64,000 bases of DNA from Phycisphaerales bacterium (GTDB lineage Bacteria; Planctomycetota; Phycisphaerae; Phycisphaerales; UBA1924), in the NCBI GenBank assembly GCA_029260295.1, contig JAJDDN010000006.1, positions 310,001-374,000 on the forward strand. Reading direction: 5' to 3'. Under the pieces are notes generated by a model. It was not told the DNA's origin and did no database searches. It worked only from the letters and a program-made list of their open reading frames with translations. Shown one piece after another: positions 1 to 64,000 of the stretch (position 1 is its first letter; each line of letters begins with the position of its first letter). Made by a program: the position numbers and the translations under genes.

Positions 1-102
1 AAGTACCTGGGAACCCTAGAAGTCACGCAAGACATCACCAGAGAACGCGCCCTCACCGGCGAACGCCGCCTCCTCCAATATGACGAACCCAAACCCGCGT
101 AA
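1..102 (+). CDS. C-terminal end of a PAS/DUF438-like sensor protein (partial)
   Basis: The window opens inside a reading frame that stops with TAA at 100-102. Its last 33 residues contain the pattern YLGTLEVTQDIT followed by GERRLL and a short acidic/basic tail. This resembles the end of the PAS domain found at the C-terminus of DUF438/hemerythrin-type proteins, where a similar VTQDIT...L.GERRLL ending is usual. The start and most of the gene lie to the left. It converges with the LuxR-type gene that ends at 108. Function is inferred from this short tail only. Confidence 0.6.
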   Translation, partial: KYLGTLEVTQDITRERALTGERRLLQYDEPKPA

Positions 103-107
103 TCCCC

Positions 108-797
108 CTACAAGACCCAGCTGCAGCCCTCCGAAGAGGGCTTACACATCCGAACCCGCATCGAATCATCAACCGTCAGCCCGGCATCGCGGGCCATGAT
201 CGCCAACTCGACCTTGTTGGTCTTATGAAGCTTGGCCCCAATAGAGATCCGATGATTCTCGACGGTTTTGACCGAGCGATGCAGCAACGCCGCGATTTCT
301 TTCGCCGTCAGCCCTTGCCCGATCATCGCGAGCACTTCGAGTTCTCGCCTGGTCAACACGCATAAATCCCCGAGCCCCATGACCTCCGATTCAATCACAG
401 GCACCTCCGAATCAAACAAGAGATCAGCCTCCTCGCCAGCCCCAATACGACGAGTCACCACAAGCACTTGAAAGTCTTGCTCACTGCCTGGATTTGTAAA
501 TGGTCTCATCCAACCAAACTGCTGGCGACCCTGCCAAATCGTTCGCATGACGCACGCTTGACCTGTCTGCTCCATCCGTCGGTAGAGCTCTATCCGTTCA
601 TCGGCCCACTGCTTTGGGAACCCGAGTTCGTGGAGCGTCTTGCCTAGCACATCCTCAGACCTTTGGGGTTCTGAAAAATAAAACCGCAAAGACTTTTTAT
701 TGACATACAGCAGCAACCCATCACGATCTAGCACAGACACCCCGGTCAATGGATCACTGCTTAGTACTTTAAGAATTTCACTATTGACAAGTTTCAA
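108..797 (-). CDS. PAS-domain LuxR-type transcriptional regulator
   Basis: This is a small DNA-binding regulator of about 229 residues. The first ~120 residues form a PAS-like sensor (SDPLTGVSVLDRDG at the front, VLVVTRRIGAGEEAD at its end). The last ~70 residues are a LuxR/FixJ helix-turn-helix with LTRRELEVLAMIGQG, AKEIA and SVKTVENHR. There is no receiver domain, so the signal is probably sensed by the PAS fold. The longest frame starts at a TTG at 803. A second TTG at 797 sits 8 bases after GAGG and matches the N-terminus of the paralogue, so 797 is preferred. It is a close paralogue of the gene ending at 1080, in the same orientation, separated by about 280 bases in which no gene is seen. 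Confidence 0.85.
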   Translation of the reverse strand: MKLVNSEILKVLSSDPLTGVSVLDRDGLLLYVNKKSLRFYFSEPQRSEDVLGKTLHELGFPKQWADERIELYRRMEQTGQACVMRTIWQGRQQFGWMRPFTNPGSEQDFQVLVVTRRIGAGEEADLLFDSEVPVIESEVMGLGDLCVLTRRELEVLAMIGQGLTAKEIAALLHRSVKTVENHRISIGAKLHKTNKVELAIMARDAGLTVDDSMRVRMCKPSSEGCSWVL

Positions 798-1079
798 AAT
801 CAATGCCTCTATTCAACCCGCTCCGCCAGCCATAAAATTCTGAACTCACTGGGTGGTGAGTTCGCCGCAAAGCATAGCAAAACCACACGACCGTACTTGT
901 GATTTGAGATTGAAAAAATCAACCAGAAATACAGAACCATCTGTTCCACCGAAATCAGCTTCGCCTTATTTTTCATGCAGATTAACTGTGCAAGACGATC
1001 TATATATCAGGATATCCGGGCTGTTGTTTGTCGAAATATTGTTGCTCACGCAAGCCAAGAATTTTTTCGAGACCAATGC

Positions 1080-1754
1080 TCAATCGCCCCTGCCCTTTAA
1101 AGCATTTTGTAAACGAGATCTTGCCGAGTCATCTACCATCAGCCCTGCCTCTCGCGCAATCAGAGCCAGCTCGACTTTGTTTGATTTATGCAGTTTGTTC
1201 CCAATTGAGATCCGGTGATTCTCGATGGTTTTAACAGAACGGTGCATAATCATCGCGATCTCTTTGGCCTTCAACCCCTGTCCGATAAATACCAACACTT
1301 CAATCTCACGCTTAGTGAGCACCTGAAGATCTCCCAAATCGGCGACTGATGATTTTACGACCGTCATCTTTGAATCAAGCAAACGATCCGCCTCTTCCCC
1401 ACCACCTATCCGGCGTGTCACGACCAGTACGCGGAAATCTTCTCCGTCCTCTTGCGACAGCGGGCGGAACCAGCTGAACTGTTGCCGGCCCTGCCAGATC
1501 GTTCGCAAGAGTTGTTCTTCGCCAGTCTGCTCAACCTCACGGAGAATTGCGATTCGTTCATCTACCCACTCTTTGGGGAACCCATTTTCGCCCCCTGTCT
1601 TTCCAATAATATCCTCCCGAACAATCTGTTCAGGAAAGAAAAACCGAATCCCGGTATCATTGATGTAGAGCAACACCCCGTTTCGGTCCGCTACATGAAT
1701 CCCGGTTCCGGGATCACTGTTCAGAAACTTAAATATTTCGTCGTATCTGGCCAT
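1080..1754 (-). CDS. PAS-domain LuxR-type transcriptional regulator (paralogue)
   Basis: This 224-residue regulator has an N-terminal PAS-like region (NSDPGTGIHVADRNG, then VLVVTRRIGGGEEAD) and a C-terminal LuxR helix-turn-helix (LTKREIEVLVFIGQG, AKEIAMIMHRSVKTIENHR). Large blocks are shared with the neighbour at 108-797, for example RTIWQGRQQF and HRISIG.KLHK.NKVELA, so the two arose by duplication. The ATG at 1754 is preceded by GATACT with a 6-base gap, while a perfect TATAAT lies further upstream, so the transcript may be leaderless or short-leadered. Targets are unknown. Confidence 0.88.
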   Translation of the reverse strand: MARYDEIFKFLNSDPGTGIHVADRNGVLLYINDTGIRFFFPEQIVREDIIGKTGGENGFPKEWVDERIAILREVEQTGEEQLLRTIWQGRQQFSWFRPLSQEDGEDFRVLVVTRRIGGGEEADRLLDSKMTVVKSSVADLGDLQVLTKREIEVLVFIGQGLKAKEIAMIMHRSVKTIENHRISIGNKLHKSNKVELALIAREAGLMVDDSARSRLQNALKGRGD

Positions 1755-1760
1755 TCGTAG

Positions 1761-1766
1761 AGTATC
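1761..1766 (-). promoter_or_regulatory. Putative -10 hexamer close to a start codon
   Basis: GATACT on the minus strand ends 6 bases before the ATG at 1754. The same hexamer and gap occur before other genes here. A TATAAT about 20 bases further upstream is an alternative -10. Confidence 0.35.
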
Positions 1767-1813
1767 CCCTCAGACGGGAATTATATACAGTACCCAGTGT
1801 CAACGCGCCCTCC

Positions 1814-1819
1814 TACGAT
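1814..1819 (+). promoter_or_regulatory. Putative leaderless -10 box of cysS
   Basis: TACGAT ends 6 bases before the cysS ATG at 1826 and there is no Shine-Dalgarno sequence in between. This fits a -10 element whose transcript would begin at or next to the start codon. Confidence 0.45.
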
Positions 1820-1825
1820 GACACA

Positions 1826-3445
1826 ATGACATTTAAACTCTACAACACAATCACAAAAAAACAACAACCATTTGTTCCCAACGATTCAACTCGCATCACT
1901 TTCTATTCCTGCGGCCCAACGGTATATGACGATGCACATATCGGAAATTTTAGATCCTTCCTCGCAGCTGACCTCCTCCGCAGATGGGTCGAATCCCCCC
2001 TTTGCACACTCCAACTAACCGACGGCGGCACCCACGCCGGTCCACGCGAAGTCATCCATGTCATGAACATCACCGATGTCGGGCACATGACCGACGACGA
2101 CAATGCCGACGGCGCGGGCCAAGACAAAATGGAACTCGCCGCACAGAGGATTACAGAATCAAAGAAAGACGGTTCTATTCACAAAGCCGCTAATATTGAT
2201 CCAAGCGACCCAAGAGCCATCGCAGATTTCTACGAAGCAAGATTCAAATCAGACGCTATCAAACTCGGGCTCAAAGTTGCAGTAGAAGCAGAGTCTGATT
2301 CAACACTCATGCCCCGCGCCTCCGATCATGTCAACCACATGAAACAAGTCATCGTTGATCTCATCAACAAAGACGACGCCTACGCCGCAGGACAACCCGG
2401 CGCCCGCGCCATCTACTTCAACACCCAATCCTTCCCAAACTACGGCAAACTCTCAGGAAACACCCTCGAAAACCTCAAAGGCGGAGCAGGCGGACGAGTA
2501 GACGACTCCCAACAATCCGAAAAGAAACACCCCGCCGACTTCCTCCTCTGGAAAGAAGACGACACCCACAAAATGAAATGGCCCGCCCCAAACCACCCAG
2601 ACTGCAAAGACTGGGACCAGGGCTACCCCGGCTGGCACATCGAATGCACCGCCATGGCCCTGACCCGCCTCATCCCAGGCGGGCTCGATGCAGCAGCCGC
2701 CAAACACAGCACCATCGACCTCCACTCCGGCGGCGAAGACAACATCTTCCCCCACCACGAATGCGAGATCGCCCAGTCCTGCTGCTTCACTGGCAGCGAC
2801 TCCTTCGCCAACCACTGGTTCCACGCGCGGTTCTTGAAAGTCGAAGGCGAGAAGATGTCCAAATCCAAGGGCACCATGTACACTTTGTCGGATTTGACCG
2901 ACAAAGGCATCGATCCGGCGGCCGTGCGATTAGAGCTCATTAAAACCCACTACCGCGCCAACGCGGATTTCTCCATGCAAGGGCTCGCTGACTCAGCCAA
3001 ACAAATCACCCGCTGGCGCCGCTTCAAAGAAGCCGCTCATTCAGGACCCCAAGGCGAAACAAACACACTCGTCCAAGACCAAGTCACCAATGCCCTCAGC
3101 GACGACCTCAACATCGCCGGCGCAATCGGCGCGATCAACACATGGATCAAAGACACCGATTCCCCATCCAAAGCCGACGCCCAGACCTTTGACATTTTCG
3201 ACCAAATCCTCGGCGTCCTCTCCCTCAAACAACCCGAAGCCGAAGAATCCAAATCAGGCATCGCCCTCTACCAACCCGGCGTCACCCCGTCGCCGGAAAT
3301 CGAATCCCTCCTCACCCAGCGGGCCGAGGCCAAAAAAGCAAAAGACTTCGCCGCCGCCGACGCGATCCGCGACCAGCTCGCCGCCATGAACCTCTCCATC
3401 ATGGACAAACCGGGCGGCAAAGTCGAAGTCGCTCCGTCCAACTAA
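1826..3445 (+). CDS. cysS: Cysteine--tRNA ligase
   Basis: CysS joins cysteine to tRNA-Cys in the cytoplasm using ATP. The class I signature is seen as CGPTVYDDAHIGNFRSF (Cys29, and HIGN at 38-41) and the second motif as KMSKSKGT. Further zinc-ligand candidates are the Cys of WHIECTAMA and the HHECE stretch. At 539 residues it is longer than the E. coli enzyme (461), because of an acidic insertion after about residue 90. The C-terminal ~50 residues (AKKAKDFAAADAIRDQLA) are the usual tRNA-binding end. A palindromic repeat follows 15 bases after the stop. Confidence 0.97.
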   Translation: MTFKLYNTITKKQQPFVPNDSTRITFYSCGPTVYDDAHIGNFRSFLAADLLRRWVESPLCTLQLTDGGTHAGPREVIHVMNITDVGHMTDDDNADGAGQDKMELAAQRITESKKDGSIHKAANIDPSDPRAIADFYEARFKSDAIKLGLKVAVEAESDSTLMPRASDHVNHMKQVIVDLINKDDAYAAGQPGARAIYFNTQSFPNYGKLSGNTLENLKGGAGGRVDDSQQSEKKHPADFLLWKEDDTHKMKWPAPNHPDCKDWDQGYPGWHIECTAMALTRLIPGGLDAAAAKHSTIDLHSGGEDNIFPHHECEIAQSCCFTGSDSFANHWFHARFLKVEGEKMSKSKGTMYTLSDLTDKGIDPAAVRLELIKTHYRANADFSMQGLADSAKQITRWRRFKEAAHSGPQGETNTLVQDQVTNALSDDLNIAGAIGAINTWIKDTDSPSKADAQTFDIFDQILGVLSLKQPEAEESKSGIALYQPGVTPSPEIESLLTQRAEAKKAKDFAAADAIRDQLAAMNLSIMDKPGGKVEVAPSN

Positions 3446-3460
3446 CCATCTACTCCCACC

Positions 3461-3568
3461 GGGTGCCACTACTCGCTGTCTTCAGCGCAGTAGTGTCTTG
3501 GAATCGCGGCCAGAACCGGTGGTGAACCGAAGACACTACTGCGCCCAAAGCGGCGAGTAGTGGCACCC
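3461..3568. repeat. REP-like double-hairpin repeat, copy 1
   Basis: Outer arms GGGTGCCACTACTCGC (3461-3476) and its exact reverse complement (3553-3568) enclose inner arms GCGCAGTAGTGTCTT (3485-3499) and its exact reverse complement (3530-3544), with a 30-base centre. Each half can also fold alone, because CACTACTCGC nearly pairs with GCGCAGTAGTG. The same arms recur at 61911-62016. It lies between cysS and the downstream permease gene, so it may also act as a transcription terminator or mRNA-end stabiliser. Confidence 0.9.
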
Positions 3569-3633
3569 ATTTTCGCCACGCCTTCTCTTTCCCATTGTCT
3601 ATTGCCCGCTGCCCATTGCCCCCCTCCTCCCCC

Positions 3634-3639
3634 TATCAT
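3634..3639 (+). promoter_or_regulatory. Putative leaderless -10 box of the lptF-like operon
   Basis: TATCAT ends 6 bases before the ATG at 3646. No Shine-Dalgarno is present, and the longer frame that begins at 3595 has a poor N-terminus, so this box also supports the start at 3646. Confidence 0.5.
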
Positions 3640-3645
3640 CCCCTC

Positions 3646-5355
3646 ATGCTCTGGACCCTCTGGCGAGCCATCCTGTTTGAGTTCTGGCGGATGCTGATCA
3701 TCTCCACTTCTGTGGTTGTGGCTGCGATCGCCTTTGCCGCCACCGTCAAGCCTCTGGCTGACGGGTCGCTGACCGTCGATCAGGCGTTCAGATTCCTCGG
3801 ATACGCGATCCCGCCGATGCTCGCCTACGCGCTGCCGTTCGCGGCGGGGTTCTCGGCCACGATGACCTACAACCGGATGGTCTCAGAGAACGAGCTCACC
3901 GCGGTCTTTGCCTCGGGCGTCTCGCATAAACAGATCCTCTTTCCGATGCTCCTCTCGGGCGTGATCCTCTCGGGCTCGCTGGTCACACTCAACAACCGCG
4001 TCATCCCGCACTTCTTGCAACGCATGGAAGAGATGGTCACCCGCGACTTCGCCAAGATCCTTGTCAACTCGCTCTCTCAAGGCCACTCGGCAATGATCGG
4101 CAACACCGAGATCCACGCCGACCGCGTCGAAGAAGTCACCCCAGAACCGGACTCGCTCATCGAGCAGCAGTTCCTCCTTGGCGGCGTGGTCATGATCGAA
4201 GCCAATGAGGACGGCTCGATCCGAATCGACGGCACCGCCGCCCGCGCCTGGATCCTCCTGCTCCCCGCGTGGGCACTCTCCCCAGAAGACCGGGCCCGGA
4301 TCGCGGACGACTCCTCCATGGCGGTTGTCATGAAGTTTGTGGATCTGACAATTAATGAGCAAGGCGATGCTGTGTCTTGGGAATCGGTCACATCCCCCGC
4401 GATCCCGATCCCGCGTGTGTTTAAAGATGACCCGAAATACATGACCGCCGGCCAAATGAAAGAGCTTGAGGCGAACCCGGACCTCATGAACTTTGTCGAT
4501 CGCAAGCGTGTGGCACTGGGCCGCTCAATCGCCTCAACGCAGACCCTGGCCGACCTTACTAGCCGGGTCAATAGCGGGCAACCCATCGAGCTCATTTCAG
4601 GTGCCAACCAGACTATAACGCTCCTGGCTGGTTCAATATCCAACAAAGGCGGCCAGTGGATTCTGGGCCCGCTGCAGTCAACAGATTCGATTGAGATCGA
4701 GATTCGTAACAACCACAGTAGTTCGCACTCAAGCACCGAGCGTTTGAGCGCTGAATCAGCGGTACTCAACCCAAACTCATCTGGAACTGTTGACCCATTC
4801 GACGCACAGTCCTCACCAAATAGATTGGCCTTGGATCTGAGCCTGACCAATATCACGATCCTGGGCGACACTCTGACGCCACAGAATCAGATCGCCCAGA
4901 CGCAATACACCTCGCTCCATATCGACAACGACCCACTCCCCGATCTCCTCGCCAAGCCGAGTTCGAAAATGCTCGAAGCCGCGACCAACTATCGCCACCC
5001 GGACTCCATTCAACATAACGGGCACATCGAACACCTCTCAAATCAACTCGAGTTCGAGATCGCCCACCTCGGGCGCGAGGTCCTCTCAAAGACCCACGAG
5101 CGATGGGCCTTCTCGACCGCAGCACTCATTATGGTGCTCGCCGGCGGGGTCACCGCGATGCGTCTTCGTCATTCCCAGCCCCTCATGATCTACCTCTGGT
5201 CCTTCTTTCCAGCACTCACCACAATCCTCTTTATCTCTGGCGGACAGCAAGCCGTGCACAAATCTGGCTCGATCGCACTCCCGCTCCTTTGGTCTGGGAT
5301 ACTTCTCATCACCGGTTATACCCTCAACGCGCTCCGCAAAGTTTCAAAGCACTAA
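3646..5355 (+). CDS. LptF/LptG family LPS export permease
   Basis: This is an inner-membrane permease of the YjgP/YjgQ (LptF/LptG) family, which with LptB extracts lipopolysaccharide from the inner membrane. It is about 569 residues, longer than the usual ~360, because of a large soluble region between the N-terminal membrane segments (first ~110 residues) and the last three (final ~90). Family marks are the N-terminal amphipathic helix before the first hydrophobic span and FSATMTYNRMVSENELTAVFASG, close to the usual SENELTALRASG coupling region. The ATG at 3646 is chosen over 3595 because it matches the family start. It leads an operon with the next genes; lptB is at 14042-14809. Confidence 0.85.
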   Translation: MLWTLWRAILFEFWRMLIISTSVVVAAIAFAATVKPLADGSLTVDQAFRFLGYAIPPMLAYALPFAAGFSATMTYNRMVSENELTAVFASGVSHKQILFPMLLSGVILSGSLVTLNNRVIPHFLQRMEEMVTRDFAKILVNSLSQGHSAMIGNTEIHADRVEEVTPEPDSLIEQQFLLGGVVMIEANEDGSIRIDGTAARAWILLLPAWALSPEDRARIADDSSMAVVMKFVDLTINEQGDAVSWESVTSPAIPIPRVFKDDPKYMTAGQMKELEANPDLMNFVDRKRVALGRSIASTQTLADLTSRVNSGQPIELISGANQTITLLAGSISNKGGQWILGPLQSTDSIEIEIRNNHSSSHSSTERLSAESAVLNPNSSGTVDPFDAQSSPNRLALDLSLTNITILGDTLTPQNQIAQTQYTSLHIDNDPLPDLLAKPSSKMLEAATNYRHPDSIQHNGHIEHLSNQLEFEIAHLGREVLSKTHERWAFSTAALIMVLAGGVTAMRLRHSQPLMIYLWSFFPALTTILFISGGQQAVHKSGSIALPLLWSGILLITGYTLNALRKVSKH

Positions 5356-5363
5356 CGATCAAC

Positions 5364-6977
5364 ATGTCCACCACCGACCAACCATCCAGCTCGTCATCAT
5401 CGAAATGGTGGATGCGTATTGGCTCAAAGAGTTCGGCAGGACTCGCGCTGATCGCGGCTCTCTTTCTCCTCAGGCTCCTCTGGCAGTTTGTCTCCCCGTT
5501 CACCCTCGTCGAGGACGAGGCCCACTACTGGGAATGGTCCCGCCACCTTGACTGGTCCTACTACTCGAAGGGTCCGGGAGTCGCGTGGGCCATCTATGCA
5601 TCGACTTCAATCCTCGGGCACACCGAGTTTGCGATCCGCCTCCCTGCACTTGTTGCATCCATGCTTGGATCATGGGCGATTCTCAGAACCGCGAAGGTCG
5701 CTTACAACGACCACCTCACCAGCTTCACCGCTGCCCTTCTCTGGCTTTGCGTCCCCGGGCTCGCTATCGCAGGGATGGTTATGACCATCGACGCCCCGTA
5801 CACAGCGTGCTGGGCGTGGGCCACCTATTTCGCCGCAAAGGCACTCATTAAGGACTGCCCAAAATCATGGATCGGATTCGGGCTCATGATCGGACTCGGG
5901 TTCATATTTAAATACACCATCCTCTTGCTCGTCCCGGGCGCTCTTCTGGCCGCTCTCCTCATCAAACCAAACAAGCTCAACCCCAAGTGGTTTATCCTCG
6001 GGCTGCTCGTTGCTTCGATCGGTCTCCTCCCTGTACTTATCTGGAACGCCAATCATGACTGGGCCACCTTCCGCCACCTGCTTGGCCACCTCGGTGTCTC
6101 GGGAGGCGACACCGCAAACACCAACGCCGGCCATGAACCCTGGACCCCGTACTGGGCGATCGAGTACATCGTTCTGCAACTCGCCATCGGTGCCGCGGTT
6201 CTTATCCTCGCGTTCTTTGCAATCCCAAACACCAAGAAGCACGCCGACCAACCAGAACGAAACGCCACCGCCACCCTCTGGCTCTTGGCCCTTCCGATTT
6301 TCGCCTTCTACTTCATCGTTTCGCTTATCACCCAGACCGAGGGCAACTGGGCTCTGGCGGGATTCGTCTCTATCATCCCCGCCGCGGCATGGGCTGTTAT
6401 CGATGGCGTCAAACGGAACGACTACCCGGTTCGATTCGCCTGGGGCACCGCCATCTTCTTGGGCATCATTTCACTCCTCTTATTCCCCGCAGCAACATGG
6501 CTCTCCAACCGCGCCATCGTCGGGCAGTACATTCCGCTCTCCCGCATGACCGGGATGAGAGAACACGCCCAAGCCGCCCAAACCATCCTCGACGATCTCG
6601 AATCCCAGACCGGCCAGCAACCCCTCATCATCACCGAGCACTACGGCCGCGCCTCCCAGCTCGCCTTCTACCTCAAAGACCACCCCACCACCTACTGCAT
6701 CTCCGCACTCGTTGGCGGGCGCAAAACCCAGTACGACATGTGGAGTTCAACCGACCTGGGCAATCCACAAACCCTCGCACCGCTCCAAGGCCGCCCGGCT
6801 CTCCTTATGGGCGGACGAATTGACCAGTGGACCCCCGCATTCGACCAGGTCAAAGACATCGGCCAGCTCGAATCCGAACCCGTTGACAACAGAACCACTT
6901 ATATTGGCTACAACTTCACAAACTTCGATTCATGGCACCCCCCATACAAACTCGATAAAACAACTGACCAACCATGA
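5364..6977 (+). CDS. ArnT-like glycosyltransferase family 39 membrane protein
   Basis: This is a ~537-residue polytopic glycosyltransferase of the PMT/ArnT superfamily, which transfers sugars from polyprenyl-phosphate donors on the outer face of the inner membrane. A Ser-rich cytoplasmic tail precedes the first span. The first loop has VEDEAHYWEWSRHLDW (acidic residues 50-52), the family's catalytic acidic site, followed by YYSKGPGVAW. About ten further hydrophobic segments and a soluble C-terminus follow. The ATG at 5364, 8 bases after the upstream stop, is preferred to the long overlapping frame from 5103. The next gene overlaps by ATGA. Its place between two LPS permeases suggests lipid A or LPS decoration; the substrate is not shown. 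Confidence 0.85.
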   Translation: MSTTDQPSSSSSSKWWMRIGSKSSAGLALIAALFLLRLLWQFVSPFTLVEDEAHYWEWSRHLDWSYYSKGPGVAWAIYASTSILGHTEFAIRLPALVASMLGSWAILRTAKVAYNDHLTSFTAALLWLCVPGLAIAGMVMTIDAPYTACWAWATYFAAKALIKDCPKSWIGFGLMIGLGFIFKYTILLLVPGALLAALLIKPNKLNPKWFILGLLVASIGLLPVLIWNANHDWATFRHLLGHLGVSGGDTANTNAGHEPWTPYWAIEYIVLQLAIGAAVLILAFFAIPNTKKHADQPERNATATLWLLALPIFAFYFIVSLITQTEGNWALAGFVSIIPAAAWAVIDGVKRNDYPVRFAWGTAIFLGIISLLLFPAATWLSNRAIVGQYIPLSRMTGMREHAQAAQTILDDLESQTGQQPLIITEHYGRASQLAFYLKDHPTTYCISALVGGRKTQYDMWSSTDLGNPQTLAPLQGRPALLMGGRIDQWTPAFDQVKDIGQLESEPVDNRTTYIGYNFTNFDSWHPPYKLDKTTDQP

Positions 6978-7633
6978 CCTACCGAAGCCCTCAACAAAAA
7001 CGCCAACTCTGGCTCACCCTCTACACACTCGGGGCTGTCTTTATCATCGCCTTTGTGATTGTCTCCCTCTTTGACTTCATCCTCCTCCACGCGTTGACAA
7101 CCTCTCACCCTGAAACCGGGCTTGTGGATCGTTCATTTGAATCCGAAGACTGGTACACCTCGCTCCGAAACATCGGCTTCGTGGGCACCTGGGGCGTCGC
7201 CGCACTCGCGTTTCTACTGCTTGATCGTAACTGGGCCCGCGCCCTTCCGGTATTCCTTGCCCCGCTCTTGTCGGGCGTTGCGGCAGAACTCCTCAAGCTG
7301 GTCTTCACCCGTGAGCGTCCTGTTTCAGACGCCATCATCCAGCCGGGCGGGTACCACTTCCGCTTCCCGTTCTCCGGATTCATCGACGGCCAAAACCTCG
7401 GGCTCCCGTCGAGTCACACCGCTGTTGCCTTCGGGGGCTGCTGCATGCTTGCCTGCTTCCTCCCCAAACTCCGCCCGCTCCTGCTCTTGCTCGCAATAGG
7501 CTGTGGATACTCAAGAATGATCACCGGAGCCCACTTTGCCTCCGATGTCTTCCTCGGGGCCCTCGTCGGCTGGGCCATCGCCTACTGGTTCGCAACTGCA
7601 CTCCCCAAACCGGACCGCAAGTTCACTATCTGA
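6974..7633 (+). CDS. PAP2-family membrane phosphatase
   Basis: This 219-residue membrane protein has the three PAP2 acid-phosphatase motifs: KLVFTRERP, PSSHTA, and SRMITGAHFASD with its catalytic His. About five or six hydrophobic helices surround them. Family members dephosphorylate lipid phosphates such as undecaprenyl diphosphate, phosphatidate or the lipid A 1-phosphate (LpxE). The start overlaps the upstream stop by four bases (ATGA), so translation is probably coupled. With an ArnT-like transferase before it and an LPS permease after it, a lipid A phosphatase or carrier-recycling role is the best inference. Confidence 0.87.
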   Translation: MTYRSPQQKRQLWLTLYTLGAVFIIAFVIVSLFDFILLHALTTSHPETGLVDRSFESEDWYTSLRNIGFVGTWGVAALAFLLLDRNWARALPVFLAPLLSGVAAELLKLVFTRERPVSDAIIQPGGYHFRFPFSGFIDGQNLGLPSSHTAVAFGGCCMLACFLPKLRPLLLLLAIGCGYSRMITGAHFASDVFLGALVGWAIAYWFATALPKPDRKFTI

Positions 7634-7662
7634 TCGCCCGCAGAGGGCATATCATCTCCCCG

Positions 7663-8787
7663 ATGTCCCTGATCGACCGCTACATCGCGCGCCAGTTCCT
7701 GACCAATGTGGTCCTGCTCTTTGTCATTCTCTTTAGCTTCATCGTGGTCATCGATGTCTCGCTCAATATCGACCAGTTCCTCGAAATGGCCAAGCGATTG
7801 GGTGCCCAGGCCGGCGAGCAGGACCCGGGGACCATCCGCAAATCCGTCCTCTCGGTTCTCCTTATCGCCGATCTCTGGTGGCCAAAGCTCCTCCAGCTCT
7901 ACAACTTCCTTCTGGGCATGATCATGGTCGGGGCGATGGGCTTTACCTTCTCTCAAATGTCCAAGAACCGCGAGCTCATCGCACTCATGGCCGCCGGGAT
8001 CGGGCTCCACCGGATCATCAAACCCATCATTGTCGTCGCTCTGGGACTCACCGCACTCCAAGCGATCAACCAAGAACTCATCATCCCACGAATCGCCCCC
8101 CTGCTTGTCCGGGGCCACGAAGACGCCGGCGACCACCGCCTCAGTGTTGATTCGGTCCCCCTCACGCTCGACGGCCAAGGCCGACTCTTTCGTGCCGCGG
8201 CCTTCGATGCCAACACCAATACCCTCGAAGGCGTCTATATCCTCGAACGCGACGAAAACGGACACACCTCTCGATCAATCACCGCAGAGTCCGCCACATA
8301 CCGCGACGGTGGCTGGGATTTCACCAACGGCACCGCACAGCTCCGTAGCCAATCCTCTGTAAGCCAAGAACTCTCCATCGACCGGATCGAATCCTCCCTA
8401 GACCCCAACGAACTCCGCATCAACCGCTATGAGTCGTATTCGCAAGCCCTGAGCTTCGCCCAGGCCCGCGAGATGCTCAACCGCCAAACCCTCAAAGACC
8501 CCAAGAAACGCGCCCGCTACGAGCGCATCGCGCTGGGACGCTTCTCCATGATGATCTCAGGGATCCTCACGCTCATCATCGCGACGCCGTTTTATGCGAC
8601 CCGCGAGCCCAAGAACATGGTCATCCAGTCCATCCGCTGCGCCCCCATCGCGATCATCACCCTTATTGCGGGCGTCATCGGCGCCACCGCCGCGATCCCG
8701 GGACTCCCCGCCACCGTCGGCGTCTTCATCCCGGTCATGATCTTGTCAGTCGTCGCCGTCGCCCAGTTCAGCGCACTCAAGACATGA
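7663..8787 (+). CDS. LptF/LptG family LPS export permease
   Basis: This 374-residue permease has the standard LptF/LptG length. The N-terminus is SLIDRYIARQFLTNVVLLFVILFSF, typical of the family, with a DLWWPKLLQLYNFLLGMIMVGAMGFTFSQMSKNRELIALMAAGIG stretch split over residues ~66-108 that carries the coupling-helix pattern NREL.ALMAAG. A periplasmic beta-jellyroll-like middle (about 120-280) is followed by three C-terminal membrane segments. It would pair with the permease at 3646-5355 and with LptB. TATCAT lies 7 bases before the ATG. It overlaps the small downstream gene by ATGA. Confidence 0.88.
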   Translation: MSLIDRYIARQFLTNVVLLFVILFSFIVVIDVSLNIDQFLEMAKRLGAQAGEQDPGTIRKSVLSVLLIADLWWPKLLQLYNFLLGMIMVGAMGFTFSQMSKNRELIALMAAGIGLHRIIKPIIVVALGLTALQAINQELIIPRIAPLLVRGHEDAGDHRLSVDSVPLTLDGQGRLFRAAAFDANTNTLEGVYILERDENGHTSRSITAESATYRDGGWDFTNGTAQLRSQSSVSQELSIDRIESSLDPNELRINRYESYSQALSFAQAREMLNRQTLKDPKKRARYERIALGRFSMMISGILTLIIATPFYATREPKNMVIQSIRCAPIAIITLIAGVIGATAAIPGLPATVGVFIPVMILSVVAVAQFSALKT

Positions 8788-8972
8788 CAAAGTTTACAGA
8801 AATTCTGATGGCCCTAACTCTTATCGGTATTGCTGTCGGCGGCGCGGTCAAAATCACCCTGAGACAAGAAAAAGAGGCAATGCTAATCCTTTATCCAGGA
8901 AGCGCCTTTCTTGTCATTTGTGGAATATGGCTGATTGTCCATTGTCTTCGAAGAGATAAATCTAAAGACTGA
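8784..8972 (+). CDS. Small two-helix membrane protein, unknown function
   Basis: This is a 62-residue protein with two hydrophobic segments (about residues 6-24 and 32-52) and a basic C-terminal tail (CLRRDKSKD). Its ATG overlaps the stop of the LPS permease gene by four bases, which argues for a real, translationally coupled gene. No family is recognised. It could be a small partner of the permease complex, but nothing in the sequence proves that. Confidence 0.5.
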   Translation: MTKFTEILMALTLIGIAVGGAVKITLRQEKEAMLILYPGSAFLVICGIWLIVHCLRRDKSKD

Positions 8973-8986
8973 TCCCAATTTATTCT

Positions 8987-9034
8987 GGGTGCCACGGCTT
9001 GGCTTTGGGGGGTCTTCGGCAAGCCGTGTCTTCG
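8987..9034. repeat. REP-like single-hairpin repeat (half unit)
   Basis: The element starts GGGTGCCAC, forms a hairpin from CACGGCTTG (8993-9001) and CAAGCCGTG (9020-9028), and ends GTGTCTTCG. The ends match one half of the 3461-3568 and 61911-62016 elements, but the stem is different. It sits 14 bases after a stop codon, like the other copies. Confidence 0.7.
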
Positions 9035-9121
9035 CATTACCCTATCTACAATCCCCTACCCGATTCCCCTTGCATCAAGCAAGAAAATCGGTGACAATCG
9101 CGCCAGCGAAAGGACATCACC

Positions 9122-10417
9122 ATGGCATCAATCAACTTCTACTTCCAGGTCCACCAGCCCCACCGCCTCAAGCCCTACTCCGTCTTCCACACGGACCCCT
9201 TCTACTTCGACGAGGACGCCAACGGCACCATCTGTAAAAAAGTCGCCGACAAGTGCTACCGCCCGACCACCAAGCTCATGCTCGATCTGATCAAGAAGCA
9301 CGAGGGCAACTTCCGCATCTCGTATGCCATCACAGGCACCGTCATCGACCAGTGGAAGAAGTTTTGCCCCGATGTCCTCGACCTCTTCGTACAACTCGCA
9401 GAAACCGGCTGCTGTGAGTTTGTCGCCGAGACTTACTACCACTCCCTGAGCTACATCTATTCTCAAGACGAGTTCGCCCACCAGGTCGACATGCACACCA
9501 AGCTCATCGAAGAACACTTCGGACAAACCCCAACCGTCTTCCGAAACACCGAACTCATCTACACCAACGAACTCTCCCAAGCCTTATCGAAAATCAAAGA
9601 CAAAGACGGCAACCCAAGATTCCTAGGCACCATCTGCGAAGGCACCGATCGCCACCTCGGATACCGCTCCCCAAACCACATCTACCGCCCGCCCAACGAC
9701 GAAAACGATCAACCACTCATGGGCCCCGACGGCCGCCCATTCGGATTGCTTTTAAAGAACTACAAACTCTCCGACGACATCGCCTTCCGCTTCTCAAACA
9801 AAGCATGGGAAGAATGGCCCCTCACCACCGAAAAATTCGCCAAGTGGGTCCACAACATCAACGGCGACGGCTACCTCTGCAACCTCTTCATGGACTACGA
9901 AACCTTCGGCGAGCATCAATGGGAAGACACCGGCATCTTCAACTTCCTTAGCAAGCTCCCCGAAGCGGTCTTCGACATCGCCAAAAAAGAAGACGGCACA
10001 ACCGAAAACCACTTCATCACACCGTCCGAGGCCCTCAAAAGATTCGACCCCGTCGGCGTCTACGATGTCCCCGAGTTCATCTCATGGGCCGACACCGAAC
10101 GCGACCTCACCGCATGGCGAGGCAACGACATGCAGCACAACGCCCTCGACGAAACCTACAAAGTCGAAGAAACCATCAAAGACCGCCTCGTAGAAATCAA
10201 AGCCGTTGGCGACCACGCGCGTGAAAAAGAGATCGAATACATCATCGACGATTGGCGCAAGCTCACCACCTCCGACCACTTCTACTACATGTGCACCAAA
10301 TACTGGGCCGACGGCGATGTCCACAAATATTTTTCACCCTACGACTCCCCCTACGACGGCTACATCAACTTCATGAATGTCCTCGACAATGTCCGCACCC
10401 GAATCGCCAAGGCTTAG
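9122..10417 (+). CDS. Glycoside hydrolase family 57 protein
   Basis: GH57 enzymes act on alpha-glucans such as starch and glycogen with retention of configuration. The family marks are HQPHR (HQP at residues 11-13), FRNTEL with the probable nucleophile Glu, and FMDYETFGEHQW with the probable acid/base Asp. There is no signal peptide, so it should act in the cytoplasm on storage glucan. The ATG at 9122 has AAGGA 7 to 8 bases upstream. Its stop overlaps that of tcmP on the other strand (10414-10417). The exact activity (amylase, branching or other) cannot be told from the sequence. Confidence 0.9.
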   Translation: MASINFYFQVHQPHRLKPYSVFHTDPFYFDEDANGTICKKVADKCYRPTTKLMLDLIKKHEGNFRISYAITGTVIDQWKKFCPDVLDLFVQLAETGCCEFVAETYYHSLSYIYSQDEFAHQVDMHTKLIEEHFGQTPTVFRNTELIYTNELSQALSKIKDKDGNPRFLGTICEGTDRHLGYRSPNHIYRPPNDENDQPLMGPDGRPFGLLLKNYKLSDDIAFRFSNKAWEEWPLTTEKFAKWVHNINGDGYLCNLFMDYETFGEHQWEDTGIFNFLSKLPEAVFDIAKKEDGTTENHFITPSEALKRFDPVGVYDVPEFISWADTERDLTAWRGNDMQHNALDETYKVEETIKDRLVEIKAVGDHAREKEIEYIIDDWRKLTTSDHFYYMCTKYWADGDVHKYFSPYDSPYDGYINFMNVLDNVRTRIAKA

Positions 10418-11229
10418 AATAAATTACGCTGACCTTTCTCATCGATTGCCCTCGCTTCATCCCAAAACTTCAGACCAAGTGGGTGCTCAGTCGCGTACAG
10501 CAATGTGTAGATATCGCGATTGCTTGTGTTTTGCACTTGTGTAGTCTCAAAAAATTGATATCCGAGTTTTTTAAGTTGCTCAATGTATCTCAATCGAAAT
10601 TTTTCCGGCAATCTTTCAGTTGGCGAATTATTGAATGCATCCCTCCAACCACTTTCGCCAATAAAACGATCTAGGTTCGATTCGGGATTTGATTCATAGT
10701 ATTTTTTCCAGTTCCGCATCGCGTCCATGTTATCTGCCAGCAAAACAATTAGGTCAACTTTACGAGTGGACAGCTTTCGTGCTGTCTCGTAGTCAAAATG
10801 AAGCCCAAACGGATCCACAAAGGCCACAGCCAGACAATTGCGCTTTGGAATTCCGTCCATCACTTGATCAATGCAATCATTTGCATCACCTTGGTAGATT
10901 TTGAACTTACACTCAGGAGAGTATCTTCTTAGCCTGGATTCCAGTGCAATACAGTTTTCTTGATCCCTCTCGCATAAATGTAAAAAACTGAACTGATTGT
11001 CGACACTTGCTGCAATCAGCGAACTTGTCATTACAAGTTCTCCAGTTCCCTTAATCCTTGCGATTCCGGCCCCACTAAATAGATCTAAGTATTGCCGATG
11101 GGGCCATTTGTCTTTCATCGCTTTGGAAACGATCTTTAAATAATTTTCTAGAAAATGATACTTCTTCTTTGCCCACCAGCCAATGTCAGGTATAACCAGT
11201 TTGTCATCTTCGAGTTCATATTGTTGCAT
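10414..11229 (-). CDS. tcmP: Three-Cys-motif partner protein TcmP (methyltransferase-like)
   Basis: This ~271-residue protein matches the TcmP family, named for its link to three-Cys-motif genes. Visible features are [14 protein letters not shown] near the start, [13 protein letters not shown] (like the SAM-binding motif I of Rossmann methyltransferases), CERDQENC, and [11 protein letters not shown], placed where a methyltransferase catalytic DPxx loop would be. The C-terminal half is mixed helical. The ATG at 11229 lies inside the end of the DUF5131 gene (14-base overlap), so the pair is co-translated. Base composition is clearly richer in A and T than the neighbours, which suggests transfer. 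A methyltransferase activity is inference; no substrate is known. Confidence 0.85.
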
Positions 11230-11977
11230 ATGGCATTTCGTCCCAAATTTTCCCATCAAGCTCACGCCCAGCATCCTTCTTTCGCACACCGCCCCACTGC
11301 TTAAAGAAGAATGGCACATCCTTCGCCTCACACTGCTCCTTGATCTGCATCACCCAAGTCCCCGCCATCGGCCGAGACCCCGGCCCACTCTCGCCGCCAA
11401 CAATCACCCAGTGAATATCTTTCAATGGCATCCTCGGCAACGGACCAAGCAACGGCTCGCACGAAAGGAACCGAACCTTTGCAGGAATCCTTTGCAACAA
11501 CCGTATGCGTTCATAGTACTGCTTTGATTCAACGCTTGTGCCCATCCATACATTATCAGGCCAATTTAACTTGCCTGCATACTTCAATGCTATCTCAGGC
11601 CGCTTCGTTAATACCTGAAAAGTGTGTTGTGGACACCGCTCCATCACATCAAACACTTCACGAATGAACCGCAATGGCACATTTTCGTGGAATAGATCAC
11701 TCATTGAGTTGACGAAAATAATCCGAGGCAATCGCCAAGACAGCGGTACCTTGAGCGCCTCGTAGTCCAAGTTGATCTCGCCATTAAAGACCGGAAGCCC
11801 TGCGCGAGACTTCTGAGCAAGCCCACGATACTTGTCACCTGTTTTGTTTGGCATTGACCCAAGTCGTATAGCCATGCGAGCTGCATAACAGTTCAGGCAT
11901 CCAGGCGACACCGGCGTGCATCCAGCAACCGGATTCCAAGTAGCCTCTGTCCACTCGATTGATGAGCCAACTGACAT
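11216..11977 (-). CDS. DUF5131 / phage Gp37-Gp68-like three-Cys-motif protein
   Basis: This ~253-residue protein is of the DUF5131 (phage Gp37/Gp68) type. After [13 protein letters not shown] come Cys20, Cys27 and Cys30 (C-x6-C-x2-C), the three-Cys motif that gives the group its name. Other marks are [28 protein letters not shown] and [11 protein letters not shown]. Parts resemble the spore-photoproduct-lyase/radical SAM barrel, so an iron-sulfur cluster is plausible, although the Cys spacing is not the standard CxxxCxxC. The ATG at 11977 is chosen over 12031 because AGGAGG lies 6 bases upstream. It is the first gene of the pair with tcmP. Confidence 0.87.
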
Positions 11978-12192
11978 AATGAGCCTCCTAGTAAATTGAG
12001 TGTACCACAATTGCGGACAAATACCAAACACTTGCCCTTTATTTATCTTCGCATATCTCGTGCCGCATTTTCACCACAAGCACCCAGAGCATCTAATACC
12101 ACCTAACGCGGGCCGATTTCGCATAATTTTCCCTTGTGCCTCCCAAATCAAACCGATAAACTGGACACCAAGTCTAACAACAAAGGGAAGCC

Positions 12193-13623
12193 ATGTTCAA
12201 ATCAATCACCGCCGCCGCCATCGCCGCGATCTTCATCGCATCGACCACCACATCCGCCCAAACAAGCGCATTCACCTACCAAGGCACCCTCGACGACGCC
12301 GGCACCCCAGCCAACGGCTCTTACGACATCCAGTTCTTCCTCTTCAACCACCCCACATTGGACTTCGACACCTTTCTTGTAGCCGATACCGTACTCGGAG
12401 TCACGGTCACCGATGGGCTCTTTTCAGTCGAAGTCGATCTTGGTAACAACCACTTTTCCACAACACAGGAACGATATCTAGAACTCCGTGTCCGCCCCGC
12501 CGGAGGCCCAGCCTACACAATCCTCACCCCTCGCCAGCTCCTCACCACATCCCCCAGCGCTGTCCGGTCCCAGTTCGCTGATCTCGCATTCAGCGCCGAC
12601 ACCGTAAACTTCCCGGTCGTCGAGTTTGTTGATTCCTCGGGCGCATTGTTACGGCTCGTCAATGACCACCCCTCCGGCATCGGGATCGTCGGCCAAGGAA
12701 CAAACAGAGGCCTCTCCGGAATCGGCGGCGCCCCAGCCTTTGGTACCCCGTCCGCCCCAGCCCAAACCGGAGTCTCTGGCTTCTCAAACACCGTCGGTGT
12801 CCAGGGCTCTTCTATGGCTGGCACTGGTGTCGTCGGCGCCTCCGCAATCGGCACCGGCGGGCACTTCACAAGCGACGCGACCACCGCAAACTCAATCGCA
12901 CTCTTCGCAAACATCACCACTACCACGCCCGGCTCCTTCTCAACAGCAATCCGCGGGCACAACAATGGTGAAGGCGGCTCCGGAATCGGTGTCTATGGAT
13001 CGCAGGCCGGCTCGGGCTGGGGTGTATACGGAACGACAAACGGTACCGGTGTTGGCGTATTCGGAGACGCCGGCGTATCCGGGATCGGGATCCGAGGCGA
13101 TGGCGGCGGCGGCGGCACCGCGGGGTGGTTCAACGGGCTTGTCAACATAGTCGGAACCCTCACCAAATCCGGTGGCTCATTCAAGATCGATCACCCTCTA
13201 GACCCCAAAAATATGTACCTCTCCCACTCCTTCGTTGAATCACCCGACATGAAAAATATCTACGACGGCGTAGTTACACTCAACAAACACGGACAAGCAA
13301 TCGTCACCCTCCCTTCCTACTTCAACGCACTCAATCAAGAGTTCCGCTACCAGCTCACCACCATCGGCGGCTACGCACCGGTCTACATCGCCGCGGAAAT
13401 CGAATCTTCAATAAACGCACAACAGTTCGCCATCGCCGGCGGAACCCCGGGGCTCAAAGTCTCATGGCAGGTCACCGGCATCCGTCATGACGCGTGGGCA
13501 AATAAAAACCGTATCCCGATCGAAGAATACAAAGCCGACAACGAGATAGGCCTGTACCTCAACCCAGAATCCTTCGGCCAACCCAAAGAACTCGGTATCG
13601 GATACATCCAAACCCAAGACTAA
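12193..13623 (+). CDS. Exported fibre-like surface protein
   Basis: This 476-residue protein has a signal peptide (about residues 1-23, ending SAQ) and an N-terminal all-beta domain (FTYQGTLDDAGTPANGSYDIQFFLF). A Gly-rich middle (about 155-310) repeats short units such as GVGVFG, GIGIRG and GVYGTTNG, like a trimeric fibre. The C-terminal domain has HPLDPKNMYLSHSFVESPDM, LNKHGQAIVTLP and GTPGLKVSWQVTGIRHDAWA, seen in many uncharacterised tail-fibre-like bacterial surface proteins. The ATG follows AAGGGA by a few bases. A role at the cell surface is inferred from the export signal and fibre pattern. Confidence 0.75.
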   Translation: MFKSITAAAIAAIFIASTTTSAQTSAFTYQGTLDDAGTPANGSYDIQFFLFNHPTLDFDTFLVADTVLGVTVTDGLFSVEVDLGNNHFSTTQERYLELRVRPAGGPAYTILTPRQLLTTSPSAVRSQFADLAFSADTVNFPVVEFVDSSGALLRLVNDHPSGIGIVGQGTNRGLSGIGGAPAFGTPSAPAQTGVSGFSNTVGVQGSSMAGTGVVGASAIGTGGHFTSDATTANSIALFANITTTTPGSFSTAIRGHNNGEGGSGIGVYGSQAGSGWGVYGTTNGTGVGVFGDAGVSGIGIRGDGGGGGTAGWFNGLVNIVGTLTKSGGSFKIDHPLDPKNMYLSHSFVESPDMKNIYDGVVTLNKHGQAIVTLPSYFNALNQEFRYQLTTIGGYAPVYIAAEIESSINAQQFAIAGGTPGLKVSWQVTGIRHDAWANKNRIPIEEYKADNEIGLYLNPESFGQPKELGIGYIQTQD

Positions 13624-13632
13624 TCAAACAGT

Positions 13633-14049
13633 TTACTTACCCGCATCCCCGCGCAGACCCATCGCACGCTCGATGATGCCCTCGCGGTCATCGGTTTGGC
13701 TCTCTACAAACTCAAAGTGCCACTCGTTGGTCGACTTGAACTTTAACGGCACCGCCGTGGCCGCCAAATCAATAATCGGGTATTCATACAACGGGGCCTT
13801 CATGACACGCCCCTCATGGATCGGCTCGTAGCCATCGAGGGCGAGCCGGACATCGTACTTGCCGTAATATTTAAAGCCCGCCTCACAAGGGGTCACCCCG
13901 ATTACCTCATCATTAAGCCACACCCGTGCCCCGCTGGGCTGGCTGGTCACCTTAACCCGCCGCTCCACACACCCCACCGACCCCATAAAAAAACCAGTGA
14001 AGAGCAAGGCTAGTGACGCGATTTTTGTACACTGTGCATACTTACCCAT
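13633..14049 (-). CDS. PEGA-domain lipoprotein
   Basis: This ~138-residue protein starts at the ATG at 14049, which overlaps the end of lptB by 8 bases. Its signal peptide ends in a lipobox-like GSVGC, so it is probably lipid-anchored. Residues after this (VKVTSQPSGARVWLNDEVIGVTP) are a PEGA domain, a small beta-sandwich found on envelope surfaces. The frame could be extended to 14109, but that start would lie inside lptB and leave the signal peptide internal. Co-translation with lptB suggests an envelope role; the function is unknown. Confidence 0.75.
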   Translation of the reverse strand: MGKYAQCTKIASLALLFTGFFMGSVGCVERRVKVTSQPSGARVWLNDEVIGVTPCEAGFKYYGKYDVRLALDGYEPIHEGRVMKAPLYEYPIIDLAATAVPLKFKSTNEWHFEFVESQTDDREGIIERAMGLRGDAGK

Positions 14050-14809
14050 TGCTTGCCCCTGCAACTTCTGTTGATTCGTCAAACTCGTCGCCGCGAAACA
14101 TTGAACCAAGGTACGCCCGGCGGACCAGCTCGGAGTTGATCAACGCTTTGGGGGTTCCTTCAGCAAGCACCCGGCCTGAATCCAGAATGTACGCCCGATC
14201 GCACACATTGAGAGTCTGCTGCACATTGTGATCGGTAATCAGAATCGAGATCCCGCGCTGCGTAAGCGACCGGATCTCGGCTTGCAGGTCTTCGACCGCG
14301 ATCGGATCCACACCTGAAAACGGCTCGTCGAGCAGAATCAGCTTCGGATTGGTTACCAGTGAGCGTGCGATCTCAAGTTTACGCCGCTCGCCCCCTGAGC
14401 ATGTCCGGGCCGCGTCGTTGGCTTTGTGGGTGAGCCCGAACTGATCGAGCAACTCCGACGCTTTGAGTTTCCGCTGCTTCCGCGACAGGTCCTGGGTTTC
14501 CATTATCGCCAGCAGATTCTGTTCGCAGGTGAGCCGCTGGAACACCGATGGTTCTTGCGACAGGTATCCCATTCCGAGCCGGGCGTGACGGTACATCGGG
14601 AGCCCGGTCACTTCGGTATTGTTGAAGATCACCCGGCCCTCGTCGCGCTCGATCATCCCGATCGTCATTCGAAAGGTCGTCGTCTTCCCCGCTCCATTTC
14701 GGCCGAGGAGCCCCACGATCTCAGAGTGCTCCACCTCTAGCGACACACCATTGACCACGGCTCGTCCGCCGTAGGACTTCTTCAGGTTAATCGCTTCGAG
14801 CAATGACAT
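14042..14809 (-). CDS. lptB: LPS export ABC transporter ATP-binding protein LptB
   Basis: LptB is the cytoplasmic ATPase that drives LPS extraction by LptF/LptG. At 255 residues it has the usual length. Walker A is GRNGAGKT (residues 36-43), the ABC signature is CSGGERRKLEIARSL, Walker B is LILLDEPFSGVDPIAV and the switch His is in ITDHNVQQTL. The order and wording of these motifs match the LptB subfamily (DEPFAGVDPI type). TAAACT ends 6 bases before the ATG. The PEGA lipoprotein gene overlaps its 3 prime end. Partner permeases are at 3646-5355 and 7663-8787. Confidence 0.95.
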   Translation of the reverse strand: MSLLEAINLKKSYGGRAVVNGVSLEVEHSEIVGLLGRNGAGKTTTFRMTIGMIERDEGRVIFNNTEVTGLPMYRHARLGMGYLSQEPSVFQRLTCEQNLLAIMETQDLSRKQRKLKASELLDQFGLTHKANDAARTCSGGERRKLEIARSLVTNPKLILLDEPFSGVDPIAVEDLQAEIRSLTQRGISILITDHNVQQTLNVCDRAYILDSGRVLAEGTPKALINSELVRRAYLGSMFRGDEFDESTEVAGASNG

Positions 14810-14815
14810 GAACCA

Positions 14816-14821
14816 AGTTTA
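14816..14821 (-). promoter_or_regulatory. Putative leaderless -10 box of lptB
   Basis: TAAACT on the minus strand ends 6 bases before the lptB ATG at 14809. There is no Shine-Dalgarno, and only 29 bases separate lptB from the upstream gene. Confidence 0.45.
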
Positions 14822-14838
14822 GCACCCCCACCCTCAAA

Positions 14839-16566
14839 CTACGGACACCCATCCCCAAACGCCGTCAAGAATGAGCTGATATCAAAGAAATCAAACGCCC
14901 CGTCACTATTGAAGTCCACCACCAGATCCCCGGCCACGAACGCTGTTAAGAATCCACTGATGTCAAAGAAATCCAACGCCCCGTCACCATTCATGTCTGC
15001 AGGACAACTCACAACTACCTGGAGTTCATACGCCCCCATATCAACAACCGGCGAAGCCGAAGGCCCCGTATCAACTGTGTTTGGATCATCCACAAATCGA
15101 TTGTCTCCGGATATATCCGTCAACAATCCAGTCCGGACAAACGCATTGTTTCCCGCATCAACACAAGGCGACCCAGACAGGAACCCGTAATCACCGCTGG
15201 CCGCATTGACAAATAATGGATTGGCTTGATGGCTCCCTGGGAAATCATCCGGATTGGGCGGATCTTCGCCCGGGACCCCAGTCAACAACCCTTGCATACA
15301 GCTGTACTCAACACTCGCTCCTTCGTTCTGCATCCGAGATACCGGGAGCGGGTCCTCGCCACAGCATGGCTGGGGCGACCAGTTCCCCCACAATACTGAG
15401 TTCTGGATCATTCCTTGCCCGGCAACCACACCGGCACCTGATTTATCAGAGGTATTGTCCACGATCGTGCATTGATCAATCGTCGCCGTCGAGAATCCAT
15501 TGACAAAGATTGCTCCGCCAAACCCGCTTGCAATATCAGGCACATCACTTGGACAATCAAACCCACCACAAGTCCCCGCAACAACCGCTCGATTGCCTGA
15601 AAATACGGATTGCACAATCTCGATATCCCCAGCACTGTAAATCCCACCGCCAATGTTCGTATACCCATTCACAAACGAGCAGTTCTCAATATACGCCCCG
15701 TCCCCAAGCACCGCGATCGCCCCGCCGACAACCGCGTTTCCGAAGGTCCCGTTGTGCCAGCCCGAGTTGTTTGCAAATGAAGTCCCGATCACCGTGAGTA
15801 CGATCTGATCACTCGAATAAATACCCCCACCATTGCCAGTCGCCCAGTGACCTTGATCAGCAGCATTAAAGCTGAACTCGCTGTCATAGATACTCAACGC
15901 CTGTCCCGGCATGCCCTGAGACACCGTCGCATAGATCCCGCCACCCTCTCCAGAACGCGTTGAGACATTGCTGATGAATCGGCATCCGTCAAAGACCGGG
16001 CTCCCGTCTTCTACATACACACCTGAGCCAATCCGCGCCGCGTTGTTCCTGATTGTGCAATCAACAACCGTCGGGCTCGAATCAAGCAAATACATCCCCC
16101 CGCCCGCTCCGCCAAGACCCGCAAACCCATTATCACCACCATACCCATCACGGATCGTGAACCCATCAACCAGCGTGCTTTGGCCCACCCCTTGCGCCTC
16201 AATCACATGTAGAACCGAGATTGACGCACCGCTCAGGGTGGTGACATGCGCGGCCGAATCACGCTGGCCGCGAACAGTTTCTGATCCATCAAACCCGCCA
16301 TAGATCGCCACGCCATCACGGAGCAAGATCCCCGCACTCTCACTCCCCGCGGCTGTACTGCTGGGTTGATACATTCCTTGACGAACCCAAACCTCATCGC
16401 CTGCAATCGAGGCATCAATCCCCGATTGCACATCCCGGAAGGCCGAGCCCCAACTTGTGCCATCTCCGCCAACAGCAGCACTAGAACTCACATGCCACAC
16501 CGTTCCAGCAGTCGCCAGCCCAGAAGCCAAAGCCAGCACACCAATCATCGAAACACAACACTTCAT
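14839..16566 (-). CDS. Secreted right-handed beta-helix protein with dockerin-like tail
   Basis: This ~575-residue exported protein starts at the ATG at 16566, preceded by GGAG at 6 bases; the longer frame from 16662 has a poor N-terminus. A signal peptide (ending LATAG) is followed by WHVSSSAAVGGDGTSWGSAFRDVQSGID, the typical start of polymorphic-outer-membrane-like beta-helix proteins. Many beta-helix turns follow (GGGIYSSD, NCSFVNGYTNIGGGIYS). The last ~55 residues are the paired cassette ADMNGDGALDFFDISGFLTAF ... DFFDISSFLTAFGDGCP, split here. The tail is a Ca-binding-loop dockerin-like module. Substrate or adhesion target is unknown. Confidence 0.85.
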   Translation of the reverse strand: MKCCVSMIGVLALASGLATAGTVWHVSSSAAVGGDGTSWGSAFRDVQSGIDASIAGDEVWVRQGMYQPSSTAAGSESAGILLRDGVAIYGGFDGSETVRGQRDSAAHVTTLSGASISVLHVIEAQGVGQSTLVDGFTIRDGYGGDNGFAGLGGAGGGMYLLDSSPTVVDCTIRNNAARIGSGVYVEDGSPVFDGCRFISNVSTRSGEGGGIYATVSQGMPGQALSIYDSEFSFNAADQGHWATGNGGGIYSSDQIVLTVIGTSFANNSGWHNGTFGNAVVGGAIAVLGDGAYIENCSFVNGYTNIGGGIYSAGDIEIVQSVFSGNRAVVAGTCGGFDCPSDVPDIASGFGGAIFVNGFSTATIDQCTIVDNTSDKSGAGVVAGQGMIQNSVLWGNWSPQPCCGEDPLPVSRMQNEGASVEYSCMQGLLTGVPGEDPPNPDDFPGSHQANPLFVNAASGDYGFLSGSPCVDAGNNAFVRTGLLTDISGDNRFVDDPNTVDTGPSASPVVDMGAYELQVVVSCPADMNGDGALDFFDISGFLTAFVAGDLVVDFNSDGAFDFFDISSFLTAFGDGCP

Positions 16567-16916
16567 ACCATTCTCCAGAATGCAACCTACCTCACCCGGC
16601 AACAACACCAAGCATCGCGAAACGATTCGCCAACACACATTGCAACCCACATGCCAACTCAAAACATCCGTTATAGCCGATGAACAATAGATTTAATACA
16701 GACTTGTCTTCTATTGGTGGCGTCTGGCCAATATCACTGGCCAATAGAAGCCAATCACTGCGATATGCATCACTCGCAACTTCAGCCCTAACGGAAATCC
16801 CGCTTCCCAATCTACACCTATCAGTTCGCGCAACTCTCATACAAGACAATCCTTCCTGTTCGCCCCATACTGAGAGAGACACACAGACAACCCTTCAAAC
16901 TGCATAGGAGTTCCAG
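16567..16916. other. Intergenic region between divergent secreted-protein genes
   Basis: These 350 bases separate the beta-helix gene (minus) from the PEP-CTERM gene (plus). Short open frames here lack family resemblance and good ribosome sites. TTGGTGGCGTCTGGCCA and TGGCCAATAGAAGCCAA, at about 16713-16754, form an imperfect inverted repeat. The plus-strand gene has TAGGAG before its ATG. No further gene is seen. Confidence 0.5.
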
Positions 16917-17615
16917 ATGCAAGCCAGAATTCAATCCACACGATCAGTCGCCATAATGCTCGCTCTCGCCGCTGTCACAACAGCACACGCCGAGATCGCT
17001 TACAGCCAAACCCTCGCCGACCTCGATTCCACCGACTTTGGATGGTTCAGCCACTCAGAACCCAGAGCTACCAGAAACTTCAAGCACGCCGACAACTTCC
17101 AACTTTCAACAAGCACCCAAATCAACCAGGTCAACTGGTGGGGTATGACCGAAGGCGTCGCCTCGACGGACCTCAAAAACTTCGACACCTTCCAGATCGA
17201 GTTCTACACATCACGCACAACCAACAACAACCGCATCAAACCCGATGTTCTCATCGCCACTGAATCATTCGACATCAGCCAGACCAACACCACCGACACC
17301 GGCCACCGCACCGCAACCGGCGCCATCAAATACAGCCACCAGATCACACTCACCAACACCCTCTCATTGGATGCAAATACAACCTACTGGATCGCCATCA
17401 GCGCCCGCTCAATCGACGGCTCCGCCGACGCCTGGCAATGGCTCGACTCCGATCTCTTTGGTGGCGCTTCAAGTAGTTGGGACTACGCAAACAACCGCTG
17501 GCTCGCCCTACAAGACACAGACAGCGCCTTTCAGCTTGTATCAGTTCCCGCCCCGGCATCTTCACTGGCAATGGTATTGGGACTCGCCGCAACCACCCGC
17601 CGTCGCCGCGGATGA
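16917..17615 (+). CDS. Exported protein with PEP-CTERM-like sorting tail
   Basis: This 232-residue protein has a signal peptide (about residues 1-25, ending AHA). A beta-rich body follows (FNFHSEP-like lead, NFKHADNFQLSTSTQINQVNWWG, TYWIAI, WQWLDSD), resembling choice-of-anchor type domains. The last ~22 residues are PAPASSLAMVLGLAATTRRRRG: a Pro-rich turn, a hydrophobic segment and an Arg run. That is the PEP-CTERM pattern recognised by exosortase-type systems. The ATG is preceded by TAGGAG. It ends one base before the AraC gene on the other strand. The function is unknown. Confidence 0.82.
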   Translation: MQARIQSTRSVAIMLALAAVTTAHAEIAYSQTLADLDSTDFGWFSHSEPRATRNFKHADNFQLSTSTQINQVNWWGMTEGVASTDLKNFDTFQIEFYTSRTTNNNRIKPDVLIATESFDISQTNTTDTGHRTATGAIKYSHQITLTNTLSLDANTTYWIAISARSIDGSADAWQWLDSDLFGGASSSWDYANNRWLALQDTDSAFQLVSVPAPASSLAMVLGLAATTRRRRG

Positions 17616-17616
17616 T

Positions 17617-18429
17617 CTAACCCCGAAGCACCGCACGAAACACCCCCGGAGTCTGCCCTACATGGCTCCGAAACGCTCTGGTAAAGTGCGCCTGATCTAC
17701 AAACCCAGCGCCGCACGCGATGCGTGCGATCGACGCGTTTGTGTGCGCCAGCGCCTTTGCCGCTCGCGAGATCCGGATGCGCCGATGATACTCACCAATC
17801 GTCATCCCCATCGCCCCCCGGAACCCCCGCGCCAAATGTCCCCGGCTCACCCCCGCAGCATCGGCAAGTTCATCGAGCGAAACAGATTGGTCGTGGACTT
17901 CATAAAGATAGTCACGCACAACCCCAATCCAACCCGCCCGGCGGGCCGGACGACTCGCAACACCAGCCACCTCATCAAGCAGTTCGTAAGCCAGCGATTC
18001 CATCGCCAATCCAGAAGACCGATCCGGATGCGTCAGCTCTACGAGCACACGCGACGCAAGCCCCACCACTCTGGTGTGCTCAAGTTCTTCAACACCGGTA
18101 TCCCTCAGCCCAGAAATCTCATTGAGCATTTCAGCGGGGATCACCACATGCATCGTTCGGATCCCGGTTGCCCCAGACCGGAACCGGTGCCTCATCCCAT
18201 CACGAAAGAATCCAACAAGCCCAGGCGAGGACTGGACATCTCTTTTTCCATAAGTCCCATCGCCCCCCCCACCAAGAACAAAGTCGATACTCCCGACCGG
18301 GTGCTCGTGCCATGATTGCTTGAAATCGTTCGTGTATGTCTTATGTGTGATGTAAAAATCACCCGCGCGGGCACTGTCGATCAGACACGCACTCCCACCA
18401 ATATCGGACTCTCTTTGTGGCAGAATCAT
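17617..18429 (-). CDS. AraC-family transcriptional regulator
   Basis: This ~270-residue regulator has an N-terminal cupin-like sensor (WHEHPVGSIDFVLGGGG, SPGLVGFFRDGMRHRF) and a C-terminal AraC double helix-turn-helix. The first helix pair is SLDELADAAGVSRGHLARGFR and the second IARIACGAGFVDQAHFTRAFRSHVGQTPGVFRA, both shown here in part. The frame can begin at a TTG at 18432, but ATG at 18429 is better and has AATAAT 5 bases upstream. No metabolic genes lie next to it that would reveal its target. It is convergent with the PEP-CTERM gene. Confidence 0.9.
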   Translation of the reverse strand: MILPQRESDIGGSACLIDSARAGDFYITHKTYTNDFKQSWHEHPVGSIDFVLGGGGDGTYGKRDVQSSPGLVGFFRDGMRHRFRSGATGIRTMHVVIPAEMLNEISGLRDTGVEELEHTRVVGLASRVLVELTHPDRSSGLAMESLAYELLDEVAGVASRPARRAGWIGVVRDYLYEVHDQSVSLDELADAAGVSRGHLARGFRGAMGMTIGEYHRRIRISRAAKALAHTNASIARIACGAGFVDQAHFTRAFRSHVGQTPGVFRAVLRG

Positions 18430-18479
18430 CAACCATTATTCGATCAACCACCCCCAAGGGTTGCACCCGAGTTGGACTT

Positions 18480-20060
18480 CTACCCGCCAAACTGCTTCCG
18501 CATGCGTGCAGTCGGGATCCCCAGTTGATCGCGGTACTTGGCGACCGTCCGCCGAGCGATCTCGATCCCGCGTTCTTTGAGCGCCTTGACCATTGCCTCA
18601 TCGCTTAATGGCTTGGCTTTATTCTCGCTCCCAATCAACTCCTCGATCGCCGCCCGCACCGCATTGGAGCTTACATCTTCGCCGGACTCGGTCGCCAGCC
18701 CGCCGCTAAAGAACGACCGCAGCGCCACAACCCCCCGGGGCGTCATGATGTACTTCTCACTCACCGCCCGCGACACCGTCGCCACATGAATCCCCAACCG
18801 ATCAGCGATCGGCTGCATCGGCAAAGGTTTCAACGCCTCGGGCCCAAAGTCAAAGTAGTCCCGTTGTTCATCGACCACCGCGTTGACCACGCGTAATAAG
18901 GTGTGCCGCCGTTGCCCGATCGCGTCGATCAGCCACTGCGCGTTTGAAAGATTCTTCTTAAGAAACTCGCGGTCGTTCTTCTGGACCCCTTTGTCCATCG
19001 CCATCTTCGCGTACTCGATATTGATCTGCACATCAGGCAGTCGCCCGTCGGTTAGGTACGCGAGGTACCGGTCCTCGTCCTCGTCATACTCAACGACCGC
19101 ATCGGGGAAGATCGCCGTCTCAACACCGGCCGACATCCCGCGCCCGGGTGCCAAAGACAACTTCCTGAGTGTCTCGATCCCCATATTGATTTCATTGAGC
19201 TCAAACCCCGCCTTGCCCGCGATCTTCGGGAGCCGGTTCTTCATCATGTCTTCAAAGAACTCACCGACCAGCCGCCGAGCGATCAGCAATCCTTCGCCGT
19301 CCATGGGCTCACCGTCGTCTTGGTCATCGAGCACAACAGCTTCCACCCGATCAAGACGCCCGTCGATCTGAATAAGCAAACACTCCCGTGCATCACGCGC
19401 CCCGATCCCGACGGGTTCAAGGAGTAACTGCATCGCCTGGAGAGCCATCTCCCAGTCTGCTTCGGTCGGTTCCGTCGATTTGATTGATTCAGGCGCGGTG
19501 TCGGCAACCTCTTCAAACGATGACCGGAGATACCCGTCGTCATCGAGAGCCGCGATCAGCACTTCACCCAGCACCCGGACATCATCCTCAACATCCGTCA
19601 GCGACCATTGATCGAGCAACTGCTCACCCATCGAAGCACCCCGCGCCGGTGCCTGGGCCATCGCGTCCATCTTCGCGTCCCGCTCGCCGGCCGATGACCG
19701 GGTCCGTGGCCCCAGCTCGTCATACTGCTTCGTCCGATCCTTAGACCCCGAGAACTCGTTGTCTGCTGCTTCTGGATTCGCCTCGGTGTACTCATCAAGC
19801 CGAGCAAAGTCCGCCGCGCTTTCGGGCACAATATCCAGCGCCCCGTCACTAACCGCACGATCTGATTCCCCACCAACCTCAACCCCGCCCTCGCCGGCTA
19901 CCTCGGTGATCTCCATAGTCGGATTCGACTCAAGCTCCTGCTCAAGCCGCTCATAAAGCTCTGCCAAAGGCATCTGCAGGATCTCCATCGACTGGATCAT
20001 CCGAGGCGACAGCTTCATCTGCTGCCCGAGCTTCATATGTTGTGAGGTATCAAAACGCAT
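18480..20060 (-). CDS. rpoN: RNA polymerase sigma-54 factor
   Basis: RpoN directs RNA polymerase to -24/-12 promoters that need an ATP-driven activator. Region I is seen at the start (QQMKLSPRMIQSMEILQMPLAEL, split here). The C-terminus carries the RpoN box ARRTVAKYRDQLGIP, and the core-binding and helix-turn-helix regions lie before it (RLGIHVATVSRAVSEKY). At 526 residues it is slightly longer than usual (~480), due to an acidic linker at about residues 50-130. No activator with a sigma-54 interaction domain is in the window. It is followed by no obvious partner gene; recR lies upstream. Confidence 0.95.
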   Translation of the reverse strand: MRFDTSQHMKLGQQMKLSPRMIQSMEILQMPLAELYERLEQELESNPTMEITEVAGEGGVEVGGESDRAVSDGALDIVPESAADFARLDEYTEANPEAADNEFSGSKDRTKQYDELGPRTRSSAGERDAKMDAMAQAPARGASMGEQLLDQWSLTDVEDDVRVLGEVLIAALDDDGYLRSSFEEVADTAPESIKSTEPTEADWEMALQAMQLLLEPVGIGARDARECLLIQIDGRLDRVEAVVLDDQDDGEPMDGEGLLIARRLVGEFFEDMMKNRLPKIAGKAGFELNEINMGIETLRKLSLAPGRGMSAGVETAIFPDAVVEYDEDEDRYLAYLTDGRLPDVQINIEYAKMAMDKGVQKNDREFLKKNLSNAQWLIDAIGQRRHTLLRVVNAVVDEQRDYFDFGPEALKPLPMQPIADRLGIHVATVSRAVSEKYIMTPRGVVALRSFFSGGLATESGEDVSSNAVRAAIEELIGSENKAKPLSDEAMVKALKERGIEIARRTVAKYRDQLGIPTARMRKQFGG

Positions 20061-20179
20061 AGAAAATATTCACCAGACCGCCGAGTGCATGCAAACCACA
20101 TGCCACATTGAACTATCCCATTCTAACACATCGGCAACAACCCATCCCCAGAATAAATCCCCACAATCAACTCTTTCTC

Positions 20180-20857
20180 TCACCCCATCGATTGCCGCCC
20201 CGCGATCGCATCGGCAAGCACCGCTTTATTGGCAAACTCCAAAGAACTCCCCGTAGGCACCCCACGCGCCAGCCGTGTCACCTTGACCCCAAAGCTGCTC
20301 AGCTCCTGAGCCAGATACAACGCCGTCCCGTCCCCCTCAAGCGTCGGATTCAATCCAAGCACGATCTCCTCGATCCGAACCCGCCCGTCCCCGTCCCCCG
20401 CTTCTTGAGACGCTTTGACCCGCCCAATCAAATGCGAAATCGTCAGATCCTCTGGTCCAACCCCGTCCAATGGCGAGAGCCTCCCCATCAGCACATGAAA
20501 CAACCCCTGGTACATCCCTGTCTGCTCTAATGCAATCAGGTCCTTGGGCTGCTCAACAACACAGATCAACGACCGGTCCCGCTTGGGATTGGCGCACACG
20601 CCGCACACATCGTCGTCCGACAGGTTGAAACACACCTTGCAATGCCGCACCGATTCCTTGACCGCGCGGATGGCGCTCGACAACGCCATCGCCTCGGCCG
20701 GATCTGATTTGAGAATATGGAACGCCAACCGCTCGGCCGACCGGATCCCGATCCCGGGCAGCCCGCTGAGCCGCTCGATCAACTCCCGAACCGCGCCGGG
20801 ATAACCGTGCCCAACCCCTCCCAGCTTCCCGTTCCCGTTTGATCCGTTTTTGCCCAT
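20180..20857 (-). CDS. recR: Recombination mediator protein RecR
   Basis: RecR works with RecO and RecF to load RecA at gaps. The 225-residue protein has the helix-hairpin-helix LSGLPGIGIRSAERLAFHIL, the four-Cys zinc finger CKVCFNLSDDDVCGVC, and a Toprim domain starting ICVVEQPKDLIALEQTG. A Gly/Asn-rich N-terminal extension of about 20 residues precedes the family start. TAGGAT ends 6 bases before the ATG. It is divergent from the glycosyltransferase gene at 20895, with 37 bases between the two start codons. Confidence 0.95.
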   Translation of the reverse strand: MGKNGSNGNGKLGGVGHGYPGAVRELIERLSGLPGIGIRSAERLAFHILKSDPAEAMALSSAIRAVKESVRHCKVCFNLSDDDVCGVCANPKRDRSLICVVEQPKDLIALEQTGMYQGLFHVLMGRLSPLDGVGPEDLTISHLIGRVKASQEAGDGDGRVRIEEIVLGLNPTLEGDGTALYLAQELSSFGVKVTRLARGVPTGSSLEFANKAVLADAIAGRQSMG

Positions 20858-20863
20858 GCCACC

Positions 20864-20869
20864 ATCCTA
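20864..20869 (-). promoter_or_regulatory. Putative leaderless -10 box of recR
   Basis: TAGGAT on the minus strand ends 6 bases before the recR ATG at 20857. Its upstream part must overlap the divergent promoter at 20883-20888. Confidence 0.45.
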
Positions 20870-20882
20870 TGCGATCCTCCCC

Positions 20883-20888
20883 TACCCT
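20883..20888 (+). promoter_or_regulatory. Putative leaderless -10 box of the second glycosyltransferase
   Basis: TACCCT ends 6 bases before the ATG at 20895. There is no Shine-Dalgarno. The box supports this start over the in-frame ATG at 20850, which lies inside recR. Confidence 0.45.
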
Positions 20889-20894
20889 TCACCA

Positions 20895-22403
20895 ATGCCC
20901 CGCATCCTCGCCCAACTCTTCCTCCTTCTGATCCTCTGTGCCTTCATCACCCTCCCGAACCTCGCCTCCACAGGCCTGTCCGACTCCGAAGGCCACCGCG
21001 TCATCCCCGCCCTCGAAATGGTTCGCTCAGGCGACTACCTCGTCCCCACCATGTTCGACCAGCCCTATGTCCGCAAACCCCAGCTTGTCCCCTGGCTCTT
21101 CGCCGCCGCCCTCAACATCCACAACGACCCAACCCTCACCCCAAGATTGGTTTCGGCAGCCGCCTTCACCCTCATGGTCCTCGGCTCATTCTTCTTCGCC
21201 CGCAGGTGGTTCGGCCATGATTCAACAAGTGCCGGATTCCCCGCCGCAGCGGCCCTTGCCCTCACGCCTTTGTACTGGGCCCCTGCACGCGCCGCCGAGA
21301 TCGAATCCATCCACAACCTATTGACCGCCCTCGGCGCCTGGATCGCGATCGACCTTATCATCAACGCCTCAAAGCCAATCAAACACAAACTCTCCGCCGC
21401 CCTCCTCCTTACCCTCACCGCCCTCCTCATGATCCTGACCAAAGGCCCCGCAGGATTCCCGATCCTCCTATCCCTCTTATTCACCACCGCAATCCTCAAC
21501 CGTTCACTCAGATCATTCTTGAATCCTTTCATCTGGACCCCGGTCACAATCGCCGCACTCATCTTCGCATGGCATTGGTCAAACACCCTCCAAGCCGCCG
21601 GCCCAGACGCTATTGTCCAATCCCCCAACGCCTTCATGTTCGAATCTGGCCGAGTCCTCAAACTCGCCGCCTTCATCCCCGTCTCCCTCCTGACCGCCCT
21701 CCCCATCACCGGCGCCCTCCTCTTCCCTTGGGGTTCCGATGCCAAATCAGAATCCAGCGATTCAGAACCGGCCGCCCAACAACTCAACACCGCCAAACTC
21801 ATCGCCCTCTCAATCCCCCTCGCCCTCCTCATCATGATGCTCACTGGAGTCTCCAACGACCGCTACGCCCAGCCCATCCTCGCCCCGCTCGCCCCACTCG
21901 TCGGCTGGCTCCTCATCACCAACCTCCAACCCCACCGCAAAAAAATCCTCCGCGCCCTCACCCTCGGCTCCCCAAAGATCCTCGCCACCATCCTCTGTAT
22001 ATTGGCCGCGGTTTATATCACCATCATCGAACCCGCCAAACGAGAATCCTCAGGCAAACTCCCCGCCATCCAACTCGCCGAAGATCTCCAATCAAATCTC
22101 CCCCCCGCCCCCCATGGCACCAGATACACCCTCGTCGCCGACGCCATGATCGAGGCCCGCCCCGAAACTCTCCTGTACCTTAACGCCGCCCTCCAAGGCA
22201 CTGACCACCAACTCACCATCCTCTGGATTCCAAAGCTCTCCACCGAACGCCTCGCAAACCTGGCCAAGACTAACCACCCCCCACTCCTGGCACTTCTTCG
22301 AACAGATCAAAACGGGGACGAGTCCGATAAAGTCTTGATAGACAAAGCGATAGCTACAGGAAGAGTCCACGAGTTCGACTTCACACTTGTCACCCTCGAC
22401 TGA
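20895..22403 (+). CDS. ArnT-like glycosyltransferase family 39 membrane protein
   Basis: This ~502-residue polytopic protein belongs to the same superfamily as the gene at 5364-6977. The first periplasmic loop carries the catalytic-type acidic pair in LSDSEGHRVIPALEMVRSGDYLVP, followed by FDQPYVRKPQLVPWL, close to the KPPL.YW pattern of ArnT-like enzymes. About eleven hydrophobic segments are seen, then a soluble C-terminus. The start at 20895 begins directly before the first membrane helix. It probably glycosylates an envelope lipid or protein from a polyprenyl donor; the substrate is unknown. Confidence 0.85.
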   Translation: MPRILAQLFLLLILCAFITLPNLASTGLSDSEGHRVIPALEMVRSGDYLVPTMFDQPYVRKPQLVPWLFAAALNIHNDPTLTPRLVSAAAFTLMVLGSFFFARRWFGHDSTSAGFPAAAALALTPLYWAPARAAEIESIHNLLTALGAWIAIDLIINASKPIKHKLSAALLLTLTALLMILTKGPAGFPILLSLLFTTAILNRSLRSFLNPFIWTPVTIAALIFAWHWSNTLQAAGPDAIVQSPNAFMFESGRVLKLAAFIPVSLLTALPITGALLFPWGSDAKSESSDSEPAAQQLNTAKLIALSIPLALLIMMLTGVSNDRYAQPILAPLAPLVGWLLITNLQPHRKKILRALTLGSPKILATILCILAAVYITIIEPAKRESSGKLPAIQLAEDLQSNLPPAPHGTRYTLVADAMIEARPETLLYLNAALQGTDHQLTILWIPKLSTERLANLAKTNHPPLLALLRTDQNGDESDKVLIDKAIATGRVHEFDFTLVTLD

Positions 22404-22502
22404 TTTAAAATCTTAATCCCACAAAAATGCGGTTTCTTCCGGGTATTTACCCCCATCACTATTGCAACGAGTCCCCGATTTAGGTAGTCTGTCCGACACA
22501 AG

Positions 22503-22561
22503 CTGGCAGCGTTGGGACTCTTTTGTGGAGAGAGGTTCGTCCCAGAGCTGCCAGTTTTTTT
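22503..22561 (+). terminator. Long hairpin followed by a T run
   Basis: CTGGCAGCGTTGGGAC (22503-22518) pairs with GTCCCAGAGCTGCCAG (22539-22554) at 14 of 16 positions and is followed by seven T (22555-22561). This is a strong intrinsic-terminator shape. It lies 100 bases after the glycosyltransferase stop, so it may end that transcript or a separate small RNA. Confidence 0.75.
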
Positions 22562-22672
22562 ATACCCAAACCGTACACAATCCAGAATCCTCCCATCTAC
22601 ACCATCGCCAATCACCAAAGGAATCCCGTTTGCGGTCTATCATGACCTCTTAAAACATTGGGAGATCGAAAC

Positions 22673-23809
22673 ATGCGTGCAATAGTGACTGGACAGGTTG
22701 GGATGGAGAAGAAGTCATACCTCAATAGGGTGGCTGAGTTTGCGGGAACACAGGGGGAATCGGTCCCGATGTACAATGTCGGGAACATGATGTACGGCGA
22801 GGCCCCAGACATCCGGGCAGGCCGGATTCTCGACCTCCCGATCTCACGCCTCCACTCGCTCAGGCGAGCAGCGTTCAAGGACATCATCGCTGAATCCCGC
22901 GATGAAGAAACTATGGTCGTCAACACGCACGCGACCTTCCGTTGGCGGCACGGGCTCTTCTCGGCCTTCGACTTTGATCAGATCACCAAGCTCGGACCCG
23001 ATCTGTTCATCTGCCTGGTTGACAATATCGAGGTGGTCCACCAGAACCTTCACAAAGCACACGACATCGACGCGACCCTCAAGGATTGCATGGTCTGGCG
23101 CGAAGAAGAAATCCTCGCGACCGAACTCATGAGCCAAGCGGTGCCCGGGAGCAAGTTCTACATTGTGTCGCGCGGACGGCACAGCTCGACAGAACGAACA
23201 ATGTTCCGTTTGCTCTGCCGGCCTGAGATGAGGACGGTCTACCCGAGCTTCCCGATGAGCCATGTTGTTGACATGCCCGAAGTCATGGCAGAGATCGACG
23301 CGTTCCGCGCCGAACTCGCCGAGCACTTTATTACCTTTGATCCGGGTGATGTTGATGAGAAGCTTTTGCTCGACCGAGCCCTTGATGCGGCCAAAGAAGG
23401 CAAAGACTTCTTTGACCACATGCCTCACCAGCTCGGCGGTGTGCAGTCAGACATGGAACCAATCCGCATGAAGACCCGCGAGGTCCTGGACATCGCCGGC
23501 GACATCGACGGCCAGATCTACATGCGTGATTTCAAGCTGATTGATCAATCAGACATGATCGTGAGCTTTGTTCCAGAGCTCAAGAGCGAAACCGGGAAAA
23601 TCATCCCCGGGCTCTCGTCGGGTGTTGAGCGTGAACTCCAGCACGCCTGGGAACACGCCAAAGAGGTCTATGTGGTCTGGAAACCGAGCAAGCCACCATC
23701 ACCGTTTATTACCGAGACTGCGACGAAGGTGTTTACATCGACCGAAGAGGCGTTGAAATACTTTGAGGAGCAAGGGATGTTCTCACAACAGAACTTGTTT
23801 GGGCAGTAA
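22673..23809 (+). CDS. Archaeal-adenylate-kinase-like protein with deoxyribosyltransferase-like C-terminus
   Basis: This ~378-residue cytoplasmic protein is unusual. The N-terminal ~200 residues follow the layout of archaeal adenylate kinase AdkA: a P-loop position (residues 7-15, GQVGMEKKS), YNVGNMM, SLRRAAFKDII and VVNTHATFR. The P-loop is altered, with Glu12 where Gly is normal and Lys14 where Ser/Thr is normal. The C-terminal part (about residues 265-345) has GQIYMRDFKLIDQSDMIVSF and SSGVERELQHAWEHAKEVYVVW, shown in pieces, which looks like a nucleoside 2-deoxyribosyltransferase fold. The ATG at 22673 follows GGGAG by 8 bases. A nucleotide-related function is inference. Confidence 0.7.
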   Translation: MRAIVTGQVGMEKKSYLNRVAEFAGTQGESVPMYNVGNMMYGEAPDIRAGRILDLPISRLHSLRRAAFKDIIAESRDEETMVVNTHATFRWRHGLFSAFDFDQITKLGPDLFICLVDNIEVVHQNLHKAHDIDATLKDCMVWREEEILATELMSQAVPGSKFYIVSRGRHSSTERTMFRLLCRPEMRTVYPSFPMSHVVDMPEVMAEIDAFRAELAEHFITFDPGDVDEKLLLDRALDAAKEGKDFFDHMPHQLGGVQSDMEPIRMKTREVLDIAGDIDGQIYMRDFKLIDQSDMIVSFVPELKSETGKIIPGLSSGVERELQHAWEHAKEVYVVWKPSKPPSPFITETATKVFTSTEEALKYFEEQGMFSQQNLFGQ

Positions 23810-23859
23810 ACCCTGCTGCAGGCGGTTGAAATTATCTCAGCATTCATCCCAATAAGCAG

Positions 23860-23888
23860 TTGCGGGGATGGTCTCGCGATGGGATACT
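23860..23888 (+). promoter_or_regulatory. Putative promoter of the first DUF4870 gene
   Basis: TTGCGG (23860-23865), a 17-base spacer and GATACT (23883-23888) are followed by a 6-base gap and the ATG at 23895. The same arrangement is repeated before the second copy. Confidence 0.55.
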
Positions 23889-23894
23889 GGTGTT

Positions 23895-24320
23895 ATGAGC
23901 GACCAACAAGTACAGAATGAGCATCCGGCCCCTCCAATCAACGAGCAAGGTCGGGCGTACGATCCGGATGTTACGAGCGAAGAGCGGACCTATGCGATGT
24001 TCATGCATCTGACGCTCCTGCTGAACCTGACGGGGGTTGGGGGACCGATCTCATTTATCGCTGTGCTGATCATGTGGATGATTAAGAAGGATGAATCACC
24101 GTTTCTTGATGATCACGGGCGCGAAGCGGTGAACTTTCAGATTTCACTCTTTGTGTGGATATTGATCTTTGGCTTTGTTGGGATCTTGACTTGTGGCTTA
24201 GGATGGCTGGTAGCGATGGGTGTTCCTGTGCTCGGGGCGGTCGGCATGATTCTCGCAGCAATCGCAGCAAACAAGGGTGAGTTCTACCGTTATCCGATGA
24301 CAATGCGGTTTATCCATTAA
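23895..24320 (+). CDS. DUF4870 (Tic20-like) membrane protein
   Basis: This ~141-residue protein has a soluble N-terminus (PPINEQGRAYDPDVTSEERTYAM), then three hydrophobic segments. The DUF4870 mark DESPFLDDHGREAVNFQIS sits between the first and second, and the C-terminus reads AANKGEFYRYPMTMRFI. Such proteins are small inner-membrane proteins of unknown role. The ATG at 23895 is preferred to 23868 because a promoter-like pair of hexamers ends 6 bases before it. It is a tandem duplicate of the next gene, upstream region included. Confidence 0.85.
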   Translation: MSDQQVQNEHPAPPINEQGRAYDPDVTSEERTYAMFMHLTLLLNLTGVGGPISFIAVLIMWMIKKDESPFLDDHGREAVNFQISLFVWILIFGFVGILTCGLGWLVAMGVPVLGAVGMILAAIAANKGEFYRYPMTMRFIH

Positions 24321-24365
24321 ATCGATTGGTTCCAAAATAGTTTTCAATCGAATCCCAATGATCGG

Positions 24366-24394
24366 TTGCGGGGATGGTCCCGTTGTGGAATACT
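24366..24394 (+). promoter_or_regulatory. Putative promoter of the second DUF4870 gene
   Basis: TTGCGG (24366-24371), a 17-base spacer and AATACT (24389-24394) are followed by a 6-base gap and the ATG at 24401, mirroring the first copy. Confidence 0.55.
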
Positions 24395-24400
24395 GGTGAC

Positions 24401-24850
24401 ATGAACGATCAACATATGCAGGGTGAACACAATGGACAGGCTGGGCATCCGAATCCACCGGTGAACGAACGGGGGCGGGCGTTTGATCCGGACGCGACAG
24501 CTGATGAGCGGTCGTATGCGTTGTGGATACACCTATCGCTCCTTGTGCATGCGGTGCTTTCAATCATCGCGATCGCGATCCCGATCATTATGTGGCAGAT
24601 GAAGAAGGATGAGTCGCCGTTTTTGGATGATCACGGTCGTGAGGCGGTCAACTTTCAAATCTCGCTGATGATCTGGTCGGTGGTATTTTTGGTGATCGCG
24701 ATCCCGGTCGGTTTTTTAACATGTGGGGTAGGCTTTGTGGTTGCCTTTGTGCCTTATGTCCTTGGGATTGTGGGGATGATTCAGGCATCTTCGGCTGCGA
24801 ATCGGGGCGAGTTCTACCGATACCCAATGACAATCCGGTTCTTTAAGTAA
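24401..24850 (+). CDS. DUF4870 (Tic20-like) membrane protein, tandem copy
   Basis: This ~149-residue paralogue of the preceding gene shares the N-terminal PPVNERGRAFDPDATADERS, the central KKDESPFLDDHGREAVNFQIS (shown in part) and the end EFYRYPMTIRF. It has a slightly longer N-terminus (QHMQGEHNGQAGHPN). Three hydrophobic segments are present. The duplication also covers about 45 bases upstream of the ATG. The function is unknown. Confidence 0.85.
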   Translation: MNDQHMQGEHNGQAGHPNPPVNERGRAFDPDATADERSYALWIHLSLLVHAVLSIIAIAIPIIMWQMKKDESPFLDDHGREAVNFQISLMIWSVVFLVIAIPVGFLTCGVGFVVAFVPYVLGIVGMIQASSAANRGEFYRYPMTIRFFK

Positions 24851-24915
24851 GGCTCGGGATCATCAAAAAATGACAGAAGAAAGCCGCAATTTGTCGTGGT
24901 TTTTTTATGATTGGT

Positions 24916-26781
24916 TTAGCTTGTGCCTGCGAGCTTTCGAACGGTGGTGTCGAAGTTCTTGACCAGGGCACTGATGACAGCATACACAATCCCGATGTAA
25001 ACTCCCGCAGCAATCAAGGCACCGGTCGCAAGGGCGATGCGTGCGGTGGCGAGCCCACTGGATCCGCTATCAACCGTTTCGGCTAGGCGGCTAGCGGGAA
25101 CAACCAAAGCATCGAGGAGCGAGGCTGGGGAGAGCGAAGCCAGGGCAGGGCCGACGACAGGCATGTCTGAGGCCGAGGCCCAGCCGCAAAGACCGAGAAT
25201 TCCTGAAACAATCGCCACAATCGCGACGGTGCCGATGACAGCAGCGAGTGTGCCCTTGCTTTTGAGTGACCATTGCAAACCGATCATGACGCAGAATGCA
25301 ATGAATGGAACAAGCACGAGTGGCGCAAGGAGCCCGGCTTCTGGAAGAACAACAGGGACGGTTATTGCGTTCCCTGAAACTGTTGAAACAGAGATATTGG
25401 CAAGGGCGTCATTTCCAAGCCCTCCTGAGAGTGCGTATAGGCCAGCGATCCCAATAGTAAATGTCGGAACAGCGATGAGCGGGAGAAGATACGAAACCAA
25501 TCCCCGAAGTTTGCCCGTCATGTACATACGAGGGGTGATCGGTGTGGTAAGTATGAGATCAAGGGTGCCATCTTCACGCTCGCCGGCAACGGCCGTGGCG
25601 GCCATATTTATAGCGATGAGCGCGATGACAAAGACCTCTGTGAATACGACAGATCGCAGGATGAACTGAAAATCAGAGGTGTTGATGATGGTCGTGTGGT
25701 AGAGCACGGTTAGAGCAAGACCGAGGACGAGGCCTCCGATGACGAAGGACCAGCGGGCGACGATACGCCAGTAGGTGGCATTTCTTGCGGCGGCTTCGCG
25801 CCATGCGATCGGGTTCGACCAGACAGTTCTTGGCGGGCGGTGATCGATCACGGCACCCTTTCCAAGAAGCTTCCGGTGGAGGGGAACGCCGCTAGAGGTT
25901 TGAGCGATGTTCTTGAGACCACCGGTTCGGACAGTGAGGGTGGATGCAAAGACGAGGAATCCCGAGAGGAGGAGTGAGCCGTAAACCCATGCTCTTGCGG
26001 GTGATTCGAGCATGATTGCTTTGATGCCGGTGTAGGTCCCGGGGATCGCGGCGGGGTACGAGGCCGGGGAAAGGAGGGACCGGAGTGCAAGGAATGGGTT
26101 TGCAGCCGAGATGATGGTCACACCATTGCCAGCAGGCCCGGCCCCCATCCCTCTTGTGCGGAGCCATGCATCAAGTGCGAGGGTTATGGCGAGATAGGTG
26201 ATAACGGAAACATAAAAGGTAAACACGGCACGCTGGCCGACGAGCCTTGAAACTGATAGTGCAATGGCAATCGTACCAACCAAAATGGCGGCCCCAGCAC
26301 TGACGATGTAGGCCGCAAATATTGAACCCCCGGGAACACCTCCAAAGAACTGGGTGAGCGCGAAGAGCGGCAGAGAAGCAAAGAGGAGCGCGAGGACAAA
26401 GAAAAGACGCCCAAAGAGATTCCCGAGAACAATCTCGAGTTTGGACATCGGAGTGGTGAGAAGGATGTCCCAGGTCTTGGGATTGGCCTCATGAGAAATG
26501 GCCCCGGCCATGAATACCGGGGAAAGGATGCAGATGAGGGCAACCTGGAGATAGGCGATCCCGGCAAAGGAGGAAGCACCCGCCGCGGCGAGCTCTCGGT
26601 AAGAAACATCGCCTGTTGGGGTTGAGCCGAGCATCGCCCAAAGGAGGACAATAATGAGAACAGCGAGGTACCCAGAACGCGCGTAGTTGTGCTTACTCCG
26701 TCGAGATGCGTTTTGGACAAGCCGTACAGCGATAGGGTTTGTTGGACCCAATCTCAGGAGCCAACGGATAAATATGGGCAT
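24916..26781 (-). CDS. ABC-2 type transporter permease
   Basis: This 621-residue membrane protein contains two related permease halves. Each has an ABC-2 coupling pattern: ISHEANPKTWDILLTTPMSKLEIVLGN near residue 95-120 and GEREDGTLDLILTTPITPRMYMTGK near residue 405-430, each shown over its full span only in part. Such proteins move lipids, polysaccharide or peptides, or sit in Gld-like motility/secretion ABC systems. No ATPase gene is next to it. TACACT ends 6 bases before the ATG. It converges with the DUF4870 genes. Confidence 0.85.
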   Translation of the reverse strand: MPIFIRWLLRLGPTNPIAVRLVQNASRRSKHNYARSGYLAVLIIVLLWAMLGSTPTGDVSYRELAAAGASSFAGIAYLQVALICILSPVFMAGAISHEANPKTWDILLTTPMSKLEIVLGNLFGRLFFVLALLFASLPLFALTQFFGGVPGGSIFAAYIVSAGAAILVGTIAIALSVSRLVGQRAVFTFYVSVITYLAITLALDAWLRTRGMGAGPAGNGVTIISAANPFLALRSLLSPASYPAAIPGTYTGIKAIMLESPARAWVYGSLLLSGFLVFASTLTVRTGGLKNIAQTSSGVPLHRKLLGKGAVIDHRPPRTVWSNPIAWREAAARNATYWRIVARWSFVIGGLVLGLALTVLYHTTIINTSDFQFILRSVVFTEVFVIALIAINMAATAVAGEREDGTLDLILTTPITPRMYMTGKLRGLVSYLLPLIAVPTFTIGIAGLYALSGGLGNDALANISVSTVSGNAITVPVVLPEAGLLAPLVLVPFIAFCVMIGLQWSLKSKGTLAAVIGTVAIVAIVSGILGLCGWASASDMPVVGPALASLSPASLLDALVVPASRLAETVDSGSSGLATARIALATGALIAAGVYIGIVYAVISALVKNFDTTVRKLAGTS

Positions 26782-26787
26782 AGGAAG

Positions 26788-26793
26788 AGTGTA
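26788..26793 (-). promoter_or_regulatory. Putative leaderless -10 box of the ABC-2 permease
   Basis: TACACT on the minus strand ends 6 bases before the ATG at 26781, without a Shine-Dalgarno between them. Confidence 0.45.
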
Positions 26794-26885
26794 TCGCGGA
26801 ATTCAATCGAAGAACGACCGGTAACACAAACAAAACCCAAGTTTCCATTAATGCTATAAATATGTGAAATTGCTAAGTCTTTTGC

Positions 26886-26915
26886 TTGAATTCGTTTACA
26901 TAAATCTGTTATGCT
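26886..26915 (+). promoter_or_regulatory. Putative promoter of the PEP-CTERM gene
   Basis: TTGAAT (26886-26891) and TATGCT (26910-26915) are separated by 18 bases in an AT-rich stretch. Transcription would begin just before the hairpin at 26927. Confidence 0.5.
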
Positions 26916-26926
26916 CCAAGGTAGAA

Positions 26927-26946
26927 GGTCAGGTCCCTGACCTTTT
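26927..26946 (+). promoter_or_regulatory. Perfect short hairpin at the 5 prime end of an mRNA leader
   Basis: GGTCAGG (26927-26933) and CCTGACC (26936-26942) are exact complements, followed by TTTT. It lies about 105 bases before the ATG at 27050 and close to the predicted transcript start. It could stabilise the mRNA or act as an attenuator. Confidence 0.5.
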
Positions 26947-27049
26947 AGAGAGAACGAGAGAGCCCTGAGACAACTTGAAAGCAGCTCTGTTTGCTGGTTT
27001 TTGCTATGGGGATTTCTCATTTATGTACACCTAGAGAAAGGGAATTACA

Positions 27050-27625
27050 ATGAACAAACTCGCAACAATCACAGGCCTCGCAGTCGCTGCAACCGCAATG
27101 ACCGCTTCGGCAGACCAACTTCTGACATTTGACCTTTCGGTCGTCGATCAGATCACCATCAGTTCCACTTCCGGCAACGCAAGTACTAGCGCAAACGCCA
27201 GTAACTTCACTGGTTTCTACCTCGCTAACTTCTTCAACGCTGCAGGTGTTGGCCCAGCTATCGCTGATGGTGTTGGCGATCTGTCCACCGCAAACAACGC
27301 TTCAGACTTTGGCCCATCGATCTTCAACGGCGGTACCAGCTTTGGCCTCAATATTTGGTCATTCTCCACCGATTTAGATGTCAGCGTTACCGCTGGTGCA
27401 CAGGCATTCAGTGGTTCGGCTACATGGAATGTCACATCGATTGAGTACGCTGCAATGCTCGCCGGCAACATCAGCGGCGACATCTACATGGGCGCTGATA
27501 CCGACGATGACATCGGTGGTCCAAGTGCCATACTCATCGGAACATGGGGCACAGCTATTCCTGCTCCAGGTTCACTAGCACTCCTCGGCCTCGGCGGCAT
27601 GGTCGCTGGTCGTCGTCGTCGCTAA
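27050..27625 (+). CDS. Exported protein with PEP-CTERM-like sorting tail
   Basis: This 191-residue protein has a signal peptide (residues 1-21, ending ASA) and a Ser/Asn/Ala/Gly-rich body with few charged residues. The tail PAPGSLALLGLGGMVAGRRRR is a PEP-CTERM sorting signal. AAAGGGA lies before the ATG. A long leader, a plausible promoter, a strong terminator and regular use of codons such as GCT and GGC suggest high expression. A structural or surface role is likely, but no family is recognised for the body. Confidence 0.85.
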   Translation: MNKLATITGLAVAATAMTASADQLLTFDLSVVDQITISSTSGNASTSANASNFTGFYLANFFNAAGVGPAIADGVGDLSTANNASDFGPSIFNGGTSFGLNIWSFSTDLDVSVTAGAQAFSGSATWNVTSIEYAAMLAGNISGDIYMGADTDDDIGGPSAILIGTWGTAIPAPGSLALLGLGGMVAGRRRR

Positions 27626-27683
27626 TCGAAGATTTCCTCATCCAATGAGGTTCGATTTCTGACCCACTCTGCTTAGCAGAATC

Positions 27684-27717
27684 CGCCGCACACCTCCGGG
27701 TGTGCGGCGTTGTTTTT
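27684..27717 (+). terminator. Intrinsic terminator of the PEP-CTERM gene
   Basis: CGCCGCACACC (27684-27694) pairs perfectly with GGTGTGCGGCG (27699-27709) around a TCCG loop and is followed by TTGTTTTT. It lies 58 bases after the stop codon. Confidence 0.85.
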
Positions 27718-27728
27718 GGTATGGCAAT

Positions 27729-27755
27729 AAAAAAACCCGAGGCGGATGCCTCGGG
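27729..27755 (-). terminator. Intrinsic terminator of clpC
   Basis: CCCGAGGC (27736-27743) and GCCTCGGG (27748-27755) form a perfect stem. On the minus strand it is followed by seven T (27735-27729). It lies 22 bases after the clpC stop. Confidence 0.85.
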
Positions 27756-27777
27756 CTCGGAGTGGTTCACAATCAAA

Positions 27778-30354
27778 TCAGGTGGACTGTGTGCCGGCTG
27801 ATTCCGTCGGGGTACTCGATTCAGAATCGCCCTCGTCTTCATCAATCGTATCAGACACCTTGACATCATCGTTCTCGACAAAGGTATTGACGAACTTAAG
27901 TTCTTCATCTTTACCGATCCGTGTTGCGCTGATGACATTCATCTCATGAAGATCGCCGCTCAACAAGAGTTCTGACAACGGATCCTCGATGTAGCTGCCG
28001 ATCGCTCTGCGGAGCGGGCGGGCGCCAAAGTCGGGGTTGTAACCTTTGTCGATAAGGAAGTCTTTAGCAGACTGATCGATGTTCAGGGTGAAGCCCTGCA
28101 TTTTGAGGCGCTCAGCGACCTTGGCGACCTCGAATTCGACGATCTGTACAAGATCCTCCTTCGTCAATGGCTTAAACACAATGACATCATCAAGACGGTT
28201 GATGAACTCAGGACGGAAGAACCGTTCGATTTCTTTCATCAACACAGACTTAATCGACTCGAACTTATCATCGGGTGCGTGCTTGCCAAAGCCGAAGCCC
28301 CCGCCGCCCTTGATAAGGTCGGCACCGATGTTCGAAGTCATAATGATGATCGTGTTCCTGAAGTCCACATGACGCCCGAACGAGTCGGTCAGGCGACCTT
28401 CTTCCATGATCTGGAGGAGCATGTTAAATACATCCGGGTGCGCCTTCTCAACTTCGTCGAGGAGGACAACAGAATATGGACGCCGACGGATCGCTTCGGT
28501 AAGCTGCCCGCCTTCTTCATACCCAACATACCCGGGAGGCGCGCCAACCAAACGGCTGACGGTGTGCTTCTCCATGTACTCGGACATGTCGAGGTGAATC
28601 AGTGAATCGGCATTTCCGAACATGAACTCAGCGAGTGCCTTGGAAAGCAGCGTTTTACCGACACCTGACGGCCCGACAAAGATAAAGCTGCCCATAGGAC
28701 GCTTGGGATCTTTGAGCCCGGCACGCGCCCGGCGGATCGCCTTGGCGATGACCTTGATGGCATCGTCCTGCGAGATAACGCTCTTGTGCAGCTCGTCTTC
28801 GAGACGGAGTAGACGCTTGGCCTCTTCCTTCTCGAGTTTCTGAAGCGGGACGCCGGTCATTTTGGAGACAACCTCAGCGATGACCGCCTCATCAACAAGC
28901 CCGGAGGATTCTTGCTGCTTGGCGCGCCACTCGGTCTGGATGTCGTCCTTCTTCTTCCGCGCCTGCTCCGCTTGGTCGCGGAGTTCGGCGGCCTTTTCGT
29001 AATCAGCATTCTTGACCGCGTCGTCCTTGGCAACCGAGAGCTTCTCGATGTCCGCCTCAAGATCAGCCAAGTTTGGTGGCTTGGTCATGGACTTGATACG
29101 GATGCGAGCACCGGCCTCATCAATAACATCAATCGACTTGTCCGGCTGGACACGCCCGGTGATGTACCGGCCCGAAAGCTCAACAGCGGCGCGGATAGCC
29201 GCGTCGGTGTACTTCACACGGTGATGCTCTTCGTACTTGGGACGAATCCCTTTAAGAATTTCAATGGCCTGCTCGTCGCTCGGTGGTTCAACAGCGATCG
29301 ATTGGAACCGGCGATCAAGCGCAGCGTCCTTCTCGATGTACTTGCGGTACTCGTCAAAGGTGGTCGCGCCGACACACTGGATCTCCCCACGAGCCATCGC
29401 TGGTTTGAGGACATTGGATGCATCAATAGCACCCTCGGCACCACCGGCACCAACCAAGGTGTGGAGTTCGTCAATAAAGAGGATGATGTTGCCCGCACGG
29501 CGGACCTCGTTCATGACCGCTTTGATCCGTTCTTCGAACTGACCGCGGTACTTCGTTCCCGCGACCATCATGGCCAGGTCAAGAACTACGACACGCTTGC
29601 CATCAAGAATATCAGGGACTTCCTGTTCGACAATCCGCTGGGCGAGACCTTCAACAATTGCGGTTTTACCAACACCCGCCTCACCAAGAAGAACAGGGTT
29701 GTTCTTGGTACGACGGCAAAGAATCTGGGTCAGGCGCTCGATCTCATGAGACCGCCCGATGACGGGATCTAGCTGACCATCTTGAGCGAGCTCGGTCAGG
29801 TCGCGGCCGAAGGAATCGAGAGCTGGGGTCTTGGATTTACCCTTCGCCTTTGCTGATGATCCCATCGGTGCATCTGAATCAGATGGACCCGTGATGGATT
29901 CAGCACTGGACTCAGCACCCGCACCGAGAAGATTCAGAACCTCCTCGCGGACCTCTTCGAGCTTGAGTGAAAGATTCATCAGGACCTGAGCGGCCACACC
30001 ATCGTGCTCGCGGAGGAGCCCCAGGAGGATGTGCTCGGTGCCGACATAGTTATGATTGAGATTACGGGCCTCTTCGATCGCGTACTCAATGACCTTCTTG
30101 GCTCGCGGGGTCTGGGGAAGCTTCCCCATCGTGACCATTTCTGGCCCGGCGCGAACGAGTCGCTCCACCTCAAGGCGAACCTTACGAAGATCGACTTCGA
30201 GGTTCTTGAGGACATTGGCGCCGACGCCTGAGCCCTCTTTGACGAGCCCGAGCAGAACATGCTCGGTCCCGATGTATTCGTGGTTGAAGCGTTGAGCTTC
30301 TTGATTGGCCAAAGCCATGACTTTGCGGGCACGATCTGTAAATCGTTCAAACAT
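27778..30354 (-). CDS. clpC: ATP-dependent Clp protease ATP-binding subunit ClpC
   Basis: ClpC is a Hsp100 unfoldase that feeds substrates to ClpP. The 858-residue protein shows two N-terminal Clp repeats ([17 protein letters not shown] and [17 protein letters not shown]), the first AAA module with GEAGVGKT, a middle region with a UVR-like segment ([14 protein letters not shown]), and the second AAA module with GPSGVGKT. The C-terminal tail is acidic and Ser/Thr-rich. GGGAG precedes the ATG by 8 bases. No mcsA, mcsB or ctsR gene is adjacent, so the regulation differs from the Bacillus operon. Confidence 0.96.
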
Positions 30355-30795
30355 GCCTGAATCTCCCGCCCCCGGTCAATGAGTCCCGGGTGCTTATTGG
30401 CGTTTTGAGGCGCCGGATTGTGTATCCCTGCTCAATAGTTGAACAAGGGATCTGAATGAATTGTTCGTGCCTGCGCTCGTTTGGATCTAAATCCTTGACA
30501 ACACCGTGCACAATCAATCCGTATTGTCTATATCGGGTGCATGGGGCGTGCCAGTTCGGCAAGACCTGAAAATCGAGCATAGATCATCGTTTTGGGTGTA
30601 AGGTCGTGAATTTACAACAGGTTGGGGCAGTTTTATCCACCCAGAGCCAATCGGGAGGATGAAAATCTGGCGTGTCAATCGGGTGAATCGGTGCCGTTTT
30701 GGCATGAGGCGATGAGGGGGCGAACCTATAGTGCCGATGCAGAAGTAGAAATAGACTCAAATCTTGCCTCAGGGCGATTTATAAAGGATATTGGC
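30355..30795. other. Divergent promoter region between clpC and lpd
   Basis: These 441 bases hold no convincing gene. An in-frame upstream extension of lpd to 30622 exists but lacks family sequence. TTGACA at 30496-30501 is a perfect -35 hexamer, but TATTGT lies 21 bases further on, which is too far for a normal promoter. Control elements for both genes probably lie here. Confidence 0.5.
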
Positions 30796-32352
30796 GTGGC
30801 AAACAAGCACTTTGATGTTGTGGTAATTGGTGGCGGTCCTGGTGGGTATGTCGGGGCAATCCGTGCCGCCCAGCTCGGATATAAGGTCGCGATCATCGAA
30901 CGCGCCCGTCTCGGGGGCGTGTGCCTCAACTGGGGATGTATCCCCTCAAAGGCCCTGATCGCCAACGCCGAGCTCATGGAAAAACTTGCCGAGCAAGAAG
31001 AATGGGGCATTACCACAGGCGAAGTGAAGTTCGACTGGAACAAGGTCATCGGCCGATCACGCGATGTCGCCGACAAACTCAACAAGGGCGTTGAGTACCT
31101 GATGAAAAAGAACAAGATTGAGTTCATCAACAAGCACGCCAAGATTGTCAAAGCCGGTGGCGGCTCTGGAGCGAACGGGGTCCAGATCGAGCTCCGCGAC
31201 TGCAAGCTCAATGAAGAACTCACACCTTCACCTGTTGAAGTCGGCAAGGCAACCGAAACGATCACCTGCGACAAGGTCATCGTCGCGACCGGTGCTGTTG
31301 CCCGCGATCTCCCATTCGCCAAGTTCGATGGCAAGAAGATCTGGGGCGCCCGCGAAGCGATGAACAACTCGGACCGACCGGAACACTTGATCGTCGTCGG
31401 AGCCGGCGCGATCGGAATGGAGTTCGGGTATGTCTACAAGAACTTCGGCTCAAAGGTCACCATCATCGAGATGCTCGACCGTCTCGTCCCCGTCGAGGAC
31501 GAGCAGGTCGGCAAAGAGATGACCAAGGTCTATAAAAAGCACGGATATGATGTCCGCGTCAAGACCGGCGTCATGGACATCGACGCCAAGGGCAAAGGCG
31601 TCAAGGTCACTGTCGCCCCGATGGGCAAAGACGGCAAGCCAGACGCGTCAAAGAAAGAAGTCATCGAGGGCGACAAGGTTCTCCTAGCAATCGGTGTAGT
31701 TGGCCGGTTCGACGGGTTGTTTGATGACTCGCTCGGTCTCGAAACCGTCAAGGGCCACATCAAAACCGACTATGTCCCACTGAGCGCCGATTCGCCAAGC
31801 GATCCAAAGGCTCTTGATTACAAGACCAATCTCCCAGGCATCTACGCCATCGGTGATGTCATCGGCCCGCCATGGCTGGCCCATGTCGCCGGCGAAGAGG
31901 CGGTGCTTTGTGTCGAACGCTTCGCATTCAAAGAAGGCAAAGACAAACACGACCCGATCCCGATGGATTACACCGTGATCCCGGGCTGCACCTACTGCCA
32001 CCCACAAGTCGGCAGCGTTGGGTACACCGAGCAAGCACTCAAAGCCCAAGGCATGAAGAAGGGTGTCGATTACGACATCGGTGTCTTCCAGAACCAAGCA
32101 CTCGGTAAAGCCATCGCCACCCGCCACACCGACGGCTTCGTCAAGATCATCCGGGGCCTCCCCCGCGGAGAAATCCTCGGCACCCACATTATCGGCGATC
32201 AAGCCACCGAGCTCATCGCCGAGATGACCCTCGCCCGCCGCCTCGAAGCGACGACCGAGGAAATCATCGCAACGGTCCACGCCCACCCAACCATGCACGA
32301 AGCGGTCCACGAGGCAGCACTGGCGTCTGAGGGGCGGGTTATTAACTCCTGA
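30796..32352 (+). CDS. lpdA: Dihydrolipoyl dehydrogenase (E3)
   Basis: This flavoenzyme reoxidises lipoamide in 2-oxoacid dehydrogenase or glycine-cleavage complexes with NAD. The ~518-residue protein has the FAD-binding DVVVIGGGPGGYVGAIRAAQ, the redox disulfide GGVCLNWGCIPSKAL, the NAD-binding VVGAGAIGMEFGYVYKNFG, the second FAD motif YAIGDV, and the C-terminal HAHPTMHEAVHEA with the catalytic His-Glu pair. The start is a GTG at 30796 with AAGGA 7 bases before it; upstream residues in the same frame do not fit the family. Several lysine-rich insertions make it longer than the E. coli protein (474). Confidence 0.95.
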   Translation: MANKHFDVVVIGGGPGGYVGAIRAAQLGYKVAIIERARLGGVCLNWGCIPSKALIANAELMEKLAEQEEWGITTGEVKFDWNKVIGRSRDVADKLNKGVEYLMKKNKIEFINKHAKIVKAGGGSGANGVQIELRDCKLNEELTPSPVEVGKATETITCDKVIVATGAVARDLPFAKFDGKKIWGAREAMNNSDRPEHLIVVGAGAIGMEFGYVYKNFGSKVTIIEMLDRLVPVEDEQVGKEMTKVYKKHGYDVRVKTGVMDIDAKGKGVKVTVAPMGKDGKPDASKKEVIEGDKVLLAIGVVGRFDGLFDDSLGLETVKGHIKTDYVPLSADSPSDPKALDYKTNLPGIYAIGDVIGPPWLAHVAGEEAVLCVERFAFKEGKDKHDPIPMDYTVIPGCTYCHPQVGSVGYTEQALKAQGMKKGVDYDIGVFQNQALGKAIATRHTDGFVKIIRGLPRGEILGTHIIGDQATELIAEMTLARRLEATTEEIIATVHAHPTMHEAVHEAALASEGRVINS

Positions 32353-32416
32353 ACATATCCACACTGGAATTTAATTTTTCATTGCGGAGCCGACCTAAAT
32401 GCTGCACAATGCAGGT

Positions 32417-32980
32417 ATGTACATTGTAAGGCTTGCAGACACTCGCTTTTTCTTGGTATTCTTTGTTGTGAGTATCACGATCATGATTCCCGGGTGCAGC
32501 AACCAAGAACGACCAACTGTCTCGACCGATGCAGATGTTGACCGCGTCCTCATTCCAACAGCGGTGTTGTACATCCAAGCCGAGGATGAGATTGTCATCG
32601 AGACCCACTCCATAACCTTGGGTGCGTCGAGTCTCTTTCCGTCCCAACTCCCGGTGCGCACAAAGCTCCCTGATGGCCAACTCGTGGATGGGCTCTACCC
32701 GCCGAAAGAATCTCAGCTCAGGACGCCGGGAAGGCCGCCGCCGATCTGGGACATCCCGACGATGATTCGATTCGACAATGGTGCATGGATCGCCGTGAGG
32801 GTCCCTGGCAACTTGTACTCAGACGGCACCATCACGACCGCCTACCAAGCAACTGCCAAAGTTGATTCAATGCTCTGGGAGGGACACACTCAGTTTCGTG
32901 TTCTGGTCAACGGCGCGGTGTTTCCAAGGGGGCTCATACAGAGACGGGAACTTATAAAAAAACAAAGGAGAGAACCATGA
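32417..32980 (+). CDS. Putative lipoprotein, unknown function
   Basis: This ~187-residue protein starts at the ATG at 32417 (an earlier ATG lies at 32399). A hydrophobic signal (FFLVFFVVSITIMIPGC) ends in a lipobox-like IPGC, so it should be lipid-anchored. The rest has no recognised domain. A Pro-rich stretch (RTPGRPPPIWDIP) lies in the middle and a basic tail at the end. It overlaps the following frame by ATGA, so they form an operon with the interrupted metalloprotease gene. Confidence 0.6.
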   Translation: MYIVRLADTRFFLVFFVVSITIMIPGCSNQERPTVSTDADVDRVLIPTAVLYIQAEDEIVIETHSITLGASSLFPSQLPVRTKLPDGQLVDGLYPPKESQLRTPGRPPPIWDIPTMIRFDNGAWIAVRVPGNLYSDGTITTAYQATAKVDSMLWEGHTQFRVLVNGAVFPRGLIQRRELIKKQRREP

Positions 32981-33318
32981 TTATCCAATCGATCGTCGCA
33001 GCACTCGTTATCCAGCAAGCTCCTGTTGATGAGTACTCAACGATCCCCACAAAGGTGGTTGTAGACTCTGGCGGAAAGACACATGTTGATTTCATAGAGT
33101 TGCACCAGGTTGAGCCCGGTGATTTCCCTGACGAGATTCCGTGCTATAACCTTTCATCTGACGGCGCTCTTGTCTCCGGGATCACCTACACAGGCTCCAG
33201 CCCAAGCGGTGTACACAACCACGAGTACCCCTATCAGTTGATTCAGAATCAAGATGGAAGCTGGGAGTTAACTCATGCGAGTTGGACCGTATATCACGGT
33301 CCAATAGACAAAGCTTAG
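32977..33318 (+). CDS. N-terminal segment of the interrupted metalloprotease
   Basis: This 113-residue frame begins at an ATG with AGGAG 6 bases upstream and overlaps the lipoprotein gene by ATGA. The first ~14 residues are hydrophobic and may be a short signal peptide. The rest (KVVVDSGGKTHVDFIEL, NHEYPYQLIQNQDGSWEL) has no clear family. It stops at TAG, after which the frame continues into the protease domain. It may also be a small independent gene. Confidence 0.5.
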   Translation: MIIQSIVAALVIQQAPVDEYSTIPTKVVVDSGGKTHVDFIELHQVEPGDFPDEIPCYNLSSDGALVSGITYTGSSPSGVHNHEYPYQLIQNQDGSWELTHASWTVYHGPIDKA

Positions 33319-33324
33319 ACACAT

Positions 33325-34326
33325 TTGATTCCAGGATCAGAGACGATACCAGTCTACTCGCTTGAGCGTATTGAGCGATTGGAGCGCGAGCATGCCGAGA
33401 GGGAACTGCGAGGCGCCGGACCTGCGTTGACATGGTCTTACGATCACAACACAAACATTCCAAAAAACCACCTGAGTGAAGATCAGGTCAAGAGTGTGAT
33501 CAACGAGGCGGTCGAACGCTGGAAACAAGTGCTAATCGACGAATCGCTTGTGTTCCACTTCCATTTCCGATGGGATAACGATCCAGAACTCGGAGCAACT
33601 CTGGCTTACGCTGACGCGATGGCGGTGCCCCGAACCTTTACAAGCACAAGGGTTGATCTCGTCCTTGCATACGAATCAAAATCGAATGACGCAGACGCGT
33701 ATGAACAAACCATCATAAATAACCTAACTTCTTCGAGTAATTATAGTTACACGACCGACAGCAGCACATTCAGTTCCCCTACGATCTATGTCAACGAAGC
33801 GGTTGTTTCCAACTTCGGGCAGATGACTCCTCCGGCGAATGATTTGGTCATTAATCTGGGGCAGCAGTGGTTTACCAACTTCGGTATCCCCCATCTTGAC
33901 CCTTCCGTGCCCGTACCCGCTGGCGAGGACGATCTTCTCGCGACACTTATCCATGAAATCGGTCATCACCTGGGGATGACATCCAGGGTAGAAATACTCG
34001 CGGAAGACCAACTAAAGACTTCGATCACATTGTGGGACTACTTCAGGGTTGATTCAAGTGCGGGATCCGTATCCGGATTTGAGTTTCGAACCCTCCCTCG
34101 CGAAATGCGGCTCTCGACCATGGCGGAGCCGGTCGGAATCCTGGCAATTAACAGTGGTACATGGACCAAAATACTCTCACTTGGATTTGATCGCATTCCC
34201 CCCTTAGACCAAGGTGATGACAGAACCTCTCCCCACTGGAAAGATAATGATCTGCTTGGTGGTAAGTATGTCGGGATCATGGATCCAACTCTCGGCCCCG
34301 AAGACTCATATGTAGTCAACAACTGA
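33325..34326 (+). CDS. Catalytic segment of the interrupted metalloprotease
   Basis: This open segment of ~333 residues contains the zinc-binding HEIGHHLGM at about residues 212-220, the HExxHxxG pattern of matrixin-like metzincins, and an upstream LTWSYDHNTNIPKNHLSEDQVKSVI lead typical of matrixin starts (given here over its full length only in part). The only start is a TTG at 33325 without a ribosome site, and no signal peptide is present. It ends at a TGA in the middle of the domain-closing segment. On its own it is unlikely to be exported. Confidence 0.5.
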   Translation: MIPGSETIPVYSLERIERLEREHAERELRGAGPALTWSYDHNTNIPKNHLSEDQVKSVINEAVERWKQVLIDESLVFHFHFRWDNDPELGATLAYADAMAVPRTFTSTRVDLVLAYESKSNDADAYEQTIINNLTSSSNYSYTTDSSTFSSPTIYVNEAVVSNFGQMTPPANDLVINLGQQWFTNFGIPHLDPSVPVPAGEDDLLATLIHEIGHHLGMTSRVEILAEDQLKTSITLWDYFRVDSSAGSVSGFEFRTLPREMRLSTMAEPVGILAINSGTWTKILSLGFDRIPPLDQGDDRTSPHWKDNDLLGGKYVGIMDPTLGPEDSYVVNN

Positions 34327-34350
34327 TATATCCAAGAAGCGGATATACGG

Positions 34351-34887
34351 ATGCTCGACATCCAGGGCTACAACATCGACCGCAATGACTTCCTTGTTAC
34401 ATACGGAAACCCATCCCCTGACTCACCGATCGCCGATACTGAGGTCGCTCTCGGGAGTACGCTCATATTCGATTGGACCAATGGGTCCGGCTCCATCTAC
34501 AGCGACTTGATCGTTTACGATCTAGGATCGAGCACCACCGGTCCTGCACGCGGTGCTTTGGGAGATCCGGTGTATCGCGCAGAAGACCTCTCAGGGTCAT
34601 CACACACTGTCGATCCCATGGAATTCAACCCCCTCGCGGGTCATCAATATCAGTGGCATGTCGCGTCTTGGAATCCGCTCGGTGTATCGTTCACAACCCC
34701 AGAAACCTTCGTCGTCGACTGTCCGCCAGACCTCACCGGCGACGGCACACTGGACTTCTTTGATACTTCTGCATTCCTCACCGCGTTCGAGGCACAGGAA
34801 CCTGTCGCCGACATGACCGGAGATGGATTCTTCGATTTCTTTGACATCGCTGCATACATGACCGCATTTTCCGCTGGTTGCCCATAA
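34351..34887 (+). CDS. C-terminal segment of the interrupted metalloprotease with dockerin-like tail
   Basis: This segment of 178 residues (open from 34327) begins with YIQEADIRMLDIQGYNID, the usual end of a matrixin-type domain. A beta-sandwich-like region follows (LIFDWTNGSGSIYSDLIVYD, HQYQWHVASWN). The last ~55 residues are the paired cassette with DLTGDGTLDFFDTSAFLTAF and DFFDIAAYMTAFSAGCP. An ATG at 34351 exists but has no clear ribosome site and no export signal. It is best read as the end of the gene that starts at 32977. Confidence 0.5.
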   Translation: MLDIQGYNIDRNDFLVTYGNPSPDSPIADTEVALGSTLIFDWTNGSGSIYSDLIVYDLGSSTTGPARGALGDPVYRAEDLSGSSHTVDPMEFNPLAGHQYQWHVASWNPLGVSFTTPETFVVDCPPDLTGDGTLDFFDTSAFLTAFEAQEPVADMTGDGFFDFFDIAAYMTAFSAGCP

Positions 34888-35043
34888 AGCAAAATACAGA
34901 ACATCCAAAGCTTAAATAGCCTGCGCAATGGGGTTTTTAGGGTTGCAATCCACTTATATTCTGGTACCATTTCAACCAGTTCCCTTCTGATGCTTTGAAG
35001 AGCAAGCACCTGTAGCGCACTCTGAAGAAATGCGAGTCCCACC

Positions 35044-36078
35044 ATGGTCCGATATGTTCCGTTGATCGTCGCCGCAGGCGCCATTGGCTGCGCGCAGGCG
35101 CAGGATGTCCTCTTAATCCCAGATTCTAACTCTGATCGAGTCTGGATGTTTGACGCGTTTGATGGATCGATGATTTCAAACTCATTCATCACTGACCCCG
35201 GTACTGATGGCGGGGTTGATGTGTTCGATCGTCCGATGGAAGTTCTCATCGCGGCCGATGGTACGCTGCTGGTGTGTGATCAGTTTTCGGATCTTGTGGC
35301 GCAGTTCAGCTCAGATGGATCGACTTATCTTGGGATATTTTCACTTGGTGGGGCTGTTGATAACAACATCATGCAGAATATCCGGGGCGGGCATGTGCTC
35401 ACGCAGGGGGCGGGGGCCGGGGATGTGCTGGTAACAAACTCTGGGGCGTTTAATGATCTTGTGGTCTCGCAAAAAAATATCAAAAGACTCGCGCCGACCA
35501 ACGGGAGCGAGTTGACAGACTTTGCGTTTAATCGCTACGGCGGGATCCGCGGGCCGTTCGATGTAATCGAATACAACGGGCAGGTGCTTGTAGCTGATGA
35601 AGGCCAGGACAAAATTGTGCGGTACACGCTAGACGGAAAGTTTGCAGAACGGTTTACCAGTTCGCTTGCGGTACCTCAGTTGGACTTTCCCCAGCAGATG
35701 GCTGTGGCAAGCAACGGAAACTTGCTTGTGTGCGCTTTTTCGAGCGGATTTATTCTGGAGTTTGATTCTTCTGGATCACTGGTTGGCCAGTACGACCCAG
35801 GGACCCTGGAACTGTATCGAGGGATTGCCGAACTCGGAAACGGGAATCTGTTGGTGACAACAACAAGCGGTGTCTTTGAAGTGACCCGGACAGGGCTGGT
35901 CCTAGATACCGAGGCGGCCGGGAGCGGATTCCGGTACATCACCCCGTATTTGACTCCAACGCTGCGTTCAGATGAACAACCAATGAGGTTGCGGGAGATG
36001 CCTGTTGCTGTTCCTGACACAAGAGATCGGGATGAGATTCTGCGTGACGAACTCGGATTGATGGAGGAAGGCTCATGA
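35044..36078 (+). CDS. Exported NHL/beta-propeller-like protein
   Basis: This 344-residue protein has a signal peptide (residues 1-19, ending AQA). The body is made of repeated blades with the pattern (V)LVCDQFSDLVAQFSSDG, VLVADEGQDKIVRYTLDG and LLVCAFSSGFILEFDSSG, which look like NHL or SMP-30-type propeller blades. The short C-terminal tail is acidic with no sorting signal. It overlaps the next exported propeller gene by ATGA, so the two are probably made together. Ligand and role are unknown. Confidence 0.75.
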   Translation: MVRYVPLIVAAGAIGCAQAQDVLLIPDSNSDRVWMFDAFDGSMISNSFITDPGTDGGVDVFDRPMEVLIAADGTLLVCDQFSDLVAQFSSDGSTYLGIFSLGGAVDNNIMQNIRGGHVLTQGAGAGDVLVTNSGAFNDLVVSQKNIKRLAPTNGSELTDFAFNRYGGIRGPFDVIEYNGQVLVADEGQDKIVRYTLDGKFAERFTSSLAVPQLDFPQQMAVASNGNLLVCAFSSGFILEFDSSGSLVGQYDPGTLELYRGIAELGNGNLLVTTTSGVFEVTRTGLVLDTEAAGSGFRYITPYLTPTLRSDEQPMRLREMPVAVPDTRDRDEILRDELGLMEEGS

Positions 36079-37106
36079 ATCTCAAAGTTACAACAAGAGC
36101 ATTGATCGGGTCATTGGTTGCGTGTGCCTCGACTGTAGCCGCCGGTCCTACGGCTCCGACACACGCGTACATCATCGAGGGGTCTGGATTCTTTGGAGCC
36201 CCAGGGATCGAACTCGCTTCCATTGGACGGGTGAACTTGTCGGACCCGAGCGATGTCGAGAGATTCCCAATCGCGGGTGAGTTTTTACGCTACGGGGGAG
36301 CCGATACCGCGGGTGATGGCTTGATTGCCTTTGAGAACACCACCAACTCGCTGCGTGTGATTGATCCATCTCTCGGTGGTAACACCTTGGTTGATTCAAT
36401 CGGGTACATGGATTCTGGGGTCGCCGGGTTGTCGCTTGGCAATGACGGGAGAACCACATTCATCACAACAACAGTCGGCGCCTTTGTGCGATTTGTAGTC
36501 GCCGATGCGGTGACAGGGGAAGTGTTAAGCGTCCACAATATACTGACCAACCCGATCTCATCGCTGGCAGTGGTTCCTGTCGGCCACCCGACATTAACAG
36601 CGGGTGACCTCTACGGCCTTGCACTGACATTCGGCGGCGGGGTTCGGCTGGTTCGTATAGATCTTGATACCAACTCGATTGCATCGGAACTGTTTGTATC
36701 AGGGGTTGGATTTAGTGCCCAGTTTGAAACAGGGTTAAACTTTGCTCCTGACGGCACGCTCTACGCAACTATTCAAGGATATGACGAGGTTTCTCCAGAT
36801 GTGTTTGTTGAAATTTCGAGCCATCTCTTTACAATCAATCCTGCGACAGGCGTTGGCACAGACCTGGGTGTGATCGAGTCGGACCAGACATGGGACGCTG
36901 TTACGCTGGTTGTTGACACTGGGGTTGTTATCACAGAATGTATCGCCGATCTCACCGGCGACGGGACGCTCGATTTCTTCGACATCGCTGCCTTCTTGAC
37001 AGCCTTTGCATCGGGTGACATGATCGCCGATTTTTTCGATGACGGATCATTAGATTTCTTCGATATCAGTACTTTCTTGACTTTATTCAGCGATGGTTGT
37101 CCATAA
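36075..37106 (+). CDS. Exported beta-propeller-like protein with dockerin-like tail
   Basis: This 343-residue protein has a signal peptide (residues 1-23, ending VAA) and a blade-like body (HAYIIEGSGFFGAPGIELASI, GDGLIAFENTTNSLRVIDP, APDGTLYATIQGY; all short excerpts). The C-terminal ~50 residues are DLTGDGTLDFFDIAAFLTAF and SLDFFDISTFLTLFSDGCP, the dockerin-like pair. It starts in the ATGA overlap with the previous gene, which lacks such a tail. The tail suggests display or assembly at the surface, as for the neighbours. Confidence 0.8.
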   Translation: MNLKVTTRALIGSLVACASTVAAGPTAPTHAYIIEGSGFFGAPGIELASIGRVNLSDPSDVERFPIAGEFLRYGGADTAGDGLIAFENTTNSLRVIDPSLGGNTLVDSIGYMDSGVAGLSLGNDGRTTFITTTVGAFVRFVVADAVTGEVLSVHNILTNPISSLAVVPVGHPTLTAGDLYGLALTFGGGVRLVRIDLDTNSIASELFVSGVGFSAQFETGLNFAPDGTLYATIQGYDEVSPDVFVEISSHLFTINPATGVGTDLGVIESDQTWDAVTLVVDTGVVITECIADLTGDGTLDFFDIAAFLTAFASGDMIADFFDDGSLDFFDISTFLTLFSDGCP

Positions 37107-37257
37107 CGAAGCTCAGTAAAGCCTATGTGGCTCACAATACCACTACTCCCTTGCGTTCAAGATCCCAATACGGTAAATTAATCGGCGTCAACCGTTGGTT
37201 GTTCTGTGGTTTAAACGAGCCATGGCCTGTATTTGCTGGACAACATGGAGGGAAGAT

Positions 37258-38712
37258 ATGTTTGGATGTGCTAGTTCTATAAAGTGGGTGGTTGCTGTTT
37301 TAGCTGGATTCGGTTGTATTGCAAACGCCCAGTGGGTTGATTTCACAGACGAGACACCAACAAGATTGTTGCTTAGTTCTGTTTCAACAAACGATGCCCA
37401 AGAGAAAGATATCACCACCGCAGATATTGATCGTGACGGCGATACCGATGTGATCATCGTCCGCAAGCGACCCTTCTCAACACCGGGGGGCAACGACGAT
37501 GTACTGCTCATGAACGAGGGTGGTGTGCTCGTTGACCGCACTGTTCAATACGGATTTGACGCCGGTACCAGCGACGCCCGCGATGTGATCTGTGTTGATG
37601 TTGACGGCGACCAGTGGCTCGATATCGTGATCTGCACAACCTTCGAAGACCCCATCCGGCTCTACATGAACCTTGGAAACGATGGCGGAGGGAACTGGCT
37701 CGGGATGGTCGACGAATCCGGATCCCGGCTCGGGACCGTCTTTGAAGATTCAAGAAAGTACTGTGCCGTCGGCGCTGGCGATGTCAACGGCGACAACTCG
37801 CCGGACCTCTTCTTCTCAAACTACAACGGCGGAGACGACCTGTTGTACATAAATGACGGCAACGGAAACTTCACCGATCAAACCCAATCACGGATGGGCC
37901 AGAACGCCAACAGCGCCTTTGGAACATCCAATGCCATTGTTGATATTGATGGCGACGGCGACGGCGACATCATCAAACTCACAACCTTGTACAATGAGCC
38001 CCCGTTCGATCGTGGGATATTTGTGCTCTGGAATAATGGATCTGGTGTCTTTGATGCGATCCCTTTCCAACGCGTCAGCAACCCGAACGAGCCCTACATG
38101 TTCATCCTCGAAGACTTTGATGGCAACGGATCACTCGATATGTATGTCGTCAACGACGGGGCCGACCAACTCTATCTCACCACAAGTGTCGTTCCAAACT
38201 CACAATGGAACATGACCATTTCAAACCCCTCTCCGTCGCCCAGAACCGGTGGCTTTGGTGGAAATCTTCGTGCTACTGATATTGACAACGATGGCGATAT
38301 TGATCTTGGAGTCGGTCCGATTGATACAGATATCCAAAACTGCGGCGAATCAAACGGCTTCGCTTTCTTGCGGAACAACGGTGGGTCTCTGGGTGACCCG
38401 ATCCCCAACAACAACCCACAAAACTACAACATCGAACCCCACGACTTTGCTTTCTTCGATATCAATGGCGACGGGTGCGATGATGTTTTCATGGGACTGT
38501 GCACTGGATACCGAGTCTTTATTCAGAGCAACTGTGTGTCTGTGTGCTTACCGGATTTCAACGACGACGGGCAACTGGACTTCTTTGACATCTCCACATT
38601 CCTCACCGCATTCCGCAACCAACACCCAGAGGCAGATTTCACGGGCGACGGCCAGTTCGACTTCTTCGACATAGCCGCCTTCTTGTCCGCATTTGCGGCC
38701 GGGTGCCCTTAA
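37258..38712 (+). CDS. Exported FG-GAP/VCBS-repeat protein with dockerin-like tail
   Basis: This ~484-residue protein starts at the ATG at 37258, 5 bases after GGAGGG. A signal peptide ends IANAQ. The body carries FG-GAP/VCBS repeats with Ca-binding loops: DIDRDGDTDVII, DVDGDQWLDIVIC, DVNGDNSPDLFFSNY, DIDGDGDGDIIKL and DIDNDGDIDLGVG, so a seven-bladed integrin-like propeller is expected. The end is DFNDDGQLDFFDISTFLTAF and DGQFDFFDIAAFLSAFAAGCP, shortened here. It is probably a surface adhesion or binding protein. Confidence 0.85.
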   Translation: MFGCASSIKWVVAVLAGFGCIANAQWVDFTDETPTRLLLSSVSTNDAQEKDITTADIDRDGDTDVIIVRKRPFSTPGGNDDVLLMNEGGVLVDRTVQYGFDAGTSDARDVICVDVDGDQWLDIVICTTFEDPIRLYMNLGNDGGGNWLGMVDESGSRLGTVFEDSRKYCAVGAGDVNGDNSPDLFFSNYNGGDDLLYINDGNGNFTDQTQSRMGQNANSAFGTSNAIVDIDGDGDGDIIKLTTLYNEPPFDRGIFVLWNNGSGVFDAIPFQRVSNPNEPYMFILEDFDGNGSLDMYVVNDGADQLYLTTSVVPNSQWNMTISNPSPSPRTGGFGGNLRATDIDNDGDIDLGVGPIDTDIQNCGESNGFAFLRNNGGSLGDPIPNNNPQNYNIEPHDFAFFDINGDGCDDVFMGLCTGYRVFIQSNCVSVCLPDFNDDGQLDFFDISTFLTAFRNQHPEADFTGDGQFDFFDIAAFLSAFAAGCP

Positions 38713-38803
38713 TAAGACCTGAGAAATGCTCGTTTTCATATGAGCACTTGATTTTAGACTCTCGTTCTGCGAAACTGTGGAACAGGAAATGGGAGATCAA
38801 AAA

Positions 38804-41746
38804 ATGAGTGTTCATATGAATCTGGCAAGCGTGATCGTTCTGGCCGCAGGATTAAGCGTGAGCGCGTCAGCCCAGCCCACGACATGGGACGGGGACGCGG
38901 GAGACGGGCTCTGGATCTCGCAACAGAACTGGGACACCGACACGGTCCCCAGCGGGTCATCACAAGTCATGATCCCGAGTGATGCGGGGAATGTACAGAT
39001 CAGCCTTTCATCTGAGAACTGTTCTTCACTCGATTGCCTGAGCAGCTTTCAACTGACCTCCGGATCAATCGCGATCACGGGCTCGTCGAATGTGAGCAAC
39101 ATGATCTTTGATGGCGGCGGGTTTACGCCGACGGTTGACACGGGAGGGCTCTTCACGATCTCCGGAAACAGCTCGTGCAATGTTGGGCAGGTCACCGGAA
39201 CGGGGAGTTTTTCCAACGCGGGGATCTTTGATGCGATGGGATTTGGGGTCAATGATTTGAATGGGAGCAACTCGGGGACATGGAATATGCAGCCTGGCGG
39301 AGGGTGGCTCGAACTGGGTGATGGGGTTGTCTTTACAAACTCGGGGACCATAAACCTCACAGCGGATTCACAAATTCAGGGCGAGCAGGCGATCTTTATC
39401 AACTCAGGAACAATGTTCCGCAACGGCGGGGTTGGGACGACAACGATCAGCTCCGGGTATTCGCAGACCGCCGGGCTGCTATCCGTTTTTGGAAATGGGG
39501 CGGTGGTTTCGCTGAACAGTGATGCGTGGGATCTATCAGGAGGGTCGCTTGTAGCCAATGGAGGCGGGCGGCTCATGCTTTTCGGGACAGACCTCTTAGG
39601 GACACGCACACTGGGCGTATCCGACATCTCAGGGCACGGAACGGTCGACCTGTTCCCTCTGAACGCCACCATCAACTGGACCGGGACCACCACAACCAGT
39701 GTCACCAACGGCGGGTTTGTCTCTTGGGCGGGGACGATCAATCTAACCGGTGCGATCACCAACACTGGGGTCTGGGAAGGCCGGGGGACCACACTGATAG
39801 GAGTGGGTAGTGGGTTCACAAACACCGCGGGGGCGACGCTGTTGATCCCGTCTGGAAACGGGTTTGATGTCAGGACGGCCTTAGCCAATTCCGGGACTGT
39901 AGATGTGCTGGGCTCACTCTTTACGAGCCAAGGGGCGAGGTTTGTGCACTCGTTCGGAAAGATCAAACTCCAAGACCAGAGCGTAATCGGCACGCTGACG
40001 CCGGAGAATCACGGGCTGCTTTGGATGAATGCGCTCGTTGAAATCAACGGGAGCGCGAGCGGCGCCGCGGCGTCAATCTCGGCCCCAATCGAGATGCTCG
40101 AAGACAGCGGGTTCAAAATCGAGAACGGATCGCTTTTCCTCAGCGGCGGTGGGATTATCAATAGCTTGTTCTCAACAACGCTCAAGAGTGACCTCTCATC
40201 GGCGTTCCTCCTGTTCTATGGCGGATCTGGGAAGACCTATACGGCCAACGACTCATTCTCGGTAAACAGTTTGGGCGGTGCAAATGCTCGGGAAGTGCAT
40301 TTTGGAGTTATTAACGCGGCCGGGCCCGAGATAGTTCTAGATGCGAGCGGATCGTTGATCATCGGAAGCGGTATCAAGGGCAATCTGCTTTCGAGTAACT
40401 TTTCGGGTAGTGGAACACTATGGAACGAAGGAGACTTGTATTGGTTTGGCGGGTCGCTTGGCTGCAAGGTTGTGAACGATGAAGATATATCAATCCAACC
40501 GGGAATCTTTGGAAAGATTCTCAAGGCCGAGCTCAAAAATAATCTCTTTGGGAGTGTTTTCCAAGGATCTTCGATCTCGCTCGATGGGGGAACGATTGTC
40601 AATAAGGGTGTCTGGGATATGCACAGCGGAGCATCGATCAATACAGAGGGGAGCGGTGGGACGGTCCATAATGAACTCTTGCTTAATGTAGTTGATGTCA
40701 ACGGACAGAGCCATGGGATCAATGTTGACTTCAACAACACGGGCCGTGTGCATGTCATAGACGGGCACCTGGCATTCACAGGCAGTGTACTTCAGCTCAA
40801 TCAAACCGACGGCACGCTCTCGGGCGGGGACTGGGATGTGGACCCCGGTTCGAGCATCACCTTCCCACGATCACTCTTTTCGCTCCGTGGGCCGGCAACG
40901 CTCAAAGGTGGATCGTCTGAGTTCCCGGATCTTGGATCACTCGAGAAAATTGAAGGTGCCGCGGCGGCCGAACTTCTTGACACCGTCATTAATGGTGATC
41001 TCAATATGTCGCAAGGCTCGACGCTCAAAGCCAAAGGAAATGTAACCATCAATGGGAAACTGTCCTCAACCGGTGGTTCAATAACAACCATCGATCCGGG
41101 CGCAAAAATCGAAGCGACCGGCGGGATGGAAGTCGGAGAGCTTGACAGCGCAGCCGATGAGATTCATCCAATCGTGGTTCTGGCGCGTATCGGCATGCCT
41201 TCGCCTTCGATCGTCACCACATTGCTCGAACTTTGGGGCGGGATCCGCGTTGGCGAGACCGGAACCAGCTTGGTAGAAATGGACGCAGATGTCGTTGTGT
41301 ACCCAACTGGTCGCGTGCATGTCAATGTCCTCGGAACAGGACCGGGCACCAATACGAGCGACCAACTCGCCATCACCGGAGCGGTAACGCTCGGTGGAAC
41401 ACTGCTGATCGACGCAAGCCAGGCCGATTTTACGCTCGGCCAAACACTGACCGTGCTCTCAGCAACCGGCGGGATCACGGGAATGTTTGATGATGTGCAA
41501 GTGGCCGGGCTCGGGCTCAATCAAACGATGACCGCCTCGATCGTCGGAAACGAGGTCCGAATCACTGCATCAACAAACTGCTCGGCCGACTTCACAAACG
41601 ATGGAGTACTCGACTTCTTCGATATCGCAGCGTTCCTAACCGCATTTTCGGCAAATGATCCAACTGCAGATCTCAGTGGTGATGGCCAGTTTGATTTCTT
41701 TGATATCGCAGTATTCCTTACCGCATTTGGAGCAGGATGTCCGTAA
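38804..41746 (+). CDS. Large exported beta-rich protein with dockerin-like tail
   Basis: This ~980-residue protein starts at the ATG at 38804, 8 bases after GGGAG. A signal peptide (ending SASAQ) precedes TTWDGDAGDGLWISQQNWDT, a lead seen in autotransporter-like and planctomycete surface proteins. Many short imperfect repeats of the type NSGTINLTADSQI, NTGVWEGRGTTLIGVGSGF and NSGTVDVLGSLF suggest a long beta-helix. Near residue 840-920 a GTGPGTNTSDQLAITGAVTLGG unit (shown in part) resembles the autotransporter passenger repeat. The paired dockerin-like cassette closes the protein. It has no beta-barrel, so it is not a true autotransporter. Confidence 0.82.
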   Translation: MSVHMNLASVIVLAAGLSVSASAQPTTWDGDAGDGLWISQQNWDTDTVPSGSSQVMIPSDAGNVQISLSSENCSSLDCLSSFQLTSGSIAITGSSNVSNMIFDGGGFTPTVDTGGLFTISGNSSCNVGQVTGTGSFSNAGIFDAMGFGVNDLNGSNSGTWNMQPGGGWLELGDGVVFTNSGTINLTADSQIQGEQAIFINSGTMFRNGGVGTTTISSGYSQTAGLLSVFGNGAVVSLNSDAWDLSGGSLVANGGGRLMLFGTDLLGTRTLGVSDISGHGTVDLFPLNATINWTGTTTTSVTNGGFVSWAGTINLTGAITNTGVWEGRGTTLIGVGSGFTNTAGATLLIPSGNGFDVRTALANSGTVDVLGSLFTSQGARFVHSFGKIKLQDQSVIGTLTPENHGLLWMNALVEINGSASGAAASISAPIEMLEDSGFKIENGSLFLSGGGIINSLFSTTLKSDLSSAFLLFYGGSGKTYTANDSFSVNSLGGANAREVHFGVINAAGPEIVLDASGSLIIGSGIKGNLLSSNFSGSGTLWNEGDLYWFGGSLGCKVVNDEDISIQPGIFGKILKAELKNNLFGSVFQGSSISLDGGTIVNKGVWDMHSGASINTEGSGGTVHNELLLNVVDVNGQSHGINVDFNNTGRVHVIDGHLAFTGSVLQLNQTDGTLSGGDWDVDPGSSITFPRSLFSLRGPATLKGGSSEFPDLGSLEKIEGAAAAELLDTVINGDLNMSQGSTLKAKGNVTINGKLSSTGGSITTIDPGAKIEATGGMEVGELDSAADEIHPIVVLARIGMPSPSIVTTLLELWGGIRVGETGTSLVEMDADVVVYPTGRVHVNVLGTGPGTNTSDQLAITGAVTLGGTLLIDASQADFTLGQTLTVLSATGGITGMFDDVQVAGLGLNQTMTASIVGNEVRITASTNCSADFTNDGVLDFFDIAAFLTAFSANDPTADLSGDGQFDFFDIAVFLTAFGAGCP

Positions 41747-42140
41747 ACATACGAACACAGCACTAACACAGATCTGTCTGTATCAGTAACCCTCTTATTT
41801 ACAAAACCCTGCATTCTGTATGCACAAGTGTGCATACACAAAACTCATTCACTTCAACAATCTAACTCGTTTCCAGTACAAAGAATTCCTTCATGTCCAG
41901 TAACAAGTGTTGCGGCTGGCCTTGAGAATTGATACCATGCGCTGTGGGCCCATTACGGGCCAATCTGAAGAGGGAAGCGGAATATATGCAGATCTACAGG
42001 ACCCACCAAAGCTGAGGCGTACTCGGGTTTAACGGGTTATGGTGCGCTTGTGCGCACACGAAACCGTGTAACGATCACGGCCTGCATATGTACCCTGAAA
42101 CTATCTAGGACTCCGATTCGTTAAACCACAGGAGATAGCA
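41747..42140. other. Long leader region with small hairpins before the serine protease gene
   Basis: These 394 bases hold no convincing gene. Several hairpins can form: GGCCC with GGGCC near 41946-41961, and GTGCGC (42042-42047) with GCGCAC (42052-42057). AGGAG precedes the next ATG. The structures suggest a regulated leader, but no known riboswitch is recognised. Confidence 0.4.
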
Positions 42141-44579
42141 ATGAAAATGAAAGTCTTAACCACAGTCAGGCGGCTCGTTATTACCAACGCTGCCGCACTC
42201 ACAATCGCGGGCTCTACTGCTTATGGAGGGCCATTGATGAACGAGAATCTAGAGGGATTCCGGCCAATGGCTGTAGATCGCAACGCGGGTCTTCCAAACG
42301 CGGGCGGAGCTGCCCAAGAACTGTTCCGCGATCTACAAGAGTTCGATCGTGCCGCACCGCGACCAGAGCACCCACCGATCGACCAAATCCCTTGGATGCC
42401 AATGCCAGATTTCAATCAAGCACCAGGCGTCCAACCGGTTGTGAAAGACAACCGTATGGTCATCCATGATTCAGAAACCGGGCTCACCCGGATCCTCCCT
42501 GAACAAATGCCATCAGGATTGTTAGGTGCCGAGAGTATCGAAGGTGATTACAAAGGTGTCATGCCTTACGACGGCCTGCAAGAACCCGCTGGATTCGGGA
42601 CCATGACCGCCGCAGGCGGGCTTAGCACCTGGCCACGATCTGGGAATGTCAAACTCGTGATGCGTTTCACCGATACCGGCGGAACACAACGCTGGTTTGT
42701 GTGCTCAGGGTCTATGGGCGATGCAGGTGTTGTTGTAACCGCGGGCCACTGTGTCTACGCCAGAACCCCCAACGGGCTCACCATCAACGCCTTTGCCGAT
42801 ATCGTCTATGTCTACCCGGCATGGGACGGCGTTTCCAACAACGGACAGTTCGCCGCCCCGGACAGTTCTGAGGTTATTCAGAACTTTGGGTATGCCTTTG
42901 GGACCACCTTCTATGCAGGAGCCGGGTACATCAGTACCGGTGACTGGGACCGCGACGCCGGATTGATCCGTCTCACGCGTGGGTCATCCCGAAATGTCGG
43001 CATGCTCACCGGATGGTTTGCTTGGGCATGGGGCGGGAGCTGTGCAACGATCCAGTCTCGCGTCTACAACAACTTCTCATACCCCGCAGAGAACTGCCCG
43101 ACAGCGGGTCTCCATACAGGCGGGACAATGTATCACTGGAGCGGAACAATCGATTCTTGCCCAGACAACCAGATGAGACTCAACACCGGCGGCAACTGCC
43201 TCGACACACTCTGGGGCGGGATGTCCGGCTCTGGCATGTACTACATCAGCGGAGACAACCGCTACACCCACGCGGTTGCCTCAACCTCAAACCGAAACGA
43301 CATCGGAAACTACTGTAAACTCTGGGAACAATATGTCCTAGATATGCAAGCCTTTGAGACCACAACACGCAGCAACAACGAAGACTGGGAACCCCTCATG
43401 ATGCGGGCGCGAGGTTCAACAACGGTCCAAGCTGGGACCACAATGAACGACTCATTCGATGTCAAAATGATCAACGCGACCAACGCCAACCCTGGGGTTC
43501 AAGATTATCAGTTGAAGGTTTACCTTTCAACCAACAACAACATCTCAACGGCCGACACCCTACTCGGGACTTGGAACTGGAACGCCCGCGACTTTGGCGC
43601 TATGAACAATGTCAACTTTGTTGTTCCAGCTCCAAACATTCCTATTGACACCCCGGCCGGGACATACTGGATCGGCGTGATCGCAGATTCAGGACTCCCA
43701 GGGACAACCTCAAACGACGATACCGACACCTGGGACGCCCAGCAAGTCACCGTCACTGTAGGATTGCCAGCCACAGCAACAATCGTTTCGCCATCAAACG
43801 GCGCATCGGGTGTTAACTTTAACGCCAACCTTGATTGGACGACAGGAACTCGCGCGTCGAGCTCAAACCTCTACTTCGGGACAGACCCAACACCAGATGC
43901 CGGTGAGTTTGTCACCGGAACAGTCGGCTCATCATGGTCGCTCCCCCCACTCGCCTTCAGCACCACTTACTTCTGGCGTGTAGATTCGATTAACTCTGCG
44001 GGCACAACCACGGGATCTGTCTGGTCGTTTACCACCGAGGCCGAACCAGTCCCCGATCTCAATGCCACGCAATGTACCTACAACGCGGTGCCCAACTATT
44101 ACCCGGGCCAAACCATCAACCTCACGCACAGAACATTCAACGACGGAACGCTCACAGCCTCCGCAATTCATATTGATTTCTATGCATCAACCAATACCAT
44201 CATCTCGACTGGAGATAACCTGATCGACACCCGTGATTACGGGCCGCTCGCCCCTGGAGCATCGGTCTGGGTGAACTCGATCATCAACATTCCCTCTGAC
44301 CTAACCCCAGGAACTTATTTCCTCGGGTTTATCTCATCGGAACCTGATGCTGTCGAAACCAATCTAGGTAACAACTGGATATCAGGTGTTGATTCCATCA
44401 CAGTGCTGAACTGTGTGCCGGACCTGAACAATGACGGCTCGCTCGACTTCTTTGATATCGCAGCGTTCCTCTCAGCGTTCGGAAATCAAGACCCGGTTGC
44501 CGACTTCACAGGTGACGGATCATTCGACTTCTTCGACATCGCAGCATTCTTAACCGCCTTCGGAAACGGATGCCCATAA
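42141..44579 (+). CDS. Exported trypsin-like serine protease with CARDB domains and dockerin-like tail
   Basis: This 812-residue protein has a signal peptide (about residues 1-29) and a ~120-residue propeptide-like region. The S1-family triad is seen as His203 in VTAGHC, an Asp near 270 in DWDRDAGLI and Ser362 in GGMSGSGMYY. Two CARDB-type beta-sandwiches follow (DYQLKVYLSTNNNISTADTLLG and IDFYASTNTIISTGDNLIDT, short excerpts), with a fibronectin-like unit between them (FSTTYFWRVDSINSAGTT). The paired dockerin-like cassette ends the protein. AGGAG lies before the ATG. It should act outside the cell or on its surface. Confidence 0.88.
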   Translation: MKMKVLTTVRRLVITNAAALTIAGSTAYGGPLMNENLEGFRPMAVDRNAGLPNAGGAAQELFRDLQEFDRAAPRPEHPPIDQIPWMPMPDFNQAPGVQPVVKDNRMVIHDSETGLTRILPEQMPSGLLGAESIEGDYKGVMPYDGLQEPAGFGTMTAAGGLSTWPRSGNVKLVMRFTDTGGTQRWFVCSGSMGDAGVVVTAGHCVYARTPNGLTINAFADIVYVYPAWDGVSNNGQFAAPDSSEVIQNFGYAFGTTFYAGAGYISTGDWDRDAGLIRLTRGSSRNVGMLTGWFAWAWGGSCATIQSRVYNNFSYPAENCPTAGLHTGGTMYHWSGTIDSCPDNQMRLNTGGNCLDTLWGGMSGSGMYYISGDNRYTHAVASTSNRNDIGNYCKLWEQYVLDMQAFETTTRSNNEDWEPLMMRARGSTTVQAGTTMNDSFDVKMINATNANPGVQDYQLKVYLSTNNNISTADTLLGTWNWNARDFGAMNNVNFVVPAPNIPIDTPAGTYWIGVIADSGLPGTTSNDDTDTWDAQQVTVTVGLPATATIVSPSNGASGVNFNANLDWTTGTRASSSNLYFGTDPTPDAGEFVTGTVGSSWSLPPLAFSTTYFWRVDSINSAGTTTGSVWSFTTEAEPVPDLNATQCTYNAVPNYYPGQTINLTHRTFNDGTLTASAIHIDFYASTNTIISTGDNLIDTRDYGPLAPGASVWVNSIINIPSDLTPGTYFLGFISSEPDAVETNLGNNWISGVDSITVLNCVPDLNNDGSLDFFDIAAFLSAFGNQDPVADFTGDGSFDFFDIAAFLTAFGNGCP

Positions 44580-44607
44580 TCGATCTCTGAACACCTTTAT
44601 TACACAA

Positions 44608-44640
44608 ACAACCCCGGGCCAAACCCGGGGTTGTTTTTTT
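44608..44640 (+). terminator. Intrinsic terminator of the serine protease gene
   Basis: CAACCCCGGG (44609-44618) pairs with CCCGGGGTTG (44624-44633) and is followed by seven T (44634-44640). It lies 29 bases after the stop and also faces the end of the transketolase gene. Confidence 0.85.
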
Positions 44641-44662
44641 AATCTGATTGATTAAATCCTGT

Positions 44663-46633
44663 TTAGACAGGAACACCCAGTAGTTCCATGACCTTGTTCA
44701 TGATGCTCTGAGCATCAAGCCCGCACATCTGAAGCATCTCGTCTGGTGTCTTAGCGCTCTTAGGAATCCGCTTAACGAACATCTGAGTAAGCTCGAAGCC
44801 GTCGCCGGATTCCATAAGGGCATCGGCGATGGCTGATCCGAGCCCGCCGCCATAGTTGTCTTCGAGGGAGACGACGAAGCCGCCGTTCTCTGCAACGATG
44901 TCCAACAGCTTGTCGGAATCAAATGGGATGGAGTACATATCAAGCAGCGTCGCTGATACACCAGCCTTATCGAGAAGCTCGACCGCCTTGTTGCCTTCGT
45001 GGACCATAATGCCCGATGCGGCGAGCACAATGTCGCGGCCCTGAGCAAGAGTCTCAAACCCGCCAAGGTTAAATACATGATCGTCTGAGTAAAGCAGCTC
45101 GGTGTCGGCACGCAGAGTACGCATGTAGCACATGCCATCGTATTCGGCCATAGTGGTGGTCAATGCGTAGGCGGCATAAGCGTCTGATGGCTGGAGAACA
45201 TAGCAGCCAGGGTTACCGTTGTGATCAGTAGTTTGCGATAGTGAACGGAACCAAGCAACATCGGGGAGCGACATCTGCGATGGACCATCAGCAGCGAGCG
45301 TGATACCAGCATGCGAGCCGACAATCTTCAGATTTGCACCAGAGTTCATGCCCATCTCAATCTGGTCATAAGCACGAGTAAGGAACTTGGCAAAGGTTGA
45401 ACAGAACGGGATCTTGCCAGCAGCAGACATCCCAACGCCAACACTCATCATGTTCTGCTCGCCGATTTTGCATTCGATGAAACGATCAACATTGTCCTTG
45501 TTCTTGGCAAAGGTCTCTGAGAATGTAGAGTTTGATACATCGGCATCAAGGACCACTACATCCGGGTTGGTGGCACCCAAAGCACGCAGGGCCACGCCGT
45601 AAGCTTTGCGAGTAGCAAACTTACCTGTATGAAGAACACTCTCCATATCGAGATCTTTCATAGCCTCAGACAAAGTGAGCAGCTCATCGGTCGCCACAGC
45701 ACGGTCTGGAGCTTGTGCCGGCGGATCGATTGTGAACTGATCAGTTCCTGCGAGAGTGGAAGTAAGCTCAATACGGGTTTCGTTAAGCTCGGCGTACGCT
45801 TTTTCGAGTGCATCACCCGAAGCAGGTTTGCCATGCCATCCGCCGCCTTGAAGCGATGAGCAGCCCCAACCCTTAACAGTCTTAGCGATCACCGCAATCG
45901 GTTTCGCATTTTGATCCGTCGATACTTCTGCAAAGCGGTCGAATGCTGATTTAATCTGATCCGGAGCATGCCCATCGATGCTGATGACCTCAAAGCCATA
46001 CGCAGCAAACTTGGCCGCCATAACCTCAGGGCTCTGCTGGTTGGACACACGATCAGCCTGCCCATACTCGTTGCAGTTGACGATTGTGCACACATTGGAG
46101 AGCTTGTGATCGACAATAAAGTCCATCGCTTCGGCGACCTGGCCCTCGCGGACTTCGCCATCACCACAGATGCAGTAGATTCGGCGATCAAGATTATCAA
46201 GCCGTGCCGCCTTGGCTACACCAGCGGCAACACTCAAACCTTGACCAAGCGAACCAGTCGCGGCATCAAAGAAATCGACGCCTTCCATCGGATTGGGATG
46301 CCCATCAAGCACCGAGTCCCACTGACGGAGCGTGCTCAGATCATCGGTCGTCAGCTTCCGGCGATCATCAGCCTTGCCGACCATCACCCCAAGGGTCGCC
46401 ATCGCGGCATACACAGCAGGAACAGCGTGACCCTCAGAAAGCACGAAACGATCGCTCGTCGGGTAGTTTGGGTAATCTGGTGACCAACGCATCGACGAAA
46501 ACATCAGCGTGGTAACAATATGACCGATGCTCATCGCACTGGTCGGATGACCGGTGCCAGAGGCGGCGGTCATCTCCAGAGAGAGGCGGTCGATTTCGAT
46601 TGCTTGGGCGTGGACTGCGGCTTCAAATGACAT
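44663..46633 (-). CDS. tkt: Transketolase
   Basis: Transketolase moves two-carbon units between sugar phosphates using thiamine diphosphate. The ~656-residue protein has the full order of domains: the thiamine-binding GDGEVREGQVAEAMDFI and the following NCNEYGQ, the N-terminal SGTGHPTSAMSIGHI, the central CKIGEQNMMSVGVGMSAAGKIPF and the C-terminal domain. Each is quoted only in part. The first in-frame ATG (46648) overlaps the ribosome site GGAGG, so the ATG at 46633, 8 bases after GGAGG, is the true start. It is divergent from dnaN. A close relative, DXP synthase, is excluded by the length and motif order. Confidence 0.93.
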   Translation of the reverse strand: MSFEAAVHAQAIEIDRLSLEMTAASGTGHPTSAMSIGHIVTTLMFSSMRWSPDYPNYPTSDRFVLSEGHAVPAVYAAMATLGVMVGKADDRRKLTTDDLSTLRQWDSVLDGHPNPMEGVDFFDAATGSLGQGLSVAAGVAKAARLDNLDRRIYCICGDGEVREGQVAEAMDFIVDHKLSNVCTIVNCNEYGQADRVSNQQSPEVMAAKFAAYGFEVISIDGHAPDQIKSAFDRFAEVSTDQNAKPIAVIAKTVKGWGCSSLQGGGWHGKPASGDALEKAYAELNETRIELTSTLAGTDQFTIDPPAQAPDRAVATDELLTLSEAMKDLDMESVLHTGKFATRKAYGVALRALGATNPDVVVLDADVSNSTFSETFAKNKDNVDRFIECKIGEQNMMSVGVGMSAAGKIPFCSTFAKFLTRAYDQIEMGMNSGANLKIVGSHAGITLAADGPSQMSLPDVAWFRSLSQTTDHNGNPGCYVLQPSDAYAAYALTTTMAEYDGMCYMRTLRADTELLYSDDHVFNLGGFETLAQGRDIVLAASGIMVHEGNKAVELLDKAGVSATLLDMYSIPFDSDKLLDIVAENGGFVVSLEDNYGGGLGSAIADALMESGDGFELTQMFVKRIPKSAKTPDEMLQMCGLDAQSIMNKVMELLGVPV

Positions 46634-46940
46634 ATGGATGACCTCCAAAAACGACGATACCGCCCTTCCTGGACCCCTCTCACCGGCCTCAACATGAGGA
46701 AAAAAGGGGTCCGGAGCGCGGCGGTCGCGAGTAAGTTGTTCTTAACAGCATCAAGTCTAGCGCCAATTGCTCCCAGCATCACGCTTGCTCTGCCCCCCCA
46801 GACTGAAATTGATGGATAATCACCAAGAATCAACCTCCATTCACGGATGAATCCAACCCTCTCAAGCGCAAACAATAGAGGGCTCTGCTACCATATCAAA
46901 CACTGAATACTGTCCATAACGGACGGGTTGGAGCGAATCT
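46634..46940. other. Divergent intergenic region between tkt and dnaN
   Basis: These 307 bases contain no gene that can be supported. AATACT at 46906-46911 may be a -10 element of dnaN, with GGAG 7 bases before its ATG. No DnaA-box cluster or dnaA gene is seen, so it is not called an origin. Confidence 0.4.
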
Positions 46941-48110
46941 ATGAAAGTTATCTGCGAACGGGCTGCGCTGCTCGAAGCGGTCAATCAGGTCTCAGGCGTG
47001 GTCGCATCAAGATCACCAAGACCCCAACTGACCTGTATCAAACTCACCGCCACCAACGACGCCCAGGGTGCCGAACTCATCCTCTCAGGCACAGACGCCG
47101 AGATCGCGCTCTCGGTCCGCATTGGCCGCGTTGAAGTCGAGCTCGAAGGCAGCTGTCTGGTCCCGGCCGACAAACTCCGCCAGATCATCTCCGCAGAAGA
47201 CAACGAACCAACCCTGACGATCGAATCAACCGGCGAAACCACCCACATCCGCGGCGCTGATGCACACTTCCAGCTCCACGGATTCGATGCGGCTGATTTC
47301 CCGCAACTCGCTGACTTTAAAGAGGTTTCAGCCGGATCAGCAGCTTCACCAGCCGCAAAATCCATCTTTAGCCTCGATGCCGGAACCCTCGACGCGCTCA
47401 TCGCCAGAACACTCTTCGCAGCTGCCCGCGAGAACTCAAGGTACGCGATCAACGGCGTACTCCTTGTCCGCGAAGGCAAAAAACTTGAACTCATCGCCAC
47501 CGACGGCCGTCGCCTCGCCAAAAGCAACGCAACGATCGATTCCAAGGGTGATCCCGCACAGTGCATCCTCCCGTCAAAGGCACTCTCGATGATCCAGAAG
47601 CTCGCCGCAGACGAGAATGAACTGGTTCATATCGCCGTGACAGACAATCAAGCGGTCATCGTCTTTGGCGAAGACCCAACCGACGCAAGAGCGACCTTGT
47701 CGACCAATCTCGTAGAAGGCACTTTCCCGCCATACGAGGATGTCATCCCCAAAGACCAAGACATCAAGGTCACCTTCAACCGCGATGTGCTCGCTTCGGC
47801 GGTCAAAAGAGCGGCCTTGCTGACCAATGAAGAGTCCCGAGGCGTCCGCCTCGCGTTCAACGGGGGTGAAAAATCACTCGAACTCTCCTCGCGAGCCCCA
47901 GAAATGGGTGAAGCGACGATCAATGTTGAACTCGCTGGGTACGACGGCAGTGATATCGAAATCGGGTTCAACCCCGCCTTTATCACCGATGCCCTCAAGG
48001 TTATCAACGATTCTGAGGTTACCATCGAGCTTAAATCCGGAAACAAGCCCGGCTTATTCAAAGCCGGGGGCGATTTCGTCTATGTTGTCATGCCAGTCAA
48101 CCTGAGCTAA
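46941..48110 (+). CDS. dnaN: DNA polymerase III beta subunit (sliding clamp)
   Basis: DnaN forms the ring clamp that keeps polymerase III on DNA. The 389-residue protein begins MKVICERAALLEAVNQVSGVV and has the three clamp repeats. Family marks are ISAEDNEPTLTIE, FQLHGFDAADFP, ENSRYAINGVLL and the C-terminal VYVVMPVNLS, which equals the usual YVVMPMRL ending. GGAG lies 7 bases before the ATG. It stands alone here, without dnaA or recF beside it. Confidence 0.95.
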   Translation: MKVICERAALLEAVNQVSGVVASRSPRPQLTCIKLTATNDAQGAELILSGTDAEIALSVRIGRVEVELEGSCLVPADKLRQIISAEDNEPTLTIESTGETTHIRGADAHFQLHGFDAADFPQLADFKEVSAGSAASPAAKSIFSLDAGTLDALIARTLFAAARENSRYAINGVLLVREGKKLELIATDGRRLAKSNATIDSKGDPAQCILPSKALSMIQKLAADENELVHIAVTDNQAVIVFGEDPTDARATLSTNLVEGTFPPYEDVIPKDQDIKVTFNRDVLASAVKRAALLTNEESRGVRLAFNGGEKSLELSSRAPEMGEATINVELAGYDGSDIEIGFNPAFITDALKVINDSEVTIELKSGNKPGLFKAGGDFVYVVMPVNLS

Positions 48111-48132
48111 CTCTTTAATAGACAACGCATTA

Positions 48133-48543
48133 TCAAGAAGTGGACACACGCTTTCGCTCGGGATTCGTGCGGATAGTGCGGTGTGTGTCTAGATTTGAAT
48201 CATGCGGCTGGTGAGGCTGGTGAACCACAGCCTGCCGAGGACATCGCCCATCACATGTATTCACGGTTTGGGTATTGGGGTCAGCCTCAACACCCGTCAC
48301 GGCTTTGCGGTGTCGCCGCTCAAGCATCAGTACCGGTACAGGCACGCATAGCAATACCAACACACAAACCAATGTGATCGTTGGAACTGAACGGAGATTC
48401 TCAGGACTCATCAGCGCGATAAGGATCCCGATACCAACCAAAATCGTTGTGGCACCAATACCAACGAGCACACACCATTGCAAACACGCCGAAAGATTAC
48501 TCTGGCGGACAGATACCGGATGAGAAACAGATTCACGCATCAT
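48133..48543 (-). CDS. Small membrane protein, unknown function
   Basis: A frame of ~136 residues from the ATG at 48543 (48693 in the longest form) has two hydrophobic helices (CVLVGIGATTILVGIGILIAL and TITLVCVLVLLCVPVPVLML, shown in part) and a His/Arg-rich tail. Its ATG overlaps the end of the small frame upstream, as in an operon. The clean two-helix pattern supports a real gene, but there is no known family and the ribosome site is weak. Confidence 0.4.
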   Translation of the reverse strand: MMRESVSHPVSVRQSNLSACLQWCVLVGIGATTILVGIGILIALMSPENLRSVPTITLVCVLVLLCVPVPVLMLERRHRKAVTGVEADPNTQTVNTCDGRCPRQAVVHQPHQPHDSNLDTHRTIRTNPERKRVSTS

Positions 48544-48736
48544 CTTCAAGTTTGATCTCGTTGTTTTTGTCGAGTCGATCCTGACCCGAATACCAGCACC
48601 CCAAACAAAGCGGTACCAAGGACGCGTCCATACGCCAGGGACCACAATATCTATGGTAATACCCTGAGACCATCTGGTAAGGAAAATATTCAAGGGTCAC
48701 GCCGCTCCAAAGTCTGTTTTTGATCGAAACGAACAT
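48533..48736 (-). CDS. Small Cys-containing protein, unknown function
   Basis: A frame of ~67 residues from the ATG at 48736 (longest form from 48814) contains YYHRYCGPWRMDASLVPLCLGCWYSGQD, quoted here in part, with Cys residues spaced as in a small metal site. It overlaps the next small frame by a few bases. It lies divergent to bamA. No family is recognised, and it may be a chance frame. Confidence 0.3.
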   Translation of the reverse strand: MFVSIKNRLWSGVTLEYFPYQMVSGYYHRYCGPWRMDASLVPLCLGCWYSGQDRLDKNNEIKLEDDA

Positions 48737-48783
48737 GTTTCTTGTGCGATTCCTCTGCTCAGACGATGGTGTTACGCTACTCG

Positions 48784-51411
48784 ATGGTGTATCGTCTTCC
48801 TCAAATGATCTCATCTGTGTTCCAATCTATATCACTCGCCAAATCCGTAACCAGCCGGACCCACCAAACCCTCAGCCGGGCGGCGATTGTTGCCATTGCC
48901 TGTGGCTGCACTTTCGGGATCACGAACACCACGGCTACAGCCCAGGAAACCACCGAGAATCTCTCAGACTTCTCGATCTATGAGAACCGACCGATCGCAC
49001 AGATCTTGGTTCGGGGATCAATGACCGCCGAAGGCGTCCGCACCCCGCTCAGCCCAGAAGGCCGCCAACAAGCCAGCAATGTCTTGGTTTCTGCAGCGGG
49101 GTCTATCTTTGACGCCCAGCAAGTCCGCGACGACATCCGACAACTCAACAGACTCGGGCTCTTCCAACGCGTCGAGATCTACGCCGGGCTCACAGAAAAT
49201 GGCGAAGTCGAACTCGCATTTGATCTCTACGAACGCATGCAGGTCGTCGATGTACAGGTCACCGGGAACACCGAAATCAATGACACCGAAATCCGGGGCG
49301 TAATCGATGTCATCTCTGGAACACCGATCGACCGGTTCCAGATCGACCGCTCCGCTCGCAGAGTTGAAGAACTCTACCGTGCCAAAGGCTACTACTTTGT
49401 CCGCGTCAATATCGATGAAGACGAGCTCGCCGAAACCGGCCTGGTGATCTTCCGCATCCTTGAGGGCAACCGCCTCAAGGTGACCGGGATCAGATTCTCA
49501 GGAAACGAAGCCTTTGATAGCAAGAAACTCCGTCGAGAAATCAAAACCAAGAAAGCGAACATCTTCAGACGGGGCCAGCTCGATGATGAGATCCTTGATG
49601 TTGACACCGCCAATCTGATCGAGTTCTACCGCGACCGCGGGTACCTCGATGTCCGGACCGACCGACTCGTTCAGCCCGCACCAAACGGACGCGAAGCAAT
49701 CATCACCTACCTCATCGAAGAGGGTCCGCTCTACACGATGCGTGAAGTGCAGGTCGATATCGCTTCACCCGACGGATCAGAACCGATTTTCGGACGAGCC
49801 CAAATCGCGGGGCTCATGACGATCAAACCCGGGGATGTGTACTCTGTTCGTGATCTCGCCGATTCCATCGAAATCATCAAAGACGCGTACGGCCAGATGG
49901 GATATGTGGACGCCATTGTTGAACGCCTCGAACGACGCGATGAGAACCAACCACTAGTAGACCTCGTCGTCGCAATCTCTGAGGGTGGACGATCACGCGT
50001 TGGCGAAGTCATCATCCAAGGCAACGATCTCACACGCCAAGAAGTAATCCGCAGACAAGTAGAACTCAAGCCCACCCGCCCGCTCGATACCATTGCGATG
50101 GATCGAACAAAGACACGCCTCCGCCTGCTCCGACTTTTCAATGACCGTTCGGGTGCCAAAGTCACCCCCCAAGAATCCGGCGTCGAGTTCTTTGCAGAAG
50201 TATGGGACGACGAGTTCCTCCCACGAGCAAGACGGAGCGATCAATCCAATAACTCGTCGCAAGACGATACTCAGAACGATCCGATCTCTCTCACGCTCAC
50301 CCCTCCCGATAAATCATCCTTCCGTGATGTGTTAATCGAGATCGAAGAAACCAACACAGGTAGTTTCGATCTTGGCGGTGCGGTATCCTCGGACTCTGGC
50401 GTCGTTGGCCGGATCGCGATCACCCAGCGGAACTTTGATATCAGAGACACTCCCGACTCATTCGGTGAGTTCTTTGCAGGCCGCGCCTTCCGCGGCGGCG
50501 GCCAAACATTTCAAATCGAAGCACTGCCAGGCAGTGAGGTCCAGACTTACCGTATATCACTCTCTGAACCATACCTGATGGAATCAAACTATTCAGGATC
50601 GGTCAGCGCATTCTTCCGCAGACGCAACTTTGATGAGTTTGATGAACAACGCGCCGGATTCACGCTCGGACTCGGGCGACGATTCGGAACACGCTGGACC
50701 GGTGCCCTGAACTTCCGGCTCGATCAGATCGAGCTGGGAGACATCGACCCAACACGCCCGGTTGATGTCTTCAAAGCCGCCGACCCAACAACACTCGCAG
50801 GCCTCTCCGCATCACTCTCACGGAGCACGCTTGATTCTCGCGTCCGCCCAACCAAAGGCTCCCGCTCATCAATAAGTATCGAGCAAGTTGTCGGCGACTT
50901 CGTCTATACACCAATCAGCATCAAGCACAATACCTTCGTCCCGATCCGTGAGGATTACCTCGGCCGGTCAACGATCCTCAAACTCAGCTCAAGAGCTGGT
51001 TATATCCCCCAAGGCCGAGACGAAACCCCAACATACGAACGATTCTATTCTGGCGGCCAAGACTTCCGTGGCTTCGAGTTCAGGACCATCTCCCCCAAAG
51101 GGATCAGAAACGACAACGGGCTCCCGTCCGACGACCCCGTCGGGGGCACCTTTGAGTTCTTCCTTGGTGCTGAAATCCAGCAGCCAATCTACGAAGAACT
51201 CCTTTCTCTTGTATTCTTTGTCGATTCAGGAACCGTCGCGTTTGATCCAGGATTCGACGAATACCGTGTCGCGGTTGGTTTCGGCTTCCGGATCTTCATG
51301 CCCGCACTCTCACCAGCCCCGCTGGCGTTTGATTTCGGCTTCCCGATCCTCAAAGAAGACGGCGATGAAACCCGCCTATTCACCTTCTCAGTCGATCTGC
51401 CGTTCAACTAA
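48784..51411 (+). CDS. bamA: Outer-membrane assembly factor BamA (Omp85)
   Basis: BamA folds and inserts outer-membrane beta-barrels. The ~875-residue protein has a signal peptide (hydrophobic core AAIVAIACGCTFGI, cut near TATAQ) and POTRA repeats, with ending patterns such as VVDVQVTGNTEINDTEI and LKVTGIRFSGNEAFDSKKLR (shortened). A surface-antigen barrel follows (LGLGRRFGTRWTGALNFRLDQ, YSGGQDFRGFEFRTISPKG, short excerpts) and ends in Phe-Asn. Candidate starts are TTG 48742 and ATG 48766, 48784 and 48805; 48784 is chosen because TACGCT ends 5 bases upstream. A poorly conserved region near residue 500 (SNNSSQDDTQNDP) is an acidic insertion. It leads skp, lpxD and lpxC. Confidence 0.93.
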   Translation: MVYRLPQMISSVFQSISLAKSVTSRTHQTLSRAAIVAIACGCTFGITNTTATAQETTENLSDFSIYENRPIAQILVRGSMTAEGVRTPLSPEGRQQASNVLVSAAGSIFDAQQVRDDIRQLNRLGLFQRVEIYAGLTENGEVELAFDLYERMQVVDVQVTGNTEINDTEIRGVIDVISGTPIDRFQIDRSARRVEELYRAKGYYFVRVNIDEDELAETGLVIFRILEGNRLKVTGIRFSGNEAFDSKKLRREIKTKKANIFRRGQLDDEILDVDTANLIEFYRDRGYLDVRTDRLVQPAPNGREAIITYLIEEGPLYTMREVQVDIASPDGSEPIFGRAQIAGLMTIKPGDVYSVRDLADSIEIIKDAYGQMGYVDAIVERLERRDENQPLVDLVVAISEGGRSRVGEVIIQGNDLTRQEVIRRQVELKPTRPLDTIAMDRTKTRLRLLRLFNDRSGAKVTPQESGVEFFAEVWDDEFLPRARRSDQSNNSSQDDTQNDPISLTLTPPDKSSFRDVLIEIEETNTGSFDLGGAVSSDSGVVGRIAITQRNFDIRDTPDSFGEFFAGRAFRGGGQTFQIEALPGSEVQTYRISLSEPYLMESNYSGSVSAFFRRRNFDEFDEQRAGFTLGLGRRFGTRWTGALNFRLDQIELGDIDPTRPVDVFKAADPTTLAGLSASLSRSTLDSRVRPTKGSRSSISIEQVVGDFVYTPISIKHNTFVPIREDYLGRSTILKLSSRAGYIPQGRDETPTYERFYSGGQDFRGFEFRTISPKGIRNDNGLPSDDPVGGTFEFFLGAEIQQPIYEELLSLVFFVDSGTVAFDPGFDEYRVAVGFGFRIFMPALSPAPLAFDFGFPILKEDGDETRLFTFSVDLPFN

Positions 51412-51497
51412 GTGGTGTTTCATGTCAACCCCATCACGCAGGTGACGGTATACCATTGAGAACACCACCAAATGTCCGATTCATGGAGACTACCTCA

Positions 51498-52112
51498 ATG
51501 CAGACCAGTAAGAACACCCTTCTGACACTCACAAGCCTCGCAATCCTCATCGGCGCCGCGTTTGTATTCCAAGCAAACGCGACCTCTTCGCGTCCACCAG
51601 CCCAACCAACCGCCATCGCTGTTGTTGATATCATGAACATCATCGACGGTCTCAACGAACGCACAGTTCTAGAAGGCCAGCTCGAGGCCCGGATGGAAGC
51701 CCGCCAGGAACAACTCAATGAAGTAGTCAAGCAGCTCGAAGCTATTGATGCTGATATCCAGGTCCTCGAACCCGGAACCGACGCCTACCGCGAGAAATTC
51801 CGCGAGGGTTTAGAAAAGCAAGCCGTCGCCAAGGCCCGCCGCGAGGCACTCTCACAGATCGTCTCGATCGATACCGGATCAGTCATGGCCGGCCTCTACA
51901 CAAAGATCGAAACCGCGATCAGCGATATTGCAGACCGCGAAGGGTACGACATTGTCCTCTTCGACGACTCCTCCTTTGAAGTGCCCGACGGAGCACCAAA
52001 CCCGGATGTTGTCCGTGCCATTATCTCAAAGAGTGTTGTCTATCGCCATGACTCGATCGACATCACCCAACAAGTCATCACACTGATGAACAACGAATAC
52101 AGCGCACCATAA
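51498..52112 (+). CDS. OmpH/Skp-family periplasmic chaperone
   Basis: Skp-type proteins hold unfolded outer-membrane proteins in the periplasm. This ~204-residue protein has a signal peptide (FVFQANATSS region) followed by TAIAVVDIMNIIDGLNERTV, the usual OmpH start, then a long coiled coil rich in Glu, Gln and Arg (about residues 55-130). The C-terminal part (YDIVLFDDSSFEVPDG) closes the body. The ATG at 51498 follows GGAG by 9 bases. Its place directly after bamA agrees with the classical bamA-skp-lpxD order. Confidence 0.88.
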   Translation: MQTSKNTLLTLTSLAILIGAAFVFQANATSSRPPAQPTAIAVVDIMNIIDGLNERTVLEGQLEARMEARQEQLNEVVKQLEAIDADIQVLEPGTDAYREKFREGLEKQAVAKARREALSQIVSIDTGSVMAGLYTKIETAISDIADREGYDIVLFDDSSFEVPDGAPNPDVVRAIISKSVVYRHDSIDITQQVITLMNNEYSAP

Positions 52113-52140
52113 GCCCCGTCCGTTATTATCAAAACAAGCG

Positions 52141-53259
52141 ATGAGTTCAATGGCCGCACCCAAAGCAGATACTGTGTTCAAGACCCAAGATAATGACGGG
52201 GGAGTTTCCTCGATCATGTCCCTCCCGGTGCGAGCCAAAGATCTAGCAACACTGCTCGGTGGTGAACTCGTAGGGAACCCAGATGTCCCCCTCAGCACAC
52301 TCGGCTCTGTCGAAGACGGCTCCCCAGAAACCTTGACCTTTATCAGGTCTTCAAACTACGCCAAGTTCTGGGCTGATTCAGCCTGCGGCTGCGCACTCGT
52401 TACCCAAGATATAGAAGTACCGGGACACAACCAAGATACACGAGCATTGATTTTCGTCAAAGACGCCGACGAAGCAATGGTTATGGTTCTTGAAGCGGTC
52501 AACCCAAAGCGAGCCCGCCCCGAGCCCGGCATCCACTCGTCAGCAGTGATTGACCCCGATGCCAAAATTGATCCAAGCGCAGCCATCGGCCCGGGATGCA
52601 CAATCGGGGCGGGAACCTCGATTGGTGCCGGTGTGGTGCTTATGCCCAATATCACCATCGGCATCAACGCCAGTATCGGAAAGAAAACAATCCTTGAACC
52701 AGGTGTTGTGATTGAAGACCGCTGCATCATTGGTGACCGATGCCACATCGGAGCCAACTGTGTCATCGGGGCAGACGGGTTTGGGTATCTACCCGCCAAT
52801 GAGTTACGCCCATCAGTCAAAGTCCCACAGATCGGGATCGTCGAACTCGGGAACGACATCGAACTCGGCGCCTGCGTCACCATCGACCGTGCCAAGTTCG
52901 GTGCAACAACCATCGGCGACCGAACCAAAATCGACAACCAGGTCCATGTCGCTCACAACTGTGTTGTTGGAACAGATACCCTCATCGCAGGACGGACAAC
53001 ACTCGGTGGATCCGTAGTCATAGGCGACTTTGCCATGATCGGCGGGGCGGCCGTGCTCAACGACCAATCAGTGGTCGGCAAGCACGCGAAAGTCGCCGGT
53101 GGAGCAGTGGTCCTTGAGAAAGTCCCCGACGGCGAAACTTATGTAGGAACCCCTGCGATGCCTGCCAGACAAGCACTTTTGAACTACAGCGCCTTCCGCG
53201 ATCTCGCCTCGTTCGTACGCAAGGTCGAAAAACGATTAAAGAAACTCGAATCCGAATAA
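52141..53259 (+). CDS. lpxD: UDP-3-O-acylglucosamine N-acyltransferase LpxD
   Basis: LpxD adds the second acyl chain in lipid A synthesis. The 372-residue protein has an N-terminal uridine-binding domain (LATLLGGELVGNPDVPLS) and a left-handed beta-helix of hexapeptide repeats (IGAGTSIGAGVVLMPNITIG, shown in part). The catalytic His is in KIDNQVHVAHNCVVG, and the C-terminus is helical. An alternative start is the ATG at 52216, 11 bases after GGGGGAG, which would remove a poorly conserved 25-residue lead. It lies 28 bases after skp and 16 bases before lpxC. Confidence 0.94.
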   Translation: MSSMAAPKADTVFKTQDNDGGVSSIMSLPVRAKDLATLLGGELVGNPDVPLSTLGSVEDGSPETLTFIRSSNYAKFWADSACGCALVTQDIEVPGHNQDTRALIFVKDADEAMVMVLEAVNPKRARPEPGIHSSAVIDPDAKIDPSAAIGPGCTIGAGTSIGAGVVLMPNITIGINASIGKKTILEPGVVIEDRCIIGDRCHIGANCVIGADGFGYLPANELRPSVKVPQIGIVELGNDIELGACVTIDRAKFGATTIGDRTKIDNQVHVAHNCVVGTDTLIAGRTTLGGSVVIGDFAMIGGAAVLNDQSVVGKHAKVAGGAVVLEKVPDGETYVGTPAMPARQALLNYSAFRDLASFVRKVEKRLKKLESE

Positions 53260-53275
53260 CCCTCCTACCCACCCA

Positions 53276-54148
53276 ATGATGATGCAATCGTCAACCCAAA
53301 ATACACCTCAACGCACCCTTCGGTCACCAGCGATGATCAGTGGGACCGCTCTCTTTACCGGGCTCCCAAGCAAATGCGTAATCCATCCAGCCGGAACCGA
53401 CCATGGGCTGGCCTTTAGCTTCAACAATATCAACATCCCGGTCAACTCAAATAATATCAGCCATGCCCCGGTGCACCCCGCCTTCGCAAATATCCCGCCC
53501 CGTTGCAGCGCCCTGAGCAATAACGCCTCAACCGTGTGGCTCGTCGAACATGTGCTCTCCTCGCTTGTTGGGACAGGCGTGACCAACGCGCTGATCGAGG
53601 TTGACCATTGCGAACTCCCGATCATGGATGGCTCATCTCTTGCGTTTACTCAGGCGATTCAAAAAGCCGGGGTCGAAACCCAGAACACCCCGATCGACCC
53701 GATCGTCATCGACCAGACAATCCGCGTTGAGCAAGGGGACTCGTGGATCGAGGTTTCTCCCGCCGAGTGCTGCTCCTACCAGTACACCATCGACTACGGC
53801 AAGGATTCCCCGATCGCTCGAGCAACGGTCGATTGGGATAATGATACAAACTTGTATATTGATCGCGTTGCACCGGCGCGAACATTCTGTCTTGAGCATG
53901 AAGCCGAGGCTTTGATCAACGCCGGGTTATTTGGGCATCTCATCCCGGGCGAAATGCTCGTACTCGGAGATTCAGGGCCGATTGGTTGTACACTCCGAAA
54001 CGAACACGAATGCGCCTACCACAAACTGCTTGATCTGATCGGGGATGTCGCGCTGGTCGGCCGCCCTATCCAAGGACATGTCCGTGCGCACAAATCCGGT
54101 CATGCGCTGGCCCATGAACTCGCGCGAGCCATCGCCAAATCACTATGA
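53276..54148 (+). CDS. lpxC: UDP-3-O-acyl-N-acetylglucosamine deacetylase LpxC
   Basis: LpxC is the zinc deacetylase that commits UDP-GlcNAc to lipid A. The 290-residue protein shows ISGTALFTGLPSKCVIHPA at the start, the first zinc His in VEHVLSSL, and the HKLLDLIGD motif with the second zinc His and Asp, then HKSGHALAHEL with the catalytic His. It is near the normal length (305 in E. coli). Three ATG codons in a row open the gene; the first is used. It follows lpxD directly, where other bacteria carry fabZ and lpxA. Confidence 0.93.
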   Translation: MMMQSSTQNTPQRTLRSPAMISGTALFTGLPSKCVIHPAGTDHGLAFSFNNINIPVNSNNISHAPVHPAFANIPPRCSALSNNASTVWLVEHVLSSLVGTGVTNALIEVDHCELPIMDGSSLAFTQAIQKAGVETQNTPIDPIVIDQTIRVEQGDSWIEVSPAECCSYQYTIDYGKDSPIARATVDWDNDTNLYIDRVAPARTFCLEHEAEALINAGLFGHLIPGEMLVLGDSGPIGCTLRNEHECAYHKLLDLIGDVALVGRPIQGHVRAHKSGHALAHELARAIAKSL

Positions 54149-54188
54149 CAGCATTTGTGCGCATTTGAGCATCTGATCTTGATGATTC

Positions 54189-54218
54189 TTGATCCGGAGC
54201 CCACCTAGATCGGATACT
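54189..54218 (+). promoter_or_regulatory. Putative promoter of the lipoprotein gene at 54310
   Basis: TTGATC (54189-54194) and GATACT (54213-54218) are 18 bases apart. GATACT recurs as a -10-like hexamer at other starts in the window. The leader would be about 85 bases. Confidence 0.35.
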
Positions 54219-54309
54219 ATTCAATCCCCCCACTATTTCTTGTTCCCCGCGGTGTACGCCCACTGCGCTCTGTGTTCGTGCACTCAATGTAGAGCGTAGG
54301 AGAACTGGT

Positions 54310-54870
54310 ATGCGGAACTTGATGGTAATGGTATTGGCGTGTATAGCTATCTTTGCAGGCGGATGTGCCGGAATCGGGCAATCAATCGAGCAGCTCGGAT
54401 CAATGCGGGACCAGGCAACGGAGATCCAGAGTGATCTCCAGAGCCAACTCGATGAACTGGCGCTCATGCGTGAATCAATCCCAGATGACAGCGCTCAAGG
54501 CAACTCAATTGACGCGTTGATCTCGCAGGTTCATGCAAAACTGGCAGTCGTTGAAGCGGCGATCATTCATGCGGACCAAGTAATCCAAGCTGCATCCAAC
54601 CCGAGCGATCCGCTCACGATCGCGGCGGATGCGGTGTCGCCTTGGGTACCCGCACCGATCCAGGCACCACTCGTGCTTGGTGCGGCGCTGCTGGCGACGA
54701 TTATGCGGTCGCGGTCATTGAACACGGGGACCAAGTCAATTGTTGAATCAATCAACTATGTGCTCAAAAAGGATGATTCGTTCAAGGCGGTGTTTGCTGC
54801 CAATGCGGACACAATCCGAACGATCCAGACCCCATCGGCTCGGAAGATTGTGAATAAGTGGACACCCTGA
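54310..54870 (+). CDS. Putative coiled-coil lipoprotein
   Basis: This 186-residue protein has a lipoprotein signal ending in AGGC (Cys19). Residues ~22-95 are predicted coiled coil (IEQLGSMRDQATEIQSDLQS, shown in part). A second hydrophobic segment (PLVLGAALLATIM, near residue 120) and a polar tail follow. TAGGAG lies a few bases before the ATG. The layout, a lipid anchor, a coiled coil and an inner hydrophobic helix, resembles small phage-lysis or envelope-spanning proteins, but no family is recognised and no phage genes are near. Confidence 0.6.
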   Translation: MRNLMVMVLACIAIFAGGCAGIGQSIEQLGSMRDQATEIQSDLQSQLDELALMRESIPDDSAQGNSIDALISQVHAKLAVVEAAIIHADQVIQAASNPSDPLTIAADAVSPWVPAPIQAPLVLGAALLATIMRSRSLNTGTKSIVESINYVLKKDDSFKAVFAANADTIRTIQTPSARKIVNKWTP

Positions 54871-54872
54871 GA

Positions 54873-55538
54873 TTATTCTGATGCTTCGGTTCGGAGTGCA
54901 AACTCCAGGCGTTGATCGCCGGTGCGGAGGGCGCGGATCAGCACAACACGCCCATCGCCGAGATCCACCTTTGCGTCGCCGAGGTTGTCTCTGGTGAGGT
55001 AATCAGATGCAAAGGTCTTCGGGACTCTCGCTGAACCGATGCAGACGCGGTCTGCGGTTATGGTAAACCGGTTTTGATCATCGGTGCCCAGTTGAATAAT
55101 CGCCCAGATGATGGTGGAGCCATGGGCGTGCGTTAACTGGGCGCCGATGGTTATGCCGGTTTCGCTGATCGCGATACGGACTTCTCCGATCTCATCGATC
55201 CAAGTGTCGTCGGTAAACGAATGAACAGTCTCTCTGAAACGGTGAGTGAGCCAGCTGTTGAGCTGGTCCTGATTAATCGCGGCATTCCAGTCGGAGTCTT
55301 CCGGCAATCGCACCCGGGTTAAGGCGGTGGTGATGCGGTTCTCGAGTTCAATCCCTGACTGCTCTGTATTGAGCGGGTTGTTGTCGAGTGCTTTCCACCA
55401 GCCCGGGGTATTGTCGAGCCCGCTGAGTTGCCAGATAATGAACACCGGAGCGATGGCGGCCACTGCCATCGCAGCGAGCAATCCCAGCACGACACGGTCG
55501 TGGGGTTGATCGGGATGTAGGAGTGATCGAAAACTCAT
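54873..55538 (-). CDS. Single-span membrane protein, unknown function
   Basis: This ~221-residue protein starts at the ATG at 55538, 6 bases after TATAGT, rather than 55649, which lies inside the rpsI region. A basic N-terminal tail is followed by one membrane span (VVLGLLAAMAVAAIAPVFII) and a soluble domain of ~175 residues outside the membrane (WNAAINQDQLNSWLTHRFRE, VRIAISETGITIGAQLTH). No family is recognised. It converges with the coiled-coil lipoprotein gene, leaving two bases between the stops. Confidence 0.65.
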   Translation of the reverse strand: MSFRSLLHPDQPHDRVVLGLLAAMAVAAIAPVFIIWQLSGLDNTPGWWKALDNNPLNTEQSGIELENRITTALTRVRLPEDSDWNAAINQDQLNSWLTHRFRETVHSFTDDTWIDEIGEVRIAISETGITIGAQLTHAHGSTIIWAIIQLGTDDQNRFTITADRVCIGSARVPKTFASDYLTRDNLGDAKVDLGDGRVVLIRALRTGDQRLEFALRTEASE

Positions 55539-55544
55539 GTCAAC

Positions 55545-55550
55545 ACTATA
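55545..55550 (-). promoter_or_regulatory. Putative leaderless -10 box before 55538
   Basis: TATAGT on the minus strand ends 6 bases before the ATG at 55538. It lies within the terminator region of the upstream rpsI gene. Confidence 0.45.
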
Positions 55551-55551
55551 G

Positions 55552-55577
55552 AAAAACAGCCCGGCGAAACCGGGCTG
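55552..55577 (-). terminator. Intrinsic terminator of the rplM-rpsI operon
   Basis: CAGCCCGG (55557-55564) and CCGGGCTG (55570-55577) form a perfect stem with loop CGAAA. On the minus strand it is followed by five T (55556-55552). It lies 38 bases after the rpsI stop. Confidence 0.82.
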
Positions 55578-55614
55578 CTGTGAATGAAACTGTTGAAAGG
55601 GTAAAAACCCTGTA

Positions 55615-56145
55615 TTAACGCTTCGAGAACTGGAAGCGGGCGCGAGCACCTGGCTGGCCGTACTTCTTGCGTTCGACCTTACGAGCGTCGCGGGTCAGGA
55701 ACCCGGCGTCGCGAAGGGCTGGCTCGAAGTTCGGATCGTATCCAACCAATGCACGAGAGATTCCGAGACGGACAGCCTGGGCCTGGCCCATGTATCCGCC
55801 GCCGTGGCAGCGGACGATGACATCGAGCTTGCCGGTGGTTTCGGTGAGCTTGAGCGGTGAAACGGCGTCGGAGCGGTCACGCATCTCTGAGAAGTACTCT
55901 TCGATGGTCTTGAACTGCTTGCGTGAGATCTGGATCTTGACTTCGCCCTTGCCTTCGGTGGCGGCTGGACGGAAACGGACGCGGGCGACTGCACGCTTAC
56001 GGCGTCCTGTGCCCCACCACCAGCCGTGCTTGTCAGCGGGCTTTGGGTCTGGGAGGACGCGGGTTTGAATTTCTGCGGGTCCGGTGTCAGCGACGGTTTC
56101 GCCGGCGAGTTCCGGATTGGTGATGGTGGTTTCATATCCAGCCAT
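55615..56145 (-). CDS. rpsI: 30S ribosomal protein S9
   Basis: S9 is a small-subunit protein whose C-terminal Lys/Arg tail reaches the P-site tRNA. The ~176-residue protein ends ARFQFSKR and has the family segments GRRKRAVARVRFRP, GGGYMGQAQAVRLGISRAL and FLTRDARKVERKKYGQPGAR (shortened). It is longer than the E. coli protein (130) through an acidic N-terminal extension of about 45 residues. The ATG at 56145 lies about 10 bases after AAGGA. It follows rplM, the classical operon order. Confidence 0.95.
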   Translation of the reverse strand: MAGYETTITNPELAGETVADTGPAEIQTRVLPDPKPADKHGWWWGTGRRKRAVARVRFRPAATEGKGEVKIQISRKQFKTIEEYFSEMRDRSDAVSPLKLTETTGKLDVIVRCHGGGYMGQAQAVRLGISRALVGYDPNFEPALRDAGFLTRDARKVERKKYGQPGARARFQFSKR

Positions 56146-56233
56146 GTGTTCACTATCCTTTTCGTATCTGTCCGCATCCACGAATCTTGGTACACCCAAG
56201 ACCGCTTTGGACAGAGATAAGTAACTTGGGGGG

Positions 56234-56689
56234 TTAGATCGCCGTTGGGTTCACGCCGGCGTGCGGGTGATCCGCTCCGTCGTAGACCTTGAGCTTCTTG
56301 AGCATCTGACGGCCGAGGCGGCTCTTAGGGAGCATGCGACGGACGGACTCGGAAACGAGTACATCCGAGCGACGCTCGCGGAGATTGCCAAAGGACTCTG
56401 CCGACTGACCACCCGGGTAGCCCGAATAAGTAAGGCGAAGTTTCTGGTCGGCCTTGCGTCCGGTGAGTTGGACCTCGCCGGCATTGATGACAATGACGAA
56501 GTCGCCACAGTCAACATGCGGGGTGTACTCTGGGCGGTGCTTGCCCATGAGGTACGGTGCGATCTCTGCAGCCAGACGGCCGAGTGAGACGCCCTTAGCA
56601 TCGATGATGCGCCATTGCTTAGCGACATCGCCGTTCTTGGCCATGTATGTTTCGCGACGCAGGTGGTGGCGGGTTGCTTTAATTGCCAT
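56234..56689 (-). CDS. rplM: 50S ribosomal protein L13
   Basis: L13 is an early assembly protein of the large subunit. The 151-residue protein shows WRIIDAKGVSLGRLAAEIA, LMGKHRPEYTPHVDCGDFVI, VINAGEVQLTGRKADQK and RRMLPKSRLGRQMLKKLKVY, each a usual family block. A short N-terminal basic extension (ATRHHLRRETY) precedes the common start. AGGAG lies 6 bases before the ATG. It is the first gene of the rplM-rpsI operon. Confidence 0.96.
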   Translation of the reverse strand: MAIKATRHHLRRETYMAKNGDVAKQWRIIDAKGVSLGRLAAEIAPYLMGKHRPEYTPHVDCGDFVIVINAGEVQLTGRKADQKLRLTYSGYPGGQSAESFGNLRERRSDVLVSESVRRMLPKSRLGRQMLKKLKVYDGADHPHAGVNPTAI

Positions 56690-56942
56690 GACGATCTCCT
56701 AATCCGGCGTTCGGTTCTGACCCTTCTGACCTATAAATGGTCGGGACGATGAACCAGCAGCCGTTGTTTGGTGCTTGACACGCTGCCTACCGGGCAGGGC
56801 GGGCTGGAAGAGTGATCAACCAGCAGATTTGTGACATATACCAACGGACAAGCCGTTGGGGACCAAGAATTTAGGTCCTTGCCTCCGCCGTGTCAAATTG
56901 TTGGGCAAATCTAGGGACCAATAGCGTGAATTGGCCCGATGA

Positions 56943-58496
56943 ATGGGCATGGACGAACCGAACCAATCGATCGAGCTACCTACCCAATCAAATACCAATC
57001 TTAATCAGAAGTCAGATCCAGGGACCCTTGTTTCTAGACTGATTGCCCTGATTTTGGCGGTGGTCTTTGCCAGCGGGATCATTCTATGGCAAAATCTATC
57101 TGAAAGTATGCAGTATGCGTTGATCTATGCTGAGCATCCTGAGCCAGCGATTGGTGCTGATATTCCAGCATCAGGGAGATTCGGACAGTTTGATCTCCCT
57201 GCCCGGATTTTCATCCGAGGCCGACAGTTGTTCATGAGCGAATCCAGTGATTTCAGCACTGTGGTAATGGAACAGTTCGAGTTGGTGTATACCCCGGAAG
57301 ACCAGATCCGCGCCATCATTATGAGCGGAGAATACGAAGGAAACCAAGAAGCACTCGACCGGCTCCGGGCCACCAGGATCGAGGTCCAAGGCAATCTGGT
57401 CAATGATATTGATAGCGATGAAACCGATGAAGAATCGTATGAATCAATAAAGAGCCGCCTCCTGCTGGCAGAACTCGACGCGCTCGAATCCATTTACACC
57501 GACGGCCCAGACTCCATCGAACAACCAATGCGTGATCAGCTTGTTTCACGCTATGGCGTCCTGGGACAAGTTGTGCTTACACATGGGCTCGATGATGATG
57601 ACCCGCTACGCAATCCAATCGTCACCGGATTCATCCCAATCGGAGTGTTGCTCTTTGGGGTTTTCTTGGTTGTTGGGATCAGCACGATGGCGGGGATGGT
57701 GCTTCTAGTGCTGGGGATTGTCAATCTCGCGATCGGAAAGATGCGGCTCCGGTTTGAATCGCCGGCCCCGGGTGGTTCGGTCTTCCTCGAAACCTATGCA
57801 CTGTTCCTCGCGGCCTTTGGCGTGCTCTCGATCGGGCTCTTTGTACTGAGTGTAAAGGTAAACCCAGCACTCGGTGTACTCTCAATCCCATTGCAATGGG
57901 TATTGATCATTGTTCCCGCATGGGCGCTGCTCCGTGGGATGAAATCCAAAGAGTGGTCAAAGGCGATCGGGCTGCATCGCGGCGAAGGGATCATGAAAGA
58001 AATTGGGTGCGGGTTCCTTGTGTACCTCGCGAGCATCCCGGTCTACATGGTCGGCGTGGCGATCACCGTCATCGTGCTTCTTATACAGGGTGCAATTGCA
58101 TCAACAAGCGGTGAAGAAATCAAACCAATGTCCAACCCGATCTTTGATCTCATCAGCGACGGCAGTGCATGGGTTATTCTTTTGATCTTCTCGCTCGCAA
58201 CCATCTGGGCACCAATAGCTGAAGAACTCATCTTCCGCGGCGCGTTGTTCCGCCATATGAGCGGGCGGCTCCACTGGGTATTGGCGGCGTTCTTTAGTGC
58301 CCTACTCTTTGCATACATGCACTCCTACGGCCCATTTATGGTCGCCCCGCTCATCGCACTCGGGTTCATGTTTGCGTTTATGCGTCAATGGCGCGGCTCA
58401 ATCATCGCACCGATGACCGCACACTTCATTCACAACGCGACGCTGATCGGGTTCATGATCATCTTCATCAACCTGCTCAAAGACCCAGTGATCTGA
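56943..58496 (+). CDS. CPBP-family intramembrane metalloprotease
   Basis: CPBP (Rce1-like) proteins are membrane-embedded proteases. This 517-residue protein has one N-terminal span, an extracytoplasmic region of ~170 residues without a known family, then about eight membrane helices. The CPBP motifs are EELIFRGALFRHM, an FAYMHS motif His and HFIHNATL. The first ATG (56943) and one two codons later both fit, and no strong ribosome site is seen. An N-terminal soluble domain of this size is unusual for the family. Substrates are unknown. Confidence 0.85.
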   Translation: MGMDEPNQSIELPTQSNTNLNQKSDPGTLVSRLIALILAVVFASGIILWQNLSESMQYALIYAEHPEPAIGADIPASGRFGQFDLPARIFIRGRQLFMSESSDFSTVVMEQFELVYTPEDQIRAIIMSGEYEGNQEALDRLRATRIEVQGNLVNDIDSDETDEESYESIKSRLLLAELDALESIYTDGPDSIEQPMRDQLVSRYGVLGQVVLTHGLDDDDPLRNPIVTGFIPIGVLLFGVFLVVGISTMAGMVLLVLGIVNLAIGKMRLRFESPAPGGSVFLETYALFLAAFGVLSIGLFVLSVKVNPALGVLSIPLQWVLIIVPAWALLRGMKSKEWSKAIGLHRGEGIMKEIGCGFLVYLASIPVYMVGVAITVIVLLIQGAIASTSGEEIKPMSNPIFDLISDGSAWVILLIFSLATIWAPIAEELIFRGALFRHMSGRLHWVLAAFFSALLFAYMHSYGPFMVAPLIALGFMFAFMRQWRGSIIAPMTAHFIHNATLIGFMIIFINLLKDPVI

Positions 58497-58505
58497 ATCG
58501 TTTAA

Positions 58506-59333
58506 TCACTCGGCGATCGATAGTTTCTTAAGCGTCGATGCCGCGATTTTGCTCACGACGACCAACAGTACAATCGTCGCGGCGATCCCTGCAGCGATGA
58601 CCCAGTGCGGCTGGCTGTATTCGCCGGTCCAGTTGGTGATTGATACCCCGACAAGCACCGCCCCAAGAGTCCGAGGCAGCATACCAAGCATGGTGCCGAT
58701 TAAGAACACCGACCGTGAAACACCAAGGCTTACCAGCACAAGATTCGTCAACGCAAATGGGGCACTCGGTGATGCGCGGAGCAAGGTAACGATCAGGATC
58801 GCCCGCTTCGGGCTGGCCGTCAGGAGCGCGTGACGGACCATCGAGGTCTTTGGTGATCGGTTGAGTTCGTGCTCGATGCGGTCGCGGGCGAGGTGTTTGA
58901 CGACCTCGTATCCGATGAGTGCCGCGCCGCCGAACCCGATCATCGCGGCCGGGAGCCCGAGGGTGAATCCGAACGCGTATCCAGCAAGCACGGCCTGTGA
59001 AATAGTGGGCAACAGTCCAAACCCCGCAAGGACCACGAAGCAAACGGTGTAGATCCCGAGCCCGATGACGAGCTGGGATATTGAGCCGGCGTCGCCGATC
59101 AACAACAGACTGATGGGCTCCATATTGAGGAGCAGGATCACGCCGGCGATACTCGGAAAGAGTGACCACGCGATCCCCAGAGCCGTCGCGGGCGCAAGAC
59201 GCCGGAACCTCGATTGATGAGGAGAGTTAGGTGTAAGAGGGGCCGCAGAAGGAACTTTGGCATTGGTATGAAGATCCAGAACCACTGGCTTGGCTGGAGT
59301 TTCTAGTTGAGACTGTGTGTCAATAAGGCTCAT
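58506..59333 (-). CDS. TVP38/TMEM64 family membrane protein
   Basis: This ~275-residue protein belongs to the VTT (SNARE-associated Golgi, DedA-related) family. Marks are LLPTISQAVLAGYAFGFTLGLPAAMIGFGGAALIGYEVVKHLAR (split here) and the RASPSAPFALTNLVLV turn near the C-terminus. About six hydrophobic segments are seen. The frame can extend to a TTG at 59381 that overlaps the upstream stop, but the ATG at 59333 is preferred, although neither has a clear ribosome site. It is a paralogue of the next gene and follows it in the same operon. Confidence 0.85.
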   Translation of the reverse strand: MSLIDTQSQLETPAKPVVLDLHTNAKVPSAAPLTPNSPHQSRFRRLAPATALGIAWSLFPSIAGVILLLNMEPISLLLIGDAGSISQLVIGLGIYTVCFVVLAGFGLLPTISQAVLAGYAFGFTLGLPAAMIGFGGAALIGYEVVKHLARDRIEHELNRSPKTSMVRHALLTASPKRAILIVTLLRASPSAPFALTNLVLVSLGVSRSVFLIGTMLGMLPRTLGAVLVGVSITNWTGEYSQPHWVIAAGIAATIVLLVVVSKIAASTLKKLSIAE

Positions 59334-59377
59334 AAGGGTAGATCGTAGTCCACTCAACCCCCCAAAGTTGATTGTTC

Positions 59378-60157
59378 TCAATCCTTTGCGTCGGATTCAG
59401 ATTCAGTCCCCATGGCTTTGTCGATTGCCTTATTGGCCATGTGTCCCAGCAGCATCAGGACGGCGAACATTATGGCAATACCCCCGATGATGAGCCATTT
59501 GGGTTTGTCGTATTCGTCCCAGCTGGTGACCTGGTGCCCAATCCAGACGGCCGCGAATGTCCGCGGGGCCATGCCGACGACGGTGGCGATGACATACGGG
59601 ACGAGCTTCACACCCGAGACCGCCATAAACCCATTCATGAGTGAGAACGGGGAGGCGGGTGAGACACGGAGCAAGACCAAAATCCCGGTCGCCCGCCAGA
59701 ACCCGTGGCGAATAAACGCGTCGCGGACGATCTGGGCTTTGGGGTGTTTATGGATTTCGGATTCGACACTTTTGCGTGCGATTTTGAGTGCGATGTAGTA
59801 GCCGATGACCGACGCGCCGGTAAACCCGATGAGCGCGGCGGGGAACCCGATACCGATCCCAAAGGCAAAGCCCGCGAGGATTGCTTGCGAATAAGTCGGG
59901 AGGAACCCAAGCCCAGCGGAGACAAAGAAGATCCCGATATACATCGCGACGCCGATGGCGAGCGAGCCCCCGCCCTCCTCGTTGCGTTGAAGAAGGATGT
60001 CCGAGGCCTTAGACATGTTGGCCAGGAGGAGGAAACCTGCTATCGCAGGCATGACAGCCCACGCGATGCCGAGATACGCGGCGGGGCCTAGGCGGGAGAA
60101 GATCGCCATAGCAGACTGGCTTTGGTCTGGATTTGTAACTGGTTCGTTGGTGGTCAT
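59378..60157 (-). CDS. TVP38/TMEM64 family membrane protein
   Basis: This 259-residue protein is the upstream paralogue. It shows FLPTYSQAILAGFAFGIGIGFPAALIGFTGASVIGYYIALKIAR (split here) and RVSPASPFSLMNGFMAV. About six hydrophobic segments are present. VTT-type proteins are linked to lipid movement across membranes and to polyprenyl or phospholipid recycling; that is family knowledge, not shown here. TACCAT ends 6 bases before the ATG at 60157. Confidence 0.88.
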   Translation of the reverse strand: MTTNEPVTNPDQSQSAMAIFSRLGPAAYLGIAWAVMPAIAGFLLLANMSKASDILLQRNEEGGGSLAIGVAMYIGIFFVSAGLGFLPTYSQAILAGFAFGIGIGFPAALIGFTGASVIGYYIALKIARKSVESEIHKHPKAQIVRDAFIRHGFWRATGILVLLRVSPASPFSLMNGFMAVSGVKLVPYVIATVVGMAPRTFAAVWIGHQVTSWDEYDKPKWLIIGGIAIMFAVLMLLGHMANKAIDKAMGTESESDAKD

Positions 60158-60163
60158 GGGGTG

Positions 60164-60169
60164 ATGGTA
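60164..60169 (-). promoter_or_regulatory. Putative leaderless -10 box of the TVP38 pair
   Basis: TACCAT on the minus strand ends 6 bases before the ATG at 60157. Confidence 0.45.
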
Positions 60170-60204
60170 TGCTATTTGATGGGATCAAAGAGGACTTTGT
60201 CTCG

Positions 60205-60210
60205 TATAGT
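60205..60210 (+). promoter_or_regulatory. Putative leaderless -10 box before 60216
   Basis: TATAGT ends 5 bases before the ATG at 60216. It is divergent from the TACCAT box at 60164-60169. Confidence 0.4.
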
Positions 60211-60215
60211 GGCGT

Positions 60216-60890
60216 ATGAAGAAAGTGTTTTGCATTAGTTGGATTCTGTGCTTTTTAATACTGATTGTGGCAGGGACTTTTGTACCACAGGTTCGAAACT
60301 CGTCGCATATATGGGTATATGTCATTGAAAACGATTCAGGCATGGAGGTTTTATCCAAAGCTGATTACTTCGGCCAGCGGGTGCGTGAAAACAGATCAAC
60401 AGATGCTATCGCTCAGGCAATTTACGAACCTGTAATTAAACAAGGGCCGATCAAATGGGCATTTGAATGGTCGACTACAGAATCGATCTTTCATATTCCA
60501 TCAACCAGATTGGTTCAAGATAAACTGATGAGCCAAGAAAAACTTGATGATGTGTATCAAGCATTGATCGATTACGCAAATGCTGATCCCAACATGACAA
60601 AGTACCGGCCTGGCCTGCCGCCCCAGACCCGATTTTCATGGTCACTGTTGGGCAATACGATAGTTCGATTATTCATCATCACTGCTATCTCAACACTCGT
60701 TTCGTTTGGCGTGAAGTTTGTTTGTGATATGGAACAATCTATCCGCCGCAGAGGAAAGAGAAATCGTGGGCTGTGCGCTTGGTGCGGGTATCCATGTGCT
60801 GATCTTAAATCGATGCGATGCCCTGAGTGTGGGAAACACCACACAGTGTCATATTCAGAGGCTGATTCTGAGAAGCCAGAAGACGCCTAA
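60216..60890 (+). CDS. Membrane protein with C-terminal zinc ribbon
   Basis: This 224-residue protein has an N-terminal hydrophobic segment (ISWILCFLILIVAGTFV), a soluble region of ~120 residues, and a second membrane segment (VRLFIITAISTLVSFGVKFV). The C-terminal tail carries CAWCGYPCADLKSMRCPECG, four Cys in a zinc-ribbon layout often found at the ends of planctomycete membrane proteins. With two spans both ends lie on the same side, probably the cytoplasm. No specific family is recognised. Base composition is somewhat richer in A and T than its neighbours. Confidence 0.7.
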   Translation: MKKVFCISWILCFLILIVAGTFVPQVRNSSHIWVYVIENDSGMEVLSKADYFGQRVRENRSTDAIAQAIYEPVIKQGPIKWAFEWSTTESIFHIPSTRLVQDKLMSQEKLDDVYQALIDYANADPNMTKYRPGLPPQTRFSWSLLGNTIVRLFIITAISTLVSFGVKFVCDMEQSIRRRGKRNRGLCAWCGYPCADLKSMRCPECGKHHTVSYSEADSEKPEDA

Positions 60891-60974
60891 ACTACCTCTG
60901 TTGCCCGCTGATTCGGGTGACTACTAAATACTGTTTCCACCCGCGCTAAAGCTCGGGTTTGAGGAGAATTGGCC

Positions 60975-61907
60975 ATGATCCCGCGTCCGCCGCCCCGTGA
61001 GGGCTCACTTGGATTTCTGTACCTCCCACCTTTCCGCGTTCAAGGCTTCTCCGTCGCCGGCGAAGCGACCACGATCTCGATCCCCGAGATGGATGTCTGC
61101 TTCGATATGGGCAAAGCACCACGCGCCCACCTCGCTCCCAAATACTGCGTCCTCTCACACGGCCACATGGACCACATCGGCGGGCTTGCCTACTGGTGCT
61201 CGCAGCGGAATTTTCAGGGGATGGGCCCGGGCACCATCGTCTGCGATAAACGAATCGAGAATGATGTCAAAGGCATGATGGATGGGTTCCAAGCGCTCGA
61301 ACGACAAAAAACCCCCTACGAACTCATCGCCCTCGATGATGGGGAAGAACTCGAAATCAAGAACAACATCATCCTCCGCCCGTTCCACACCGAGCACACC
61401 TGCCCGTCATCGGGCTACTCGATCATTGAGAAACGGACCAAGCTCAAGCCGGAACTTGTCGGGCTGCCGCAGGAGAAGATCAAAGATCTCAAAATGCGTG
61501 GCGAGGAAATCGTCAATACCTTCGAAGTGCCTTTGGTCGCCTACACCGGCGACACACTCCCCGGGCCGCACCTGCTGCGCGACGATGTGATGAACGCCCA
61601 GATCATCATCACCGAGTGCACATTCTTTGAGAAGGATCACGAGCAACGCGCCAAGGTCGGGATGCACATGCATGTCAACGACATCGCCGAGTGGCTCAAG
61701 GTTGCTCAGTGCGAGCACATGGTCATCTGCCACATCTCACGCCGAACACACCTCGGTCAGGCCCGCAAGGCACTGATCGATGTTGCCGGCAAAGAACTGT
61801 GTGAAAAAGTACACTTCTTGATGGACCACCGGACCAACCGCGACCGGTACGACATCCAGGCTGAGGAAGCACAGAAGATGGAAGAAGAACTCGCCAGCCG
61901 GGCGTGA
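60975..61907 (+). CDS. MBL-fold metallo-hydrolase (RNase Z-like)
   Basis: This ~310-residue protein has the metallo-beta-lactamase fold with the zinc motif SHGHMDHIGG. Further ligands are in FHTEHT, AYTGDT and ICHISRRTH. The layout resembles RNase Z and related hydrolases that act on nucleic acid ends or phosphodiesters. The exact reaction is not clear. The ATG at 60975 follows GGAG by 8 bases; the TTG at 60969 is less likely. A palindromic repeat follows 3 bases after the stop. Confidence 0.88.
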   Translation: MIPRPPPREGSLGFLYLPPFRVQGFSVAGEATTISIPEMDVCFDMGKAPRAHLAPKYCVLSHGHMDHIGGLAYWCSQRNFQGMGPGTIVCDKRIENDVKGMMDGFQALERQKTPYELIALDDGEELEIKNNIILRPFHTEHTCPSSGYSIIEKRTKLKPELVGLPQEKIKDLKMRGEEIVNTFEVPLVAYTGDTLPGPHLLRDDVMNAQIIITECTFFEKDHEQRAKVGMHMHVNDIAEWLKVAQCEHMVICHISRRTHLGQARKALIDVAGKELCEKVHFLMDHRTNRDRYDIQAEEAQKMEEELASRA

Positions 61908-61910
61908 TCT

Positions 61911-62016
61911 GGGTGCCACTACTCGCATTCTTATGCGCAGTAGTGTCTTCTAAACAAGCTAGAGTTTATGACGAACCAAGACACTACTGCGCCGAAGACG
62001 GCGAGTAGTGGCACCC
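61911..62016. repeat. REP-like double-hairpin repeat, copy 2
   Basis: Outer arms GGGTGCCACTACTCGC (61911-61926) and their exact reverse complement (62001-62016) enclose GCGCAGTAGTGTCTT (61935-61949) and its reverse complement (61978-61992). The arms equal those at 3461-3568, while the centre and the short joins differ. It lies between the convergent MBL-fold and pyrE genes. Confidence 0.9.
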
Positions 62017-62026
62017 CACAAACAGG

Positions 62027-62590
62027 TTAGTCTTGGACCCCAAGATCATGCTTGGTAAACAACGCATGAAACACAACATCCGCACCCTCGATATTCTCGC
62101 GGGCGCCTTCTTGACGATCGATCACACTGATAATCGCGGGCACCGTCGCGCCCATTGATTTGAGGATCTCAACGGCTTCGAGTGCCTGCCCCCCGGTGGT
62201 CGCGACATCTTCGATAAAGATCACCACATCACCCTTGTTCACTTCGCCCTCGACCTGCTTGGCGGTGCCGTATTCTTTTTTGGCGTTGCGGACAAAGATC
62301 GCTGGCTTGCCAGTTTCCATCGCGGCGATCGTTACCAGCGGGATCCCGCCGAGCTCTGCCCCGGCCAGGCGTGTAACCGATCCGGACTCTTGCTCGATCA
62401 ATTTGATCGTTGAAGCGAAGATTGGTCCGAGCTTGGCGAGGATCTCAGGCTTGGTGGAGAACTTGTATTTGTCGAGGTAGTAGTTACTGATCCGCCCGCT
62501 GCGGAGGGTGAACTCACCACGCAGGAGCGAAGCGTCGGCGATTTGGCCCGCGAGTTGGGAAGTTGGATCGGTTGAATTGGACGGGTTCAT
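62027..62590 (-). CDS. pyrE: Orotate phosphoribosyltransferase
   Basis: PyrE makes orotidine monophosphate from orotate and PRPP in pyrimidine synthesis. The ~187-residue protein has the PRPP-binding VVIFIEDVATTGGQALEAVE, shown in part, and the family segments GEFTLRSGRISNYYLDKYKF and AGAELGGIPLVTIAAMETG. The ATG at 62590 is preferred to the in-frame 62644 because the family start follows it; the ribosome site is weak. No other pyr gene is adjacent. Confidence 0.93.
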   Translation of the reverse strand: MNPSNSTDPTSQLAGQIADASLLRGEFTLRSGRISNYYLDKYKFSTKPEILAKLGPIFASTIKLIEQESGSVTRLAGAELGGIPLVTIAAMETGKPAIFVRNAKKEYGTAKQVEGEVNKGDVVIFIEDVATTGGQALEAVEILKSMGATVPAIISVIDRQEGARENIEGADVVFHALFTKHDLGVQD

Positions 62591-62872
62591 GGTAATTCTC
62601 GCGGGTTGGGATTGGTAAAGTCCGGGAATTATGCCATTCAACATACGAAAAAGTATGATTTGAACGGTTTTTTACGCAAGGCGCGTCATAATTGGCACCC
62701 CTTGGCGTTTGGCTGCGTGAGCCCTGCCTTGGGATGAAGCATCCCTCTTGGCACGCCGATATGTGAATATTCGGCCAGGGATGGTGAATGGATGGACCAC
62801 CAGTACGGCAATCGTGTCGCAGGTCCAAGTTGAACAAACATAAACGCTTGAAGGATTCGGGAGGATCTACAG

Positions 62873-64000
62873 ATGAAGTTGAATACACGCCAGTGTTGGT
62901 TGATGGCCGGTCTTGCAATGGGAGTACTTGGAAGCAGCGCGGTTGCCCAGGTTGCCCCGCCTCCAACCCAGCCCACTAAAGAAGAGACTGAATATGTTCC
63001 GCCCGTCAAACAGGTAGCACCAGCGCCTACAGCCAAGCAAGCGAAGCCTCAGGCTGTTCCCCAGAACAGAAAGGCTGGACAAGAGGGCTTGTCGAAAGCG
63101 TCGCTCCCCACCGATACCCCATACCCCAAACTCGCCGTCAAGGGTGCGGATGGCAAAATCAAACGCCTGACTATCCTCCCTGATATTCTTGCATTAACTT
63201 CCAACCCAACTGTGGGTCAAAAATCTGTCGAAGCAATCATGCCTGTTCTTTATGGGCGACGCGCCCGCTTTGAACGGATCATTATCGACAACCTCGATCT
63301 CTACTGGCTCGTTACCGATGGCCGGATCGAGAGTATGAATCTCAACGATATCCAGAACATGGCCGAGATCGCCGAGATGATCAAGCCGCTGGTTGGCCGC
63401 ACAACTCTTTCACAAGAACTCCTCAACCGCGGGATTCTCACAAGAACCCAGGGCGGGATGAATGAATACATCGTCAATGAATACAAACAAGCCATTACCG
63501 CTGAGATTCAGTTTGATACTGAGGATCCCCTGAGTGAAGTCATGCGATTTGTTCTCAAAGACTCTATCCACGAACCATCCCTTGCATATAAAGCTTTGAT
63601 CGCAGAAGCCTCGATTAAAATCGGTGATCTTGTCAATAAAGCCGGGTTAACATCATCTGCAGCAACCCAAATCGCGAAACTCCAGCGCCCGCTCGGCACA
63701 GAACTAGCAACCCAAAATGCTCAGCTCGTCGAGTTTGAAAACGCATTCAGAACATTGAGTGTCGATGAAGCTATGGCTATCTTGACCCAGATGCGAAACC
63801 TCCGCAAAAACCCCGACATTTCCCCGGCCATCAAAAAACCAAATGTGATGCACTCCCGAAAGGTAGATATCAGCGACTCGGATATGATGCAGGGCACTGT
63901 CACTTATAAAGACGGGCGTGTGATTGATACTCAAAAATCAGCCGAGGCTCACAACAAAAAAATCAGTGAGCAAACGGATCAGCTCGAAAAGCAAAAGCAG
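62873..64000 (+). CDS. Exported protein, unknown function (cut by window end)
   Basis: An open frame of 376 codons begins at the ATG at 62873, 8 bases after GGAGG, and runs off the window. The first ~25 residues are a signal peptide (hydrophobic LMAGLAMGVLGSS, cut near AVAQ). A Pro/Lys/Gln-rich linker follows (APPPTQPTKEETEYVPP). The rest is alpha-helical and charged (SMNLNDIQNMAEIAEMIKPL and others). No family is recognised. Codon use and the strong ribosome site support a real gene. Confidence 0.8.
   Translation, partial: MKLNTRQCWLMAGLAMGVLGSSAVAQVAPPPTQPTKEETEYVPPVKQVAPAPTAKQAKPQAVPQNRKAGQEGLSKASLPTDTPYPKLAVKGADGKIKRLTILPDILALTSNPTVGQKSVEAIMPVLYGRRARFERIIIDNLDLYWLVTDGRIESMNLNDIQNMAEIAEMIKPLVGRTTLSQELLNRGILTRTQGGMNEYIVNEYKQAITAEIQFDTEDPLSEVMRFVLKDSIHEPSLAYKALIAEASIKIGDLVNKAGLTSSAATQIAKLQRPLGTELATQNAQLVEFENAFRTLSVDEAMAILTQMRNLRKNPDISPAIKKPNVMHSRKVDISDSDMMQGTVTYKDGRVIDTQKSAEAHNKKISEQTDQLEKQKQ

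Follow-up and report, generated by a model that had tools for sequence, protein, structure and literature searches.

In this uncultured planctomycete of the order Phycisphaerales, one gene in nine to one in six seems to carry a promoter set directly against its start codon. The promoter is marked by a TANNNT-type hexamer, hereafter the box, and we assign a probability of about 0.9 to the reading that these boxes are -10 elements giving leaderless mRNAs for approximately 11–16% of the called genes. An earlier note on the window, the whole 64,000-nucleotide stretch presented above, had described such a hexamer exactly 6 bases before the start codon of eleven genes and had proposed that it places the transcript start at the codon.

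We counted the distance from TANNNT to the start codon in 594 upstream regions outside the window, from 0.80 Mb of the 2.91-Mb genome, with starts called blind to motifs. The gene caller was a 3-periodic Markov model, which replaced an earlier codon log-odds caller that gave only 185 genes in 400 kb. TANNNT occurred at gaps of 5, 6, 7 and 8 bases in 33, 34, 9 and 13 upstream regions, against a baseline of 5.3. The corresponding maxima over 200 dinucleotide shuffles were 11, 11, 11 and 13, so that gaps 7 and 8, taken singly, lie below or equal to some shuffle. This is the sharp peak that the earlier note had predicted for a count against shuffled upstream regions. Its spacing of exactly 6 bases held in part: gap 6 is frequent, but gap 5 is just as common and the true range is 5–8, so the constancy of the spacing was in part an effect of gene picking. 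With blind starts in the window itself, gap 6 was occupied in 5 of 43 genes (0.55 expected per gap). The strict TANNNT excess amounts to approximately 11% of called genes when starts are blind and 15.7% when the model chooses them, and a mixture model assigned 19–25% of genes to the box class. Thermus, used as a positive control with blind starts, showed the box in 18 of 92 genes against 1.7 expected.

Direct re-reading of the window recovered all eleven hexamers and their 6-base gaps (Table 1). Eight fit TANNNT, whereas the remaining three have the form [GA]ATACT. Among four further genes noted at gaps of 5 or 7, three fit TANNNT and gene 18429 does not. The genes at 9122, 11977, 46633 and 56689, named as examples with a Shine-Dalgarno (SD) sequence, all lack TANNNT at gaps 5–8.

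Table 1 Start-proximal hexamers in the window. Genes are named in the text by their start; gap, bases between hexamer and start codon.
Hexamer	Position	Strand	Gap	TANNNT	Gene	Remark
GATACT	1761..1766	-	6	no	LuxR-type regulator, 1080-1754	weakest member
TACGAT	1814..1819	+	6	yes	cysteinyl-tRNA synthetase (cysS), 1826-3445 (Pfam)	
TATCAT	3634..3639	+	6	yes	LptF/LptG-family permease, 3646-5355 (Pfam)	
TATCAT	7650..7655	+	7	yes	second LptF/LptG-family gene, 7663-8787	p(box)=0.99
TAAACT	14816..14821	-	6	yes	ABC transporter ATPase, 14042-14809 (Pfam)	
AATAAT	18435..18440	-	5	no	AraC-type regulator, 17617-18429	weak
TAGGAT	20864..20869	-	6	yes	RecR, 20180-20857	model split 0.35 box / 0.65 SD
TACCCT	20883..20888	+	6	yes	PMT_2-domain protein, 20895-22403	
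GATACT	23883..23888	+	6	no	DUF4870, 23895-24320	p(box)=0.47
AATACT	24389..24394	+	6	no	paralogous DUF4870, 24401-24850	start not chosen by model
TACACT	26788..26793	-	6	yes	ABC-2 membrane protein, 24916-26781 (Pfam)	
TACGCT	48773..48778	+	5	yes	Omp85, 48784-51411	start uncertain
TATAGT	55545..55550	-	6	yes	no Pfam family, 54873-55538	start not chosen by model
TACCAT	60164..60169	-	6	yes	VTT-domain protein, 59378-60157 (Pfam)	
TATAGT	60205..60210	+	5	yes	60216-60890	start not chosen by model

In the mixture model the box spans six bases, with T1, A2 and T6 nearly invariant and middle bases that favour [CT][AC][AC]. A free scan for gapped patterns listed 45, which on our reading are SD words plus TAC..T and TA...T at gaps 5–6. 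Expectation maximization (EM) from random starts (14 runs of 12 rounds) reached the box in two runs, once as TACAAT and once shifted by a base, and went to other motifs in the remaining 12; at 12 rounds one of these, AATCAA, scored slightly above the box. When EM was seeded with each motif's own word and run for 30 rounds, the box scored best (43254.6 for TACAAT vs. 43163.7 for AATCAA). As a decoy control we slid the model by 10 bases, and 115 of 591 genes carried the box at the true distance compared with 22 at the slid one (20 vs. 3 in Thermus). No extended -10 TGN was seen before the boxes; the two preceding bases favour C/G and then C/A.

Most other genes are led by an SD sequence, and the box largely excludes it. 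With blind starts outside the window, SD core words preceded 7 of 67 box genes and 273 of 527 others; the expected restriction of the peak to genes without an SD is thus mostly, though not strictly, borne out. The anti-SD sequence CCTCC is present in the 16S rRNA of three genomes of the same family, while the assembly studied here contains no 16S. Box genes also avoid operon interiors. Under model-chosen starts, a codirectional neighbor lay within 15 bases of 4 of 104 box genes but of 77 of 420 SD genes (Fisher p=6.7e-5). Blind starts gave 5 of 67 box genes and 80 of 527 others with such a neighbor less than 20 bases away. A fixed-distance promoter peak was also sought upstream of SD genes, where none was found and the signal was diffuse.

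We then compared orthologous starts in related genomes. At four window genes the box is kept at 74 of 76 such starts, own copies excluded, in genomes that are not independent and some of which are near-identical (e.g. L028 and L030). It precedes cysS in 15 of 17 planctomycete-like orthologs at gaps 5–9, and every usable ortholog of the ABC ATPase gene 14809 (27/27), the ABC-2 gene 26781 (28/28) and the PMT_2 gene 20895 (4/4). TANNNT is likewise kept at gaps 5–8 in all six orthologs found of permease 3646, and the box in both orthologs found of RecR and both of VTT-domain gene 60157. The sole ortholog found of gene 55538 has TATGAT at gap 6, and among the 8 listed of 13 orthologs of DUF4870 gene 23895 several carry GATA[AC]T at gaps 5–6. 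The regulator 1754 had no box at gaps 4–9 among 8 listed of its 9 orthologs, and the single orthologs of 18429 and 48784 had none either; we regard these three genes as weak members of the set. For 60216 and 7663 the pool of related genomes searched held no ortholog. Class membership can differ between partners, some of which are distant: 7 of 65 SD-class genes with an ortholog pair had a box-class partner, and 6 of 19 box-class genes had an SD-class partner.

The box is also found before RNase P RNA, which is untranslated. It lies 4–9 bases upstream in 23 of 25 loci from such related genomes, with 5' ends taken as the unmapped ends of the Rfam model. The copy of this genome has TATAAT at gap 6, and in G070, a genome of the same family, the box stands at gap 12. 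Given its position before an untranslated RNA and its conservation among orthologs, the box behaves as a -10 promoter element. A search for -35 elements (at least 4 of 6 matches to TTGACA) gave no signal: in this genome no TTGACA-like enrichment was seen 15–19 bases before the -10 (15 of 109 box genes vs. 89 of 482 others), which does not fit a canonical sigma-70 promoter. The same held in the same-family (3/22 vs. 13/129) and same-genus (0/22 vs. 14/120) comparisons and at RNase P loci (1/23), and a k-mer search upstream of box genes found no -35. The Thermus comparison (2/20 vs. 9/72) involves numbers too small to act as a control. The lack of a -35 signal counts against the promoter reading, which thereby depends on the -10 by itself. 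A primary sigma factor is encoded in the genome and can be aligned to solved RpoD.

These results suggest that the housekeeping sigma factor recognizes the boxes as -10 elements and that the promoters function without a recognizable -35 hexamer. With a box 5–8 bases, mostly 5–6, before the start codon, RNA polymerase would start at or within 1–2 bases of the A of ATG, yielding a leaderless mRNA. For translation of such mRNAs, the start codon at the 5' terminus would probably be recognized directly, as is known elsewhere, without SD pairing; the module rarely lies within operons. Control of these genes would then fall to transcription or to the coding sequence, because riboswitches and small RNAs would have no leader to work on. 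Gene finders built to expect an SD would tend to misplace the starts of these genes.

Other explanations are less probable. The box could be a signal for translation, such as a non-SD ribosome or S1 site or an AT-rich element of low structure, within an ordinary leader: it occupies the place of the SD and substitutes for it, and in several phyla a bias upstream of non-SD genes has been read as leaderless and/or S1-dependent initiation (PMC5397173, whose species set includes one planctomycete). We consider this very improbable. RNase P RNA has this hexamer in front of it at an equal distance, and box genes avoid operon interiors, where a translation signal is equally needed. AU-rich or S1-dependent initiation would show diffuse AU enrichment linked to translation alone, and we rejected it because the box is a sharp hexamer that also stands before an untranslated RNA. 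Chance or artefact, through AT-rich upstream regions, upstream stop codons or motif-biased start choice, is already contradicted for the set as a whole and has almost no weight with us. A reader seeking motifs will find some, and the first list had three non-TANNNT members and an unconserved one, 1754; single members such as this may be chance. The peak, however, persists with blind starts, falls away when the model is slid, and is matched by conservation in orthologs. Stop codons (TAA/TAG) of upstream genes were ruled out as its origin, since approximately 90% of 104 boxes carry C or T as their third base.

Less easily set aside, though still unlikely, is that the boxes are -10 elements but many mRNAs carry leaders of 1–5 bases, or have extra transcription from upstream, and are not strictly leaderless. 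Bacterial -10-to-start distances differ by a few bases, and gaps of 7–9 do occur. Gaps 5–6 nevertheless dominate the counts given above, which argues for a start at the codon. The RNase P box, operon avoidance and ortholog conservation support the original proposal of a -10 element and, by inference, of a transcript that begins at the codon.

This architecture is already known from Deinococcus-Thermus and mycobacteria. In Deinococcus-Thermus, TANNNT -10 elements adjoin open reading frames of leaderless genes, as shown by mutation, reporter assays and RpoD interaction (Zhong et al. 2025, PMC12340547); like the boxes here, they lie a few bases before the start, mostly without a classical -35 and alongside SD genes. 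As described there, that phylum has a higher share (approximately 30% of ORFs) than this planctomycete, in which the middle bases, as read from sequence alone, favour [CT][AC][AC]. The domain-wide scan of that paper (Fig. S7) may cover planctomycetes, a word absent from its text. Our boxes also resemble the start-proximal TANNNT of TA-led genes, which stands approximately 12 bases upstream of the start and has been interpreted as leaderless. That study gives genome-level counts and reports the feature for about 206 of the 953 bacterial genomes examined (Zheng et al. 2011, PMC3160421, whose main text lacks the word planctomycet). Mycobacterium tuberculosis, of another phylum, has extensive leaderless transcripts with a TANNNT -10 and no conserved -35 (Cortes et al. 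2013, PMC3898074); that set comes from mapped transcript starts, whereas ours is predicted from the genome. The leaderless class of GeneMarkS-2 similarly comprises predicted leaderless transcription, in 21.6% of bacterial species and up to 40% of transcripts (Lomsadze 2018, cited in PMC9581028, in whose text planctomycet is likewise absent). Our literature search found no paper describing this architecture in Phycisphaerales, which would join Deinococcus-Thermus and Actinobacteria as a group where leaderless and SD initiation coexist.

We surveyed taxonomic breadth in 15 samples, mostly small (43–92 genes each), with model-chosen starts and p values uncorrected for the number of samples. Planctomycete samples outside the order showed no such signal, and the box stood at 0 of 18 cysS starts sampled outside Phycisphaerales. 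With blind starts, the signal in relatives was weaker: 5/72 in G070 (1.3 expected), 6/86 in G064 (1.7), 3/64 in G102 (1.0) and 1/70 in G106 (1.9). This coexistence next to signal-free samples would make gains and losses of leaderless initiation traceable gene by gene. Tentatively, housekeeping transcription in Phycisphaerales might be largely -10-only, with a module of approximately 12 bases (box plus spacer) serving as both promoter and translation-start context and fixed gene by gene (cysS, the lptF/G-like gene, ABC transporter genes) after the split from other planctomycetes. If true, this would be a phylum in which the switch between SD-led and leaderless genes is datable on a tree.

Genes 20857 and 20895 are divergent, with 37 bp between them, as are 60157 and 60216. 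Coupled divergent promoters were ruled out, as two-box divergent pairs numbered 4 of 116 compared with 5.0 expected. The upstream region of 24401 is similar to that of its DUF4870 paralog 23895.

The earlier note had read a -10-like TANNNT hexamer (the box) 6 bases before the start codon of eleven window genes as a mark of leaderless mRNAs. We counted the distance from TANNNT to the start codon (the gap) in 800 kb of the source assembly (G000) outside the window, where 595 genes were called, 594 of them with a full upstream region. Gene calling relied solely on a 3-periodic Markov coding model, trained on sequences that included the window, so these blind starts were independent of the motif. 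TANNNT occurred at gaps 5, 6, 7 and 8 in 33, 34, 9 and 13 genes, against a mean of 5.3 genes per gap over gaps 12-44. The counts at gaps 5 and 6 exceeded the maxima from 200 dinucleotide shuffles of the upstream regions (11, 11, 11 and 13 at gaps 5 to 8), a comparison that came out in favor of the note. The excess amounts to about 68 of 594 genes (11%), a fraction that refers to called genes only, since the calling is incomplete: with blind starts it left out 7 of the 19 start positions that the note gives. The 45 gapped patterns listed from a free scan were, by our reading, Shine-Dalgarno (SD) words (GGAG, AGGA) or TAC..T, TA...T and TA.A.T at gaps 5-6. The box finding is real.

EM that left the gene starts uncertain was run from 14 random initial points and recovered the box twice. 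Refinement over 30 rounds, seeded with TACAAT and AAGGAG, gave the motifs TA[CT][AC][AC]T and AAGGAG, with box spacing of.33,.34,.13 and.11 at gaps 5, 6, 7 and 8. With starts chosen by the mixture model, 115 of 591 genes had strict matches at the true distance, compared with 22 when the box distance was shifted by 10 bases (slid decoy), an excess of 15.7%. The model's box class of 19-25% is regarded as an upper figure for the box share. Trained outside the window and then applied to it, the model picked 8 of the 11 claimed starts. The positions of all 11 hexamers were confirmed in the window sequence; eight have the TANNNT form and three do not. According to Pfam, the products include a LuxR-type regulator, an LptF/G-family permease, an ABC ATPase, an ABC-2 membrane protein and a VTT-domain protein, besides those named in the table.

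Window genes named by start codon, mixture-model probability of a box, and TANNNT at gaps 4-9 in usable orthologs (own copies excluded; loci without usable upstream discarded)
Position	Product or feature	p(box)	Box in orthologs	Ortholog sample
1754		not selected	not kept	smaller search
1826	CysRS (cysS)	>0.9	15/17	first 17 of 80 loci, others being other phyla by title; 0/17 discarded
3646		>0.9	6/6	smaller search
7663			no ortholog found	smaller search
14809		>0.9	27/27	best 30 of 38 near-full-length matches; 2/30 discarded
18429			not kept	smaller search
20857	RecR	0.35	2/2	smaller search
20858-20894	37-bp region between divergent recR and PMT_2 genes, holding both boxes
20895	PMT_2-domain protein	>0.9	4/4	6 loci at >=48% identity, weaker ones excluded; 1/6 discarded
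23840-24401	tandem DUF4870 paralogs, alike in upstream regions and boxes
23895	DUF4870	0.47	[GA]ATA[AC]T, non-TANNNT, in several	among best 8 of 13
24401	DUF4870	not selected	[GA]ATA[AC]T, non-TANNNT, in several	among best 8 of 13
26781		>0.9	28/28	best 30 of 35 near-full-length matches; 1/30 discarded
48784			not kept	smaller search
55538	no Pfam family assigned	not selected	1/1	smaller search
60157		>0.9	2/2	smaller search
60216			no ortholog found	smaller search

Chance would give at most 1.3 conserved boxes per gene, and by eye the flanks of the conserved boxes look diverged. Among 110 reciprocal best pairs, the partner carried a box for 13 of 23 own strict-box genes versus 7 of 87 other own genes (p=1.6e-6). 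The GATA[AC]T seen upstream of several DUF4870 relatives is a -10-like form whose first base is not T.

A box so placed could be a promoter element or a signal for translation. With blind starts outside the window, SD core words accompanied 7 of 67 box genes versus 273 of 527 others. At p >0.8, the model sorted 638 genes into 104 box genes, 420 SD genes and 114 in neither class. A codirectional upstream gene lay within 15 bases for 4/104 box genes versus 77/420 SD genes, and a divergent neighbor was found for 52/104 versus 133/420; blind starts gave a weaker contrast (codirectional neighbor at <20 bases in 5/67 box genes versus 80/527 others). Divergent pairs with p>0.8 on both sides numbered 4 of 116 (5.0 expected); the recR/PMT_2 pair is outside these four because of the recR score. 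Among 25 loci of the untranslated RNase P RNA, drawn from 24 genomes of the order, TANNNT preceded the Rfam 5' end at gaps 4-9 in 23, that of G000 included (TATAAT, gap 6); in the remaining two the gaps were 11 and 1. Of a further 20 samples (one of the same family, one of the same class and 18 from elsewhere in the phylum), 6 had TANNNT at gaps 4-9; the same-family one, G070, had it at gap 12. The G000 assembly yielded no 16S rRNA from which to read its anti-SD tail; CCTCC is present in the 16S of three same-family genomes. The box-to-start spacing fits the -10 to +1 distance of sigma-70 promoters. PMC3898074 reports TANNNT centered 7-12 bases upstream of mapped starts.

No -35 was seen; leaving aside the two bases that flank the box, no column upstream of it exceeded 0.14 bits. 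TTGACA-like hexamers were not enriched in G000 (15/109 box genes versus 89/482 others), G070 (3/22 versus 13/129) or the same genus (0/22 versus 14/120), and one of the 23 RNase P promoters had such a hexamer; a Thermus sample intended as a control, but too small for that purpose, gave 2/20 versus 9/72. The primary sigma factor, on contig G000:C2, scored 346.9 bits, slightly below the curated 354, and could be aligned to solved RpoD through parts that we take to be regions 2.4 and 4.2. Spanning both, the alignment gives no indication that sigma has lost -35 binding.

The signature matches the TA-led signal of PMC3160421 and the -10-motif of PMC12340547, where mutation and reporter work demonstrated promoter function in Deinococcus, mostly without a -35. 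For several phyla, among them Planctomycetes (represented by one species), PMC5397173 suggested that initiation is leaderless and/or depends on S1. A search by title and start of abstract, with figures and most subscription journals outside its range, found no paper dealing with leaderless genes, or with mapped starts, in this order. Judged from sequence, the boxes are very likely -10 elements of leaderless mRNAs, as the earlier note proposed. The finding extends a known architecture to a new lineage, and orthologs clearly conserve the box at several genes that the note had named.

Strict box matches at the true distance and in the slid decoy
Group	Genome	True	Decoy	Genes
Same genus	four pooled	24	5	142
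Same family	G070	24	4	151
Same family	G095	7	2	45
Same order	G102	4	0	64
Same order	G106	2	3	70
Phycisphaeraceae	ACE_PLA15	4	1	58
Other planctomycete family	G064 (p=0.009, uncorrected)	9	1	86
Other planctomycete families	G066	5	4	43
	G018	0	2	46
	G036	1	4	60
	G041	3	5	74
	G046	9	10	70
Thermus		20	3	92
Latescibacteria		3	2	68

The samples show the arrangement to be strong in this family and retained at individual genes throughout the order; beyond that it is patchy or absent. Among 20 cysS starts sampled from the 74 genomes with a match (chosen matches beginning at residues 1-4), the box lay at gap 5 in the same-family sample and gap 11 in the same-order sample, and at gaps 4-9 in none of 18 from other families.

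The window (G000:C6:310001-374000) comes from a 2.91-Mb assembly of 8 contigs. Its CysS is closest to Phycisphaerales metagenome genomes, bearing out the planctomycete origin, and is 83% identical to that of isolate NORP244. For the SD gene 9122, three of four orthologs (L330, L331 and L335) carry TACCAT at a distance of 16 bases from the start and an SD in the interval, which would imply a leader of about 10 bases; no peak of this kind was seen genome-wide. At the SD gene 11977(-), TACACT precedes the start by 21 bases and may be the promoter of a very short leader that carries the SD. Over the first 24 kb of the window GC skew is strongly negative (-0.21 to -0.26), and it ranges from -0.12 to +0.10 thereafter.
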